Part shown: piece by piece, positions 1 to 64,000 of the stretch | Layout: every line of letters starts with the position of its first letter | How positions within the stretch are numbered: position 1 is the stretch's first letter | Assembly: GCA_019055375.1 (NCBI GenBank) | Contig: JAHQIW010007058.1 | Span: 123,248-187,247, forward strand | Direction: 5' to 3' | DNA from: Parelaphostrongylus tenuis | Lineage: Eukaryota; Nematoda; Chromadorea; Rhabditida; Metastrongylidae | Length of the DNA stretch: 64,000 bases | The notes under the pieces: generated by a model | Database searches by the model: none | What the model was told of the DNA's origin: nothing | What the model saw: only the letters and a program-made list of their open reading frames with translations | Translations under genes and position numbers: made by a program

Positions 1-249
1 AGTTCACGATTGATGAAAAGTTGCCTGAACCTTATAGCACTCCAGATTGATTTTTTTTTGTTTGAATGAGGGTAAAATTTTTCGTTCTCCCGTTTGAAAT
101 AAGGTAAGGCCTCTAGCGAAGCACACTATCAAGATCACTGATGCACAGGTGAAACTTATATTATTTCATCACATTTTTCATCGTAATTTTGCAACATATT
201 GTCAAAGAAAACGCTTCACAAAAAGTTGTGAAGAAGAAAAAACATTTAC

Positions 250-2216
250 CTGTGTTATGCTCTCAATACAAGCTTCAATATTTGCCACCACATTAGTGGC
301 ATCCTTTTCACCCGCGAAAAAGTCAATAACGCCTCCGGTCTGGAAGATTATCAACGGTTCTGAAGAATAGAGTTTACTTCTAGAGGAAATTCTTCGATAA
401 ATCTTCTTATTACCCATTGAAGTTGGAAAGTCTTCAAAAATATGCCTGAAAAGTTGATTCTGCGAACAATTTAGGAAGAGATCTCACCTCCACTGATATA
501 AAGATTACTTTGGAGATATTTTTTCCACCTGCCATCGTACACCTGACCAGCCATCGAAGTAAAAATTGTCTCGACCGCTCTTGGCTCCGCTGTATGCGAA
601 GTTAATATACTGGAAAATGATTGCAATCGATAGAAATTTCAACATTCTAACAGTTTGTTGCTCGCGTAGTTACCAGCTGTTCGTTGCATGAAATTATAGT
701 CAAGTTCGTACACCATGAAGCACTTTTAGTGTAATTTGTAATTGGAGAACAACGACCAAGCCGATGACACACATATTGACTTATTCCCTTGCGTTAAGAG
801 TTGCCCAAAATCGGTGTACATCCTTATGTTCACTATAAGTAACGTGGCGTCATAGATAACAACTTTCATGTTGCAAGCTTGAACGAGGATTTTGGAGAAG
901 ATAAAAATAGACTAGAAATACAAAGTATCATAAAGAAATATCAGAAATACCAGATACCATATCGATGCCAGAATTAATTTAAAATTTCCATCAGCAGTTA
1001 TGAAAAACATCATCATCGTGACTCACAATCATCTTCTTAACCCTACAAGCCCAGCTTTTCCATAAAACCAGTTGACGTGAGTGGTGTGCCCTACCTCATA
1101 AGAAAGTGAGACATTCGGTTTTAATCCGAAGTGGCAAAGGAGATTGAAGTACCTAATTACCTTAACATCTAAAATAAAGTGCATGTTATATTCGACATTG
1201 GGAAACGAATATGTGGAAAGCTTGAACTCCCAGAATGGTTCTATCGTATCAATCATTTTACACACTCTTTTAAAATGTTTTTTATAAGCGCATTGTATCA
1301 AAACAATCAAGATCTGTTATGATTATGTATCCAATAACGTTGTGTGATATGCAAAAATCTGAACCTCAGGTAAAAATTGAACACGCGTCTCACCCTAATG
1401 TGGATTAACCACTACACTACAGGAGCTCATGTTCTGTTATCACTCTTTACAATACAAGGTGTCGTAGGTGTCGGTAATCAACCGTGAACGCGTTTGATTT
1501 GGTAAGCACATGTTACACATAAGGTATTAAAACCAGTTGAGCCAACAACTTTTTGTCACGTTTATACTCATATGAACTGCAAGGTTTTCTTGATTTAACG
1601 CTCCTTAACAGTGGTATGATGTTACAACATGTACAATAATGTAATTACTACTGTTATCCATAGCATTGGCTGCTTTTTATGCCCTTATTGAAGATCATAT
1701 TGAATGTTCATTGCGAGGTTTAAAAAACAGTCTGACGAGGGGGCGAGGCCTCCAAAACAATTGTATGGCTCTGGCGTACCAACCTCGCTAAGGCTTTGAA
1801 CAAACTCAAAGATCACTATTGTTTTGATAATGCCTCAATAGCAATGGACATGTACATACTGTACAACCTGAGTACTCTTGTCGTACGATTGCAGTAGTGC
1901 CTATTGGGTCTTCGCTGTATAATCATGTAAAAATTGCATTTTTAACAATGTATGGCCATGAGAGCATAGGAAGAATTGTGTTATGAACCAATGAAGGCTA
2001 GTAAAAAACTGCACGGTATGCTGAAACGAATGCAAGGTTTCAAGAGTCGCTTCCAAATCCTACCAAATCACACTGCAACATTTGTTCCACATACTCCGGC
2101 CACACTTTTCCGTTCGAGTTTCGCATGAAGCCATGTGATTCGCCAACGGCTTCTACCCCGTCATCAGAGAGGCTGTCGCCGAACACGATCATCGAATGAC
2201 AGCGAAACTCTCGTGG
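250..2216 (-). CDS. GDSL/SGNH-type esterase, partial, with a frameshift
   Basis: Three minus-strand exons are supported: 2064-2216, 488-609 and 250-359, with donors GTAGGA, GTGAGA and GTAAAT and acceptors TTTGTAG, TTTCCAG and CTTCAG. Exon 1 (51 codons, phase 0 both ends) carries IVFGDSLSDDG, the SGNH block I with its nucleophile serine, followed by RNSNGKVWPEYV. Exon 2 continues YINFAYSGAKSGRDNFYF and GWSGVRWQVEK, typical of nematode GDSL proteins. Exon 3 holds QTGGVIDFF at the block III position, where GxND is usual, so the block III Asn looks replaced. Exon 2 has six T at 529-534 (plus strand) where five would keep frame: 122 nt instead of 121, giving a stop soon after. This is a real frameshift or a homopolymer sequencing error. 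Upstream exons (signal peptide) were not found; the catalytic His end lies beyond the left edge. The family call is firm; substrate unknown. Confidence 0.65.
674..2063. other. Long intron of the GDSL gene (part), no gene seen
   Basis: AT-rich intron sequence between the block I exon and exon 2 (intron 610-2063). A minus-strand tRNA-like stretch at about 1380-1480 has an A-box-like segment. A short minus-strand stretch at 674-716 can be read as ATG plus 14 codons with a GTAACT donor; this came from reading exon 2 in the wrong frame and I do not accept it as an exon. Confidence 0.4.
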
Positions 2217-3419
2217 CTACAAAAAGATACGTGTACTCAGTGAAAAATCATATGCAACAACTTTTCATAAGTAAATTTAACAGTGTGAAGCAGCTATTGA
2301 ATATTCCAAAAGCTTGTATATACAGTTGAACTGATGAGCAGGTTTTAGTCATATAAGCTGATTGTAAGCATTATGGAAGACAATGCAAGTTCTGTTATGA
2401 TGGGTAGTATGGCAGGCAATTTGCTAAAAATGACCTATCGATATTTTTTGGAATCAGTTTAAATTGAAATCTATGTCAGTAATAATCATGAAAGCTAATC
2501 TAAAGATGCTCTCACTTTTTGCTCATCAAGTTTAGAAGTCAGATGAAGTAATATACAGAGCGGAACGTCAAGGTATTCAATCAAATTACATAGATTACCC
2601 GTGAAGCTGGAGACCACTAAGTATCTGGTGAACGTTCAAATTCCGAGCTAGTCAAATGCTCAAAAGAATTCGAAAACTTTCGTTGGTATGATTAACACTA
2701 TACTTCTGAATGTCAGGCAAGCTACAACGAAGATTCGAAGACTCTCATAGATTAAGGATGAGTGTGAGCCAGCCAGATGAAACAAGTGTTGGAATCCGTA
2801 CAATAAAAAAGCGGCCCAGGTAAACATAAGGCATGGCAAGTTATTTATCAACTTAGAAAGTGAATCGATTCCTGTGCGCAAGAAATAAAAGCAGCTTAGC
2901 AAAAACTTGTACAGAGAAGAAGATTTAACTCTAGTCAGAAGCTTCTATTTCGTACATCAATCTCTCTAAATTGCTAAAATTGGTGGTATTAGAAATCGAG
3001 TGATCGATGTACAGAAGCATTGCGCTGGATATGAGATTCTTATGAAATTTAAATGTCTAAAGCACTATTAAAAACTTTGTGGTGTTCGAAAGCTGTTCCG
3101 CCTATATGACAGAACATTTTGAGGCCACCTTTGTCACGGTAAAAATATCGGCTTATGAGCAAGCAAATTTCGTGTTCTAGGGGCTCAAGGGCAGCGATGC
3201 CTCTATGCCTGGAAGCTCTCAATAGTAAATATGTCGGTGATATTTCAATTTCAAATTTTAGGAGGTTCCGCTATAATGTTGTCAGATCGGGTGCAGAGTT
3301 ACGTGACGTACAGAATCAATGGCGTGGTTCAACGTCAATCCCCAGAAGTTGCTGCCATGAGTAAAGCGTAGGCTTCTTTTCATTTAACAGCTTCTAGCGG
3401 TGGTATGATGTTATAAGTA
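2217..3419. other. No gene seen
   Basis: AT-rich sequence that should contain the missing 5' exons of the minus-strand GDSL gene, but I see no convincing signal-peptide exon. Short ORFs here lack splice signals or recognisable motifs. Confidence 0.3.
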
Positions 3420-3555
3420 TAAATAAATATAGAGTAATGCGCAAAACTTTGCGTCAGACGGGATTTGATCCCACATATCACCCTATCCTAGGGCGCGTGC
3501 TCTAGGGCGCGTTGCACTACGGGCGTCTGTTTTGTCACCACTCATTCTACACTAC
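3420..3555. repeat. tRNA-like foldback repeat, copy 1
   Basis: Short imperfect palindrome containing, on the minus strand, a B-box-like T-arm (GGGATTTGATCCC palindrome near 3459) and flanked by sequence ending CACCACTCATTCTAC, similar to the flanks of the palindromes at 16.6, 18.5 and 53.5 kb. It resembles a tRNA-derived foldback element rather than a functional tRNA: the anticodon arm does not fold cleanly. Confidence 0.4.
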
Positions 3556-4205
3556 AATGCACCTATCTGTCAGCAATTATCTGTCAAAGATTTGACCCGA
3601 ATAGTCGATATCGACATTGATTTCAGCCATGTTGTCGGATGTTGGTATTGGATGATAAAAAAAAGATTTCCTTCTATTAAACCGCTTTTAGCGGTTAAGA
3701 GCTTTGTTTCTGCCATTTAGATGATCCAGATTATACGGTAGTGCACACATGACCACTGTATCCGTGATTCGCATCATACGCTGTTCAACTTCACAACATC
3801 ATAACAGTGATCGAGCCAGCGATATGCATTACATTATAGAGACGCACTGCATTGTAACAGACATCACCCTGATAGTAAACAAATGACGTTTATCAATAAT
3901 GTTTATTTTGGTTGATCTACACTAGAAGTCTTCAGATTACTTTTTTGTCCTCTCGTTCAAAAACTTCAATCCAAAGGTCATAGATCAACACTCCCACATT
4001 TACAACAATGAAAAATTTGCCAAAACGTTTCACGATCGTAGTGATGAGTAAAAAAGAGCAGCATTAGGAAATATAGCTTTAGTAAGCTTTGAACTCCGAA
4101 AACATGATTCGCTATTTTTGCTTTCACTGATACTTTCGTAGCTCGAAAATTAGTGGAAAGGACATGCAAGAATAATCAAAACAGCATTTGTAGTAATCCA
4201 GTGTT

Positions 4206-4475
4206 AAGGGCTCATGTGGTGCAGTGGTTAAAGAAGCTTCGTGACACATGTGTAGTCAATGGTTCGATCTTGCACCCATCGCTTACCATGCTTCCTTCTC
4301 TCAGCGTTTGCGAAATCATTACCAGAATTGTTTGGGAGGATAGTAGCGCTGATTTGGTACATCTGTAACGCACCGTGAGTTCTTGCAAAAGCAGATCTCC
4401 ATCCAATTACACCTAGAGATGGGTAATAAAGTCGAACTCATGGCACCCTTCCAAGGATTGTCAAACGCCAAGGGC
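4206..4475 (+). mobile_element. tRNA-derived SINE, copy 1 (degenerate)
   Basis: Starts with a Pol III A-box-like segment (TGGTGCAGTGGTTA) and has a B box (GGTTCGATCTT) about 35 nt later, followed by the same body as the better copies at 4907 and 14801 (TTGTTTGGGAGGAT and the AACGCCAAGGGCTTT end). Many substitutions make this an old copy. Confidence 0.7.
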
Positions 4476-4906
4476 TTTTTCAGGAAACTTCAGTTCCATT
4501 ACTTTATATTGTTTGTGCAACTGTTTCCTAGGAAGCAAATATTTCCGGTGAAACGTTAGAAAAATGGAAATCGTCCAAAAAACGAGTAAAGGCTATGTTC
4601 AAAACTTACTTTGTGGAAGATTCTCGCTTGTACAGAGCACATTAGAAGAATTACACGTAACATTATAGTCTAGGTGAGAATAATGTGATTAATAGTCTCG
4701 ATACAGCCATTGGTCAGCGCTTAGCCAACCAGCTAATCAAACGCAGGTTATGTAAATAGAGATATTAGCCGAAAATCGTCGACGGTCGAAATAACAGAAT
4801 ATTCGCGCCACTGTTCAACATCCGTTGAAAATCGTGCAAGTACGATCGGGTCAGTTTGAACATCGCACACGAATTATTCAAATTTGGTGATCATGATAAT
4901 CGAAAA

Positions 4907-5211
4907 GAGCGCATGTGGCGCAGTGGTTAGGGTGCCCTGCGTCGCACACGTGGTCAATGGTTCGATCTCGCGCTCATGGCCCACCAAGCCATCCATCCTT
5001 CCGGGGTCGGTAAATTGGTACCAGGCAGGTCTCAGACTTGTCTGGGAGGATGAGCAGCACTGACTCGGTTCAGCGGGAGGCCACCGCGAGTCATTGTAAA
5101 GGCCAGATATGCATTCAGTCACCTCAAACGAAGTTAGAAATTGAAGTCGAATGCATGGCGCATCCCGAAGGGATTGATCAACGCCGAGAGCTTTATCCTT
5201 TATCCTTTTAT
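4907..5211 (+). mobile_element. tRNA-derived SINE, copy 2
   Basis: A box TGGCGCAGTGGTTAG and B box GGTTCGATCTC lie in the first 70 nt, a tRNA-derived internal Pol III promoter, followed by a family-specific body and a CTTTATCC-rich tail. A weak target duplication is suggested by CGAAAA just before and GACCGAAAAA just after the element. It is the same family as copies at 4206, 14801 and 33338. The LINE that mobilises it cannot be told from its tail. Confidence 0.85.
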
Positions 5212-5239
5212 AGTGACCGAAAAATACCATTGTAAGGAA

Positions 5240-6574
5240 GATAAATTTCATTACGAGAAGAGAGAAACTGATTGAAGGCGAAAGCGGAACTGTTTTTTTC
5301 CAAAAAAAAATCTTGTTACTTGGTAGTTATTTATCAAAAAATGACTCTATTTATAAAAACTTCCACTAGTCCACAAGCTTTAGTAGCTTCATGTTACTGA
5401 GAGTTAAAGACTTTATAACGTTATAGTCGCACTTTTCCAATGAAGACTTACATTTCAGATAGGGTTCAGGTAGCGTTTGAGCTTACTTTGCGCGAAACCT
5501 GTGGTAGAATTACTTCATTCCCTGCTCAGTAAATGATGATTAACAACTTGATTACCAGGAACAGCATGATATATGGTTACTTTTAGAAACAATTACAAGC
5601 GATCTTATTCCACCATGTGATCGAATGATTTTGATAGTCAAAGCACACGGACGTGGCTCATTATCCTGGTAATGAAGCATTTTCTGAAAAAATTCTTTCC
5701 ATCCTTCTCAAACTATAGCAGCAGCTCTTGATTTATTTCGCTAACAACATGTAACTACCAAGAAATGAATTCATCTTGGATGGCCGATTTTCGCCCAGTG
5801 CGCAAAAAAGCATCGATTTCTTTTCACAGCAACGGCGCGTGAGTGGCGCTTCGAATACAAGAACGGATTTAGATGTGATTACGCTGATTCAATCGTGCCC
5901 ACTGGGTAAAACAAATACTTCATCACATTTTTTTACTGGACCGCTCTGCGGTGACAATAGCATGAAAAAAGCACTGACTTATTTAAGATCCATTACCGTA
6001 AATTCCACTCCAAACTAATCATAAAATATTGGATGCTTAGCAATTTTCAAATGTCACCGTTGCTCTGAAGTGGCTATTTATTTATTTATTTTTATAGCCT
6101 GATAAGGATATAACATGCTTTGAGCTGCCAGGTCTGGTGCTATACGGGTACCCGTTTCGTCCTATTGAACTCATCAGTAGCACACTCCCTTGGTTTGTCC
6201 GACAATAAAGAGTTTTGAAGCGCCACTCCTTTAATGGTAGCAAAGTTGTGTGCAACGTTGGGAACGTAATTGTAAAGTAAGTCTCAATTTATTGATAATC
6301 ACGTGCATCTCTTCCACAGTCGCATCAAAACACCGACCACATGTTTTCTGTGATGGTGTGGTGATGATACACAATATTTCAATTGCATTTTGAATCATCT
6401 AAACCTAATTTCATTGATAAACTTATTTATAACTAATCCATAAGATCGACTGTTTTTGTAACCGCGTGATAAACATTTCAGTAAACATAAACAACACAAC
6501 ATATAAACACAAACACGCCTCCCTCCATGCCTTCAAAAGGAAAAAATTCATCACCCAAAAAAGGGTGATCGATG
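5240..6574. other. No gene seen
   Basis: AT-rich, no recognisable coding motif. An 80-codon open frame at 5776-6018 has no family motif and no splice signals; I treat it as chance. Confidence 0.3.
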
Positions 6575-7960
6575 AGATCTGCTTGTCAAGCATACTTTAC
6601 AAGCTTTTCACGAAGATCATCCTTCTAAGCATATCAAAAACACTGGATGCACAACCAGTTGAGCAAGCAAGATTTTGACAGGGATTCTGCTGCGTGGACC
6701 ATATCCAAACCGTGTCAAAGGTCATAGAAGTCTGTCGTGAGTACTGACTGCCTTTAATCCTTACTTCCATCGATGATGAAAAAGCATTTGATAGCGTTGA
6801 AACAAACGCAGTACTGCCACCACTTGCCGATCAAGGAGTGGATCCGTCCTACATACGAACATATCAGACTGTTATCGGAACTATACCACGGAAATAGAGC
6901 TCTTTCATCAAACTCTTACCACACCCACTGGAAAATGGTTCTACAAGGCGATGCAATATCGCCAAAGCTGTTCACCGCCGCACTACAGCGGATATTGAAG
7001 TCACTTGATTGGGACGAGAAGGGCATACGCCTCGATGGAAAATTTCTGTTGAGCCTTCGTTTTGCGGATGACATTGTCTTATCGTCAAAAAGCACTACTA
7101 AAACTGAGTAAGGAACTTAACGAAGCGGGAAAGAAGATCGGACTACGCATAAATCGCATGAAGACTCAGTTCATGACAACCAGTGATGCAATGATGAAAA
7201 TATCAGGCTGGATGGATCTTTGATTACGGAGACGTTCTCGTACGTGTACCTTGGTCGTTCACTGAATATGGAGAACAACATGAGGGAGGAACTTGAAAGA
7301 AGAAGGAAAGCAGCTGGCCGCATTCGGGCCTGTCAAGGAGCCACCGGCCAAATAACGAACCCCAATTCACGCACTAACCTTTTCGATTCAACAGCCCTCA
7401 CGGAACTCTGTTATGCAGCGGAGACGTGGGCTGATACTCCGATCACGTCAAGAATATTGCGAAGCAACTCACACAGCGCTTGAACGACGACTTTTATGTC
7501 TTCTGAAAATCAGTCGGATATCACAACAACTAGCCGGCTTGCGAAGCTCAAATTCAGGAATCTATCCCGTCTTCGTGATCCAGAAGTTTTAACATCGATA
7601 GCGAAGCACAGACGTGGCGGTCATATAGTAAGAAGATCAGACGACAGATGGACGAAACGAACTATAGTGTGGACTTCGCGAGAATTTGCTCCTCTCCGAG
7701 GATGACGACCTACACGTTGGGCGGATGTATTTGTGAGAAGAATAATCGCCTGTATCCATATCTGTATTCGCATCAGCTGTATTCGTACCAGTCGATATTC
7801 TAGCGGTCGCGGTAAGAAACTAGTGCCAGTGGCTATGCTTGAATGGACCCACCGCCGTGGGCGACAATCGCGAGAAGACGAGACGAATGGAAGATGTGCT
7901 GGAGCTGCACAATTCGTGAAGACGGACCGTCCAAATACCCAAGTATCCAAGTAAGTAAGC
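6575..7960 (+). mobile_element. RTE-clade LINE fragment, RT to 3' end
   Basis: Broken reading frames spell the second half of an RTE-type retrotransposon protein: a fingers motif with YKLFTKIIL near 6600, DEKAFDSVET near 6780, LQGDAISPKLFTAALQ near 6950, the catalytic box LRFADDIVL near 7055, then SYVYLGRSLNMENNM near 7240 and a C-terminal stretch ending near 7900. The 5' half (endonuclease) is absent, as expected for 5' truncation. Frameshifts and stops (for example after 6678 and 7111) show it is dead. The 3' end is a short run of AAGTATCCAAGTAAGTAAG, which meets the mariner fragment. Confidence 0.85.
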
Positions 7961-7961
7961 T

Positions 7962-8400
7962 GGTGAAGATGATTTAGCACAGTTATATAAGAAGCATCAA
8001 GCTCGGTTGCCAATTCGCGAGCACTTGACGACGCTTTATCTTATAAAGCAGCAATCAAACTTTCGTTGTATAACTTTGTTCGACGACCAGAACGAGGGTT
8101 GTTTTTGAGGTCAAGATCTCCGGCAATAAAACGTTGGGACCAACGTTCAGCAAAAGATTTGCTTGTTGCGCCTTCCCTTTCAATTTCGTTGATTTCATCG
8201 GCTGCAGTTCGCTGTGGAAGACCCTCTCTCCAATGTTGACGCAATGAAACACGAACTTCGACTGAATCCTTGGGGAAGGCGTGGCTTGGAACAAAGTGGA
8301 AATAAAGACGAATAATATCTGAGCTCTCAATGGGAAAATCCCATACATTATACAAAAACCTGTAATATTCCCATGATATCCATGGGACTTGTTTCATGCT
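7962..8400 (-). mobile_element. mariner transposase N-terminal fragment
   Basis: Minus-strand translation gives VSLRQHWREGLPQRTAADEI, then FIAGDLDLKNNPRSGRRTKL and SLIAAL, followed in the same frame by a TAA at 8041-8043 and then RELATELDASYITVLNHLHQ. This is the paired helix-turn-helix DNA-binding domain of a mariner-family transposase. It is cut off at about 7962, exactly at the 3' end of the RTE fragment, so the catalytic DDD/E domain is missing. Frameshifts also occur near the N terminus. Confidence 0.8.
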
Positions 8401-8434
8401 CATTAAAGTGCCCCAGGAACTTTCTTTTCAACCG

Positions 8435-9290
8435 TGGGTACTACTGACTTAAGAAGAGAGGTTCAACAAGGCGATACGATTTAGCCAAAATTAATAATTG
8501 CCGCCTTCAGAAACGTTCTGCAAACAACTGGATGAGACAATATGGGAGTGAAAATTGATGGTCAACAATTAAACCATCTTCGCTTCGCTGACGATATCGT
8601 CCCTATAACACCAAATAGCCAGGCGAAATGAATGTTGGACGATTATGACAACACCTGTGGAAACATTGGCCTCTAACTAAATCTAACGAAATCGATGTCT
8701 ATGAGGAACGAATGGGTTTTGAATGCCCAATTCACGCTCAACGAAACGAACATCTCAAAATGCTCCATTTACGTCTATGCAGGTCGTGAAGTCAACATGA
8801 TGCTCAACCTAGCTTCAGAGTTGAGTAGGAGCTAACAAGCTGCTTGAAGAACGTTTGAAAACATCGAGTATGTAGTGAAGAGGACAAAGAACATCTGATT
8901 ACTTGCCCACCTTCTCTGCTTGACGAGTATCCCTGTCCTAACGTATGCACGTTATTGAAGGCGCAGTTGAAAGTTCGATAGTAGAGGTATTTCGTATCTC
9001 ACAGTTCAGAGAAAGGATCCAAAGTTCCGACCTACGTCAACGATGGAAGATCAAACAAGCTAGGCTATCGAAAATAAAGTGGGTCGGACACGCAGCACGC
9101 TTCAATGACATCCGATGGACGAGAACCGTTACCGACTGGATTCTTTGGGATGCCACGCACTCGACCGAGAACAAAGACCCGATGGTCCCGATTTTTTCAT
9201 GAGAAGCTCAGAAAAAAGGAATGATGTTCAGCGAATTCTTAGAGCTGGGAGTACCCATTAGGCTATACTTCTCAGTTCTCTTTCTTTAAA
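8435..9290 (+). mobile_element. RTE-clade LINE fragment
   Basis: Across frames: QQGDTI near 8465, LNHLRFADDIVPITP near 8570 with intact FADD, then STYVYAGREVNMM-like text near 8760 and, near 9000-9200, SDLRQRWKIKQARLSKIKWVGHAARFND and the C-terminal region. Multiple frameshifts and stops; 5' truncated. It is closer in sequence to the copy at 29590 than to the one at 6575. Confidence 0.85.
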
Positions 9291-9440
9291 GCGGCACGGG
9301 ATGAAGGCGCGTTAGTAATCCTTCAAAAGCTTGAATCTCTGGCTAGCATGGTAAGTGGCCGTTTTTTTCGGAAACATCCTTTTATAACGCACCCAAACTC
9401 GAAATAAAATTATGTCTTACATCGGCCGAGCAACTGACCT
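9291..9440 (+). repeat. Dispersed repeat ending AAATAAAATTATGT
   Basis: The stretch around 9320-9420 (TGAATCTCTGGCTAGCATGG, then CGAAATAAAATTATG) recurs in degenerate form near 28310-28430 and 32880-32970. No coding content seen. Confidence 0.35.
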
Positions 9441-9741
9441 ATTTTTTCGCTGGAAGCACAATAGGTGCATGGACGTGCAGAGAAAACGCAGAGGAAATCT
9501 TTTGGTGTCGAATCAGACATTTAATCTGGAATTTTTTCAAAGAGGCGAAAATTTCTAATTGAAGAACGAAAGTCGCACTTCCGTGCCACCTGCCAACTGC
9601 CAGTGGATCGATGATCACCACAACCTCCCCAGCCCCCACCACGCAACCTGTGAATTGGCTAAAGAACACGTTCCCACGCATGTGATCACTGCTGCATTGC
9701 AGAGAAAAGGTTTTTCCATATAATAGGCAAATCGCTAGCAT
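9439..9741 (-). CDS. Uncharacterised 100-codon ORF
   Basis: An uninterrupted minus-strand frame including GEVVVIIDPLAVGRWHGSA, more GC-rich than its surroundings. I do not recognise a family. There are no clear splice sites and no neighbour that explains it. It may be a leftover of a repeat protein or chance. Confidence 0.2.
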   Translation of the reverse strand: MLAICLLYGKTFSLQCSSDHMRGNVFFSQFTGCVVGAGEVVVIIDPLAVGRWHGSATFVLQLEIFASLKKFQIKCLIRHQKISSAFSLHVHAPIVLPAKK

Positions 9742-10439
9742 CTCTAAATCTTACGTTTTCGAATGATCACTATTATTCTAAAGAAAGAGCACTGTTGCGA
9801 GGAATATGTCTTTGTAAAACGCAAAGGGTTCCCTTCCGCCGAATGTTAGTAAAAGACCTTTTCAAATAACAGCCATATACCGCTCTAGGCAGAGATTTGA
9901 ACTTTTGATAGATTATTAACACTGTTATGAAAAATTCTTGACCAGCGAAAGGAATCGGCTTTTCATTCCGTGCCGTTTAACGGAATAGTACCTACTGTTC
10001 TAATATAGGGTAGATATTTGAAATCTCCTTTTCTAGGCAGAATGCTCCAACAGTGTAATAGTAACTGTTCAGTAGCTTAAATATGGGGTAATTCAAAGCT
10101 TCATTTGTTCTTTTTAAAAAAGTTATTTTACCACTGGAGCAATGAAAATAAGTGTTTTGCAAGCGTTGAGCGTTAACGCGTGTATTTTTCGCAAGATACA
10201 GCTTGTCTCATAGATTTCTATTAACCGTTCGATATGACAAATCTCAAGTCCACAAATATGGTTACATTTCATGAACTGCTTCTTACAGAGTTATAAAATA
10301 ATCGGTGGAGCAGTTTCAGTGATCACGACATTATGACCGCTTTCAAAAAAAGTCGTCTTACTGCACTTCAGTAGGGAAAATAGAAATGGCCATCAAATCC
10401 TCGTGCACTGCATATCTACTACAGTGTGAGTGGCTACTT
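9742..10439. other. No gene; degenerate repeat shared with 28.9 kb
   Basis: AT-rich non-coding sequence. The segment near 9927-9995 (TGAAAAATTCTTGACCAGCG) resembles 28910-28975, so part of it is a dispersed repeat. Confidence 0.3.
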
Positions 10440-10810
10440 GTCTAGGCCGAATGTTATTTCTTCTTTCAAAGACGAAATATCATGTCGGATTTTGGAAACA
10501 GCACCACAGAAGCGATAGATCCATCCTCATTCATTTAATATGAAGGGTAAGAGGGAGTGACAATTGAAGAGGTCTGAGTAATATTAGTGGATGAATTGGT
10601 GAAGCCTCGGTAGGCCTTTTTAAATGCTCGTTCCAGCTTCTTCTATGACTGCCGCATTTCTCTCTATTAGACCATCTTTTACAGCTTTTCCGCAGTGTTT
10701 TACAAATTTGGACGTAGGTTGGTGGCTGCACGCAGCTCGTGCGATTTACCGTTGACGTATTAGCTCGAGTATTCATGGGCAAACATCTCGTGGTAAATTT
10801 CGGACTCACG
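10440..10810 (-). mobile_element. Possible RTE-type LINE linker fragment
   Basis: Minus-strand frames give a basic, helical stretch (LIERNAAVIEEA, KAYRGFTNSS) followed by an NEDGSIA-like segment, which resembles the region between endonuclease and RT in RTE-type elements. The longest open frame covers 10531-10809. Related NEDGS/KEDGS text occurs near 13.55 and 63.33 kb. The assignment is weaker than for the RT-bearing copies. Confidence 0.45.
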
Positions 10811-10974
10811 GCTGTTACGGCTTCAACATAGCTTGCTTAAAGATGTTGAATGAGCATGTCCTATTTTTCATCGATGTTATTAATTGACGGCACTTCCAAG
10901 AGCCAACTACTGACTTGAATAAGTCCCAAATTTCGACAGTTTTAGGATTTTGGCGTTTTAACTTGACTATTTTC

Positions 10975-11215
10975 TCTCAATATCTCCTAATTAATATTTG
11001 AGCCAACATGTCATGTGGTGTGTGAAATGAGCTGACTTATAGAGCCCCATACTTGTGTTTCGACCTTGACGCTCTCATAAGTCTGACGATGCCCTTCGTC
11101 TTCTTAAGAGTATTCGACGACGAACATTTTACACTGTATGTCAAGCGAAATTACCACTGAATAGACAGTAGTGAACACTCGATTGCTCCTGGCTGGTATC
11201 TGCAGGGTACTTCTC
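10975..11215 (-). mobile_element. Hammerhead-bearing repeat unit a (minus)
   Basis: Begins with the family end ATTTGAGCCAACATGTCATG at about 10999 and runs through the hammerhead block at 11041-11092 to the CACTCGATTGCTC end near 11180. Single unit without an inverted partner. Confidence 0.7.
11041..11092 (-). ncRNA. Hammerhead ribozyme, degenerate
   Basis: On the minus strand CTTATGA stands where CTGANGA is required (one core change), then a helix II, CGAAAC and a helix III ending GTA. The core mutation should kill cleavage. Confidence 0.5.
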
Positions 11216-11259
11216 TCTGGGCAAGAGTCATTTCGATCCCTTTAAAAAAAACGTATTTA

Positions 11260-12190
11260 TTGGTCTTTTTGATTGTTCAAATAATTCTTCGATAGCACAA
11301 GTAAAATAATTTGAAAGGTACATCTCATCTTGAACAGGCCTTCTTATTGCGCTAAAGAACAAGAATAGAATTCTGTTTCTCATTGAAAGATTTCTCGCTG
11401 ATCAAAGCTCTTTCTTCGAAGTTTTACTTGCCAATCGATAGAAATAAATATGCTCAAATAATTTTTCGATAGCACAAATCAAATAATTTGGAAGGTACAT
11501 CTTATCTTCAATTTAATTTAATTTTTTTTTGAATTTAAGAATTCTTACGATCTATTTGGTTTTCATAATAGACCTGGAATTAAGGCATAACAGCCAAAAG
11601 AAGATTGGGTTCCACAAAAATGGATCACTCAACTACCCTCTTTTCACTTCGATTAATTGGTAAAAGCGTGTTTTTTGATCGCTTCTAATGTTCAAATAGT
11701 TATTCGATAGCTTAAATGAAGGGAATTTTGATGGTGATTTTATTTTTAGGGGCCTTGTTATTGCGCTGAAAGCGCAAGATTAAAAGTTCCTTATTAGAAG
11801 AGTTCTCACTGAGCAGAGCTTCTTTCTCATAGTTTTGAAAACGAAACAATAAATCAAATCTCAGAATTTCAATAATGCCATTGGTTTCTTGAGAGACCTC
11901 ATAGTGCTTCATAAGAACCAAAAAAAAAAAACCAAACCCAATCCTCCTTTGGCTGTCACATTGAGATGCAAAGTCGATATTCAAAGCCAACTAAATTATT
12001 GGAATTTTCAAGAACCGAGTCTATTGATTGATTACTATAACTCTAACGGAAAAGCTTTGGTCAGTGAGAAACTTTTGAATGAGAAAGAACAATTCATTCT
12101 GCTCTTTCAACGCATTAAAGGGGCCTTTTTTAACTTGAAATATACCGTTCTAATTCTTTTGACTTGTGCTATCGAATGATTGCTCACTCA
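11260..12190. repeat. Foldback repeat cluster (TCGATAGCACAAGT units)
   Basis: About 200-nt units occur in minus orientation at 11270-11475 and 11690-11870 and in plus orientation at 11990-12185, each carrying a version of TGTGCTATCGAATGATT and CTTTCAACGCATTA. A further plus copy is at 61740-61905. The opposed copies could fold back on each other. No coding capacity seen. Confidence 0.6.
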
Positions 12191-12199
12191 TTAATAGCA

Positions 12200-12780
12200 A
12201 GCGCAAAATAAGCTTCTTCTGAAGGGCGAAATTGCGTTTGGCTAACGGTAAAGTACCGGTTTTTTTCTACCCACTGATTGTCCTACTTTTCGGCATTTCG
12301 GCAAATACGCCTGCTTCAGAGTCTGAACGTAATACTCATTGCAACGTTACTTATATTACTATGTGTCGTGGAAAAGAGAAATCTAGGGCATTAATACGCG
12401 ATAACTGATTAAGGGAAAAGCAATCACCGTGCAATCTAGTCTAGGGACTACCTATGTTGTTAGCACAAGGTGACGTATGAATCCGCCCCATGGCACTAGG
12501 TCAAATTAACGATAGGTGTCAGCTGAGACCCAGGCTAGAAAACAGTCTGAGATAAGGTGTCATGTGGATGGTTATGTTAAGGCACTCCCCCTTTTTGCAC
12601 ATTTACGGGTTTTTGGAATTTATTTAGAAAGCTTCAAGGACTTTTCGCGCCGATGTTTTCGATTCGTGCTCTAAGATTTTAACCAATACCGCGAAGTCGT
12701 CATCGTTGCCCTTTTGGATCCTAAACGCACTTAGAGGTTTATTAGGGTCCTTCTTTGTTTTCTCGTCTAGGTATATATAT
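12200..12780 (-). mobile_element. Penelope-like element family 2, 3' end fragment (copy 1)
   Basis: Homologous, in the same orientation, to 61950-62600, where the minus strand still encodes the end of a PLE protein (LEAFWINSRNP, GECLNITNHMTPYL). Here the same region is more decayed. It includes a degenerate PLE-type hammerhead (12286-12334) after the ORF end and a TGTA-rich microsatellite at 12786-12812 at its 5' side. Confidence 0.65.
12286..12334 (-). ncRNA. PLE-type hammerhead, degenerate
   Basis: Minus strand reads CTCTGAAGC, a GGCGTATTTGCC hairpin and GAAATG, matching the layout of the other PLE-type motifs (CTGAAGA, hairpin, GAAACG, AGCC) but with changes in the core and in helix I. 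Confidence 0.45.
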
Positions 12781-12785
12781 TGTAG

Positions 12786-12812
12786 GTAGGTGTATGTATG
12801 TATGTATGTATG
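12786..12812. repeat. TGTA microsatellite
   Basis: GTAGG followed by repeated TGTA units; a matching run is at 62525-62555 in the paralogous segment. Confidence 0.8.
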
Positions 12813-12950
12813 TACTCCCTTTAAACAATGACACGGTCGTGCTGGTTTTGCATTTACAAAGGTCCTCTCCTTGGGATGCTGCAGTCTCCCTACTTAGAAT
12901 AAGCGCAGACGAATGATTTGCACAATTGCCGTTATGTGAAGGTCCTGTCC

Positions 12951-12990
12951 AAGTGACGAGGCTGCTCAAGGCTGAAACACGTGTATCCGG
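12951..12990 (+). ncRNA. Hammerhead ribozyme, degenerate
   Basis: Reads GTGACGAG (first core base changed), helix II GGCT/GGCT-like, TGAAACACGTGTA, then TCCGG. The core lacks the leading C, and 11.1 is changed. Confidence 0.5.
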
Positions 12991-13253
12991 TTGTACAAGA
13001 ACCCATTAACAGGCCGCATGACATGCTGGCTCAAATAATAATTTTGAGATAAACGTAATTTGTGCGTGGTCTTAAGAAAACACTCGAAACAAATGGTATG
13101 ACATTTCAAAGTACCAGCCAGGAACAATCGAGTGTAAAACATTGCCGATCTAGTGAATTTTCACTTGGCGGCAATTGTGTAAATGGTTCGCCGTCGTCTA
13201 CTCTTGATAGGGAGATGTAGGGGCTCCCGAGAGGATTGGCTAGAGACGAAGGC

Positions 13254-13300
13254 TGCCTGATTAACGAGGCTGTTTGAGGCCGAAACACGTGTATCGGGCT
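13254..13300 (+). ncRNA. Hammerhead ribozyme, degenerate
   Basis: ATTAACGAG replaces CTGACGAG, while the GGCTGTTTGAGGCC helix II, GAAA, the loop-less ACACGTGT helix III and the GTA-TCGGGC cleavage context are kept. Confidence 0.55.
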
Positions 13301-13320
13301 CTACGAGAGCCCATTAAAAA

Positions 13321-14145
13321 TGACGACAGGCAATAAGGAGATTGTGCGATTGTTGCCGATGTCGCTAACAACCTCTTTTTTGAAAATTAACACGGTCATG
13401 TTGGTTTTCCATTTATTAGGACCTTCTCATTGTGATAAGTAGAGTGTGCAGAGCAGAGTCACTGTGCTGATGAAATCTACACAAAGTTGACCTGGAACTC
13501 AGACTTATCAAGTCTGTACAGTATCTTATTTGTTCCTTTATAGACGAATAACATGTCGAATTTTCGAAGGGGTATCGTTGAAAAGATAGACCCATCCTCC
13601 TTTATGCCAATTGTAAACACTTTGCTGATTCTTCTTTGAAGTGCTTTTTTTCACTGTGCGGATCGCAGGATACTCATGGCGTTGCTTTCCTGTCTCTTTG
13701 AGGGAGACGGAGTAGCGAACTTATCCGAGGTGAGGTCTAATCTCCGTCTATGTGACTGCAATCAGCTATTGCGGGATTCTAGCCAACTTGACTCGTAAAA
13801 AAGTATATAAAACTGAAGCAGCGAAAACAGAGAGTTGGCTTTAGAAGCACATTTGTCTCAGTGAAACACGTCCTCGCCTATAGACATCCTTCTAATTTTC
13901 TAATCTGGCACTGAGGACGCTCCACATGCTTTGCGACTAACCGTGAGAAAATCTCTCTTAGAAGAATTTGCATTGCAGTTTGATTTTTTTAGTGCAAATG
14001 TACATAAGTTTGAAAAATAATGCACACGTAGCAATTCTTTCAAAGCTGTGGAAATTTTTGAGTACGCATGGCTAGAGTTGCTCTTCTGATGTGCTAGTCG
14101 TCGGACGGATTGGACATGTGAATGAGCATAGGGCAAGAACACATA
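13321..14145. repeat. Segment shared with 63.1-63.76 kb
   Basis: Continues the direct duplication of 61.7-63.8 kb (see findings). On the minus strand it contains text matching the 100-codon frame at 63374-63679, here interrupted by stops. ORF 13900-14142 belongs to this repeat. I cannot assign the encoded sequence to a family. Confidence 0.5.
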
Positions 14146-14187
14146 GTTTTGCCCTCTGGATTAGCTTCAACTTTCGTTCAGTAAAGT

Positions 14188-15518
14188 GAATTGTAGTTGG
14201 TTTCCACACTAAGTCGGCTCAGTATGGCCGGTATCACAGCAGGAAAAAGGCCTGTGCGATGACTTCCTTCTTCCAAGCACACCAGTAGCCTAAAAAACAA
14301 TCGAAAATTGGAATGGTCTTCGGCGGTAAATCAAAAAACACGAAGGTGGTGTACTAACCCTTCATGTCAAACTCACAGCTTGTATTGCTAGACGAAGTAA
14401 TTGATTTCATTGACATTCGATTTCATTAAATTTCAATGACCTTAACCATTTCAGTTGCTGCGGTCATGCCATGTTAACAAGCAGCGTAGATTTAGTGCAT
14501 TGTACGCTAATTTCCTGGTTATAAAATGGAAAAACATCAAAGTTTTGTTGAACTGAGCGGTGGCGGCCGCCTAATGTCTCTGATAGTTATGCCTGTGTGC
14601 AGGAAAGATCATTAGTAAATTACCAATATCAGTATAAGTGCTTCTACGTGTATTATCTATAACAGAAATGGGTAGTCTTCTCAAAAGTGGTTACATTTCT
14701 TCTCTTTGCTTTTTCGAATTTCCGTAGGTTAGCCAGATGCGGAACGTAGTTCGCGTCTCATTTGTAATTTAAGATATTTTATTACATAACAACTAAGGCG
14801 GAGCGCATGTGGCGCAGTGGTTAGAGGTGCTCTGCGTCGCACACGAGGTCAATGGTTCGATCTCGCGCTCATGGCTCACCAAGCCATCCATCCCTCCGGG
14901 GTCGGTAAATTGGTACCAGAAGGTCTCAGACTTGTCTGGGAGGATAAGCAGCACTGACTCGGTTCAGCGGAAGGCCACCGCGAGTCATTGTAAAGGCCGG
15001 ATATACATTCAGTCACCTCAAACGAAGTTAAAAATTGAAGTCGAATGCATGGCGCATCCCTCAGGGATTGATCAACGCCGAGAGCTTTATCCTTTTTAAC
15101 AACTAAGGCGGTTAAAACGATTAGAGTAGAGATCCTTTTTTGGTTTTGTAATTTGCAAAAACTTTCGTTTCCAATAATCTATTTCGAATATAGAAATTCA
15201 GTTCGTTTCTAGTTTTTGAATGTGACACGTTCGTGAGAATCAGAAAGCGAGATGAGCATCTTACACCACAATAATGAGCTGCTTAAATTGCTAAGTTATC
15301 CATTTGTAAAAGCTCGTTTTGAAATTATGAGTCATGTCTCCTTGAGAATGTATGCATCTCATAAATAAAGAGCATTTCTTCTGAGGTAATAGCAGTTCCT
15401 TATTCCAAGTTTTGACCAGGTGGCAGTGTTCCACATCCAAACGCCTATGAGACCACGAAGACGATACATAGGGGAAAAGCAAGCAAGCAAGAAGCGACTG
15501 ATGTTTTCCGCATCGCAT
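14188..15518 (-). pseudogene. Pseudogene of the five-exon secreted-protein family
   Basis: Decayed copy with exon 1 at 15411-15518 (MRC start, then CIVFVVS, a TAG, AFGCGTLPPGQ), exon 2 at 14377-14514 and exon 3 at about 14188-14289. Exon 1 is frameshifted, carries an in-frame stop and has lost its GT donor (CAAAAC instead of CAAGGT). Exon 2 keeps the GTGAGT donor but its frame is broken. Exon 3 retains GLFPAVIPAIL after a one-base insertion near its start. Exons 4 and 5 are absent: the sequence runs into the 12-14 kb repeat. A SINE sits in intron 1. Compare the intact gene at 22456-27877. Confidence 0.7.
14801..15096 (+). mobile_element. tRNA-derived SINE, copy 3, with target duplication
   Basis: Best preserved of the four SINE copies: A box TGGCGCAGTGGTTAG, B box GGTTCGATCTC, body identical in layout to copy 2, T-rich tail. 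It is flanked by a perfect 14-bp direct repeat TAACAACTAAGGCG (14787-14800 and 15097-15110), the mark of LINE-mediated insertion. It lies in intron 1 of the decayed secreted-protein copy, antisense to it. Confidence 0.92.
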
Positions 15519-15724
15519 ATTTCAACCGAAATTCTGCAACGCTTTCGTTCTTGAATGAAGAAAGCTGGAAAGAGTTTCGATGAAGCAGTTACGATTGTCT
15601 GAGAGAATTGCGGGAGCGTCATTTCGCTTCTAAAGGGGAGATCAAATATCGTTTCTCACGTCGCTGAATAAGAGATAGAAGGAAAGACATTAAAGGAAGA
15701 CGAAAACTGTACTGCTTTCGAGAA

Positions 15725-15895
15725 TTAATCATGGTCAACTGAAGTACCGAAACCCAGAAGCCGTCCTTTTGCAACCGTATGATCGCCCCGAGTTCCATAA
15801 ATTTTGCGCGCCTCTTCAGTAGAATTTTCACCTAGCGCCATTCGCGTATGAGTAGCAAGCGAGTCATTACCCAAGACAGCTCTATATTGGAGCAA
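15725..15895 (-). CDS. Uncharacterised ORF fragment
   Basis: Minus-strand frame of about 50 codons (GNDSLATHTRMALGENSTEE, then GTRGDHTVAKGRLLGFGTS) ending in TAA at 15725-15727, with coding-like composition. It directly precedes the region of exon 1 of the decayed secreted-protein copy. I do not recognise the family; it could be part of a repeat protein. Confidence 0.25.
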   Translation of the reverse strand: MLQYRAVLGNDSLATHTRMALGENSTEEARKIYGTRGDHTVAKGRLLGFGTSVDHD

Positions 15896-16406
15896 CTACA
15901 AGCAAATTCTACTCCAAAATGTCTACAAAAATTGAAGTTTGAACGATACCAAAATCATGCATTTTTATAGCGAGATTTGAATTAGGAAAACCATAACGAC
16001 ATAGAGTTTTTGCACAACCCATCAAAACCATTAAAAGTGTATTGGAAAACCTATTATGATAGTGGCCACTAAGGAGCAGGAGCTGACTGAGTAAGGTTTC
16101 ATTTAGGGAAAATGGAAGACAAATCTGAGCAATAAACGAAACTCTTATTGCTGCCTAATAGAACGGCATTTTATCTGCTATCATCATGATTAAGGAAGTA
16201 AACCTCGGACTCCTTCGGAGTTTTTCCAACATTCTATATTTTTCGTTCTGACCTCTCTGCCAAAAGGGAAACTAATGAATATATGGCATTTCAAATCTCT
16301 GCACTTCATGTTTCTCATTATTGTAATCAAAGACGGGCGAGAAAACTAAACAAGGAAGTATTTCACGACAAGGCGTTATGTTAAGAAAATTTTATGTTAA
16401 TTACAG
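15896..16406. other. No gene seen
   Basis: AT-rich, with no splice-bounded open frame that I can support. Confidence 0.3.
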
Positions 16407-17782
16407 CTATCTCGACTGTGATGGCGACCATAAAAATCTTTTCGTATGATATCACCAAAAATGGAAGCAGTGAAACTACGCCGTCAAAGTGTGAGAAGGA
16501 TACATATCTAACTTTTACGATAATTTCATTCTTAACATTCTATAGTTTCTATAAAATTCAACCCTTAACATTCTATAGTTCTTACTCTAAAAGGGGGAAA
16601 CTAATTAAACTACAGTTTACAATATATTCAAATGTTTGTCTATATACTTAAGAGAATTGAGTGGTGAACAAAAACCTCCCTGGATAGGATGAAACGCGGG
16701 TTCGATTCCTGCCTGAGGCCGAGTTTTTGCTCACCACTCAATTCTCTTGAGTATACAGAAAAACATCATAACAATGCGAAATGCATTAAAATACTATTGA
16801 TTTCAAATGTTTGTGTAAATAAGCCGGGATCATTTCCGTATTTCGGTCACGGTTCCAGTGCTTGTGGGAAAGCCATTTTTCGGTGATTTCCAGAATCTGA
16901 GTGACATGAGGCTTTACTAGGTTATCCTTTCGACATTTTCGCCTTCTCTAAATCGAGTAATTTTAGTTGATTGTCCACGGTTGTTTATCCTTTTGTAGTC
17001 TTCATCTTGGTGGCCAATTGAGTCGAACCTTTTCCGATGTTATAATTACATATCAAAGAGTACTGAGTGGTATGCAAGACATATGACATCAGGTGGGAGT
17101 TGAATCCACGTTTCTCCCATAGCGGGACGGCTAAGACGTAAGATCTTACCTCTGCTTAGAAGCAGTAAAAACAAAGAATATACTCATATTACATAACTCA
17201 CACAGCTGTCAGTATAACTGAGTTCAATGACGATACATGTGTCAATGATAATTGAATCTTTCATACATGTGCTTAACTCATAAAATTAGAGTCGAATGTT
17301 TCGATGAAGCTGATAAGTCATTCGATGCCAGTGTAACAGGTTTACCAAATTCATCAAGTCGAATGTCTCACCCAGAAAGCAAGAACTTGTCAGAGAAAGA
17401 TATGATGAAACAAGATCTTACGTTAACGTTGGAATCAAAGTCACACGTTCGTCGATTATCAAAAACTGTAAGCTGTCAGGCAGATTCAACTTTTCATGAA
17501 TTGTTCGATGGTCAAGGTGGCCATGAAATTTTCTATTGACATGGGGAATAACAAAGCCTTGATTTTTTTATAGAGCTTTCAAGAATATTGATGAAAAAAA
17601 ACTAATAAAAAAACTTGTTTTCGTGTTCACCTCACCGTCTCTAGTTTGCATCACGTCGCCACGTTTATCATGAAAATTTTTATGTCACTTGGTGAGCTCA
17701 AATTTGTGTTTAGGGAAAGAATGCGATGACAAAGAATCAAACGTCACTCATAGATGGTCCTGCCGTTAACTATTGCTTCAAA
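16407..17782 (+). CDS. Probable internal exons of an unknown gene
   Basis: Three candidate exons fit together in phase: 16407-16488 (acceptor TTACAG, donor GTGTGA), 17290-17467 (acceptor AATTAG, donor GTAAGC) and 17714-17782 (acceptor GTTTAG, donor GTACGT). The joined frame is 109 codons with no stop. Residues are polar and Ser/Thr-rich with acidic patches (FDEADKSFDASV, NLSEKDMMKQD) and a basic SHVRRLSK that fits a kinase site. No domain is recognised; it reads like a cytoplasmic linker. The first intron holds two tRNA-like foldback repeats. Splice-phase agreement is the main support; start and end exons are unknown. Confidence 0.4.
16643..16757. repeat. tRNA-like foldback repeat, copy 2
   Basis: Near-perfect inverted arms of about 28 bp (AAGAGAATTGAGTGGTGAAC at 16650 and its complement ending at 16749) enclose a 40-nt centre containing a B-box-like GCGGGTTCGATTCCTGC. 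Only the T-arm of a tRNA is recognisable. Confidence 0.75.
17050..17165. repeat. tRNA-like foldback repeat, copy 3 (degenerate)
   Basis: Contains GTACTGAGTGGTATGCAAG and a minus-strand T-arm-like GGGAGTTGAATCCAC, matching the general layout of copies 2 and 4. The right arm is poorly kept. Confidence 0.35.
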
Positions 17783-18460
17783 GTACGTTGGCGGTCGAGA
17801 TTACCCTGTGGACCATAGTATACAAAACGGTAAAATCACTTCATCTGTCTGAGCAGCTATAGGTGAAGCGGAGCCGACAATATTTTTGTTTGAAATTTTC
17901 GACGCGAAATAGGGATACCGGTGAAAGCAGTGTGTGATTCCAAAACTTCAGATGCTCCCTATCGACGAAGTGAATCATGGTAAAGTAGCGAGGTGTTTTT
18001 CACATCGAGAAGGAAGTATGCATTCATACAAATTTTGTTTCTCTGCTAAACCGGCGAATCGAATGATTCTTCGGCATTGCTCATTAATTGAATAAAATTC
18101 TTTGATTAATGAGACTGTCGTGTGAATTCACAATTCCTAATACTGCAACTCATAGCACTTCATCTGCAGCATTTCAAATGGAGTCCATTGTTCTTCAGAC
18201 ATAATCGTTTTGGCAACTCTGTTCATTCACGCACCAGCATAGGTATTATGAGACTGCCAGACAAAATATGGAGTAGCTTTGTGATGCTTTTTGTGATGTT
18301 TCGGGATTCTGGAAGTTTTCGAAACCGTTAATATTTAGCACGTAATTTTACTGCTTACTACTAATTTTTACAAAGTCACGTAATTTCATATAATTCTATC
18401 TCTTCACTTAGTCAGAAATCTTTTTATCTGACCTTACTTGCGGTGGTATGATCTTGTAAT

Positions 18461-18636
18461 ATACTCAATAATGTGGAGTGCTGTGCAAAAACATTTGCGT
18501 CAGCTGGCATTCAAACTCAGATCTCTCTTTTTCCGGGAGCGTATGCTGACCGTTGCACCACCGGAAAGAATGAGATCTGGGTTCGAATCCCGGTTGACGC
18601 AAATGTTTTTGCGCAGCACTCCACATTATTGTGTAT
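18461..18636. repeat. tRNA-like foldback repeat, copy 4
   Basis: Long palindrome: left arm from 18461 (CAATAATGTGGAGTGCTG, GCAAAAACATTTGCGTCA) and right arm to 18636 are complementary over about 70 nt. The minus strand of the left half has an A-box-like GGTGCAACGGTCAGC and a B-box-like T-arm, and the right half repeats the T-arm as GGGTTCGAATCCC on the plus strand. It looks like a tRNA-derived sequence copied in opposite orientation onto its own end. Confidence 0.75.
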
Positions 18637-18639
18637 CTT

Positions 18640-19420
18640 CAGTCAGTATTAGAATTTCGAGCAAAAAGGCGGCACTAGAAGGAGCATTTATATAAAAAAT
18701 CTTTCTGCTATGATTATATTTGACTCGATAAATTGAAGCACTTGAATACATCTTTGCTCAGATCTCTTTCTTTTCTTGAGTTGTTAATGAATGTGTGGTT
18801 GCACTAACCTCCCACACTTCTTGGAGTTTAGCTAGCGAAAGAGAACAAACCTAGAAAGGATCCATAAAGCACTCTGAGTGAGGCTGTTTCAATTTTTTCT
18901 TTTGCAATTATCATTACACTAAGAAGCATGAGCTACTCGGTGAATACTCCTCTCTTGATTTTCAAATGATGAATGATCGTACTGATTAGTGATGTGAAGT
19001 CGCATTCCGTGGAAAGTAGTCGTTTTTACTTGCCTTTTTATAAGCAGAGTCCTTTCATTCGATTAATAGTAGTCACTCGTCATTTGGAGAAATGTGATTT
19101 CAGAATCCAATGTAGTTGCTAGAAAGCCTTCTTAATGTGCACTACCGACAAAGAAAAAAGACGCTTCGCCTTCATGGCAATTAGCGCGTTTCTTGAACTT
19201 CACAGCGAACTTTGTTCAGAGTATAAAGCAAACTCTTCATTAAGGGAGCGCTTTATCATTACGATAAGATAGCATGCTATCAAGGATATTTCAATAGAGT
19301 TATTTTCTAGGCAATCACGTTCACGCGTTATATTTACACGTATTTTTTGACAGTAAAGTGACATCCTCGGAAAGTCCAAACATTTTCACCTATTTTCGCT
19401 CACTCCTATTGCTTAACTTG
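18640..19420. other. No gene seen
   Basis: AT-rich non-coding sequence without recognisable repeats. Confidence 0.3.
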
Positions 19421-19655
19421 TCAGAGGGAAAGCGCCTTCTCCCATTCATCATTCTTCTTAACACCATAGTTATTTACGTGTTCTACAATTAACCTCAAAT
19501 ATCGGGCACCACGAAGGCTCTGTTCGCATGTGCAGTTGCAAAGGTCGATTGCTTTCTTGTAGCCAGGCATTATTGTCGAACAGATAGCGTCGTCATGAAA
19601 GTGTGTGGTATAAATTTGAGTCACGACATCTCCTTTGACAACCACTTCCAAAGGT
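19421..19655 (-). CDS. Probable terminal exon of an unknown gene
   Basis: Open minus-strand frame of about 77 codons ending in TGA at 19421-19423, preceded by a possible acceptor (ATTCTGAG). It contains DVVTQIYTTHFHDDAICST and KKAIDLCNCTCEQSLRGAR, so a cluster of cysteines in the middle, then a charged tail. A GTAAAT inside (after LRLIVEH) could be a donor, in which case the exon ends there. No signal peptide in this exon and no family recognised. Confidence 0.35.
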
Positions 19656-19939
19656 GGATCTCAGAATACAGTGAATGCAGAGCGACTGCGTTGCGAGCAG
19701 TGTAGAATACATTCATAAAGAGTTCATGGAGAGTAGGGACACAATCTAATTCTACATCTTGCTGATGTACGAGACCTTTTACTTAAATAATCATCTAGGA
19801 ATACACTATCAACTTTGCAACCGTCTGCCAAAAGTTGTTCAGAGAGTTCTATCTGTAGCTGCTTACACCAATGCCTTGTGCTAGCTTGGAAAGAAAGTTT
19901 CCATCGTTTAATAAAACATTCAAAATTTATGCATGTTTT

Positions 19940-20262
19940 CAGACAACAAACAACAACAACTATCCTTCAAAATACAGGCAATGATTATTCACCAGTTTTT
20001 GCCATCGGTCTGCCACGTTTCGGATTTGATCGAAGTACCACTCCTTCGGCTTTGAATCAAAGAACTCTTGACATGCTTCCTCAGCTTTATCGAAAGATTC
20101 AAATTTGCGAACATCAAAAAGTGTTCCATTGACCGAAAAAGGCCGTAATCAGATGAGCAACGTCTGGACTCTAGGGTGGATGCGGTAGAATCTCGTCTCC
20201 GTCCAAGAAACGACATTCCCATCCAAACAATGGAAATTTTCTCTCCAACCTAATAGGTGATT
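19940..20262 (-). mobile_element. mariner transposase C-terminal fragment, copy 2
   Basis: Minus strand reads RCSSDYGLFRSMEHFL (the third catalytic Asp region of mariner, usually preceded by a Pro-rich segment, here changed), then a helical tail of shifted frames ending in WQKLV-like text and a stop. Only the C-terminal third remains. Its sequence after the stop is shared with copy 3 at 29055. Confidence 0.75.
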
Positions 20263-21690
20263 AATGGTGCAAAGCGGTAATGAATAGTTCGCATAAATCA
20301 ATTGACTCCTTCCACGTGAGCATCACTCGCTTTGAACACATCCCAGTTGCAAACCAATGGGTAGGGTTCAAAGCGGCAGAACTTTCCTTGTCCATTTTCC
20401 GATCAACTCTGATTTATAATCTGTTATTGCCTCACAAAAAGTCCAAACTCCAGCCACTAATGAGAGGTCGTCATACCACTACTGATACCACTACTATTAC
20501 GAACTTTGTCGGTTAATCAAAAGATTTCTTCAAGATTTACAAATTTTTCTCATCCTTCAACTAAACTGTTCTTCATCGCTCAAATTGCATCTACGAAGAG
20601 TGCACTAATTTCCAAGGTGTTATCGGCTTCGCCATCGACTCTCTCATCTTAACTGCTTCCCATAAGAAGAACGAGAGGGCTTTCCCAGCCTTACAAGAAG
20701 GTACAACAGAACCTTTCGCCTGAATTTTTTCAGGCAAACCTTTCTCCTACATTTTCTCAGATTAGTAGCTTTAGATTAGTCTACAAATATGAGACACTTC
20801 TTGTATAAAACATCTTGTTACAAATGGCGAACGATACCCATTGAAAGCAGTTCGGCGTATCACGAAGTTTTTGGAGTACTGTTGGTCTTTCAAAACCAAT
20901 TTCCTGTGGTCGCAATGAAGTTTTTTAGAGAGAGGGGAATTGGAAAGAGTACAGGAAGACGTCTTAACGGTATTCAACTAAAGAGAAAGACAGAGAAGGC
21001 GTGAAATCGGGGCACATGCCAGAGTCAAGATTGTCACGATAAAATGCTCACAGTGCAGAAAACATTTCTATCCACGGAAAGATAAATCAAGGTCTGTTCT
21101 ATGATTCCATAATGTTCTGAAGTACACATAACAAAAAAGTAATTCAAAATTATTGATGAAGTTGCACCGTACGTGGTACGATGTATTATTTTTGTCAAGC
21201 TGTATATCGCCTATATGGAAATCGAAAAAGAAACCTATCATGATTAACTGACGCAAGATTCGCAGATTAGTAGTAATAACAACTGAGCTAATGTCTCAAC
21301 GAATCGTCTTTTTCAAGGCCTGGACGTATGTAGTATTAGCTAGTATTCTACCAATCTCTCGTCACCTAATCAAGATAAGTTCTTTCGATGTCCATATACC
21401 ATTTATCAATGCCGAGGTTTATAGAAAGTGGAACTGTTAAATTATCCATTCTCTTTAGATTTTCAATCTTTATAATGAATACTTAGCATTGTATGAAATG
21501 AGAGAGTATCAAAGTATGAGATTTGTATTGTAGCACTTGGTTCAAACGCATAAAATGGTGAGGTGATTGATCATTCGACATTTTAATTTGCGACTTATAA
21601 CGATGTATTTTCGCCGACGTGATAAGTAAAAGATAAATACGGTTGAAATAAATAGATATAACTGAGATAGCCCAAAAATGTGGTAAAACT
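20263..21690. other. No gene seen
   Basis: AT-rich sequence. Open frames are short and conflicting on the two strands. Nothing supportable. Confidence 0.3.
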
Positions 21691-21735
21691 GAATATGGGC
21701 AGTGAGCTAAGAGCATTTTCGATGTTATTGTGCCA

Positions 21736-21782
21736 GAGCTATTCGTACGTTTCGGCGGTGTCGCCCGCTTCATCAGTGACTC
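21736..21782 (-). ncRNA. Hammerhead ribozyme, second type, near-complete
   Basis: Minus strand: helix I strand GAGTCA, core CTGATGA, helix II with GCGG/CCGC, core GAAA, then palindromic CGTACG as helix III and TAGCTC as the other helix I strand. Position 10.1 is A (G expected) and the base before the cleavage site is changed, so activity is doubtful. Confidence 0.55.
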
Positions 21783-22004
21783 ACGTCTCGTACTAAACCC
21801 TGCTATATAGCAGCGATGGCGAGACGTTATTCATAATGATAGCACGATGTTGCGCTATCAACACTTCTTCCAGTTTATAAACTAATAAATTCATAAATTA
21901 AAGCTTGTAGTGAATATGTAAAAACCAATCTCATCGACCGTGTTCAAACCTCGCTCTAAGCAGACAGTGAGCATGTTTAGAGCCTTTGCGAAGTTCTTAT
22001 GTCA

Positions 22005-22051
22005 GAGCCATGCATACGTTTGAAAGGTGTTGCCCGCCTCAACAATGGCCC
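22005..22051 (-). ncRNA. Hammerhead ribozyme, second type, degenerate
   Basis: Same layout as 21736-21782: helix I GGGCCA/TGGCTC pairs over six positions, GGCGGGC helix II strand, CGTATG helix III, but the core reads TTGTTGA and CAAA. Confidence 0.5.
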
Positions 22052-22427
22052 ACGCCTCACGCTGATGTGATAAAAGTTATAAAAAAGTCCTTTTCACAAC
22101 TCAGCTTAAGAAGTGCGTTTCCTCAGGGAAAGCATTGGCATTATTTCTGCTACCGATAGCCTCACTTAAGTACCTTTCAGCATATTCGACCCTATATTGG
22201 CAAGAAGATTTTCAGTGGCGTTAGAAGCTCACAGTTCATTGAAGAACTATGATATCTCCATCAAAGCGCGCCCGCCCACTCGGCAACCGTATAGCGTATC
22301 AGACGAATTATCTGCGCCGAAGCCAGAGGCATAAGGACGTCCTCAGAACCAAATTGGAAATCACACAAAATTTCTCCATTCACAGCTCCTTCTAACAAAC
22401 TCTTTCAGTTTTTTTTTTGTTTAAGAA

Positions 22428-22441
22428 CTGAAGCATTGCAG
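22428..22441 (+). promoter_or_regulatory. Possible spliced-leader acceptor
   Basis: AGCATTGCAG ends at 22441, 14 nt ahead of the start codon at 22456, after a pyrimidine run (22408-22419). This is the usual distance for nematode trans-splicing. Confidence 0.45.
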
Positions 22442-22455
22442 ATTTTTATCATAAC

Positions 22456-25400
22456 ATGAGATGCTCGAAAATTGCACTCCAGCTGGCTCCTTTAATATGT
22501 CTCGTTTTTGTGGTTTCACCAGCGTTTGGTTGTGGGACGATGCTACCCGGTCAAGGTATCGAACAAAGAAATTTCTGCTCTTTCGGAAAAACTTTCCTTC
22601 ATATATGAGTACATGCTAACGTTCTGAAAGTGGCAAAGATTATAATTTTGAAGTCGTCTTCTTTGGGCAACTTTCATTGTAAATGAGAGATTGCTGCCTT
22701 GTTTTCTGTTTTCTTCGATATGCCGCATGTGAAAAAGTGCTTTCAGTCATGAGTAATGAGTTCAGTGTATTCTTTTTTGCAGTGGATTACACTAATCCTT
22801 TGCCTCTATGAACGCAACGTTTTCTGACTAACGCACGAAGGTTAGGAAAAAGTAGAAAGAAGAAATGGAATAAAATAAATTTACTTCTAATTGTGAAATC
22901 ATTATTTTTGCTCCAATGAGTGTACATAGAAGCAGTTATGCTCATTTTGAAAGTATTTACATGGTAGAATTCACTATTATATTCACTATTACACATAGGC
23001 ATAACTCTCAGAAAAATTTAGGAATAGCCGCAGCCTCATCAAAGAAAAACCTTAATTTTTTCATTTATAGCTAGGAGAATATCCTTTAACGTCATTGGAT
23101 TCACCCTGCCTGTTAACATGGTGTGGACCACACCAATCGAAGCGGTCAAAGCTCCTGGAATTTCAAGAAGCGCAATGGAGGTGCAGTCATTCGTACAACG
23201 CGTGACAATGCAGGCTGTGAGTTTTATAAGAGAGCTAAAATTCTATGCTGCACCTATCTGCTTTGGTGCATCTAATGTTGACCGCTTCGACTTTCCACTG
23301 TTTTTCTTTAGGCCATTGATGTATTAGAGGAACAAGGTCGTCGTGCCGGTCTCTTCCCTGCCGTGATATCAGGCATTTTGGATCAGCTCACAGTGAACAC
23401 CAGTTACAGTCCACTCCAGTGCGCTGAAGTAAACGTAAACCCAATGGTAGCCCCAGCAACCATGAGTGCGTTCTCAGTGCTGTTTTTCAATTTAATTCAT
23501 CGAATGATTCGCACATCAAGCACTTGACTATCAGCTTTAGGTAATCAAACTTTTTCAAAGTTTAAAAAGTTGTTTTTAGTTCGGCATTTTTTAACTTTAT
23601 GTGTGCTGGTCTTAACAAAAATAAAACTGGCAAAATCTCTCTCATGGAGGGATTTTTTGTCGGTCATCGGTGACAGAAGACCGGCTAGTCTACAGATGGC
23701 AAGCACCAAAATCAACAGGAGGCCCAGAAGAGCTACGTTCCTCTGGGAGCACATTTAGACTTAGAGGCTAAGATCACTGTTTCCGATACGCGAACTTCTC
23801 ATACCTTTTTCTTCTACAAATCGAATTGTTTGAAGGCAGTCATTAGTAGTCACTCAAGCGCTTTAGCCCTTTATTTGATCCCGTTATCACAGGCGTCAGT
23901 CTGTTTCACTGTGCGGATCTCAGTACATCTAGCATTTAATTCGTTTTTCGTCTTTTTCCTGAGCATCGTAGAATACTAGTTGAGCGAGCCTCCTTGCAGT
24001 CTCGAGGATAGCCTTGGTGTGGTTTTCTATAGGACGGTGTTGTTAACTGCCAGAGAGAAGTGGAGGGTGGAGCTCGGCTTCACGCGCGTTGTAACGACCA
24101 TCACAACCACTCGGCCACGGAGCCCAGTCACACAAGAAGGGGTTAGAAATCATCTTTAATAGTTGGGCTTCTCCTTAGAATTGGAGGAACTGCCAAATTA
24201 CCTTATGAGTGTTCATCTCTTACGTTCAAAACTTAGCAAACACTATCTGCGTATCAGGACGCTAAAAACGGTAAAGTGAGTTTTGTTTCGTGGACTCAAA
24301 TAAACTCCAAGTACGGTACTGTTGAGAAGGACGAGTGTGCTACGGCTTCTAAAATCTTGTAGTCATTTCAAGACTCCATAAAACGCTACAAATCATGGTG
24401 ACTATTTGTACCTATAGTGCAGCGCACTTGCATAAGAATTTTCTTTAGAGGAACTCATGATGCAGAGAGGAAGGACAATGTACAGTATCATTTTCCCGGC
24501 CGAGAGAAAGAGCCGCTACTCATTTCACGTTGTCCATAACGCTGAAGAATGGTTTTTTCGAACATGTTATACTACAGATGCCAGCGGCATTGGTGTTGTA
24601 ATCATAATGCTTATGATCCACGAACTTTGCTCACTCGAGCAACTAAGAACCAGGATTGTGCTCGCGGTTAAACAGATTTGGATTAAAGCCAGCCTAGACC
24701 ACCTACGCTCTTTACGTACCAACATCAAGTTGTGACGAAGAGGTCAAAGCGTTCTGTATGAACGCAGAAGTTCTTCAGAAGGAACTGCTGATTCTTAAGG
24801 GTCATCAATGGAGATTGTAACGCAAAAATTGGAGTAGAAGAACGTTCGAAAGATGTCAAATAAGAATCTACGGATTAAAATGGAATTCACAAACTATGTG
24901 GTTGTCTAGGTTTATAATGTTGTCCAAAATAAATTCATGGTTATTCACAGTTGCGAAAGCCTCGTTTGCATCTGTGCATGTCCCCCAATGAAGAGTTCTA
25001 AAGAAATAAACAAACCTTTGCAAATGGAAAGGTTTGTCTAATCGCTGCCACTGTTGTTCCAAGATTTTGCTCTGGATCAAATCACTGCTTCGCTCAACAT
25101 TCCATTTCTTGGAAAAGAAAGAAATCCGCCAAGTACAGATAAAAATCCCAAATAATCATAGTTTCAGAATATATCAGTCGGCTCTTGAAAAAATGCCGTC
25201 ATCAATAATAAGAATTGAGAATACCATCGGCTTCTCCAAATTTCAGATTGTCGCTACAAGAGCCGAAAATGCGAAAGTGATCACTTGATCACCATGAAAC
25301 GTTTGCCTCCAAACTTAGGCTGATACGCTATCGGCTGATGCCGCGCGATCCACTAGCAAACGCTAACTCATGCGCGAACTTTTAAACGCTGCAGAAATGC

Positions 25401-27877
25401 TGAAAAAGAATCATACCTTTACTCTCGACTGGTTATATAAAACATCTGAAGAACAATAATAATCTGATAATCTGATAAAGAATATCTCATAATTATTATT
25501 TGAGCCAACATGTCATGTTGTCTGGTAATGGGCTCTTGTACAGCCCGATACACGTGTTTCGACCTTACAGTCTTGTCAGTCGCGCAGGACCCGCTGTCTT
25601 TTAGCTAATCCTCTGTGGGCGCTCCAGTCTCTACACTAAGAGGTAGCGCCGACGAGCGATTTACACCGTAAATCAAGTGAAGTTATCACAGAATTTATAG
25701 TGTTGTACACTCAATTGCTCTTTTGCTGGTATTTTCATAATATCATACCTTTACTTCAAGTGTTTTCTTATGACCACGATCAAATTTCAGAGATTTTCAG
25801 AGAACTCCAGAGCACCTACAGAGCTACTGGCTAAAAAACGACGAGTTTTGCCCGACTGACGAGACTATAAGGTGGAAACACGTGTATCGGGCTGTACAAG
25901 AGGAGCTTAATACTAGACCACATGATATGTTGACTCAAATAATATTATGAGATGTATTGAAATTAGAGCGTGGTTTGAAAACACTCGAAACAAAAGTATA
26001 ATAATCTGATGAAATGTTTTGAGCCCTTGTGAGGCTATAGGACAGTAATTATGGCTAAAGTTACAGAAGTAAGAAAGGGTATTTGAGTTCCATCAAAAGT
26101 CGCCAATAGCAGAACTAAAATCATTCACTATGGCACTTGTACAGAACAATTATAGCTTCCAGAAACGCAACGGAGAAAATCGTCAACAATTACCACTCGC
26201 ATCTATTTATTGAACGCGTTCTCTCACGATCATATACAAAGAAAAAAAAAACCTTTTTGCCATCCCCCGTTTTCCCTCAAAAATTCGACATATTGTCATG
26301 CCGGTGTAGAATTTAAAAGTATCTAGCCCGAGTAAAGTAATAGTAAACAACCAAAGGAACTCTCATTAGTTCTCATTAACATACTTGCTCAGGTCTTTAC
26401 ACTTTGCCGAAATGTAGTGTTTCGGGTCAACGGGAAACTAGCAACACCGAGGTGTTGCTCAAGATGGGACACTTCCACAACATCGGCGAATATTGCCCAA
26501 TCTGCTTGCGGTCTATCGTCTATAAATGTATCACAAATTATCCACAGGAATGACAGAAGAATGAACGAAAGACAGCCATAGGGACAAACATGTATCGAAA
26601 AGGACTCCACCACTGTAGCATAGAGCCATACGAGAATTAGAATGGGAGAACATAGGAAAAGAATCGATGGCCATCGTCTTCACTCTGTGGTGGTAACCGC
26701 TCTAAAACACAAAACATTAGCCAGACGGACTAAATGTCCGATTATCATAGCGGCTGTGAAAAGATTAGTCTGCGGCTAAATCTCAAAGAAACGAAGCTCA
26801 TGAAAAACAAATGAGTTCTGAATGCACCATTTACGCTCATCGAGCTCACGGAATGAGTATCTCGAGATGTTTTAGCTACGTCTGTTTAGGTTGAGAACCG
26901 GCATTACGAAAGATATGGTTTTAGAGTCAAACAAGGAAAACGAGTGACTAACGAAGCGTTGTAGACCACTGAAAATATAGTTGAAGAAACAAGGAACGCC
27001 CGCAGTTGAAAAGAAAAATAGAATTACAAGGGGTCTCTTCAGTGAGAGGATCCATTGGGTTGCTCTTGCACGAGATATGAGAATAAGGAAGTTTCACTGC
27101 TGTCCACTCGAGTCACTCGACGACAGAGAACAACAGGTGATAAAGGCTATGTGAACTACATTGAAAGTCTGCAGCAATCCGGATCTGATCACTCAAGTTC
27201 ATCGGGTTAACAGTAATTAGTTCTCAGTGAGTAGCACTCTCTTGTTGTACGAGACGCCGATATGCTGGTAAATCAATGCATTGGAAGTATGAATGGTAAT
27301 ATTCAAGTAATGAAAGCACTTCATCAGAGAGCCTCAACCAAAGAAGACACGGATTTAATCAAAGTTTAAACTATCTGCTATTGTAAACAGGAAAGCACTT
27401 TTGAACCATCTTCTCAGTGTTCATGACTGAAAAACTAAAATCTTTTTGGAATATAGGTTTATTGAACTTCTCGTACCGCTAAGTACTTACTGACTTTTTG
27501 TTAAGTGAAGACGATCAACCAAAATCTTTTTTTACAGTTATGAATGGAGGCTGCATTATCATCGGTAGTACAGTGACTAGCGTATGCACAATGGTTCCTC
27601 CTGCGATGTGCACGTATGATACCCCATTTACGGGTACTATGCCTGTTTCAGCAATTCATCGAACTATTTCTGGAACAGTCTCAGTTAGACTTACGCCTCA
27701 TCTCTAACAGAACCAATGTTGATGTTATTATGAGCACCTGTTTAGACTACAAACATCATCATGGCAAATTGGACGACCCAAATGTGGCAAAGTGTGATGA
27801 ATAGAGTAGCTCGTTCCTTGGCAACTGGGCCATTTCGCTCGAACTTCATTGGCGTTTCTGTCACAGTCGGAAGTTGA
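22456..27877 (+). CDS. Secreted nematode-specific protein, five exons, intact
   Basis: Exons 22456-22555, 23071-23216, 23312-23465, 27538-27683 and 27746-27877 join without a stop into 225 codons; every phase fits (1,0,1,0). Donors are GTATCG, GTGAGT, GTGCGT, GTTAGA; acceptors TTATAG, CTTTAG, TTACAG, TTTAG. Exon 1 encodes a signal peptide (hydrophobic core LAPLICLVFVV, likely cut before CGTMLPGQ). Exon 2 has FTLPVNMVW and SAMEVQSFVQR; exon 3 EEQGRRAGL and YSPLQCAEV; exon 4 GCIIIGSTVTSVCT and HRTISGTVS; exon 5 NIIMANWTTQMWQSVMNRVA. Cysteines are spaced as in an extracellular disulfide protein. I know similar uncharacterised secreted families in nematodes but cannot name one. A polyadenylation signal AATAAA is at 27889. 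Intron 3 (4.1 kb) holds two LINE fragments and a hammerhead foldback. Four related copies lie in this window. Confidence 0.82.
24050..24125 (-). repeat. Possible degenerate tRNA(Ser/Leu)-derived sequence
   Basis: Minus strand contains GGCTCCGTGGCCGAGTGGTT, the 5' end and D-arm typical of type II tRNAs, but no matching T-arm follows at the right distance. Pseudogene or SINE head. Confidence 0.3.
24440..24905 (+). mobile_element. RTE-type LINE endonuclease fragment
   Basis: An open frame at 24457-24735 contains VHNAEEWFFRTCYTTDASGI and LCSLEQLRTRIVLAVKQ, matching the apurinic-like endonuclease domain of RTE elements upstream of the RT. Frames then break. Located in intron 3 of the secreted-protein gene, same orientation. 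Confidence 0.65.
25543..25585 (-). ncRNA. Hammerhead ribozyme, one core change
   Basis: Minus strand: CTGACAA (G8 to A), helix II GAC/GTC, GAAA, ACACGTGT, GTA, TCGGGC. The core change at the essential G8 should abolish cleavage. Confidence 0.65.
25850..25892 (+). ncRNA. Hammerhead ribozyme, helix II closing pair broken
   Basis: GCCCGA pairs with TCGGGC (helix I, six pairs); core CTGACGA at 25856-25862 and GAAA at 25875-25878 are intact; ACACGTGT helix III; GTA before the cleavage point at 25886. Helix II has lost the 10.1-11.1 pair (G opposite G). It is in sense orientation within intron 3 of the gene at 22456-27877. Confidence 0.75.
26385..27165 (+). mobile_element. RTE-clade LINE fragment, internally deleted
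   Basis: Frames give FHNIGEYCPICLRSIVYK near 26475 (fingers), then a jump to the region just before and after the catalytic box (26640-26760), LKETKLMKNK near 26780, FSYVCLG near 26870 and the C-terminal end near 27060-27150. The core RT domain between is largely deleted. In intron 3 of the secreted-protein gene. Confidence 0.7.
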
Positions 27878-27888
27878 AAAACGTATTG

Positions 27889-27894
27889 AATAAA
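27889..27894 (+). terminator. Polyadenylation signal AATAAA
   Basis: Canonical hexamer 12 nt after the TGA stop (27875-27877) of the secreted-protein gene. Confidence 0.6.
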
Positions 27895-27899
27895 AGACG

Positions 27900-29050
27900 T
27901 TATTGTAAAGTAAATTATTTATTATTATGAATATTCAGCACTGTCCTACCTAAATCACGATGTTTTTTCTTCTAATATTACTGAAAAGTACTTTCAAGCA
28001 AAACTTCTGCGTGAAACAAAAGCATGCACTTCTGACAATTTGTTTCCTTTCGATTGTCTATGACAGTAAAAACACACTGCCAAATCCTCTAATATAAAGC
28101 CACCAGCCTTTTGCAATGGTTGTCTCAAATATTTTTATTGAATGAAACTCGCATTGTCTTAGCTGACATTGCTGAATACTCGTCCACGTAACGCGTCTCC
28201 CATACGTAATGGAGCCTTTTCACGCTATCGCCCTCTACAAGTTCTTTTAGGTTGTCTACAGATTAAAGAAACGAACTTACCTCTAGACAAAAAAATTTCA
28301 TAGAGTGTTAGTAATCTTTGAAAGCCTAAGTTTCTGGCTATGACGCTACGCATCCGTTCTTTGAATTCACCTTTTTATGACGCTGCAGTTTTTGAAATAA
28401 AATAATGTTTCACACGCACCGTGCGCTTTAATCACCGTCAAGCTTATACGTCGCTTGAAGCATGAAAAGCATATGAACGTGTAGAGGAAATGTCTGCAGT
28501 ATCAGCGTCATATGTTTTATACAGAGTTTTTATTAAATCGGAAAAAAATTCCTAATCGAATGACAAAAGTCGTGATTGACATTGACATTGACGTAATTGA
28601 CACGCGACCATGCATTTAGATTGATCGATCGCAGAACGCCGTATCGAATCTAGCCAGAAGGCACACAGACCGCACATTAGCAGATAAACTAGCGCGTCAG
28701 ATATGTATGTGGAACTTGATCTTATTTTCCCTGATACGCTTCAGTAAAACAGTCTTTCCAAAATTACCATAGCTATTGAATGGCGGAAACTTGCACTGTA
28801 AACACAAATGTTCCTTTCGCTAGGCGATAAAAGCCTTTTTCAAAAAGAGCCACGTAGCGCAGTAGCCATAGATCTAAGCTTTCAAAGGAATATCAAGTCT
28901 CCTATGAAAAATTTCTTGCTCAGCGAAAGGCGTCGTTTCTTCATTTGCCCCGGATAACCGAAAAGTACCTCTCAAGTGATCAATCTCCAAATGGTCCGCG
29001 AAATGCGTGGATGAGGAAGAAGTTTCTCAAAATCCATCGAATTCAAAGTT
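27900..29050. other. No gene; scattered dispersed repeats
   Basis: Contains degenerate copies of the dispersed repeat seen at 9.3 and 32.9 kb (near 28310-28430) and of the 9.93-kb repeat (28910-28980). No coding frame supported. Confidence 0.35.
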
Positions 29051-29054
29051 TATA

Positions 29055-29330
29055 CATGAAATCAGTCAAGAACAACAATAATCATTCTTCAAAATAAAGA
29101 CAATCACTATCCACGATCCTTTGCCATCAATCTGCAAGCTTTCGGATCTGCTCATCGAATCGGCGTCCACGCAGGAAATGTTCCATTGAGTGAAAAAGAA
29201 CATATCGCAGGCGCAGCATCTCGACTGTAGGCAATGTACAGCAAGACCTCGACTCCTTTCAATTCATCAAACTTCATCTAGTCTTCCTTGTGATGTGAGA
29301 TTTGACATTGTCTTACTGAAACAGCACGCT
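29055..29330 (-). mobile_element. mariner 3'-end fragment, copy 3
   Basis: Aligns by eye with the mariner copy at 19940-20262: same CTTCAAAATA and GACAATCACTATCCA-type 3' segment, then a decayed C-terminal coding stretch (AATGTTCCATTGAGTGAAAA versus AGTGTTCCATTGACCGAAAA). More decayed than copy 2. Confidence 0.6.
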
Positions 29331-29589
29331 TTCGATAAAACAATGTCATGTATCTTCTTCCAACGCATCAAAAGCTTCTCATGGAAAAATTTTTAAGATA
29401 TTCCAATGATATTGCAACAAGCGATAGTGCACGAGATAAGAACAAAATCTGAATTTTTCGCGGGTGTTAGAGAACTTTTCCCTCATCCCAATACTTCGCA
29501 CATGTGAGAGTTGGAAATGGGACAGCGTGTAAAGAAATAGAAATCTCTGAATTTTCAGTTACATCTATCTCGCTGTAGACTAGAACAAC

Positions 29590-31060
29590 ACCTGGTTCAA
29601 ACAGGATAAGACCAAAACAAACACCTGAAGAATCTACCACTAGATCTCATCAGCACTCTAGCCCGACTCTTCTCGCGTTAACCGTCAGAATTCAACGTTC
29701 CCACTAATGGAAAATCACCAAGACGCGTGTTACTATTCAAAAAGGGAGACTTCACGACATGGGCATCTATTGACCAATCTGCTTGTCGCTCGTCGTCTAG
29801 GTACTATTTATTCGAGACATTCTAAACAAGATCGACAGAACACTGAAAAAAGAACAGCCATGCGAACAAGGGAGTTTCGAGAAGGAGCTAGTACCACAGA
29901 TCGCAACCACACGATCACAAGACTCATTGAAGTTTTACGAGAGTACCAAGACCGCTTTGTTTCACTTTCATCAACTTGAAGAAAGTCTCTGATTCACTAA
30001 AAGCACAAGCAGTCATGGAGACTCTGGACAGCCACGGCTTTCCTACTCGGAACATAACGATCCTTCGTGAGCTATATAAAGATTGCTCAACCGAAATATT
30101 GCTAATCTATAACGATATCAATATCGACGTAAGTGGGGCTTGACAAATCAATATTATCTCACCAAAATCATTCACTACCACCCTCAAAACGCCATGCGAA
30201 TCTTAAGATGGGACGATATGGGAGAGAATTGACGGTTCGGAAATTAAACTATCTTTGCTCGCTGATGATATCGTCTTTATGACACCAAGCCATCAGCAAG
30301 ATAAACCGAATGTTAACCGAGTTTGACAACGTCGCGGAAAGATTTCCGACTAAATCTAACGAGAACCATTTTTTGAGGAGGACGATATTGTAAATGCTCT
30401 ATTCGCGCTCAACGAAATATACATCTCCAAATGTTCTAGTTACGTCTCTCTAGGTCATAAATGCAATATGACTGAATGACCTAACTATAGAGTTGAGGAG
30501 GATGAAAAGAACGGCTTGAGGGCGTTTAAGAGACGAAGTGAAGAGGATAGAATACATCTAACTCCGTGGACCACCTTTTTGATTCGACAGTCTATCCATG
30601 TACCAACGCATGCAACAAAAACCTGATCGCTACGTGAACAGAATGAGAAATCACTTGGCATTTTAAACGCGCAGTCGAAATGTTGATGCCAGGAGTACCT
30701 GTGTCTCGTAAATGAGAGAAAGGAGCCAAGTCTGACTTACGTCATCGACCAGATGTCAAGGATGTCGTTGTATACGCCAGGCTATAGAAGATAGGGTGGG
30801 TTGGACACGTATTGCGCTTCAACGACAACTGATGAACGAAAGCATTATCGACTGAATTCCTCGGGATGTCAAGCGCTCCACAGGAGGACCACTGATTCAA
30901 TGGTCCGCTTTCTTCACAAAACGCCTGAAAAACGATATGATGCTCATCGGATTCCTAAAACGAGGAGGACCCACTGTACTATCTTTCAAGCGATAGGAAA
31001 AAATGGAAGATGTACTGGAGCCCGCTCAAGTCCTTCGACGATCAACGGGACAACAGGTGT
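29590..31060 (+). mobile_element. RTE-clade LINE fragment, longest copy
   Basis: Starts just before the RT fingers (IRPKHLKNLP, then ISTLARLFSR near 29640), continues through TWASIDQSACRSS, KGVS region, a palm segment near 29970, GDTI/ISPKSFTT near 30160, the catalytic FADD-like box (here SLLADDIVFMTPS) near 30260 and the C-terminal region to ARSSPSTINGTTG near 31020-31050. Many frameshifts and stops. The 3' end joins directly to the internal part of a second copy at about 31060. Confidence 0.85.
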
Positions 31061-31690
31061 GATCTATCTAGGACAGGAAGTCAACATGATGAACAACCTA
31101 TTTCTCATAGTTGAGTGAGAGAGCGGTTTGGGGAGCGTTTCGTGACATTGAGCATATAATGGAGAGAACGTACAAAGAACATCCAACTGAGTGGCTCGTC
31201 TTCTCGACTTAGCTGATTATCCCTGCCTTAACTTATGCGCCAAGAACCTGGGCGTTTATGAAGCAATATGAAAGATATTTGAAACCCATGGAAGGTGCCA
31301 TTGAAAATTGGTATTAGAATATCCCGTGCTTCGTAAATAAGAAGAAGGATCTGAAGTTCCTTACCTGTGTCACCAATTCAGAATTGAGGCGCTGTTCTAC
31401 ACACTAGGCGTTCAAATATTAGGGTGGCGGGAGACGTAATGAGTCGTGATGACAACCGATGAATAAGGGCAGTCACCTAGTGGGTTCTTGGATAATCGAA
31501 AGCACAAAGGAGAGTGAGCCAACGGTCCGATTTTTTTCACGAAAAGCGTAGAAGAAAGAGATGATTATCAACGAAGTCCTAGAGCATGGAGGGCCACTGA
31601 GCTACTCTTGAACGTGATAGCAGAAGTTCTGCTAGTAGCTGATCGAATCATCTGACGATCAGCGGGACGACAGGTGATACAAGTGATGTA
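31060..31690 (+). mobile_element. RTE-clade LINE, second 5'-truncated copy
   Basis: Begins abruptly with YLGQEVNMMNNL, a motif from the middle of the protein, directly after the 3' end of the preceding copy, then runs to a second C-terminal end with the SAGRQVIQV tail near 31680. So two truncated copies lie head to tail. Confidence 0.8.
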
Positions 31691-31699
31691 ATGGACATA

Positions 31700-33330
31700 T
31701 TTCCGATAGAAGAATCGAACAGTGAGAAACTTCACTTTCACTGCCTACCCGTCACTAGTAAAGTGATTCATCATTGTCTCACAGGAAAGATTTGCTTTTT
31801 TACAAGGAAATGAACGAATGTGTGATCGAGAGAGCCCCAGTACAAAGACAATCGTTTCACGTTCCCTCAAAACAAAGACTCAACGGTAGCAAAAACCTTC
31901 CGAATTTCTAAATCAGAGCCAATGAAAGCATGCAGGATGGTGAAACTTAGAAAAGAGTCTTAGCTTTTCAGCCTTTCCTCTCGGTTTCTATCGTGCCCTC
32001 ATTGCTGAAACGTTCAAAAGCGCATCTATCGCTCCATTCTCCGCACCTTTCTGTAGCTATGTTTTGCTTTCATAATCATAATCACTATTTGGTTTAACAA
32101 TGAAAGCTGAACTAAGTTTCTAAAGGCCTGTTTCTAATCGTAGTTTGGTAGTGTTGCTGGGTATTAGACCCACTGCCGATCGAAAAGTCTTGCAGATGCT
32201 GAGGTTTCTGAGTTACATATTCTATCACACTGTAGTTCTAAGCCTGGTGTTGCACAGATATAAGTATTGGTTGATTACGCGAAAAAAGATAACTGAATAA
32301 AAATGGCGTATAATGCAGTGCTTGCAGTGAGAGAAGCCGAATAAATACGGAAAGACAAATTCTCGTGCTCCATAAGGTGGAACACGATGTCTGAACTGAG
32401 GTAAATTGCAATTACTCAAAAGTGTTATAAATTACGACCACCACGTGTTCTCATAAGAAAGCCCAAGATTCATATTTTAGGTAGAAAACTCTGTAAAAAA
32501 GACGTTTACAATGCCAAAATCTAGAAAGCTTTACGTGCTTATTTCCTCTATAGTAAAATAAAATTCCTCTTAACAAAGGCATGGAGCTGTTTGTGTTGAT
32601 CGAGGCGAGCGGACCATGTCGGTTAGCTCTGATCTATGAACCAATGTACAAATTTACTCGGACCTCTTTTCTTATACGTTTCAAGTCACATGTTGCGTTA
32701 ATGTCATTACATTCCTTCAAAAAGAGTACTATGCCTTGAAGATGAAACTCCAGTCAAACTGACTACCCAATACTGTTGCATTATCAAACCTTGAGGGGCG
32801 ACGTGTACCAGCTGAGGCACACGACTGCTTGAAGGCCTCTCTTGCATTTTCTCTGGAAATTTGGTAACCATACAAAAGGTTGAATCTCTGCAATTTCTAA
32901 GGCATGTTTGATTTCAGAAAAAGACTTTTCATTACGTTGTAACTACGAAAATAAAGTTATGTTTCGCACTCAGTTTGCTATTTGCTCGGTTGGGAATTGT
33001 ATATGGCTTTTCGCCAACTCTTACTAATCATTGAATAGTCCAAATCTCAAGAATTTCGATGCTGTAATTGGTTTTCTAGAAGTTTATTACAGAGCGCTGT
33101 AAGAAAGAAAAAGAAACTACGTTTTGCACTCATAGTTTTTATAGTGCACAAAAGTTATATATGCACAAAAAACATATGACCGTGTAAAGAAGATCATGGA
33201 GTATCAGCTGCACAAAACCCAACACTTTACTTTCCAAATGAAGGAAAAACCCTGATTGATTAACGAAAATCACCCGCTTAGTGCGAGTTGCGCTGTGCGA
33301 CCGATCAACTGCCGTTTCCAAACGGTTGAA
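31700..33330. other. No gene seen; dispersed repeats
   Basis: AT-rich. Segments near 32880-32970 and 33010-33120 (AAATAAAGTTATGTTTCGCACTC, ACTACGTTTTGCACTCATAG) match the repeat at 9.3 and 28.3 kb. No supportable exon. Confidence 0.35.
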
Positions 33331-33337
33331 TACCTAC

Positions 33338-33610
33338 AACGTATGTGGGGTAGTGGTTATGAATTGATGGTCAACGTTCAATCACGCACTCAAAGGTCCC
33401 CAAGCCTTCCATGCCTTCGGGGTCGGCGAGTGGCACAAGACTTGTTTGGGAAGACAATCAGCACTGACTTGATACATCGGTAAAGCCAGAACGAGTCATT
33501 TTAAATGCCAGATGTGCATTCAATCATCTCAAACTAAGCTAGAAATTAAAGACGAATACATGACGCATTTCTCAGGACGATCAACTTCAAGAGCTTTATC
33601 TTTTATCTCT
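33338..33610 (+). mobile_element. tRNA-derived SINE, copy 4 (degenerate)
   Basis: Same order of blocks as copies 2 and 3: TGGGGTAGTGGTTA (A box), a decayed B box, CCTTCGGGGTCGG, ACTTGTTTGGGA, TGCATTCAATCATCTCAAAC and GAGCTTTATC at the end. The B box has lost its GGTTCGA core, so it should be silent. Confidence 0.75.
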
Positions 33611-33658
33611 CATTAATACTTAGTGGCTTACCTTACAAGAAAGAAAACACTCTCCAAC

Positions 33659-33671
33659 CCCCCCCCCCCCC
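33659..33671. repeat. Poly-C run
   Basis: Thirteen or so consecutive C in an otherwise AT-rich stretch. Confidence 0.8.
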
Positions 33672-33930
33672 TCTTATTGAACAGAACGGTGAGGCAACGC
33701 TTTCGTTGACGGCGACTTTTAACTAAGCCATTTACCGTGACTATGCTTCAACGAACATTAACTGAAATCGCTGAGAGGGCGACATCTCCAAAATTGAGAA
33801 ACGTGATAGTTTCAGCTCCGTCATTCCCGAATGTGCGCTGATTGACCATGAAGAGGAGAAAGGCTTGTTGTGTCGACAACAAGTGTCAAAAAACGCCTTG
33901 CGGGTTTCCTTTTTACCCATTCGATGCCAT

Positions 33931-34463
33931 TTTGATTTTTCACTTTTTACGCGACAATTGACCAGCTAGAGGGGCACACAACGATGAACATATGGCTCTC
34001 TGGTCAGATTTAGATTTTTATCGCAACTAAACGGGGATTCATTATCAAAAAAAAAATTTTGCAGTGCCATTACTTCCTTCAAAACACCGCATATTTCAAA
34101 AACAAGATAGTCACAAAATTGTTAAATTTCCTTCAGCATATTTCAAACCTTTTGATGCTTAATTTCGTTTAAATGTTGAACATTTTTAAGCTACCTTAAT
34201 CGTATTCATTTATATTTCAATAACATTTACCCTCAATTATTATGTCAACAACAATTCATCTCTGTACATGGCTGCAAATAAATAAACAAATACTCAATTA
34301 CATGGTCACTTTGTACTCATGAAATCGAATATTACGACACAAACCTTGGGGTTTGAATGTCCTCTCATTCCATATGAAATTCATGAAACACCTGGAAATT
34401 GATTATTACAAAATGAACAGTTTGGCAAAAATAATCCTGCACACTGCAAGAGATGCAACTCTG
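33931..34463. repeat. Repeat X, copy 1
   Basis: About 530 bp, direct repeat of 36187-36725 (both start TTTGATTTTTCACTTTTTA and share TGTCAACAACAATTCATCTC and a long AATAAATAAACAAAT segment). Its right end abuts the truncated secreted-protein fragment exactly at 34464. Type of element unknown; no coding frame. Confidence 0.75.
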
Positions 34464-35253
34464 ATACATCAATGGCCTAGAGAAGTTCAGCGGGAAATTG
34501 AAGCGGTCAACATTAGATGCACCAAAGCAGAAAGGTAACGCAGCATAGAATTTTAGCTCTCTTATAAAACTCACAGCCTGCATTGTCGTGCGTTGTACGA
34601 ATGATTGCACCTCCATCGCGCTTCTTGAAATTCCAGGAGCTTTAACCGCTTCGACTGGTGTGGTCCACACCATGTTAACAGGCAAAGTAGATCCAGTGAC
34701 GTTAAAGGATACTCTCCCAGCTATAAAATAGAAAAAATTAAGGTATTTCTTAGATCGTGCTGCTGCTAATTCCAAATTTTTTCTGAGAGTTATGCCTATG
34801 TGTAATAGTGATTGCTACTGTAATGATGCAAATACTTTCAATATTAGCATAAATGCTCTTATGTACACTGATTGGAGCAGAAATAATGATTTCACTCTAA
34901 GAAGTATACTTATTTTATTCTATTTCTTCTTTCAACTTTTTCCTAACATTCATGGGTCAATCAGGAAACGTTGCGTTACATAGAGGAAAAGGATTAGTGT
35001 AATCCACTGCAAAAAAGAATACACTGAACTTACTAACCAAAGTTAGAAGCACTTTCTTAGATACGGCATATCAAAGAAAACAGAAGAGATGGCAGAAATC
35101 TTTCATTCACAATGATAAGGTGCTCAAATAAGACAACTTCAAAATTATAATCTTTGCCACTTTCAGAACGTTAGCATGCAGTCATAAATGAAGGAAGATT
35201 CTTTCAAAAAAAAAAAACAGCAATTTCCTTGTTCGATACCTTGACCGGGTAGC
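34464..35253 (-). pseudogene. Duplicated fragment of the secreted-protein gene
   Basis: Inverted DNA copy of about 22543-23324 of the intact gene: last 14 nt of exon 1 and its GTATCG donor, all of intron 1, exon 2 (34575-34720, 146 nt, open, same donor GTGAGT and acceptor TTATAG), intron 2 and the first 13 nt of exon 3 (34464-34476). Introns are kept, so it is not a retrocopy. Exon 2 is still free of stops and differs only by a few residues (for example GSTLPVN for GFTLPVN). Both ends stop abruptly at repeats. No signal peptide, so it cannot encode a secreted product by itself. Confidence 0.85.
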
Positions 35254-35257
35254 TAAG

Positions 35258-36185
35258 GGCTAACGAACACTTGCCATTGGATTTTCCCTCTCGGTTTTTT
35301 ACACAAGAGTGTCACAATCTCTTTAGAAATTAAGCTCTTGCTGAATGGCCGGAGCCGAGTCTTCTTGAAGAGCACTACTACACCATTTTGTTAGGATAGA
35401 TACCCCGTTCAAAAGCAAAATCTCAGTTGTACAGTAATTAATAACTTAATCATTGAAGCAATCACAGCAGTTAGTATTTCTACGTCATGCATCAAGAAAC
35501 CTAATACAAGTATTGACTATAGGATCTCATTAGTGTTAGTCAAGCGACTATGGTGCTTTTTGATTTGAAAATTGTGAGAACTAATCTTCACATAACATTT
35601 ACTGGTCTGTCGGCAATCTGCCAGGGTAGAGACAGGTCATCATAGTTACTTGGTAGTTATATCGCGAAGATGTACTCCTTTTCGAACTTTGATGTAAAGT
35701 GTGTGGTTCATTATCTTAACCAAAAACCTCATTCTAATCAAACCTGGAGATTATCATTCAGAAGCCCTTGCATCAGTAATGTTGTTGAGTGCATCCTGGA
35801 GCTGTTTTCGGACACTACTTAATCAAGAACAGTGAAAAAACTTGTTCCGTATTAAATTTGAAATTTTTTGTGCTCTCTAAACAAAAGAATATGTTTGTTC
35901 TACTTCGAGGATAGCCAAATAATCGATTGAAAAGTTTCTAAAGACGTTCGATAGCCTGTACTGTAATGAATCTAACAGTGAACTGAAGTTCTACCTCTTC
36001 ATTTTGCTCTTGAAAAGGAAGTTCTGGTGCGCTTCCTTCAAAACAGCACTTCCTTTCTTTGTTTCAAGTTTGACAAGATGGTATATTTTTCCCGATCAAC
36101 GGTCCTTCTTTTCGGTCGACAGGTTCTCTTGGTTGCTTGTGGCTATCGTCTCGTCAAGTACACCTTCTTCAGAGCAGTGTAACCA
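35258..36185 (-). repeat. 0.93-kb inverted arm, left (PLE-2 3' region)
   Basis: Inverse of 38930-39876 over almost its full length (for example GCTCTTGCTGAATGGCCGGA at 35334 and its complement near 39780; GTCTGTCGGCAATCTGCCAG at 35607). On the minus strand it starts with a PLE-type hammerhead (36141-36176) and then GACCGAAAAG, GATCGGGAAAAATATACCA, which also follow the hammerhead at 62 kb. So the arm is the 3' non-coding end of PLE family 2. The short plus-strand frame 36004-36225 is antisense to it and not a gene. Confidence 0.75.
36141..36176 (-). ncRNA. PLE-type hammerhead, one core change
   Basis: Minus strand: TGCT, CTGAAGA, a poorly pairing helix II, GAGA where GAAA is expected, CGAT, AGCC. 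Helix I is TGCT/AGCC (original GGCT/AGCC). Confidence 0.55.
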
Positions 36186-36186
36186 C

Positions 36187-36725
36187 TTTGATTTTTCACT
36201 TTTTATGCGACAACTGACCAGCTAGAGGGGCACACACCGATGAAAATATGGCTTTCTGGTTAGTTTTAGATTTTTATCGCTACTAAACGGGGTTTCATTA
36301 TCAAAAAATCTTGCAACGCTACTATTTCCTTCAACACCCTGCATGTTTCAAAAACCAGATATTCACGAAATAGTAAGACTTCCATCAGCATATTTCACAC
36401 GTTTTGAGGATTAATTTCGTTGAGCTGTTGAACTCTTTTATGCTACCTTATTTAAAATCATTCATATTTCGATAACATCTACCTTCAATTATTATGTCAA
36501 CAACAATTCATCTCTGTACATGGCTGCAACAAATAAATAAACAAATAATCAATTACATGACCATTTTGTACTCATGAAATCGAACATTGCGACACAAACC
36601 TTTGAGTTTGAATGTCCTCTCATTCACTATGAAACTCAAAAATCACCCAGAAATTGATAACTACAAAAAAGTGAACAGTTTGATGAAAATAACCCTGCAC
36701 ACTGCTTGAGATGCTATTTCAACTA
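36187..36725. repeat. Repeat X, copy 2
   Basis: Second copy of the repeat at 33931-34463, same orientation, directly after the left inverted arm. Confidence 0.75.
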
Positions 36726-37201
36726 TAACCCTTAATAATTTTTTATAATTTTTATAATTTTTTTATTAAAGCACTTTAAATACTTTACTAGTGACTTAGC
36801 TCACAGACGAACCGATAACAATTTTTTAATTATGGAAACAATAATACGGTGGTTGTAACAATATATTGACAATGTCAAGTCATGATAATGACTATGGCAT
36901 GATAGAACATCAATACATTTCAATGCCGACTCGAGTATTTCTCAAAGGAAGAGCTCTGAAACTTGTTATATTGATAAACTTTTGACAAAACTAGACACTA
37001 CGCTACTTTATACAGTATTGTTGCCTACACTCTAGCTCATCGTAATATATCGTTCAAGAGTTGCTTATTGCTTAAATCAATGATCTCTTCCGACGATAAA
37101 TCCAAGTGTGCGGTATCTGTGATGATCGTTGTAGTCCTGACAGATACGATACTATAGTGATTTTCCGCCATAGTAAACAACTATGCCCCAAAGTCACTTA
37201 C
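36726..37201. other. No gene seen
   Basis: AT-rich; a TAATTTTT run at 36740-36765. No coding frame. Confidence 0.3.
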
Positions 37202-37560
37202 TCTTATCGTTAGCGACTTTGCTGAGTCGAGTTCCGAAATTACTACTTCCTTTTCTTCTTCACCACTTGAAAACGTCTTTGCAGTAAAGCGTGCTTTTTT
37301 GCCTTTCAGTATGTCTTGACGTTCATGCTTAAGCGCCAAATAACATTCGGCGAGACTCTTCGCATGAGGATCATTTTGACGCCACGTTATCTGAAGCTCT
37401 AGCAAAATATAGAAGACGTCTGCGCCTAATCCCGAATAATGCGCAAGGTTGTACCTGTAACTGCGAAGCAATTCTGGTAGATATGCTTGGCACGAATAGA
37501 AGAACGTCCATATCCTCTGGCATTGAACAAGAGAGAGCATCAAGCCTACGTAACATTGGT
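37202..37560 (-). CDS. Probable exon of an unknown gene
   Basis: A minus-strand frame of about 120 codons with coding-like composition ends at a strong donor (AAGA, then GTAAGTGAC at 37201). It includes LLRSYRYNLAHYSGLGADVF, ITWRQNDPHAKSLAECYLAL, KHERQDILKGKKARF and a basic then acidic tail (SSGEEEKEVVISELD). Mostly helical with many charged residues. The upstream limit is unclear; a CCAG near 37525 could be the acceptor. No family recognised. It is cut off upstream by a hammerhead repeat at 37600. Confidence 0.4.
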
Positions 37561-37647
37561 GCAAACTGCAACTGCTAAAGCAACGAACCAATGCCTGATA
37601 ATGATTTTTGAGCCAAGAATGTGGTCTGTCATAAGCTAACTTATAGA

Positions 37648-37691
37648 GCCCGATACACTTGTTTCGGCCTTGACAGCCTTGTCAAGCGGGC
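37648..37691 (-). ncRNA. Hammerhead ribozyme, degenerate
   Basis: Minus strand: GCCCGC, TTGACAA (two core changes), helix II GGC/GCC intact, GAAA, AAGTGTA, TCGGGC. Confidence 0.6.
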
Positions 37692-37971
37692 AGTAGCCTT
37701 CGTCTTTAGTCAATCCTCTCGGGTGAGCTCAACCCCTATAGAGAGTTGGCGACGACGAACATTTTTACGTGCCATTGAATGAAAATACCACTGAATGGCA
37801 GGGCAGTGTTTTACATTCGATTGCTCTTGGCTGGTAACGTTAAATATATCTTACCTTTCAAACATGCAAATCAGTAATATTTTCACCTAATGGCACGCAT
37901 CGAATGTTCATCGTCACCAGCTCTCTAGAGCAGAGATTCTCCCGAGGAATTTGGCTAAAGCGAAGTGTACT

Positions 37972-38015
37972 GCCCTACTGATGAGGCTGTTAAGTCTCAA
38001 ACACATGTATCGGGC
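37972..38015 (+). ncRNA. Hammerhead ribozyme, one core change
   Basis: GCCCTA, CTGATGA (intact), a helix II remnant, CAAA where GAAA is required, ACACATGT, GTA-like site, TCGGGC. Confidence 0.6.
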
Positions 38016-38119
38016 TCTATATGTTGCCCTATAATAAACCATACACATGGCTCAAAAATGATTGACAGGCATATTGAAATTTGAGTGTGGTCTTGAGAAA
38101 ACACTTGAAACAAAAGAAA

Positions 38120-38929
38120 GAACTCAATAGAGTTACACTTCATATTTTATGCAGCTTTTGAAAGAATACAGATTTTACTGTTCAGCCATGAGTGGTCTCC
38201 ATAGAAGTCGTTTTTGTCCTAACAGATCTTCCAAGCTGAGAAAGAGTTCGACATTTGAAATTCGACGCACAATTAGAGGAGGCTAACAGCAGGGATTATT
38301 TCAGATTGTCTTCACTTGGTTTAATCTACAATTTGGAGACTACGGACACCTCAAAGTCTTTGAAAAAATTGTGCTTCCTCGTCTTTTTTGAACCTTTCTA
38401 GGACAAGCCTTTTTTTCTCTCTTAGTGTTTTCATTAGTGATTCAATTGCCTATAAAACGATAATTTCAACAGTTTACGTGATTTTTCAAAAAGTCTTCAA
38501 TGTACTGTGACAGAGACAATGAAACTGAGTTTCATACCCGGAGCGCATTATGTCGTCTCTGAAATCGCGCTGCGCTCAACGAATTCGGTTGTAATCTAGA
38601 CGCGATTTCCGCTATCATCGAAAATTTATTCCGTTCCCTGAAAAATTTTTTGGCTTCTCAAACTATAATTCTGAAAAAAAATTTTTCTATCAATTTATAA
38701 GCCTCGGCTCCTTTTTCTTCTATATTGCCAAGTAATCTCACTATTGAGCCTTGATCTGAGAAAGCAAAAAGTAATTTCTTTCTTCTCTGAAGGTGCTTTA
38801 TAGAGGCCTTATTGGAGAACAACTTAGCCTTAAATTTAGCAAAGTTTGTGCTACCAATAACTGCTATAAATCTGTTCAAAGACAGTTCACAATTCTAAAC
38901 GAGCAAAATATTTCCGTCGAGTATGAAGC
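38120..38929. other. No confirmed gene
   Basis: Holds a minus-strand frame at 38658-38879 with plausible composition (KHLQRRKKLLFAFSDQGS, GNIEEKGAEAYKLIEKF) but no clear splice sites; it might be an exon of the same minus-strand gene as 37202-37560. I do not claim it. Confidence 0.25.
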
Positions 38930-39876
38930 GTAGTCCATAGGCTAGATTACACTGCTCTGAAGAAGGTGTACTTGACGAGACAATAGCCACAAGCAACCAA
39001 AAGAACCTGTTCCACCGAAAAGAAGGACAGTTGATCGGAAAAAAGATACCAACCTTATCAATCTTGAAACAAGGAAAGGTAGTGCTGCTTATGACAAAAG
39101 CGCACCAGAACTTCCTTTTCAAGAACAAAATGAAGTAGTAGAACTTCAGTGTACTGTTAGAATCATTACAGTACAGGCTATCGAATGCCTTTAGAAACTT
39201 TTCAATCTATTATTTGGCTATCCTTGAAGTTGAACGAATATATTCTCTTGTTTAAAGAGCACAAAAAATTTCAAATTTTTTACGAAACGATCCTTTTCAC
39301 TGTTCTTGATTAAGTAGTGTCCGAAAACAGCTTCAGGCTGCACTTTACAACATTACTCATACAAGGGCTTCTGAATGATATTCTTCAAATTTGATTAGAA
39401 TGAGGTTTTTGGTTGAGGTGATAAACCACACACTTTACATCAAAGTTCGAAAAGGAGTACATCTTCGCGATATAACTACCAAGTAACTATGATGACCTGT
39501 CTCTACCCTGGCAGATTGCCGACAGACCAGTAAATGTTATATGCAGATTAGTTCTCACAATTTTTAAATCAGAAAAGCACCATAGTCGCTTGATTAACAC
39601 TAATGAGATCATATAGTCAATACTTGTGTTAGGTTTCTTGATTCATGACGTAGAAATACTAACAGCTGTGATTGCATCAATGATTAAGTTATTAACTACT
39701 GTACAACTGACATTTTGCTTTTAAACGGGATATATATCCTAACAAAACGGTGTAGTAGTGCTCTTCAAGAAGACTCGGCTCCGGCCATTCAGCAAGAGCT
39801 TATTTTCTAAAGAGATTGTGGCGCTCTTGTGCAAAAACCGAGAGAGAAAATTCAATGACAAGTGTTCGTTAGTCCT
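38930..39876 (+). repeat. 0.93-kb inverted arm, right (PLE-2 3' region)
   Basis: Complement of 35258-36185. Starts on the plus strand with a PLE-type hammerhead (38953-38988), followed by the CGAAAAGAAGGACAG and GATCGGAAAAAAGATACCA segments also present at 62 kb. The two arms are about 2.74 kb apart and diverge by scattered substitutions. Confidence 0.75.
38953..38988 (+). ncRNA. PLE-type hammerhead, one core change
   Basis: TGCT, CTGAAGA, weak helix II, GAGA instead of GAAA, CAAT, AGCC. Shares the GAGA change with the left arm, so the change predates the inversion. Confidence 0.55.
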
Positions 39877-39879
39877 TGA

Positions 39880-41260
39880 AAACTTGTTTAAGGACAGTTT
39901 GATAGCCCATCTTTACAAAGAACCCATGAAATTTTACTCTTACAGTCACAATGGTACTCAAGGTGAACTTTGCAGAGTTGCCAATCAGCAATGATCTCTT
40001 CAACGAAAACATTCATGGTTGGCGTTAATATTGAATTCTTATTTTACTTAAGATAACAATTTTTGGCAATGCCAATTCGCAGAACATCGCCTGAATAAAC
40101 AAACATGGTAGGCGACCCCCATATGTATTAGAAGGTTACTGGTGATACAAAAAATCCTCGTTTATAATATTTTGTTGTTCACCGAACAATCCACAGTGGT
40201 CTACATCACTATTATCTTGCATAATGCACACTAAAATTAGGTGTAATTAATTAGTGTAAAAATTAGTGTAAAAGCAAATATAATTTTGCCGTTATTTTTT
40301 ACTGTAATAATAGTGAAAACAAAGATATGCAAATTTTTTTCCCATCTTGTTTGGAAATTCTTCAAAAAAAAACACCATTTATTCTTATGTTTTTCACATA
40401 TTGAAGGTGGCGACTTTCGTTCTTGAAAAACACCATTTGCGTAAACTTTACATTGTGCATTTCTTAGCAAAAAGTGACTAAATGTGCTTGACTTTGATAT
40501 CGTATACTTGCGCATTTTTTACAAACATTTTGGTATACAAATTGCCTAATTTTTTTTAAGATAGAGATATCGTAAGAGCAAACGAATTTGCTGGATATCC
40601 CACAACGAATAATTGAAGACACAGATTGAGAACGAACGATTGTGTACAATCTACTCCACTTGTCTGCTCAAGAAGACGAAATCGTTCAAACGTTATCCGA
40701 ATGAAGATCTTGATACCAGCCTGTTATATTAGCAAATTTGTAGAGAAATAGTATTTTTGCTCGTTATTCGCTGATTCGATCTTTGTTCTCACTTCATATA
40801 CAGTTTCTCACTTCACTCAGAAACCACTAATGATTTTTTTTTGTAAATCCTTTTAAGTTATTGCTTCCATATATGGTGGTAATTAACTAAATATGTGTTT
40901 TTGATTTTCTAGTTGTTCTACATTAAGATATGAATTAATGACAATGCGAAAAATATTTTATTGTATAAATCGTTGAAACAAAAACGCTGAGAAAACGGAT
41001 CAATAAAAGTATTCAAAAAAAAAATCGATGCAACGGAATCATCCAGTGAACATAAAATCCAATAAGAATAAACTTTGTCAAGAGTGTCACTACGTCATCT
41101 TCGTCTACTGTATCAAATTTCCTGTAACTTCTGCAGTTTTGGGAGATTGATTCTTTTGAGATAGACTACATAGGTGAAGGTTCCACTCATGACCTGCTAT
41201 TGTTGAGTTGAGGCCATGATTGATTCAACCCGATGCTCATAATCATGTTTTTTATTTCTG
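39880..41260. other. No gene seen
   Basis: AT-rich sequence. Open frames at 40237-40515 and 40464-40649 (minus) have no motifs and no splice context. Confidence 0.3.
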
Positions 41261-41279
41261 AAGAAAGCAGTTACTACAA

Positions 41280-41498
41280 ATGGCAGAACGGGATCTGCAA
41301 TTATTATCTCAAGTCTCGTGTCCTAATCATTGCAAGAGTTGTTTCAAGTTTCATGCGAAGCCCACAAAATCTTACTGTTCTTGTAAAAACGGGATGTGCA
41401 CCTGCGATGTTGAGTTACGTAAAAATGTTGGAAAAGCACTGGTCAGTTACGCTGGCCATTCTAAGGAACACGAAGCTCGTCGATTCAACATCGAATAA
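41280..41498 (+). CDS. Small cysteine-rich terminal exon, unknown
   Basis: Open frame of 72 codons ending TAA at 41496-41498, probably starting a few cod upstream at an acceptor (TTTCTGAAG near 41264) rather than at this ATG. Cysteine pattern C-x3-C-x2-C-x12-C-x-C-x4-C-x-C within residues 14-42, then a basic helical tail. The dense cysteines suggest a small extracellular domain, but no signal peptide is visible here and no upstream exon was found. A second frame (41233-41514) is its shadow. Function unknown. Confidence 0.35.
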   Translation: MAERDLQLLSQVSCPNHCKSCFKFHAKPTKSYCSCKNGMCTCDVELRKNVGKALVSYAGHSKEHEARRFNIE

Positions 41499-41619
41499 TT
41501 GGTGTGACTTTTGAAAGATTCCATATTCTTCTGCGATTTATTTTGAAACATTTTCTGGCCAATGTTTCCTGCCTGGTTCGAGTATTTTCTTAAAACCACG
41601 CTGAAACCTGAACATGTCT

Positions 41620-42062
41620 CGAGATTATTATTTGAGCCAACATGTCGTATGGTCTGTTAATAGGCTTCTGTACAGCCTCGGACAGGTCCTTCGTCTCTAG
41701 CGAATCCTCTCGAGGGTCCCTATAAGCCCTGTAAGGATTAGGCGGCGACGAACGATTCACATAAGTACCGTCAAGTAAAATAAATCACAAGGGCTACACT
41801 GCTTATCACTCGATTGCTCTTCGCTGATATTTTTGAAATATTATACTGTTTGTATTGACAAAAAGGCAATCGAGTCTAATACACTGCCCATCCAGTAAGT
41901 TATTCTCTCGACGACAATTGTGTAAGATCATTCGTCGTTGCCTACTCCCTACATGGGTTGTAGGGTCCCTCGAGAGGATTGCCTAAAGACGAAGGGCCTG
42001 CCCGACTGACGAGGCTGCAAGACCGAAACACGCGTATCGGGCCGTACAAGAGCCCATTTACA
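41620..42062. mobile_element. Hammerhead foldback pair h/i
   Basis: Left minus unit (41625-41830) has lost its ribozyme block by deletion (GCCTCGGACAGGTCC in place of the core); right plus unit (41860-42062) keeps an intact ribozyme. The right unit stops just after AGCCCATTTACAG, without the usual outer end. Confidence 0.8.
42000..42042 (+). ncRNA. Hammerhead ribozyme, intact core
   Basis: Helix I: GCCCGA (42000-42005) pairs with TCGGGC (42037-42042), six pairs. Core CTGACGA at 42006-42012 and GAAA at 42025-42028. Helix II G-C and G-C pairs with an eight-base loop region. Helix III is ACACGCGT, very short and without a loop. The triplet GTA (42034-42036) precedes the predicted cut. All conserved core positions of a type I hammerhead are present. 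Confidence 0.85.
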
Positions 42063-44100
42063 GAAAAGAATTTTCTCTTGGACGAAAGCATGGTACGATA
42101 TTAATTGAAGTTGGAAATAGCACGTTATCCTCTTCCTCAAATTAAAATGTCTCTCTGTTCTTGTAAAAGCTTCGTTATGACTGTGTGTGTCACTGCAATA
42201 ATAGTTCGTTGGCAGTGGGATTTATTTTCGGTCAGGTTCTACAATAGTCTATAGAAATTACCCATCATATTGGTACGAGAAAGAGAATTCATATTCAAGA
42301 CAACCTGAGTCTTTGAATAATAAAAATCGGCATGGAATGCGAAGAGTTGGTGGTGTCTTGTGGTGCCGATTTTGATCTATACAAATACCTAGAGACATTT
42401 TTCAATTAAATGCAAAAGGTAATAACTGTGTTTAAAGTTACATTTCGTTGCGTAGTCAACTCAGAGAATGATTTATTAGACAACAACGTATTTGATGTGC
42501 GGTATTTCGCAGCTACGTACAGTGACACGGGCTCCCTTGAAGTTCTCTTTCAGTGGACCCTTTGCTAAAAAGCTAAGAGCTTGGTCCATATTCTCTTGCT
42601 ACGTACTAGTCGCCGAAGTGACAAGATATCTGTTGTTGGTCTAAAATGATGACTTTACTGATACGAACATCGGGCTCACAATGTGCAAAGACGTTTTCAG
42701 ATGATTTTCTCTTCTCAATGAAGTATCGACTAAATAATGAAGCACAAAGTGAATTTTTCAACCACTTTCTTGTTTCGACAAAACATGATCTCGTCTTTTC
42801 GTGTCAATTACGAGACTGGCAAGCAGCATTCAGAAAAACGCAAGAAAACATCAGTGATCTGTAGCGCTTTGTAATAAAGCTTATCGACTTTCCCTACAAG
42901 AAAAAAGCGTTGCCTTCTAAAAGTGATGATAATCAAACCTGTCCGCTTGAAATGATCGGCTTCACAGTATTGCAGCATAGGAAGTATTTTCTGAGTATGT
43001 CTCAAATGTCTGCTCAACATATTTTACATTTACACATATAAACCCATCTCTACTCTTGACTAAGCGGATCCCACTATTCTGAGCCCTTGATTGTTTCTTT
43101 CATGCAATAGAAGTCTTTACATTTTGTGCGCTTTTCGACTGCCGCTGGAGGATTTCATCTTCTTCATAAGATTGTAAGATGCTGGTCGGACAATATATAT
43201 GCAATCTAGAGGGTAACCCGAGCTAGAGCGTTTCGTAAGCCATTGTTGATAATTGCAGAAATGTTGGCGAAGGGAGCGAACGAACACCTTATAATATTAG
43301 CCCACAACACTGACCACTCAATCACCGTTCCCTTGCTTCCCTTGATCTTACAAATTGAACAAGTAACAATCTCCTTTCAATACACTCATTTCGTTCTCAC
43401 AATGGTTGAATGTCATATTACGGATTCCTTCTATGAACGAATTTCTGCTTGGGTTATCCAGAATATTTACAATAATACATTAGCTCCATAAAAGCAGGAA
43501 TTCAAGGAATTATCAAGACGCATTTGTCTCAAAAAATGCTATCGATAGTATGCCAAAGTGGGATCGCAGGGCAGTCGCCATATCATGTCAACAATGAAAA
43601 TTTCTTTAGAAAAGCGAAAATAAACCTTAAGGAAAAGGAAGCAGATATAGTCAAAACTGCAAAAACTGAGAAAAGCATTGACAGACCACCGAAACGCCGC
43701 CATCTACCATGATGGGCGCCCGCGGACAAAACACTTGCAGCTTCCAGGAGAATATTAGAGAAAATCATTGACGCATACCACTCAGATCGCATTGATAGTA
43801 ACGTCCTCTTACTTTGTCATTTGATAAAGAGGAATGATTTGTTCTCCCTGTCTTCTTCAGAAGACCAAAATGCCACTGCACCAATGAAATTTAGACAGGA
43901 GAACTGATCTAGCATAGCGTTTTGACGGCAAGTGTTAGCAAAAACCAGAAAATTAGAGGAGAAATACAATGCTGAATGAATTCTGTGGCAAGAGAAACTC
44001 AATAGGCTACGCTCGCTTGCAATATGACAGCCTGTAAGTTTCACTGGCGTTCCCTCAAGACAACTGACTATCAAAGAAAGAGCAGACAAGAGGTAAAAAT
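42063..44100. other. No confirmed gene
   Basis: AT-rich. A lysine-rich plus-strand frame after a TTTCTTTAG acceptor (43604-43712, ending KRRHLP) might be a terminal exon but has no other support. The plus-strand frame at 43243-43491 is likewise unsupported. Confidence 0.25.
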
Positions 44101-44139
44101 AGGAATTAGCTGTACGCGAGAATTGGATGGATTGAATAA

Positions 44140-44541
44140 CAGAGAACATTTGGAAACAAACCAATAGGTGCGCCACTGTTCACAGTCACATCATTGCATT
44201 GAAGTGAAGCGTTGTGGATTATCACAGTCGCATATTCGTGCACAACGAAAGATACCATAAGAGGATCGATGCCAAATTTCAATTCATCTGCCAGTGCTCT
44301 TCTGCTCTGGACTAATATGGTCGGTTTATCAACTGCATTTTGGATAGCACAAAGCACTACGCCAACAGCAATTCTTCTCCGAATGAAACTCACAGCATTC
44401 GTTATCATAAAGTGAGAGAATTGCGAGCTTCCGCTGAATCTCTCATCATTACCGGAGACATTTTCGCAGCATCTTTATTACTGGTATAAGCCATGCTAAC
44501 ATTCAACGCGAATCCGCCGACAAAGAAGGATAATCTTCTAA
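44140..44541 (-). pseudogene. Divergent decayed copy of the secreted-protein family
   Basis: Exon 2 equivalent at 44394-44541: acceptor TTTTACAG, RRLSFFVGGFALNVSMAYTS, then a one-base shift (148 nt instead of 146 or 149) and a GTGAGT donor after MITNA. Exon 3 equivalent follows after about 55 nt, with QSRRALADELKFGIDPLMV and NASLQCNDVTVNSGAP aligning to QGRRAGLFPAVISGILDQL and YSPLQCAEVNVNPMVAP of the intact gene. No signal-peptide exon or exons 4-5 were found. It is the most distant member seen here. Confidence 0.45.
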
Positions 44542-45384
44542 CTGTAAAATATAAAAAACTCGCCATTTTGTTCAAACTGAATTATGTCAATTACTTCTGG
44601 TTGCTACCTTCGTGTAATGAATCGATTACTGCTATCCAAATGCTTTCGATTTTGATTGAAAGGCTTCAACGTCAAGAATCACAACAAAAGCTCTTAAAAG
44701 TCACAACTCTGTTTTTCTTTCACATTTTTTGCTACAGTCTAAAATTTGATCAAAAAATGTTGATTCTTGAATTGAAATAGAAGCGTTTACACGATAGAAA
44801 AAAAATTATCTCCTAATTGTTTCAACTGTGAGAATTACGATATTTTTTGAAAAATCTTCGTAAGTCAAAGCGATTTTCGTATCTCGAGTTCGAGTAAACT
44901 CAGAAAAGGAGAGAAAACAAAGCGGTAATCTTCTACCTCAATGGCAAAGTGTGCAAATTGTAAACTTTTCCATGCGTAAGGGCTATCTTCGAATTTGTTC
45001 CCCGTTATTTCAAGAACACTCAGCATCTAGGCAAAGGAATTTAGATGTTTGAAAGTCATTCCGACCCTTGGCCTTCTAAAAAGAAAATTAGTCAAATTGG
45101 GCTCAAACTTCATTGAAAGAAAATAATTGTTTTAAGAAGACAAAACTGTTCAAAGTGTTTTGCTCCAAATTATGTTGTTCAGTCGACTACTTTCGAAGGC
45201 GCTTCTCCGATGGTAGTGAATGTCGTGTGATCGAATAGTGAGTAGTATGGAGTAAGTTTTTTCAAATACTGCACAATATAGCCTTACATTTTTCGGATAC
45301 TGAAGACTCCCTACTTGAAATATTCATCTAAAGGCACCTTTTGCTTCGAGTGTCTTCTTAAGACTACGCTCAAATTCCAATATC
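44542..45384. other. No gene seen
   Basis: AT-rich; the 95-codon plus-strand frame at 44493-44780 partly overlaps the decayed copy and has no motif. Confidence 0.3.
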
Positions 45385-45656
45385 TCTCATGATTATAATT
45401 TGATCCAACATGTCATGTGGTCTATAATGAGCTCTTATTCAGCCCGATACACGTGTTTCGGCCTTCAACAGATTCGGCAGTCGCGAATTCGCGACTGGTG
45501 CAACTGAAGAGGATTGGCTAAAGACGAAGGGCTTGCCTTGACTGCAGTGTGAATCGTTCATCGTCACCTACTCCAAGTGAGGGAGTGGACGCGTGTAACG
45601 GGCTGTACAAGAGCCCATATCAGACACATGACGTGCTGGCTCAAATAATAATTATG
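45385..45656. mobile_element. Hammerhead foldback j, rearranged
   Basis: Left end TTTGATCCAACATGTCATGTG and right end CATGACGTGCTGGCTCAAAT are the inverted family ends; internal parts are shuffled and shortened. It directly abuts the 3' end of the minus-strand PLE at 45657. Confidence 0.7.
45442..45490 (-). ncRNA. Hammerhead ribozyme, broken
   Basis: Keeps GAAACACGTGTATCGGGC on the minus strand but the CTGANGA side is replaced by unrelated bases. Confidence 0.5.
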
Positions 45657-45769
45657 ACACATCAGTATCTTCTTCTGTTTAGCCGCTCCGAGGTGTTACT
45701 GATATTATTTATTGAATATCAGCGAAACATATAACAATACAGTTAATAATGCAGCATGAATTAATATAC

Positions 45770-45835
45770 AATATTACATATATAATATAATAATATACAT
45801 ATATAATGTAATAATATACATATATAATATAATAA
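45770..45835. repeat. AT-rich tandem repeat
   Basis: Three units of about 23 nt built from ACATATATAATATAATAATAT in the 3' end of PLE A; the plus-strand copy B lacks the expansion. Confidence 0.8.
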
Positions 45836-45848
45836 CAACAGTCGTGGT

Positions 45849-45885
45849 GGCTAACTCTTCGGCAAGGTTCGCCATCTTCAGAGCC
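45849..45885 (-). ncRNA. PLE-type hammerhead, nearly complete
   Basis: Minus strand: GGCT (helix I), core CTGAAGA, helix II GGC/GCC with GAACCTT loop, GAAGAG where GAAACG is expected, then TT and AGCC pairing with GGCT. With copy B it shows the ancestral form: GGCT, CTGAAGA, hairpin, GAAACGT, AGCC. Confidence 0.65.
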
Positions 45886-47645
45886 TGGAAAGGTCAAATT
45901 GATTCGCAAATTATTGAATCAAAGGCCTTCATAACCCTAACAGAAAACGTAAGAGATAAATTTTTGGGTCGCATAGGAAAAACTTCATTTCAAAAACACT
46001 CACCACTTAGATGTTTTAGGTCTTTCAATTGATCACTGAAGACCTGCCACTTGGAGTCTGTGCTACTGTAAGACTGTGCCTGGCTCAGGCCGGGAATATT
46101 AGCCTGAGGTATGGTGCTGGATCACGCGTTATTACGTGGCATTCCTCTTTATGGTTCATTTTTGGGCCTTCGCTATGTATCCAAAAGACTTCCAAAGTTT
46201 TACGCGTAGATGTTATCGATTCCTCTGTAAGGGCCGCAATTTGACGTCAAAATCTGCTCTTCTATGCTTCTGCTCCTTATGCGTGCCTAGCGGGGTTTTT
46301 GGGTCGGAGTTATGTTTCCCAGCTAGGTGCTCTTTCACGCAGATGCAGTGTGGTCTACCCGTTTCGCCAATAATTCATTCCCGCATGCCTCGCAAGAGAT
46401 CAGCTAAACTGTGCCCGACTTCATGCAGTCGCCGTCTCTGCCGTTTGGGCAAACTTTGCAGTCGTTAGTTTCGCAGAGACGATCATACAGTCGGTTGCGG
46501 ACTGATTGGCGTTTTAGTGTTTTTGGTGCTATCTCGACTACTGCTACCGAATTATCTAAGCCTGCGCTTTTAAGCAGCGTTTAATGGCTGCACTTAATTC
46601 GTTAGAAGTAAAAGGCAGGATGAATGGAACTTTATCTTTGCTGCACCTTCCGTATAGGGGGGTCGAATTTCCTCTATATTGAACCTGAGAAGCTCCTATC
46701 GTGTTGTAGCCATTAGAGATGACTATTTTTCGCGCCAAATTCAGGGACTCTACCTTATGTTCCTTTCCTATGCACACATTAGCAGCTGTTCGAAACATGT
46801 TTTTTATAAGTGCGCATTTTGTGTGCGAGGGATGAGCAGATAGGTAGTGAATCAGGCTGTTTTTGTTGCTTGGTTTACGATAGCACTTTATGCTGGTAGG
46901 AGTTTTTAGAGAGGTTAACTTGAACGTTTCGAAAATGAAGCCAATTTGCCTTAGGTTTTTCACGGGAGAACGTTATGTACTCTGACTGACTATACAACAA
47001 CTCAAAACATTTGTCCATTTCCTCTTGCGTTGAGCAGAAGACAAAGCAATCATCTACATACATGCAGTAGATTAACTGCCGGAGATCGATTACTGGGACC
47101 TTAACTTTAGACATAAAAGCGATAGCGAGGGTCGGAGCTAGTCGTTGTCTCATTGCCAGCCCTCTGATCTTGGCAAAATAATTTCCAGACCATCTAAAGA
47201 ATGAGCAGTTTAGGCACTCTTTTAAGAGAGCCATGACCTGCCGAATAGGAAAGCCATACATGTTCGTAGTTCTTTTGTGCTCCGTTAAAAGCTCGCATAT
47301 GGCTTGCATTGCGGACTCATTTGACATGTTTGTATAAAGAGCGGTTACGTCGAACGATTCCATTACGTACGCGTTGTTGGGAGACGCCTTACATAGATGA
47401 TCCAAAAACATTTGGGTATTGATAAGATGGACTGGAATGTGTTTAAGTAGTTGAACTAGTATTAAGTTTAAAAACCACGTTATTCTGTCCGTTGGCCCGT
47501 CCCCCACAACTGATGATGGGTCTAACTTTGAATTTTGATGGATCAGTAGACGCAAGATCATCAATGCATACCAACTTATGAGTCTTAATAAGTAACTGCA
47601 AGACGGGGCATGATAATTTATTGCAAACTGCTCCAGCCAAATATT

Positions 47646-50632
47646 TCCGACTAATGAGAGAGACCTGTCACTAAGACAAAAGATCGCCTTAGCTAGACAA
47701 ACAATTATTTCCCTCCGTCGCTGCTTAAAACACAGAATCGTTCCTAACTTCATCAGGCGAAAACGACTTCACGAGCTATGCGGGCGACCAGAAGACGATC
47801 AACGAGTATTGAGCATCGAATTAAGTCTCCTACGAGAACCACTTCGAATGAAACCTGGTCTAATGTATTCTCATTTAAAGGAGTGTGAGTCGAAAAAATT
47901 TTATTGTTTTTAATATTTGGAGGTGAATCAAGGGTGGGTCAATTTTGATTTGTGAATCTATTAGGTCAAATGCTAAAGTAACCTTATGCAGAAAATTTGA
48001 AAAACTTTTGAGCGATTCGCGTAGGCAAACTTCAGCGAAACACTATGATACCGTTAACGAAAGTCCTAAGAGTCTAACTAACATCAGTAATGTACAGGAA
48101 ACATCAAGGGTCACCGTGTTAAGAGGCATGACTCTTCCCGATAGTGCTCGCTCGCTCTCAGAAATGGGCCCAAGTTTCTCACCAGCGTAATCCATTTCTG
48201 AGGAAACCGTGTGTAGTATCGCGTGCAATTTGCAAGACCTTCAAATCGGCTCCGCTATAAAGCTAGACTAGAACCACCCAACGTGCACGAACAACAGGAA
48301 AATGTAGGAGCATTGCCAACACCGCCTTTTTCTCAAGGTTCTTCAGGCAACAAACCCTAATAATGACGTGGATATCAATTTTCGCATATTTTCACAGGAA
48401 ACTCTTAGAATCCTTAACCATATCGCGCGAGAAGGTATAGCTCCAAACTAACATCAACAAAGAAAAACGGTATAGGACAGATATGGGAGCTAATAAAGTC
48501 CAAAACCATTCGACTACCAGTTAGTGATAAGGGAGGAGAGTTCGTGGTAATTCCCCATAAGTTGGATGTTGAGATAACGAAAAAAACGCCTAGAGGACAC
48601 TACACCCTATCGTCCATCATACAATAAGGAGCTTCAAAAACAGTATCGAAGGTTGAATAGTGAATGGGTAAAAATAGCAAGTTCGGCCGGTGTAAAATCT
48701 TCCGTTATTTCTCAACTAAAACTTAGTCCACCATCATACCCCGTCTTTTACTTACTTATTAAGACTTATAAGTTGGTATGTGCTAATGATCTTGCGTCTA
48801 CTGATCTATCAAAATTCAAAGTTAGACCCAGTCATCAGCTGTGTAGACGGCTAACGGATAAACGTGGTTTTCAAACTTAATACTAGTCCAACTACTAAAA
48901 CACATTCCAGCCCATCTTACCAATACCCAAATGCTCTTGGATCGTCTACGTAACGCGCCTCCCAACAACGCGTACGTAATGGAATTGTTCGACGTTACCG
49001 CTCTTTATACAAACGTGTCGAATGAGTCCGCAATGCAAGCCATATGCGAGCTTCTAACGGAACACGAACGAACTACGAACATGTATGGCTTCTCCATTCG
49101 GCAGGTCATAGCTCTCTTAAAAGAGTGCCTAAGCTGCTCATTCTTTAGATGATCTGGAAATTATTTTGCGCAGATCAGAGGGCTGGCAATGAGACAACGA
49201 CTAGCTCCGGCCCTTGCTATCGCTTCTATGTCTAATGTAAAGGCACCAATACCCGATCTCGGCCGTTACTCTACTGTAGGTATACAGATGATTGTTTTGT
49301 CGTCTGCTCAACGCAAGAAGAAATGGACAAATGTTTTGAGTTGTTAAATAGCCAGTCAGAGTACATAACGTTCACCCGTGAGAAACCTAAGGCAAACTGG
49401 CTTTCATTCTTATACGTTCAGGTTAGCCTCTCTAAAAACTCCTACAACACAAAGTGCTATCGTAAAGCAAGCAACAGAACATCCTGATTCAGTACCTATC
49501 TGCTCATCCCTCGCACACAAAATGCGCACTTACAAAAAACATGTTTTGAACAGCTGCTATTGTGTGCACAGGAAAAGAACATAAGGTAGAGTCCCTGAGT
49601 TTGGCCCAAAAAATAGCCATCTCTAATGGCTACAACACGATAGAAGCTTCTCAGGTTAGAATTAGAGAAATTCGGTGCCCTTAGACGGAAGATCTAGCGA
49701 GGATAAAGTTCCATTCATCCTGCCTTTTAATCCCAACGAAGTGAGTGCAGTCATTAAATGCTGCTTGAAAAGGGCAGGTTTAGATAATTCGGTAGCAGTA
49801 GTCGAGATAGCACCAAAAACACTAAAACGCCAATCAGTCAGCAACCGACTGTAATGTCGTCTCTGCGAAACCAACGAGTGCAAAGTCTGCCAAACGGCAG
49901 AGATGGCGACTTCATGAGGTCGGGTACAATTTAGCTGATCTCTTGCGAGGCATATGAGGATGAATATATTGGCAAAACGGGTAGACCACACTGCATCCGC
50001 GTGAAAGAGCACCTAGCTGGGAAACATAACTCCGAGCCAAAAACCCACGTCACGCATGGACAGGCTAGGCACGCATGAGGAAACAGAAACATAAAAGAGC
50101 AGATTTTGACGTTAAATTCACGGTCCTTGCACAGGAATCGAAAACGTCTACGCGTAAAACTTTGGATGCCTTTTGGATACATAGCAAAGGCCCAAAAATG
50201 AGCCACAAAGAAGAATGCCTCAGTAATAACGCGTGAACTAGCACCATATCTCAGGCTAATATTCCCGACCTGAGCCAGGCACAGTCTTACGTTAGCACAG
50301 ACTCCAAGTGGCAGGTCTTCAGTGATCAATTGAAAGACCTAAAACATCTAAGCGGCGAGTGTTTTTGAAATGAAGTTTTTCCTATGCGACCCAAAAATTT
50401 ATCTCTTACGTTTTCTGCTAGGGTTATGAAGGCCTTTGATTTAATATTGCTAATCAATTTGACCTTTCCATGCTCTTAAGATGGCGAACCTTGCCGAAAC
50501 GTAAGCCACCACGACTGATGTAATATTCATGCTGCATTATTAAGTGTATTGTTCTATGCTTCGTTGATATTCAATAAATAATAACAATGACACCTCGGAG
50601 CGGCTAAACAGATGAAGATACTGATTTATTCA
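47646..50632 (+). mobile_element. Penelope-like element B, near full length
   Basis: Plus strand: N-terminal region with NFIRRKRLHELCGRPEDD (about 47736), SLLREPLRMKPGLMYSHL, TVLRGMTLPDSARSLSEMGP (about 48110), VSDKGGEFVVIPHKLDV (about 48520), LLIKTYKLV and KFKVRP (about 48750-48820), LFDVTALYTNVSNESAM (about 48980), GLAMRQRLAP (about 49180), a frameshifted catalytic region near 49270, REKPKANWL (about 49380) and EYIGKTGRPHCIRVKEHL (about 49960-50010) with an intact YIG motif. Ends with a 3' region matching element A and the GCTAAACAGATGAAGATACT end. Many stops and shifts; dead. It lies head to head with A; the junction is at about 47645. Confidence 0.88.
50471..50507 (+). ncRNA. PLE-type hammerhead, one core change
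   Basis: TGCT, CTTAAGA (G to T in the core), GGC/GCC helix II, intact GAAAC, GTA, AGCC. It is the counterpart of 45849-45885. Confidence 0.6.
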
Positions 50633-50864
50633 AACTATGCGAGGTTAATAGATAGTCGGTCCTGGGAATTATGGCACATTCAAAAATAAAAATTCGCTGT
50701 TCGCTCAGACTTGCTCCTAACGTAAACCTATCCAAGTCCTCTTCACATCCGCGTAATGTAAGTCCTTCGTAGAGACTGAGAATTTATGTGTGTGAGAAGA
50801 GAATAAATCCGTCAGTAATTATTTAAACAGTAAGAGCTATGTACCGTTGTTTTAACCTGAAAAG

Positions 50865-51065
50865 CGGAAGTGCGGGATAACTTCCATTGGTGAAAATGGT
50901 GTACCATACCTGTCGGAAGCAGTTGGGCAACAGGGAGCTCTCTGTTTCACTGGCGCATGCCTAGAACAACCTGGATGTGTTAACATCGGAGTTCTTAGGA
51001 GAGGTGGTAATTTGATGGGTGCTGGAAGTTGTCCTGAGGGCATTCAATTAGAAAGGAATGCCTAG
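50865..51065 (+). CDS. Terminal exon of an unknown cysteine-containing protein
   Basis: A 67-codon frame ends in TAG at 51063-51065 and starts right after an acceptor-like CTGAAAAG. Residues include KCGITSIGENGVPYLSEAVG, ALCFTGACLEQPGCVNIGV and GAGSCPEGIQLERN: Gly-rich with six cysteines, as in small extracellular modules. A polyadenylation signal AATAAA follows at 51142. The minus-strand frame 50852-51043 is its shadow. The upstream exons must lie to the left of the PLE pair or within it, so the gene may have been split by PLE insertion. Family unknown. Confidence 0.5.
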   Translation, partial: RKCGITSIGENGVPYLSEAVGQQGALCFTGACLEQPGCVNIGVLRRGGNLMGAGSCPEGIQLERNA

Positions 51066-51141
51066 AAGACGCAGATTGGCTGTCTATTCAGCGTCAAAAT
51101 TACCACGATAAAGTTTGTCATAGTACAGAATAACCACGGAT

Positions 51142-51147
51142 AATAAA
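51142..51147 (+). terminator. Polyadenylation signal AATAAA
   Basis: Hexamer 77 nt after the TAG of the 50865 exon. Confidence 0.4.
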
Positions 51148-51149
51148 AT

Positions 51150-52380
51150 GTTAATACTCATACAAGAACAGAACAGAGTCTCTTCTGCAATCCAAAGAGG
51201 TCGCATTCTCAGAATTACACTAATAATCGAGAAATCATCGAGAGATATTGATGATGTAGCATCCTATGCAGTGTGCACCATCGTTTTTGATGAACAATTC
51301 ATCGTTCTCAATTCCAAGCATTAGGATGCTTTTGAGGTATTATGTTAACTGAGAACATATCAGAAATAAAAGATTTTTACCACAAGTTCTGATTACAGAA
51401 GAACAAACTGACAATGTATTCAAATAATTTGATCATTATTATTATTTATAATAAGAAATGAGTCGTGAAGTTATTGACGTAAATAATAAGAAACAATAAC
51501 GATTGAATTATGGATAAATATGGACCATAAAGCGTAAAATGCTCAACAACACTTCGAAATACCAATATTTGTGGGAAATCTACCTCTCTCCTTGAAATGC
51601 GGGATTCTAGAAGGGAGCATCCAGTGATTATATTACATATATCTATATGATGATTCTTGGGTTTTCTATAGAACAAGGAAGGATTAAGACATGATTGTGA
51701 TATTTTTTGTAAAATTCAATGATATGAATTGATTACCTGTCGCGCAATTCGCTCTGAGCGCATCGAGTTCCATGGCGTCTCTTAGGGGTTGAAATCTCTT
51801 CTATCATCTTTATAAATTGTTGACGATAAAATTCTCCTGATGACGTTAGAATTTTAAATTTTAGTAGATTGTAACTCGTGGCGCTCGCAGCGCTACGGCG
51901 CTGTATGCCGCTTTTGGTTTCAACGTGGATGTCAGGTGGTTGATCAAAGCCAATAAGCGCAATTTTTTGAGCGTATTCAAGATTTGGAAGCGTCCAAAGT
52001 TAATTTATATCATTATCAGAGTACCATCGTTTTGAGCGGAGTCCGTGAAAAAAGCTGTCGAATGGAGAGCAAACTTAAGTCACAGAATGATGAAATGCTG
52101 TTATTTTCACAAGGAATTTCTTGATACTTTATGATGTAAATCATAGCTAAGACTCTTGAATTCTTTAACTATCACAAATCTTCCAGAGACATCCTGTGCG
52201 GAAACTTCTTTCCTTTCTGCGTTGTATGTTCAGATTACCACAGAGAATGCAAAAGGCGATAATTCTCAAATACGCAAATTTATATTCATAAAGTGATCAG
52301 TACCACGACTTTGTGAGCTATGCAGAATAAGCTTAACCCACTGCACCACATTCGCTTTCGGGCTGACATTGACCCTTACG
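51150..52380. other. No gene seen
   Basis: AT-rich, no supportable exon; the 76-codon minus frame at 51446-51676 has no motif. Confidence 0.3.
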
Positions 52381-52384
52381 GAAC

Positions 52385-52590
52385 AGTAAACACAATCCTC
52401 TGCGTCTGTAACACTGCTTCGTGCTGCACCTAACAACGGCTTCTAACATTAGTTCGAAATGCGTCTATATGATTCCTGTTGCGTCTGGCAATCGCGTCTA
52501 ACCCCCAGCGTGCCATTGTCAGATGCAACACGAAACAATGTCGAACGCCGTTGTTAGGCGTAACACGAACCAGTTTTGAAGACCCAGAGG
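52385..52590. repeat. Foldback repeat (MITE-like)
   Basis: Two nested inverted segments: ACCTAACAACGGC near 52428 with GCCGTTGTTAGGC near 52551, and TGTTGCGTCTGGCAAT near 52477 with ATTGTCAGATGCAACA near 52514. The whole 200 bp can form one hairpin. No coding content. Confidence 0.65.
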
Positions 52591-52621
52591 GCTGGGTCCA
52601 TGGTTTTCATAAGGGTTAACA

Positions 52622-52897
52622 TCAAGATGATTGAAGGTCTGAGAAATGTAGTGATCTAGCAGGGCAGCGAAGTAAAGTCAGTGGTAAAGCTGAAACTGCG
52701 ACGAGTGATGTTCTACAGAGGGTCGGATGTGCGGGATGATGTGCTTGCCATCTGATTCGTGATCCTTTTGAACTGCTCGAAATTGGCTGTTGTTGACGTA
52801 TATCGGAAACAACTCTTGTTAGAGAGATTGCAAAAAGAGCACGAAGTACATCATCACTGAACGGAAAGCCGCGAATTAACCTGATCCGCAATCTCAT
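52622..52897 (-). CDS. Uncharacterised 91-codon ORF
   Basis: Minus-strand frame starting MRLRIRLIRGFPFSDDVLRA and ending in TGA; basic, with no recognised domain, signal peptide or splice signals. It could be chance. Confidence 0.18.
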   Translation of the reverse strand: MRLRIRLIRGFPFSDDVLRALFAISLTRVVSDIRQQQPISSSSKGSRIRWQAHHPAHPTLCRTSLVAVSALPLTLLRCPARSLHFSDLQSS

Positions 52898-53109
52898 GTC
52901 CGGTGATCATGGCGTCGCACTAGGAGAAGGGATAATCAAAATTAATTTCTAAAGAAAAACACTGATGTTTCATATTCAACGTATCTTTTGCGGTGCTATT
53001 TTTTTGTTAATGATATTCAGATAAAATTTACTTTATTTTGGATAGAAGAGTAAAACTATGTTCTTTTCAGGCTATTAATGTCTTCCTAGAATCACATCAA
53101 ACTTCGTAT

Positions 53110-53425
53110 AAAACTTGAAAAAATACCTGCGCAGGATCATCTGCGTCACTTTAAGTCCCTTTAATCGTCGGACTATATTGAGCGGACACCAGCACGCTTT
53201 CATTTTCAGTATCGCGTTCAGGAGTAGCAAAATGGGTTCAGTCTGCTGTATGATTTCACTGCTCTTCATACCTTTCCTAGAATTTTGCACGAAAAAATCG
53301 GGCCAACACTTTGGTGGCTTTTGTGTGGTACTTTTGACATCTCATGCAATACAGCTGACAACGACTCTTGCCAATTGGTTGACGTTGAAGAGCGCAACAA
53401 ATGTTCAGCCCGCTTTATTCTCGAT
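53110..53425 (-). mobile_element. RTE-clade LINE C-terminal fragment
   Basis: On the minus strand shifted frames give VGPIF, then FVQNSRKGMKSSE, a LLLNAILKMKACW segment and CPLNIVRRLKGL, which align with the W-rich C-terminal end (RWSDFF..., ARDR, W..PL, DDQ) of the copy at 63762. Stops and shifts throughout. The 135-codon plus-strand frame at 53115-53522 is antisense to it and not a gene. Confidence 0.6.
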
Positions 53426-53539
53426 AGTGCAGCGTGAAGGACGGCGTTTCTTAATTCTTGTCTTTGATATCTTTGAATTTTTGAGGTTTGAGTTATTAAA
53501 CGATTGCTGGCAGTCTAAGTAAAAAGTATTGATAAACCC

Positions 53540-53910
53540 AATTACGTGGAGTGGTGTGCAAAGACGTTTGCTCAGCCGGGATTTGAATTTCATCTGCATG
53601 CACCACCAATTCACAGTCATTCAACGCCATAGTCGACAAAACCAATGTGCGGCCTATTTGAAGCTTAGTCTTATTTTTCGTGCTAAATTACAGTAGAATG
53701 ATCTTTCTAGGAAATAAGCACAAACGTTGAAATTGTTGAAACTTACTCTATTCAGTGGTTATGTGTAGTTCAAAGAAAGAGCTCTGACCTGAAAGAATAT
53801 GCGTGTGTGAAACGCTTACGGTTTAGCACATGCTCGCGGAAAAAGTAAGATCTGAGCTCAAATCCTGGCTGACGCAAACGTTTTTGCCTACCACTCCACA
53901 TCATTGGGTC
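53540..53910. repeat. tRNA-like foldback repeat, copy 5 (arms apart)
   Basis: Left arm ACGTGGAGTGGTGTGCAAAG with a minus-strand T-arm-like GGGATTTGAATTTC, right arm GGCTGACGCAAACGTTTTTG and CACTCCACATCATTG. Arms match those of copy 4 at 18.5 kb, but about 230 nt of unrelated sequence separates them. Confidence 0.65.
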
Positions 53911-56050
53911 TATTTAAACATCATAACACCGCAATCCGCGGTCAAATAAGATGTTTTCGATTGATTATCAAAAGTTTTGTCTAACGAAACATAAGCGTAA
54001 TAGTAATGAAGCGTGCAGCGCGTGTGCAACATAGTTTTATTTGAATGCTACAGCGCTGCAAGAATACCTTCTACAAAAGAAGCACTTGATACAGTTTCCC
54101 AAGTTTGAGCTTCCAAATAGATATTACCACTTTTACGAAAAACTCTTCTCTCATAAGAGGATTTTTTCAAAATCCCTGCTAGAAAAGCGAAGAATGTTGA
54201 AAGTAGTAAAAAAACTTCAATGGCTACTTGATCCCATTCGATGTCAAATAGATATTCATACTTATAGCGAGGCCAAGCTGCACAAAAATTGAGAGTTTCT
54301 ATGTTGTTTTCATCTGAATAATCAGTAACAGGTTGTTGAGGTCTTTGAACTGATCATCTTTCTCTCATCAACAATGTTTGAGAGTACCGAATTGATCTCA
54401 AAAATTTTTACGCATCAGCCAACCATAGCAGTTGCATTCGAGAAGATTTGAATCTTTCTGCTGTTCAATCGACCATTAATGAAAAGACTATTAGCCTTGA
54501 GCACTCATTTTTCGTGACCGGTTCATTCACGAAATACGTATATTAGGCCGCTGTTTCATTCTATCAACACTCCGACCTCTTCTATCAACACTCCGACCTC
54601 GTTGCCCGTTGGGAGCTCGGCCTACGTCTTTGTACGGTTGCCGGCCCCTATGTTGCACCATGAATTCGTTACTTCGTCCGTTGATGCGATGTCATCACAC
54701 CCACTCCATGGCATTATCTTCTTGTGTCATTCGCTTTCCTTCTTGATATCATACCATCATAGCCTTCACGCTCCCTAACTCATCACACTATCAAGGTTTA
54801 ATGTTTCATTAGCTGATCATGTTGTTGCTTATCTCGCCTATATTATATGTTACTAGTTGATCTCTCCGCGTCGCTATTCCTCATCCAACTTGTCACCTAT
54901 CGTGATTTCCTTGTTCAATAGAGTTTCTCATTGAGTCGATGCGTACGTTATAGAATTCTGTAAGCTATAGTCGTTTTACTGAGATATATCAAAGGGCCCG
55001 TCTTACAGAATTATCATGATTTGAATTCATGAATACCATGTCGTTATTTATAGCCATCGTTTCGTTAATATCGTTTATTTATGTTGTCCTTGTGATGGAA
55101 AGGTCCAGTTTTCCATGTTTCAGATTTTCACAACTTTTTCCTCAAGAAATGTTTAGCTGAGTTTTGTCGCAGACACAAGCTGTCATCGATAGCGATGAAT
55201 GGCTGGAGATATTACACTACACGTTTCTCCTGAGAAGAAAAGATATCTTTTGTAGAAGTTCCAGCATGATTGTGTCGTAAATGTCGTAGTATTTCGCGAA
55301 TGACGCGAGCACGGTACAGGTGATATTTTGACGCAGTTTCTCAATCAGTTTAGGGAACAAATAGGAATCTCATCTGAGACAATTTGAGTGTTTAACGATA
55401 AAAATCTGCCCAGAGCTGTTCGAGATGATTCAAAAAATTAGTTCCACAGAAATCCATCTCAGACTTTCTCGAATCCATCTCAAAACAATTTGCTTTCACT
55501 ACTTCCGAGACTAAGGCGTCAAAGCTCCTAACACCACCCGTGAACGGATTCAGTCTGGTGGCTTATATCGGCATTGAATCCAGTAAAACTAACAATTATT
55601 GGATTTATATAATCTATCAGTATTTTCTTTATTTCTATTTCTTTATTCAGTATTTCATCAGCTACATGATGTGGTGCTGTAAGTACAGCAGTTGACAACT
55701 TCGATACCTTAAATAATACAATGTGAGAGAGGAGCAAGGGCCTCTGTAACGTAGAGATTACTAGGCCCGATAAAGGTGAAATGCTGATCCATTTGCGGCT
55801 AAGGCTTCGAGTTCTGCATATCAGCTTTCTTAGTATATGGATAACATAGTAAGACTGCTACAAAAGCAGTGAATGAAAGAATTTTTTCAGAAAACAGTTT
55901 GTGAAATGCGCAAATCTTCAGTTGATAGAAAAAACTACGAAAGAGTATTGAGTATCTTTGAAGAAGAAACAACTGTGTTTAGAGTGGAATTGTAGTGATT
56001 ATAAAACTCAATGAATTTGTGACTTGGCAATATCGCCTTTAAAATATTTA
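53911..56050. other. No gene seen
   Basis: Contains a 20-nt direct tandem (CTATCAACACTCCGACCT, 54560-54600) and a pyrimidine-rich stretch 54540-54930. No exon supported. Confidence 0.3.
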
Positions 56051-56054
56051 TATA

Positions 56055-59000
56055 TCAACTTCTAACTGTAACAGAAGCTCCAAAGAACTGCAGTCTGAAT
56101 GGCCCAGATGCTAAGGAACGAGCCACTCTATTCATCACGTCCTGCCACATTTGAGTCGACCAATTTGCCATGATTATATTGGTGGTCTAAAAGGAACGTT
56201 TATATTGACATAAACTTTTCTACTAGAGATAATAAGCAATCTGACCGAGACTGTTCCAGAAATAGTTCGATGTTGTACTGGTACGGTCGAACGATCCATT
56301 ACCATACACATGGGCTGCGCGGCTGCTGCTGCTGCTGCGGCTGCCGCTGCGGCCGCTGCGGCGCCGGCGCCGGCGGCATGTCGCATATGCTGGCCACTGT
56401 GTTGCCGCTGATAAAGCAGGTTCCCTTTGGCCCCGCTGTAACAGTTTCATTAGTGATTGTCTTTCTTTCAACTAAACAGTAAGCAGACAACGATACTACC
56501 GAACATATTTGCTGATCTTTTTTGAAAATTCCAATATTGTCACTCCTCTACCAACTACGACTGGTGTGGAATTACTCGGAAATACTTATACACAAAGGAT
56601 TCAAAATAAAAAGCTTTCGAGGAATGGCTGTCTTCGTACGGTGACCGAAAGGTCAAATCGTGGCAATGAATTTGTTTCGTCCTTCATTAGTGTTTGTGCT
56701 AAAGCGCTTCCACTATTGCCATCGTTCATACTTCCTATGTTCAATTCGTTTTTCCAAACATGCCAATTAGCAGCATTCAGCAATACACAAAGAAATTGTT
56801 ATGTCCGCTTTGTTATGAACTTTCTCGTAATGTTCATTTTATTGATGGACAGACACAACGTTGTCAACAAAACTTCCTTTTTCACAACGCTGATTGACGA
56901 TTCGGTTGTTTCATATTTGCAGTTCAGAGGGTAAATAAGGCAGAATTTCGGAATCGGTTAGAGGGTTGGCGATCCGGCAACAATCAACTCCAGGCTCAGT
57001 TGTTGCTTTCATGTCTAGCGCGGATGCGCCAATTCTCAGTCGGCGTTCAGTGCTCTAATTTTATACCTTCATTTCGAGTGTTTTCTTAAGACCGTGCTAA
57101 ATTTCAGTAGATCTCTTCATTATTATTTGAGCCAACATGTCATGTGGTCTGATAAGGGCTCTTGTACAGCCCTATACACGTGTTTCGACCTTACAGTCTC
57201 GTCAGTTGGGCAGAACCCGTCGTCTTTCAATCTTTTTATTAGCCAATCCTCTCGGAGCCTGCTCTCACTACAGCGAGGTATTGTTCCGTGGTCTCAAGGA
57301 AACACTCGAAATGAAGGTATAATATTATGAAAATACCAGCCAAAGAGCAATCGAGTGTAAAACACGTAAGTTCGGTGATATTAACACTTGACATACAGTG
57401 TAAATCGTTCGTCTTCGATACCTCTCTGTAAGGTGAGCAGCTCTTCGAGAGGACTGGCTAATAAAAAGATTGAAAGACGACGGGTTCTCCCCACTGACGA
57501 GATTGTAAGGTCGAAACACGTGTATCGGGCTGTACCAGAGCCCTTACCAAACCACATGACATGTTGGCTCAAATAATAATGAAGGGCTCTAATTGCAATA
57601 GATAGATGATTGTTTTGTCATCACTTTACGTTTTATACTATACGTCAAGTGAAATTATCACTAAACAGACAGTATTGTGCTCTCGATTGCTCTTGGATGG
57701 TATCGCTAATATAACATATCTTCCGCTTTGAGTGCGATTCGAGTGTACAGCACTCCTCTGTTCAGTGATAATTTCACTTGACCTACAGTGTAAAATGTTT
57801 GTCGTCGCATACTCTTAGTATAGGAAACTGAGTGCCCCGAGAGGATTGGCTGAAGTCGAAAGGGTACCGCCCGACATACACCGTCAAGGTCGAAACACAT
57901 GTTTGGGCTCTATAAGTCAGCCCTATATGACAGACCACATGCGTGGCTCAAACAATGAGTATCTGGCATATTGAAATTTGAGCGTGGTCTCAAGAAAACA
58001 CTCAAAACGAAAAGTAATTTTTCTGATCACTGATGACTTTGATAGATCGCCATTTGTAAAAGTCATTGCAATCGTTCAGATAATTCAATTTGATCGAAAT
58101 TCCGAGCTCTGGAACGCTGCATTACAACGTGTGATTTTTTGTCGACTCCGGAATGCTGAGCTCCCGGCAACATGATATTAATGAATACATTAGATTTTTC
58201 TGACAAGCCGTGAAAATTTGTAATTGCGTGAGGTCATTGTTTCAGTTTTATCTGCAAAATCTGATGGAATAAAAAGTTAGGGAACGGAATGAGTACGAAC
58301 GCATGTCGTCGCTTGAGGCGGCCATTTCTTCGCATTCAAGTGGACTGTAGCGAGCTTGGATAGAAAGCTGATTTAAAATGGCAGATATCACAGCAGGAAG
58401 GAGACCGGCACGACGGCCCTGTTCTTCCAGTACATCAGTGACCTGAAAATATTCAAACGCAAGTTGAACCATTTTTCAACAGGCGTGCCACGAAAGCACT
58501 GATACGAAAGTAACATAACTCCGTCGTAAAACTCACAGCATGCATTATCAGACGATGTACGAGTGACTGGACTTCCATTGCGCTTCTCAGAATCTCGGCA
58601 TTCTTTGCTGCTGTTGTAGGATTAGATGTCCAAACCATCCTAACAGGCAGGGTAAATCCACTGACGTTGAAGGCTACTCTTCGTTCTGCAGAATTTAAGC
58701 ATATAGTTTCATCTGAATTCAGTTCTGGACGATGCTTATTTTCTCTTATAGTTATGCTTGTGTCCCGGAGTAACTACTACTGCCTAAATGATATCAGAAC
58801 TTGTAAAATTGCTTCTACGCCCACTTATCAAAGAAAAATGGCGGTTTTGCTACCAGAACAGTTACATGTCTTCTATTTGATTCTTTTTCTCGCAATCGTT
58901 CATTAATCAGAAACGTGTTGCGTTTTCGATAACACAAAGGAGTAGTGTGAGTGAGTACTATGGTTGATTTTCGGTAATACAGAGGAGTAGTGAGAACCAG

Positions 59001-59537
59001 TACAAAAAAGAAAAAACACCACGTTCCTCTCCCTCTTACGAAGCGTAAGTCGTGTCTTATGAGATTTTGAAGTTGCAAGCATTTCACGGATCGCTTGGAA
59101 ATGACAGATTAACAGATAAGATGTTCTATTTTATAACAGTCGGAGCGATCAACAAAAGAAGAATCAACAACGGGCATAGTTTATGAAAGTTATTCTATTT
59201 GATATTTTCTCTGAAATTAACAAAAATCAAAAGCGCTTCAGTTTCAACTGGAAACGTAAAAAAAAATCATTGAACGACTATGTTTCATCCATAGTCATAA
59301 GGTCTCCAAATTGCAAAATTTTCATCTATGAAGGAATCTTTCGAATTCATAAACTTTGCCGCTTCAGTGATATCCGAATTTTTTAGCATCAACTGGACAG
59401 AGAAGTTTGCTCCCTTGAAAACTCCTCTATCAGATACCTTGGCCAAATGGCATTGTTCCACAAGCGAAAACCGGTGATACCACGAAGAAGAGACATAGCA
59501 GAAGAATCAGCTCCATTGTAGCTTTTGTGCATCTCAT
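56055..59537 (-). CDS. Secreted nematode-specific protein, second gene, exon 4 frameshifted
   Basis: Five minus-strand exons: 59438-59537, 58537-58685, 58301-58442, 56246-56435, 56055-56186, in the same order and phases as the gene at 22456. Exon 1 encodes a signal peptide (MRCTKATMELILLLCLFFVV, cut before CGTMPFGQ). Exon 2 has FTLPVRMVW and SAMEVQSLVHR, exon 3 EEQGRRAGLLPAVISAIL, exon 4 KGTCFISGNTVASIC and QHRTISGTVS, exon 5 NIIMANWSTQMWQDVMNRVA (132 nt, as in gene 1). Exon 4 is 190 nt instead of 146: a GC-rich tract at 56315-56378 adds 44 nt, not a multiple of three, so the frame entering it ends at TAA 56299-56301. Donor of exon 3 is weak (GTTCGT). Either a recent pseudogene, a truncated protein of about 175 residues with a Gln/Pro-rich end, or a sequence error in the tract. 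Confidence 0.75.
56315..56378 (-). repeat. GC-rich CAG/CCG tract inside exon 4
   Basis: About 64 nt of almost pure G and C (CTG, CCG and CGG triplets on the plus strand) in an AT-rich genome. In one frame it encodes Gln/Pro/Arg, in another an Ala run. Absent from the paralogous exon 27538-27683. Confidence 0.9.
57169..57211 (-). ncRNA. Hammerhead ribozyme, intact core
   Basis: Minus strand: GCCCAA, CTGACGA (57199-57205), helix II GAC/GTC with TGTAAG loop, GAAA (57183-57186), loop-less ACACGTGT, GTA (57175-57177), TAGGGC. Helix I has five of six pairs. Orientation is the sense strand of the gene at 56055-59537, within intron 3. Confidence 0.85.
57489..57529 (+). ncRNA. Hammerhead ribozyme, intact core
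   Basis: CCCCA pairs with TCGGG (four of five), CTGACGA at 57494-57500, helix II GAT/GTC, GAAA at 57513-57516, ACACGTGT, GTA at 57522-57524. Antisense to the host gene. Confidence 0.83.
57640..58012. mobile_element. Hammerhead repeat m, partial minus plus decayed plus unit
   Basis: Starts with TACGTCAAGTGAAATTATCA (minus-type end, 57645) and CTCTCGATTGCTCTTGG, then the plus unit from 57740 to AACACTCAAAACGAAAAG at 58012. A degenerate ribozyme is at 57868-57916. Confidence 0.7.
57868..57916 (+). ncRNA. Hammerhead ribozyme, broken
   Basis: GCCCGA is followed by CATACAC instead of CTGACGA; GGTCGAAACACATGTTTGGGC remains. Confidence 0.45.
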
Positions 59538-59548
59538 GTTTTAGTTGC

Positions 59549-59556
59549 CTAGAAAA
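59549..59556 (-). promoter_or_regulatory. Possible spliced-leader acceptor
   Basis: Minus strand ATTTTCTAG ends 11 nt ahead of the ATG at 59537, matching the nematode acceptor consensus and the position seen in gene 1. Confidence 0.5.
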
Positions 59557-59559
59557 TTA

Positions 59560-61735
59560 ATTTCTGAAGTTGGAGAGCAGAAAGGAGTTTGGTGAAAGAA
59601 CCTCGAGACAATCCGAGTAAGTGCTATTTCGCTTTTGACGGTCATCTCAAATTCGTTTCTCACGCACATTCAAACTATTAGAACGTGATAAATATGGACA
59701 AAAATAATACTGCTTTTGAATTCAGTTATAACAATTGACGATCAATATAGCAAACATATGTGAATACAAGCAGAAGGAACTCAAATAAACTTCATTGTTT
59801 GTTTTTAGTGTTCTGAATTGTTTTGAGGAGAAGAATTTGAACTCTCGACCGAGTGAATTTCTGTTTCGTGCTAATTTTCGAATAAATCAAGAGTATATAA
59901 TTGTTCGGCAATACCGAATTTAGAAGTAAGGCGCTTCTCAAATGATCATTTTGAGTTGTTAGGTCAACGGCAAGAGTGGGAGAATCCAAGCTTCAACTTT
60001 TTAGAGTGCTTGTAGAGTTTTTCTATACGTTGCACTCTCTAAAAGATGTTCAGTGTGTGCGAAAAAGTTTCAGTGTAACGAAGGATACCTTTGTAGTAAA
60101 AAAATGCTTAAGGCACTTCAAGCTTAATTATGCAAATGCTCCCTAGCTTTAAATCATTGCAGGACTTCCATAAAAAGTGGAAGACAAAGTTTTGTGGACA
60201 CATATGAGTTCACGATCCATTTCAGCGAACGCTGAATGCCGTGCAAGATATCTGCGATCCAAAAAGAGTTGCAAACTGCTCATCGGCTTGGCATTAACTT
60301 CTTCTAGCAGTGCTACTCGTACTGTCCATACTTACTTCTCAAGTACACAGGAGTAGGTTGAAGTTCAGCATTGGAAAAAAGAAGCAGAGACGTCCATTCA
60401 AGGACGCTGAATAAAACGTTATGAGCTTTTCTATTCTTATGTTACTTTCGAACGGCAAGCTCCTATAATTGAGCGAAATGTTCCAATAACGTTGATAAGT
60501 CACTCGATTCGCTGAAATATCAAAACAGAATTCCACAGCCATAAGCGCTCGAGCGTATTTTTCTTCTTTTACATTAATCTCAAAGCGTAAGAAAGCATTG
60601 AAAGGGACTTTGTTTCCATTTTGTTAGGAGATTCTATAGCTATACCACCATTGAAAACCTATAAATGGCCAAAGCAAATGTGATTGCGTCAGCATATGAA
60701 AAATAACGAAAATTTTTTTCCCACTGCCTACACATGGCTAATGAAACTATTTGGGCGTTTCATGGAAATACTGCATTTACACAAGGAAGTTAGAGAATGA
60801 CAGAATGTAACAAAGGCTACGACGGTGAAATGATATTGTTGTTGTGTTCTCATGAAAAAGACACTTCAAAGCAGAAATTGTTCGCAGACGTCCTGCTAAA
60901 TGTAATTCAAAGAGGTAAACTTTGTCGTCGTACCCTCCTTGATAGAGAATCTGTGACAGAAAACAGTAATTTCGAATTTCACATTGAATTTTCACACTGT
61001 ACTCAGACTTGAAGCGTCCAGTAGTGATGACGTCTTTTCGCAAATTCTCACCTGCCGACCACCACTGATGAAACTAGAATAGATTGCTCGGAACATATGC
61101 TTATAACGAATATAAACTCGAAACATCTCTTATTGATTCTTGCTCTTAAGAATTGCTAGCGCAATGTTCAAAATGAAAGTTCAGTTAGAGCTTCCAGTTT
61201 TTAGCGGTTCAAATAGCATCTTGATGTGGTTCTAAAGGTTCTTACTTTACTTGAATAAAACCAGTAGGGCTGTGAGTAGCGTAGTATTCTAATCTATTCT
61301 GATGCGCTTGATAGACATTTGAGTATAACTTTAGCTCACTCTAACTAGCAGCTACCTCAGTTTGAGAAATGGAATCTCAAATGGTAGAGACTGGAGGATG
61401 GGAATATCGGTAATCTTCGTTGTTGATGTGTTGTTTTCAATTTTTTCACACTATCATGACGTCGTTACCTAGATATTAGTTGACAAGTTTATTGATGATA
61501 AATATTTTTATATGCTTAGTTGACGATATGCTGATAATAAGATATCTTTTCTATGAATGGATCACAAAAAGAATCATCACAAATACTTTTTGGATTAACA
61601 ATCAAAGTTGACATGGCTACAACCGAAACGTTTCTTACAAGAAGTGATCCATTTTGCGAAACCCAATCTTCGTTTAGCTGTTACAGCGTAATGCGCTGTC
61701 CTTTTCAAAACAATTTAAAGCGTTGAATTCTCAAA
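59560..61735. other. No confirmed gene
   Basis: AT-rich. A plus-strand 72-codon frame (60797-61012) and an overlapping minus-strand frame (60777-61043, with YDDKVYLFELHLAGRL after a TTCTGTCACAG acceptor) compete; neither can be confirmed by eye. Confidence 0.25.
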
Positions 61736-61739
61736 TTTG

Positions 61740-61905
61740 ATCCATCGATTAATTATTAAATCTCTGAAGGGGAAGCTTTGATCAGCGAGAGACCTTTAAT
61801 GGGGAACAAAATATTAGTTTTGCTCTTTCAACGCAATGACAAGGCTTTTTCATAGTTGAAATACACTGTACGAATTCTTTTGATTTAAGCTATCGAATGA
61901 TTACT
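61740..61905 (+). repeat. Foldback-repeat unit, plus copy
   Basis: Same unit as at 11990-12185 (CTTTGATCAGCGAGAGACCTT, GCTATCGAATGATTACTC). Confidence 0.6.
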
Positions 61906-62039
61906 CAATCATTAAAAGCAAGCGTAAAATAAGCTTTTCCTGAATAGTCGGAATGGCGCTTGGCTATTGGCAAAGTGCTGGTATCTTTTCCCGATCGATT
62001 GTCCTACTTTTCAGTCCATATGTTTTCTTCGGTACTTGT

Positions 62040-62072
62040 GGCTGACGGTTCGGCAATTACGCCTTCAGAGCC
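62040..62072 (-). ncRNA. PLE-type hammerhead, two core changes
   Basis: Minus strand: GGCT, CTGAAGG, hairpin ending TTGCC, GAACCG, TC, AGCC. Helix I GGCT/AGCC intact. Confidence 0.5.
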
Positions 62073-62524
62073 TGAAGTATTATTCATTGTAACGTTACTT
62101 ATATTACTATATGTTGTGGAAAAATATAATCTAGGGCATTAATAAGCAATGATTGATTCGGGGAAAACCAACCACCGTGCAATCTAGTTTAGGGACTACC
62201 TATGTTGTTAGCACAGGATGACGCGTGACGCATGTATCCGCCCCCATTGTCACTAGGTCAAATTCGATAGGTGTCAACTGATATTCAGACTAGAAAATCA
62301 GCCTGAGATAAGGTGTCATGTGGTTGGTTATGTTAAGGCATTCTCCCTTTTTGTACACTAGCGGGTTTCTGGAATTTATCCAGAAAGCTTCAAGATTTTT
62401 TTGCGCCGAAGTTTTCGATTCGTGGTCTAGGATTTTGAGTACTCCTTGAAGTCGTCGTCGTTGTGCTTTTACATCTTGCGTACTTAGAGGTTTGTTAATG
62501 TCTTTCTTTGTTTTCCCGTGTAGG

Positions 62525-62555
62525 TATGTATATGTAGGTAGGTGTATGTATGTAT
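62525..62555. repeat. TGTA microsatellite
   Basis: GTAGG and GTATG units; counterpart of 12786-12812. Confidence 0.75.
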
Positions 62556-62710
62556 GTACTTCCTTTTGATCAATAACACGGTCATGCTGGTTTTTCATTT
62601 GCTAGGATACTCTCCTCGAGATGCTCCAGTCTTCCTACTTAGGATAGGCGCCGAGGAACGATTTGCATAATTGCCGTCAAGTGAAGGGCCTGCTCTCAAG
62701 TGAAGGGACT

Positions 62711-62753
62711 GCCCGGCTGACGAGGCTGCTCAAGGCCGAAACACGTATAGGGC
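62711..62753 (+). ncRNA. Hammerhead ribozyme, cleavage site damaged
   Basis: GCCCGG, CTGACGA (62717-62723) and GAAA intact with a GGC/GCC helix II, but helix III and the GTA triplet are shortened (ACACGTATAGGGC). Confidence 0.6.
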
Positions 62754-63014
62754 TGTACAAGAGCTCACTAACAGGCCACATGACATGCTGACTCAAAATA
62801 ATAATAATGAGTTATATTGAAATCTGTGCGTAGTGTTGAGAAAACCCTCGAAACAAATGGTATGATTTTCAAAGTACCAGTTAGGAACAATCGAGTGTAA
62901 AACACTGCCGATCTAGTGATTTTTCACTTGGCGGCAATTGTGTAAATCTTTTGCCATCGCCTACTCTTAATAAGGAGATGTAGGGGCCCCAAGAGGATTG
63001 GCTAAAGACAAAGG

Positions 63015-63061
63015 CTGCCCTACCAACGAGGCTGTTTAAGGCCGAAACACGTGTATCGGGC
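63015..63061 (+). ncRNA. Hammerhead ribozyme, degenerate
   Basis: ACCAACGA replaces the first core strand; GGCTGTTTAAGGCC, GAAA, ACACGTGT, GTA and TCGGGC are kept. Confidence 0.55.
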
Positions 63062-63095
63062 TGTACGAGAGCCCATTAAAACATCACATAACCAC

Positions 63096-63761
63096 AGGCA
63101 ATAGGAGATTGGGCGATTGTTGCCGATGTCGTTAACAACCTCCCTTTTAAACAATAACACGGTCATGCTGGCGCTCCACTTATTAGGATCCTCTCATTTT
63201 GATAAGTAGCGTGTGAAGAGCAGAGTCAGTGTGCTAATGAAAACTACTTAGAGTTGACCTGGAGCTCAGGACTTATCGTGTCTGTACAAAATCTTATTTG
63301 GTTTTTCAAAGACGAATAACATGTCGGATTTTGAAGGGATACCGTTAAAAAGGTAGACCCATCCTCCTTTATTTCAACTGTAAACACTTTGTTGATTTAT
63401 CTTCAAAGTGCTTTTTTTCACTGTGTGGATCGCAGGATACTCATGATGCTGCTTGCCTGTCTCTTTGAGGGAGAACGGAGGAGCTAAGTTATCCGAGGTG
63501 ACTTCTAACCTCCGTTTATGTAGTTGCAACCAACTATTGCGGGATTCTAGCCAACTTGACTCGCCGGAAGGTATGTCAAATTGAAGCAACGAAAACAGAG
63601 AGTTAGCTCTAGAAGCACATTTGTTCCAATGAATTACGTCCTCGCCTAGAGGCCTCCTTCCAGCTTTCCAATTTGGCATGTGGACGCTCCATATGCCTTA
63701 CGACTGACCAAACGAAAATCTCTCTCGGAATGATGCAGTTTCATTTTTTTGTGTGAGTGTA
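63096..63761 (-). repeat. Duplicated segment with an open 100-codon frame
   Basis: Counterpart of 13321-14000. The minus-strand frame 63374-63679 is uninterrupted here (ANSLFSLLQFDIPSGESSWL, SRNSWLQLHKRRLEVTSDNL) but broken in the 13-kb copy. I cannot place it in a family; it is repeat-encoded. It is cut at 63761 by an RTE 3' end. Confidence 0.5.
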
Positions 63762-64000
63762 CATCACCTGTATCACCTGTCGTCCCGTTGATCGTCGAGT
63801 GACTCGAGCGGGTACCAGCAACTCTTCCATTTTTCCCTATCGCGTGCAAGAGTAGCCCAGTGGGTCCTCCTTGCTCCAGGAATTCGCTGAGCATCATCTC
63901 TTTCTTCCATCGCTTTCGTGAAGAAATCGGACCAACGGGTCAGTGGTCTTCCTTTAGAGCGCTTGACGTTCCGAGGAATCCAGTCGGTAACGGCTCTCGT
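63762..64000 (-). mobile_element. RTE-clade LINE C-terminal end, well preserved
   Basis: From the window edge the minus strand reads without a break RAVTDWIPRNVKRSKGRPLT, RWSDFFTKAMEERDDAQRIP, ARRTHWATLARDREKWKSCW and ends DDQRDDR with TGA near 63775, then a TGATACAGGTGATG tail. It is the least damaged RTE piece in the window and continues beyond the right edge. Confidence 0.85.

Follow-up and report, generated by a model that had tools for sequence, protein, structure and literature searches.

The question raised by this 64-kb window (the whole stretch of DNA that was analysed, 64,000 nt) is what kind of element its scattered hammerhead-bearing units represent and how they entered the genome. 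A preliminary description had read them as a dispersed, non-autonomous, retrozyme-like family, and the family is real: within the window, its 19-nt end motif is matched 10 times at ≤3 mismatches versus 0.03 expected from shuffles, and 4,139 exact copies occur in the 481.5-Mb genome, probably that of a strongyloid nematode, where reversed-pattern controls gave 0. Mapping of the window to the tandem monomer yielded 16 arms with a hammerhead region and units at every place that had been listed (Table 1). Some particulars required correction. With only 10 matches for 16 arms, the end sequence is not common to all units as had been stated, and the length of about 304 nt given there is replaced by a tandem period of 308 nt for the window; in a young genomic array the period is 319 nt. 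The unit at 45385 is on the minus strand with a plus partner at 45507-45657, that at 57640 is minus (57632-57734) and not plus, and those at 12885 and 62640 are short minus stubs before plus tandem dimers. Tandem copies lie at 12.95/13.26 kb and 62.7/63.0 kb in the window, and locus L036 of the genome sample extends to 2.08 laps. The tandem dimers sit inside a 2.1-kb element.

Table 1. Units, duplications and Penelope-like element (PLE) features in the window; TSD, target-site duplication
Feature	Coordinates	Strand	Remarks
Single old unit copy	10977..11198	-	internal deletion; outer end site 1; mapping to monomer
Stub before tandem dimer	12885..12940	-	
Unit, ~1.2 laps	12941..13317	+	hammerheads near 12950 and 13258; period 308 nt
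TSD ATAATAATCTGAT	left 25456..25468, right 25998-26010	.	13 nt; 0/400 random control pairs as good
Unit arm, one lap (0.99)	25482..25789	-	outer end site 1
Partner of 25482 arm	25828..26002	+	outer end site 2 with tail
Unit arm	37595..37858	-	outer end site 1
Partner of 37595 arm	37860..38114	+	outer end site 2
Unit arm, ~one lap	41574..41858	-	hammerhead partly deleted; outer end site 2
Partner of 41574 arm	41867..42063	+	intact hammerhead core 42006-42036; outer end truncated
Unit arm	45336..45476	-	outer end site 2
Partner of 45336 arm	45507..45657	+	rearranged hammerhead; outer end site 1; adjoins PLE minus arm
Minus arm of inverted PLE pair	45670..47655	-	shorter outer end
PLE minimal hammerhead-like motif	45858..45878	-	
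Stop-free frame in PLE minus arm	46878-47768	-	RVT_1, E 2.2e-6, under Pfam cut-off score
Plus arm of PLE pair	47665..50670	+	RT and endonuclease decayed
PLE minimal hammerhead-like motif, second copy	50478-50498	+	
Duplication GCTCTAATT	left 57052-57060, right 57586..57594	.	0.75% of random controls as good
Unit arm	57063..57259	-	intact hammerhead core 57175-57205; outer end site 2 with tail
Partner of 57063 arm, ~one lap (0.95-0.98)	57287..57599	+	hammerhead core 57494-57524 intact; outer end site 1, alignments stopping between 57580 and 57599
Short arm	57632..57734	-	
Partner of 57632 arm	57739..58021	+	second subfamily; outer end site 2
Stub before tandem dimer	62633..62685	-	
Unit, ~1.3 laps	62695..63092	+	hammerheads near 62712 and 63020; period 308 nt

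As had been claimed, the units encode no protein. Their longest stop-free frames measure 36-120 aa in six unit copies (three laps), vary in length and are not shared, while a search of seven unit copies found neither a long frame nor reverse transcriptase coding. A 166-aa frame at 37184-37681 had no match in Pfam. The GC content of five copies is 0.41-0.45, i.e. below 50%.

In the alignment, the order of the core elements is that of a type I hammerhead, with 76.5% of cells paired in the outer helix Ib. A helix II pair covaries, being A-U 25 times, U-A 20 times, G-C three times and unpaired twice; two of five pairing measures (both-side pair changes and further pair types) showed no excess over shuffles. 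The core is intact with a cleavable H17 in 45 of the 58 sampled arms that span it, and in 22/22 of those with at least 90% identity; in the window, two of 16 arms have a damaged hammerhead region (41.6 kb minus and 45.6 kb plus). When position 17 was counted as core, a first genome test showed an excess for the young class only (P 0.006; two older ones, P 0.53 and 0.21). H17 is A in 35 cases, C in 23, T in two and never G, and because it differs between subfamilies it was scored apart from the core. The earlier proposal that the ribozyme was conserved while the rest decayed holds for the genome sample, where the core decays more slowly (19 of 687 cells changed versus 1,736 of 14,412 elsewhere), but not for the window alone, where core and remainder decay alike (pairwise identity 73% vs 70%, P 0.33). 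Free-energy folding did not recover the hammerhead shape for most window hammerheads, none of the units was reported by Rfam with E values as high as 1 allowed, and circular folds of four monomers gave z values of -3.3, -1.55, -3.8 and -0.4, a signal that is not uniform. The reading of the family as retrozyme-like and non-autonomous, with a hammerhead of type I, is supported as the best one, because the units are short, lack a common reading frame and have a hammerhead whose helix II covaries, and because tandem and inverted copies occur in a genome that also has stop-free PLE genes.

The inverted layout of the units and their insertion signature are absent from the preliminary description; the signature proved the more informative part. 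Under lax gap costs, local alignment blurred the arm ends, and three stricter alignment schemes were therefore compared. Eight of nine window loci are inverted pairs in which a minus arm is followed by a plus arm, with 3' ends outward. The sole unpaired locus is the copy at 10.98 kb, and the two tandem loci have only a stub as minus arm. In a genome sample of 32 loci and 78 arms, minus/plus neighbours within 60 nt occurred 21 times and plus/minus neighbours 0 times. Outer ends cluster at two sites ~49-50 nt apart, with 72/78 sampled arms ending inside one of two site windows that were defined only after the outer ends had been seen. When both ends of a pair were classifiable, one of each site was used in 21/22 pairs (binomial 5.5e-6), made up of 17/18 sampled pairs and 4/4 window pairs (of 8 pairs in the window). 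The exception, L013, has both outer ends at site 1, and three further sampled pairs have one end outside both sites. Inner ends of window arms showed no clustering (P 0.72). Arms of about one lap number nine versus 2.1 expected, a post hoc excess, and the longer arms reach 2.08 laps. Target-site duplications are mostly 9-15 nt and flank 12/21 sampled inverted pairs; 18 of 53 sampled insertions have a duplication above the 5% control level and 35 have no significant one, as is also the case for 7/9 window loci.

Inverted termini and short duplications are likewise features of a fold-back or MITE-like DNA transposon, in which the hammerhead-like sequence would be there by chance, and the pair centres are alike in three window pairs and in L009 and L012, which have one three-part layout in common. 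We regard such a transposon as extremely improbable, as centres differ at most loci and no single palindrome centre is common to the copies, insertions of a single orientation are also flanked by duplications (L031, L035 and L037), and the hammerhead helix covaries. Given the shared layout of L009 and L012 and the similar centres of the three window pairs, some inverted pairs may have been copied whole.

Twin priming likewise yields a minus/plus arrangement, and the inverted pairs could on this basis be LINE-mobilised SINEs with twin-priming inversions. Retrozymes have indeed been discussed as SINE-like (PMC8969392; PMC7761336). We nevertheless find this origin very unlikely, as the ends fall at two fixed internal sites, one per strand, rather than at a poly(A) and a random site, and 65/78 sampled arms run across the cleavage site.

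The arrangement resembles that of PLEs. According to PMC11167929, PLE insertion involves cutting and extension of both strands, two adjacent start sites and a tail, and PMC3846280 describes an inverted pLTR, an optional 31-bp one-sided tail and 8-10-bp duplications. Inverted orientation, one tailed end and short duplications are thus common to PLEs and the unit, and the internal start of PLE reverse transcription near a stem-loop can be likened to that of the unit (PMC3846280; PMC11167929). The genome contains many PLE genes, 80 of the 85 listed matches having no internal stop, and the four close opposite-strand pairs among these listed matches (C406, C2112, C3665 and C4864) are all minus/plus. 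Like the units, the window's PLE pair is oriented minus/plus, and the outer end of its plus arm is ~55 nt longer, forming a tail. A tandem PLE (C2880) has a period of 2,985 bp with 893-aa frames and a 300-bp spacer.

The units could in principle be pseudo-LTRs that remain, as solo or inverted ends, from an autonomous PLE family yet to be seen. Their insertion signature does match that of PLE pseudo-LTRs as described in PMC3846280, and PLE remnants lie near window units at 45.66, 12.5, 56.9 and 62.4 kb. PLE matches are present in 12/32 sampled loci, and within ~500 bp of a unit in four of the 32 (L021, L023, L030 and L039). We consider this origin unlikely. The C2880 spacer and the 3' end of the C531 PLE carry a different, minimal hammerhead-like motif and match the unit only by chance over 9-10 nt; no unit followed by a PLE N-terminus was seen in the six of 12 PLE-bearing loci that were read, few queries reaching the N-terminus, and in L021 the frame past the unit begins mid-protein. 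Because the PLE motif differs and the tandem spacer lacks unit similarity, neither of the two PLEs examined has the unit as its end; termini of a protein-coding element would have refuted the earlier reading. They nonetheless insert PLE-style, since one-of-each ends, tail and duplications constitute the published PLE insertion signature.

We therefore think it probable that the units represent a metazoan-type retrozyme, small and non-coding, the putative circular RNA of which would be inserted by a PLE enzyme encoded elsewhere. Unit RNA would self-cleave through paired hammerheads with a very short helix III, and ligation would close the cleaved RNA to a circle some 308-319 nt long. The PLE reverse transcriptase/endonuclease would cut both target strands, one of which would prime at site 1 of the RNA (~nt 48-76 past the cleavage site), while site 2 (~nt 99-132 past it) would serve the second strand. 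Both strands would then copy around the RNA, often for about one lap, and joining of the two cDNAs would give a minus/plus pair that has a short duplication of the target and, at one of its ends, a ~50-nt tail. More tentatively, and with somewhat less than an even chance in our judgment, animal retrozymes may be parasites of PLE integration in which each cut strand is primed at a different adjacent site and the circle is copied preferentially for about one lap. Inverted pairs would in that case be direct genomic footprints of the circular-RNA template and the helper enzyme.

Metazoan non-LTR retrozymes are described as non-coding units of 170-400 nt with GC below 50%, a type I hammerhead and tandem dimers, co-existing with PLEs that bear minimal hammerheads (PMC7229834). 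The present units share the size class, GC, type I hammerhead, tandems and co-resident PLEs with the metazoan retrozymes of Cervera and de la Pena (2020), and, with the axolotl form, which works as a dimer, a palindromic loop on a very short helix III (PMC7229834). Loop 1-loop 2 tertiary contacts, expression as both linear and circular RNA, and absence of LTR, PBS and PPT further characterise metazoan non-LTR retrozymes. Metazoan retrozymes are presented as tandem repeats, the word "inverted" being absent from the main text of PMC7229834, whereas inverted pairs that have a tail at one side and short duplications are frequent here. For the return of animal retrozymes to DNA both LINEs and PLEs have been named, with PLEs favoured mainly from shared features and co-occurrence (PMC7229834), and a curation guide notes that retrozymes may rely on PLEs (PMC8969392); here it is the insertion ends that point to PLEs. 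Because PLE-type ends are seen in a family of thousands of copies, some of them almost identical, the question of retrozyme insertion becomes directly testable, both in one genome and with a purified PLE protein that has been published. The rule of one end at each site is also relevant to the use that PLEs make of their two start sites. The string "Nematod" is absent from the main text of PMC7229834. A literature search covering few subscription papers found no paper joining retrozymes and Strongylida, and in the same limited literature the only paper found for hammerhead ribozyme, retrozyme and nematode concerns, judging by title and abstract, human ribozymes.

Plant LTR retrozymes, as described in PMC7229834, are likewise non-autonomous and hammerhead-bearing with a proposed circular RNA, but have type III hammerheads in their LTRs in contrast to the type I hammerhead of the unit. 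Unlike PLEs, which encode a telomerase-like reverse transcriptase, joined in canonical members by a GIY-YIG endonuclease, the unit has no reverse transcriptase or endonuclease. A start codon that lies within the PLE hammerhead as published does not serve to tell unit from PLE here, the C2880 and C531 PLE motifs lacking it too. The unit hammerhead is the fuller of the two, with an outer helix Ib, whereas the PLEs of this genome have a minimal motif.

The preliminary description had counted about 15 dispersed hammerhead-bearing units in the window and read them as a non-autonomous, retrozyme-like element. That reading is upheld, and we conclude that the family is non-autonomous and retrozyme-like with insertion ends of the Penelope-like element (PLE) type. 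What is new is the insertion footprint linking retrozyme-like units with PLEs; mechanism beyond this footprint we infer. In the window a 19-nt end motif has 10 matches with up to 3 mismatches (0.03 expected), and an exact 308-nt period occurs at two tandem places. When all unit copies were mapped to a 308-nt circle, with position 1 directly 3' of the hammerhead cleavage site, units were found at every place first named, although several strands had been wrongly assigned; the hammerhead region is present in 16 arms (single-orientation copies), being damaged in two. From the 481.5-Mb assembly (5,105 contigs) we sampled 32 of the 72 loci made from listed end-motif places, 20 from the start of the list and 12 from its end. 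These loci, picked by exact end motif and independently of the hammerhead, hold 78 arms.

The units are organized as inverted pairs. A minus copy is followed by a plus copy at 8 window loci, the exception being the 10.98-kb copy; the minus arms of both tandem loci amount to no more than stubs. Among the 78 sampled arms minus/plus neighbours occur 21 times and plus/minus neighbours never. Outer ends fall within nt 48–76 (site 1) or 99–132 (site 2) of the 319-nt genomic circle in 72 of the 78 arms, with the qualification that these windows were fixed only after the ends had been seen and that locus choice by end motif works against ends upstream of ∼nt 48. In a control with freely placed windows 11 of 15 window ends were covered, a figure that 2,000 simulations never reached. 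With pair ends defined by the outermost arms of an insertion, 17 of 18 classifiable sampled pairs have one end of each site; L013 has site-1 ends on both sides, and pairs at L011, L025 and one at L027 have one end outside both sites. Compound copies at two sampled loci have a common three-part layout with nearly equal junctions, which is not predicted by fresh pairing at each insertion; because of this layout, some compound copies may have moved whole.

Positions of features in the window and in other contigs and sampled loci of the assembly
Feature	Position	Remarks
Unit pairs with one end of each site	25.5, 37.6, 45.4, 57.2 kb	
Unit pairs not classifiable	41.6, 57.7 kb; two tandem loci	
Inverted repeat	35255-36182 / 38947-39877	91.5% identical; surrounds 37.6-kb unit pair
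2.1-kb element pair	11934-14005 and 61659-63764	80% identical
Compound unit copies	L009:3933-4286; L012:3930-4286	minus, minus, plus
Decayed PLE	45670-47655 (-) / 47665-50670 (+)	
Reverse transcriptase frame	46878-47768	only long one in window; RVT_1 E 2.2e-6
Second hammerhead	6137-6183 (-)	type I; core intact; 12-nt palindromic helix III
Other hammerhead-like motifs	L022:1924; L034:1703; L038:6843	different palindromic helix III (e.g. CACCGGTG)
Tandem PLE genes	G000:C2880:13547-21025	three, direct; exact 2,985-bp period; equal 893-aa frames
PLE hammerhead-like motifs	L021:5908; L025:7106	helix II GGCG/CGCC and GGCA/TGCC, differing by a compensated pair

In the window, target-site duplications flank two of the nine loci, those at 25.5 kb (13 nt) and 57.2 kb (9 nt). 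They were found at 18 of 53 sampled insertions at a 5% control level (2.65 expected), are mostly 9–15 nt long, and accompany 12 of the 21 pairs. Of the 18, one at L012 is perhaps not genuine, as it repeats flanking sequence that resembles the unit.

PLEs typically have a pseudo-LTR in inverted orientation, 8–10-bp duplications and, optionally, a 31-bp tail on one of the inverted repeats (PMC3846280). Units share such insertion features, with a tail of ∼50 nt. Work on a purified PLE describes cutting and extension of both strands and two adjacent internal reverse transcription starts, the interval between them corresponding to the tail (PMC11167929). The decayed window PLE is itself a minus/plus pair whose left arm ends ∼55 nt short of the right (positions 406 and 461, compared with the PLE end on contig C531), and all four close opposite-strand pairs in our PLE list are minus/plus. 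Site 2 lies within a stem-loop at positions 95–150, GCACTCGA/TCGAGTGC, that encloses a further hairpin (nine copies; two do not fold so). This parallel to the AC-rich stem-loop in which PLE starts are placed by the same work (PMC11167929) is suggestive only.

The cleavage site is crossed by 65 of the 78 arms, and the template was therefore uncut or religated. Arms of 1.00–1.085 laps number nine, where neighbouring lengths would predict 2.1 (post hoc Poisson 0.0004), in a sample where copies with two end motifs are over-represented. This excess fits a circular template on which synthesis halts near its start. However, further arms measure 1.16–1.43 laps, and one arm reaches 2.08 laps.

The unit hammerhead runs from CUGANGA through helix II and GAAA to a helix III of two pairs, whose four-base loop is palindromic, and then GUA or GUC, an order of parts that makes it type I; an outer helix Ib is visible past an internal loop. 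Pairing holds in 82.9% of cells in 13 window copies compared with 18–46% in slid versions, and in 86.4% compared with 20–49% in 59 genomic copies (51 distinct). One pair of helix II varies among copies, with 7 G-C and 6 A-U in the window, and 25 A-U, 20 U-A, 3 G-C and 2 unpaired in the genomic set. Cells changed on both sides number 31 in the 59 genomic copies versus 14.6 in shuffles, but the numbers of both-sides-changed pairs and of pair types show no such excess. In most window copies the hammerhead shape is not the free-energy minimum, and Rfam reported no window unit copy at E up to 1.

The ribozyme had also been described as conserved amid decay. Within the window this did not hold, as the core decays like the rest (73% vs 70% identity, P 0.33), but the genome sample bears it out: scored against one young monomer, 19 of 687 core cells at eleven positions are changed versus 1,736 of 14,412 elsewhere (P 0.00075 by random position sets; none of 318 shifted patterns is as low). 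In old copies, local alignment may be biased towards conserved stretches, an effect that should largely spare the young class (26 arms of ≥90% identity), where 0 of 253 core cells are changed (P 0.015). All 60 cells seen at position 17 are A, C or T.

PLE genes are numerous in the genome: 85 of 23,840 first-look candidates were scored, 80 of them without a stop inside the match. Source-named relatives of the window reverse transcriptase frame are all nematode (Angiostrongylus, Ancylostoma, Necator, Haemonchus, Heligmosomoides, Nippostrongylus and Parelaphostrongylus, the last placed within Strongyloidea; 76 matches, six without a name). The units might alternatively be ends of such a protein-coding element. 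The tandem PLE spacer on contig C2880 and the C531 PLE end do carry minimal hammerhead-like motifs, yet the motif differs from that of the units and unit similarity there is limited to 9–10-nt chance matches; hence these two PLEs did not give rise to the units. Of the 32 sampled loci, 12 contain PLE remnants, and in four of these a remnant and a unit are no more than ∼500 bp apart. Motifs like those of the PLEs lie ∼70 nt 3' of the last PLE-coding stretch at L021 and L025.

Each 2.1-kb element of the window contains a unit tandem dimer, flanked by a ∼50-nt direct repeat, and a minus-strand PLE endonuclease remnant. The second window hammerhead is unrelated to the unit, and self-comparison of the window gave no further copy. 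It matches Rfam RF00163 at 30.1 bits, under the 34-bit cut-off, and its predicted fold is the hammerhead. The three motifs with a different helix III are perhaps an additional family.
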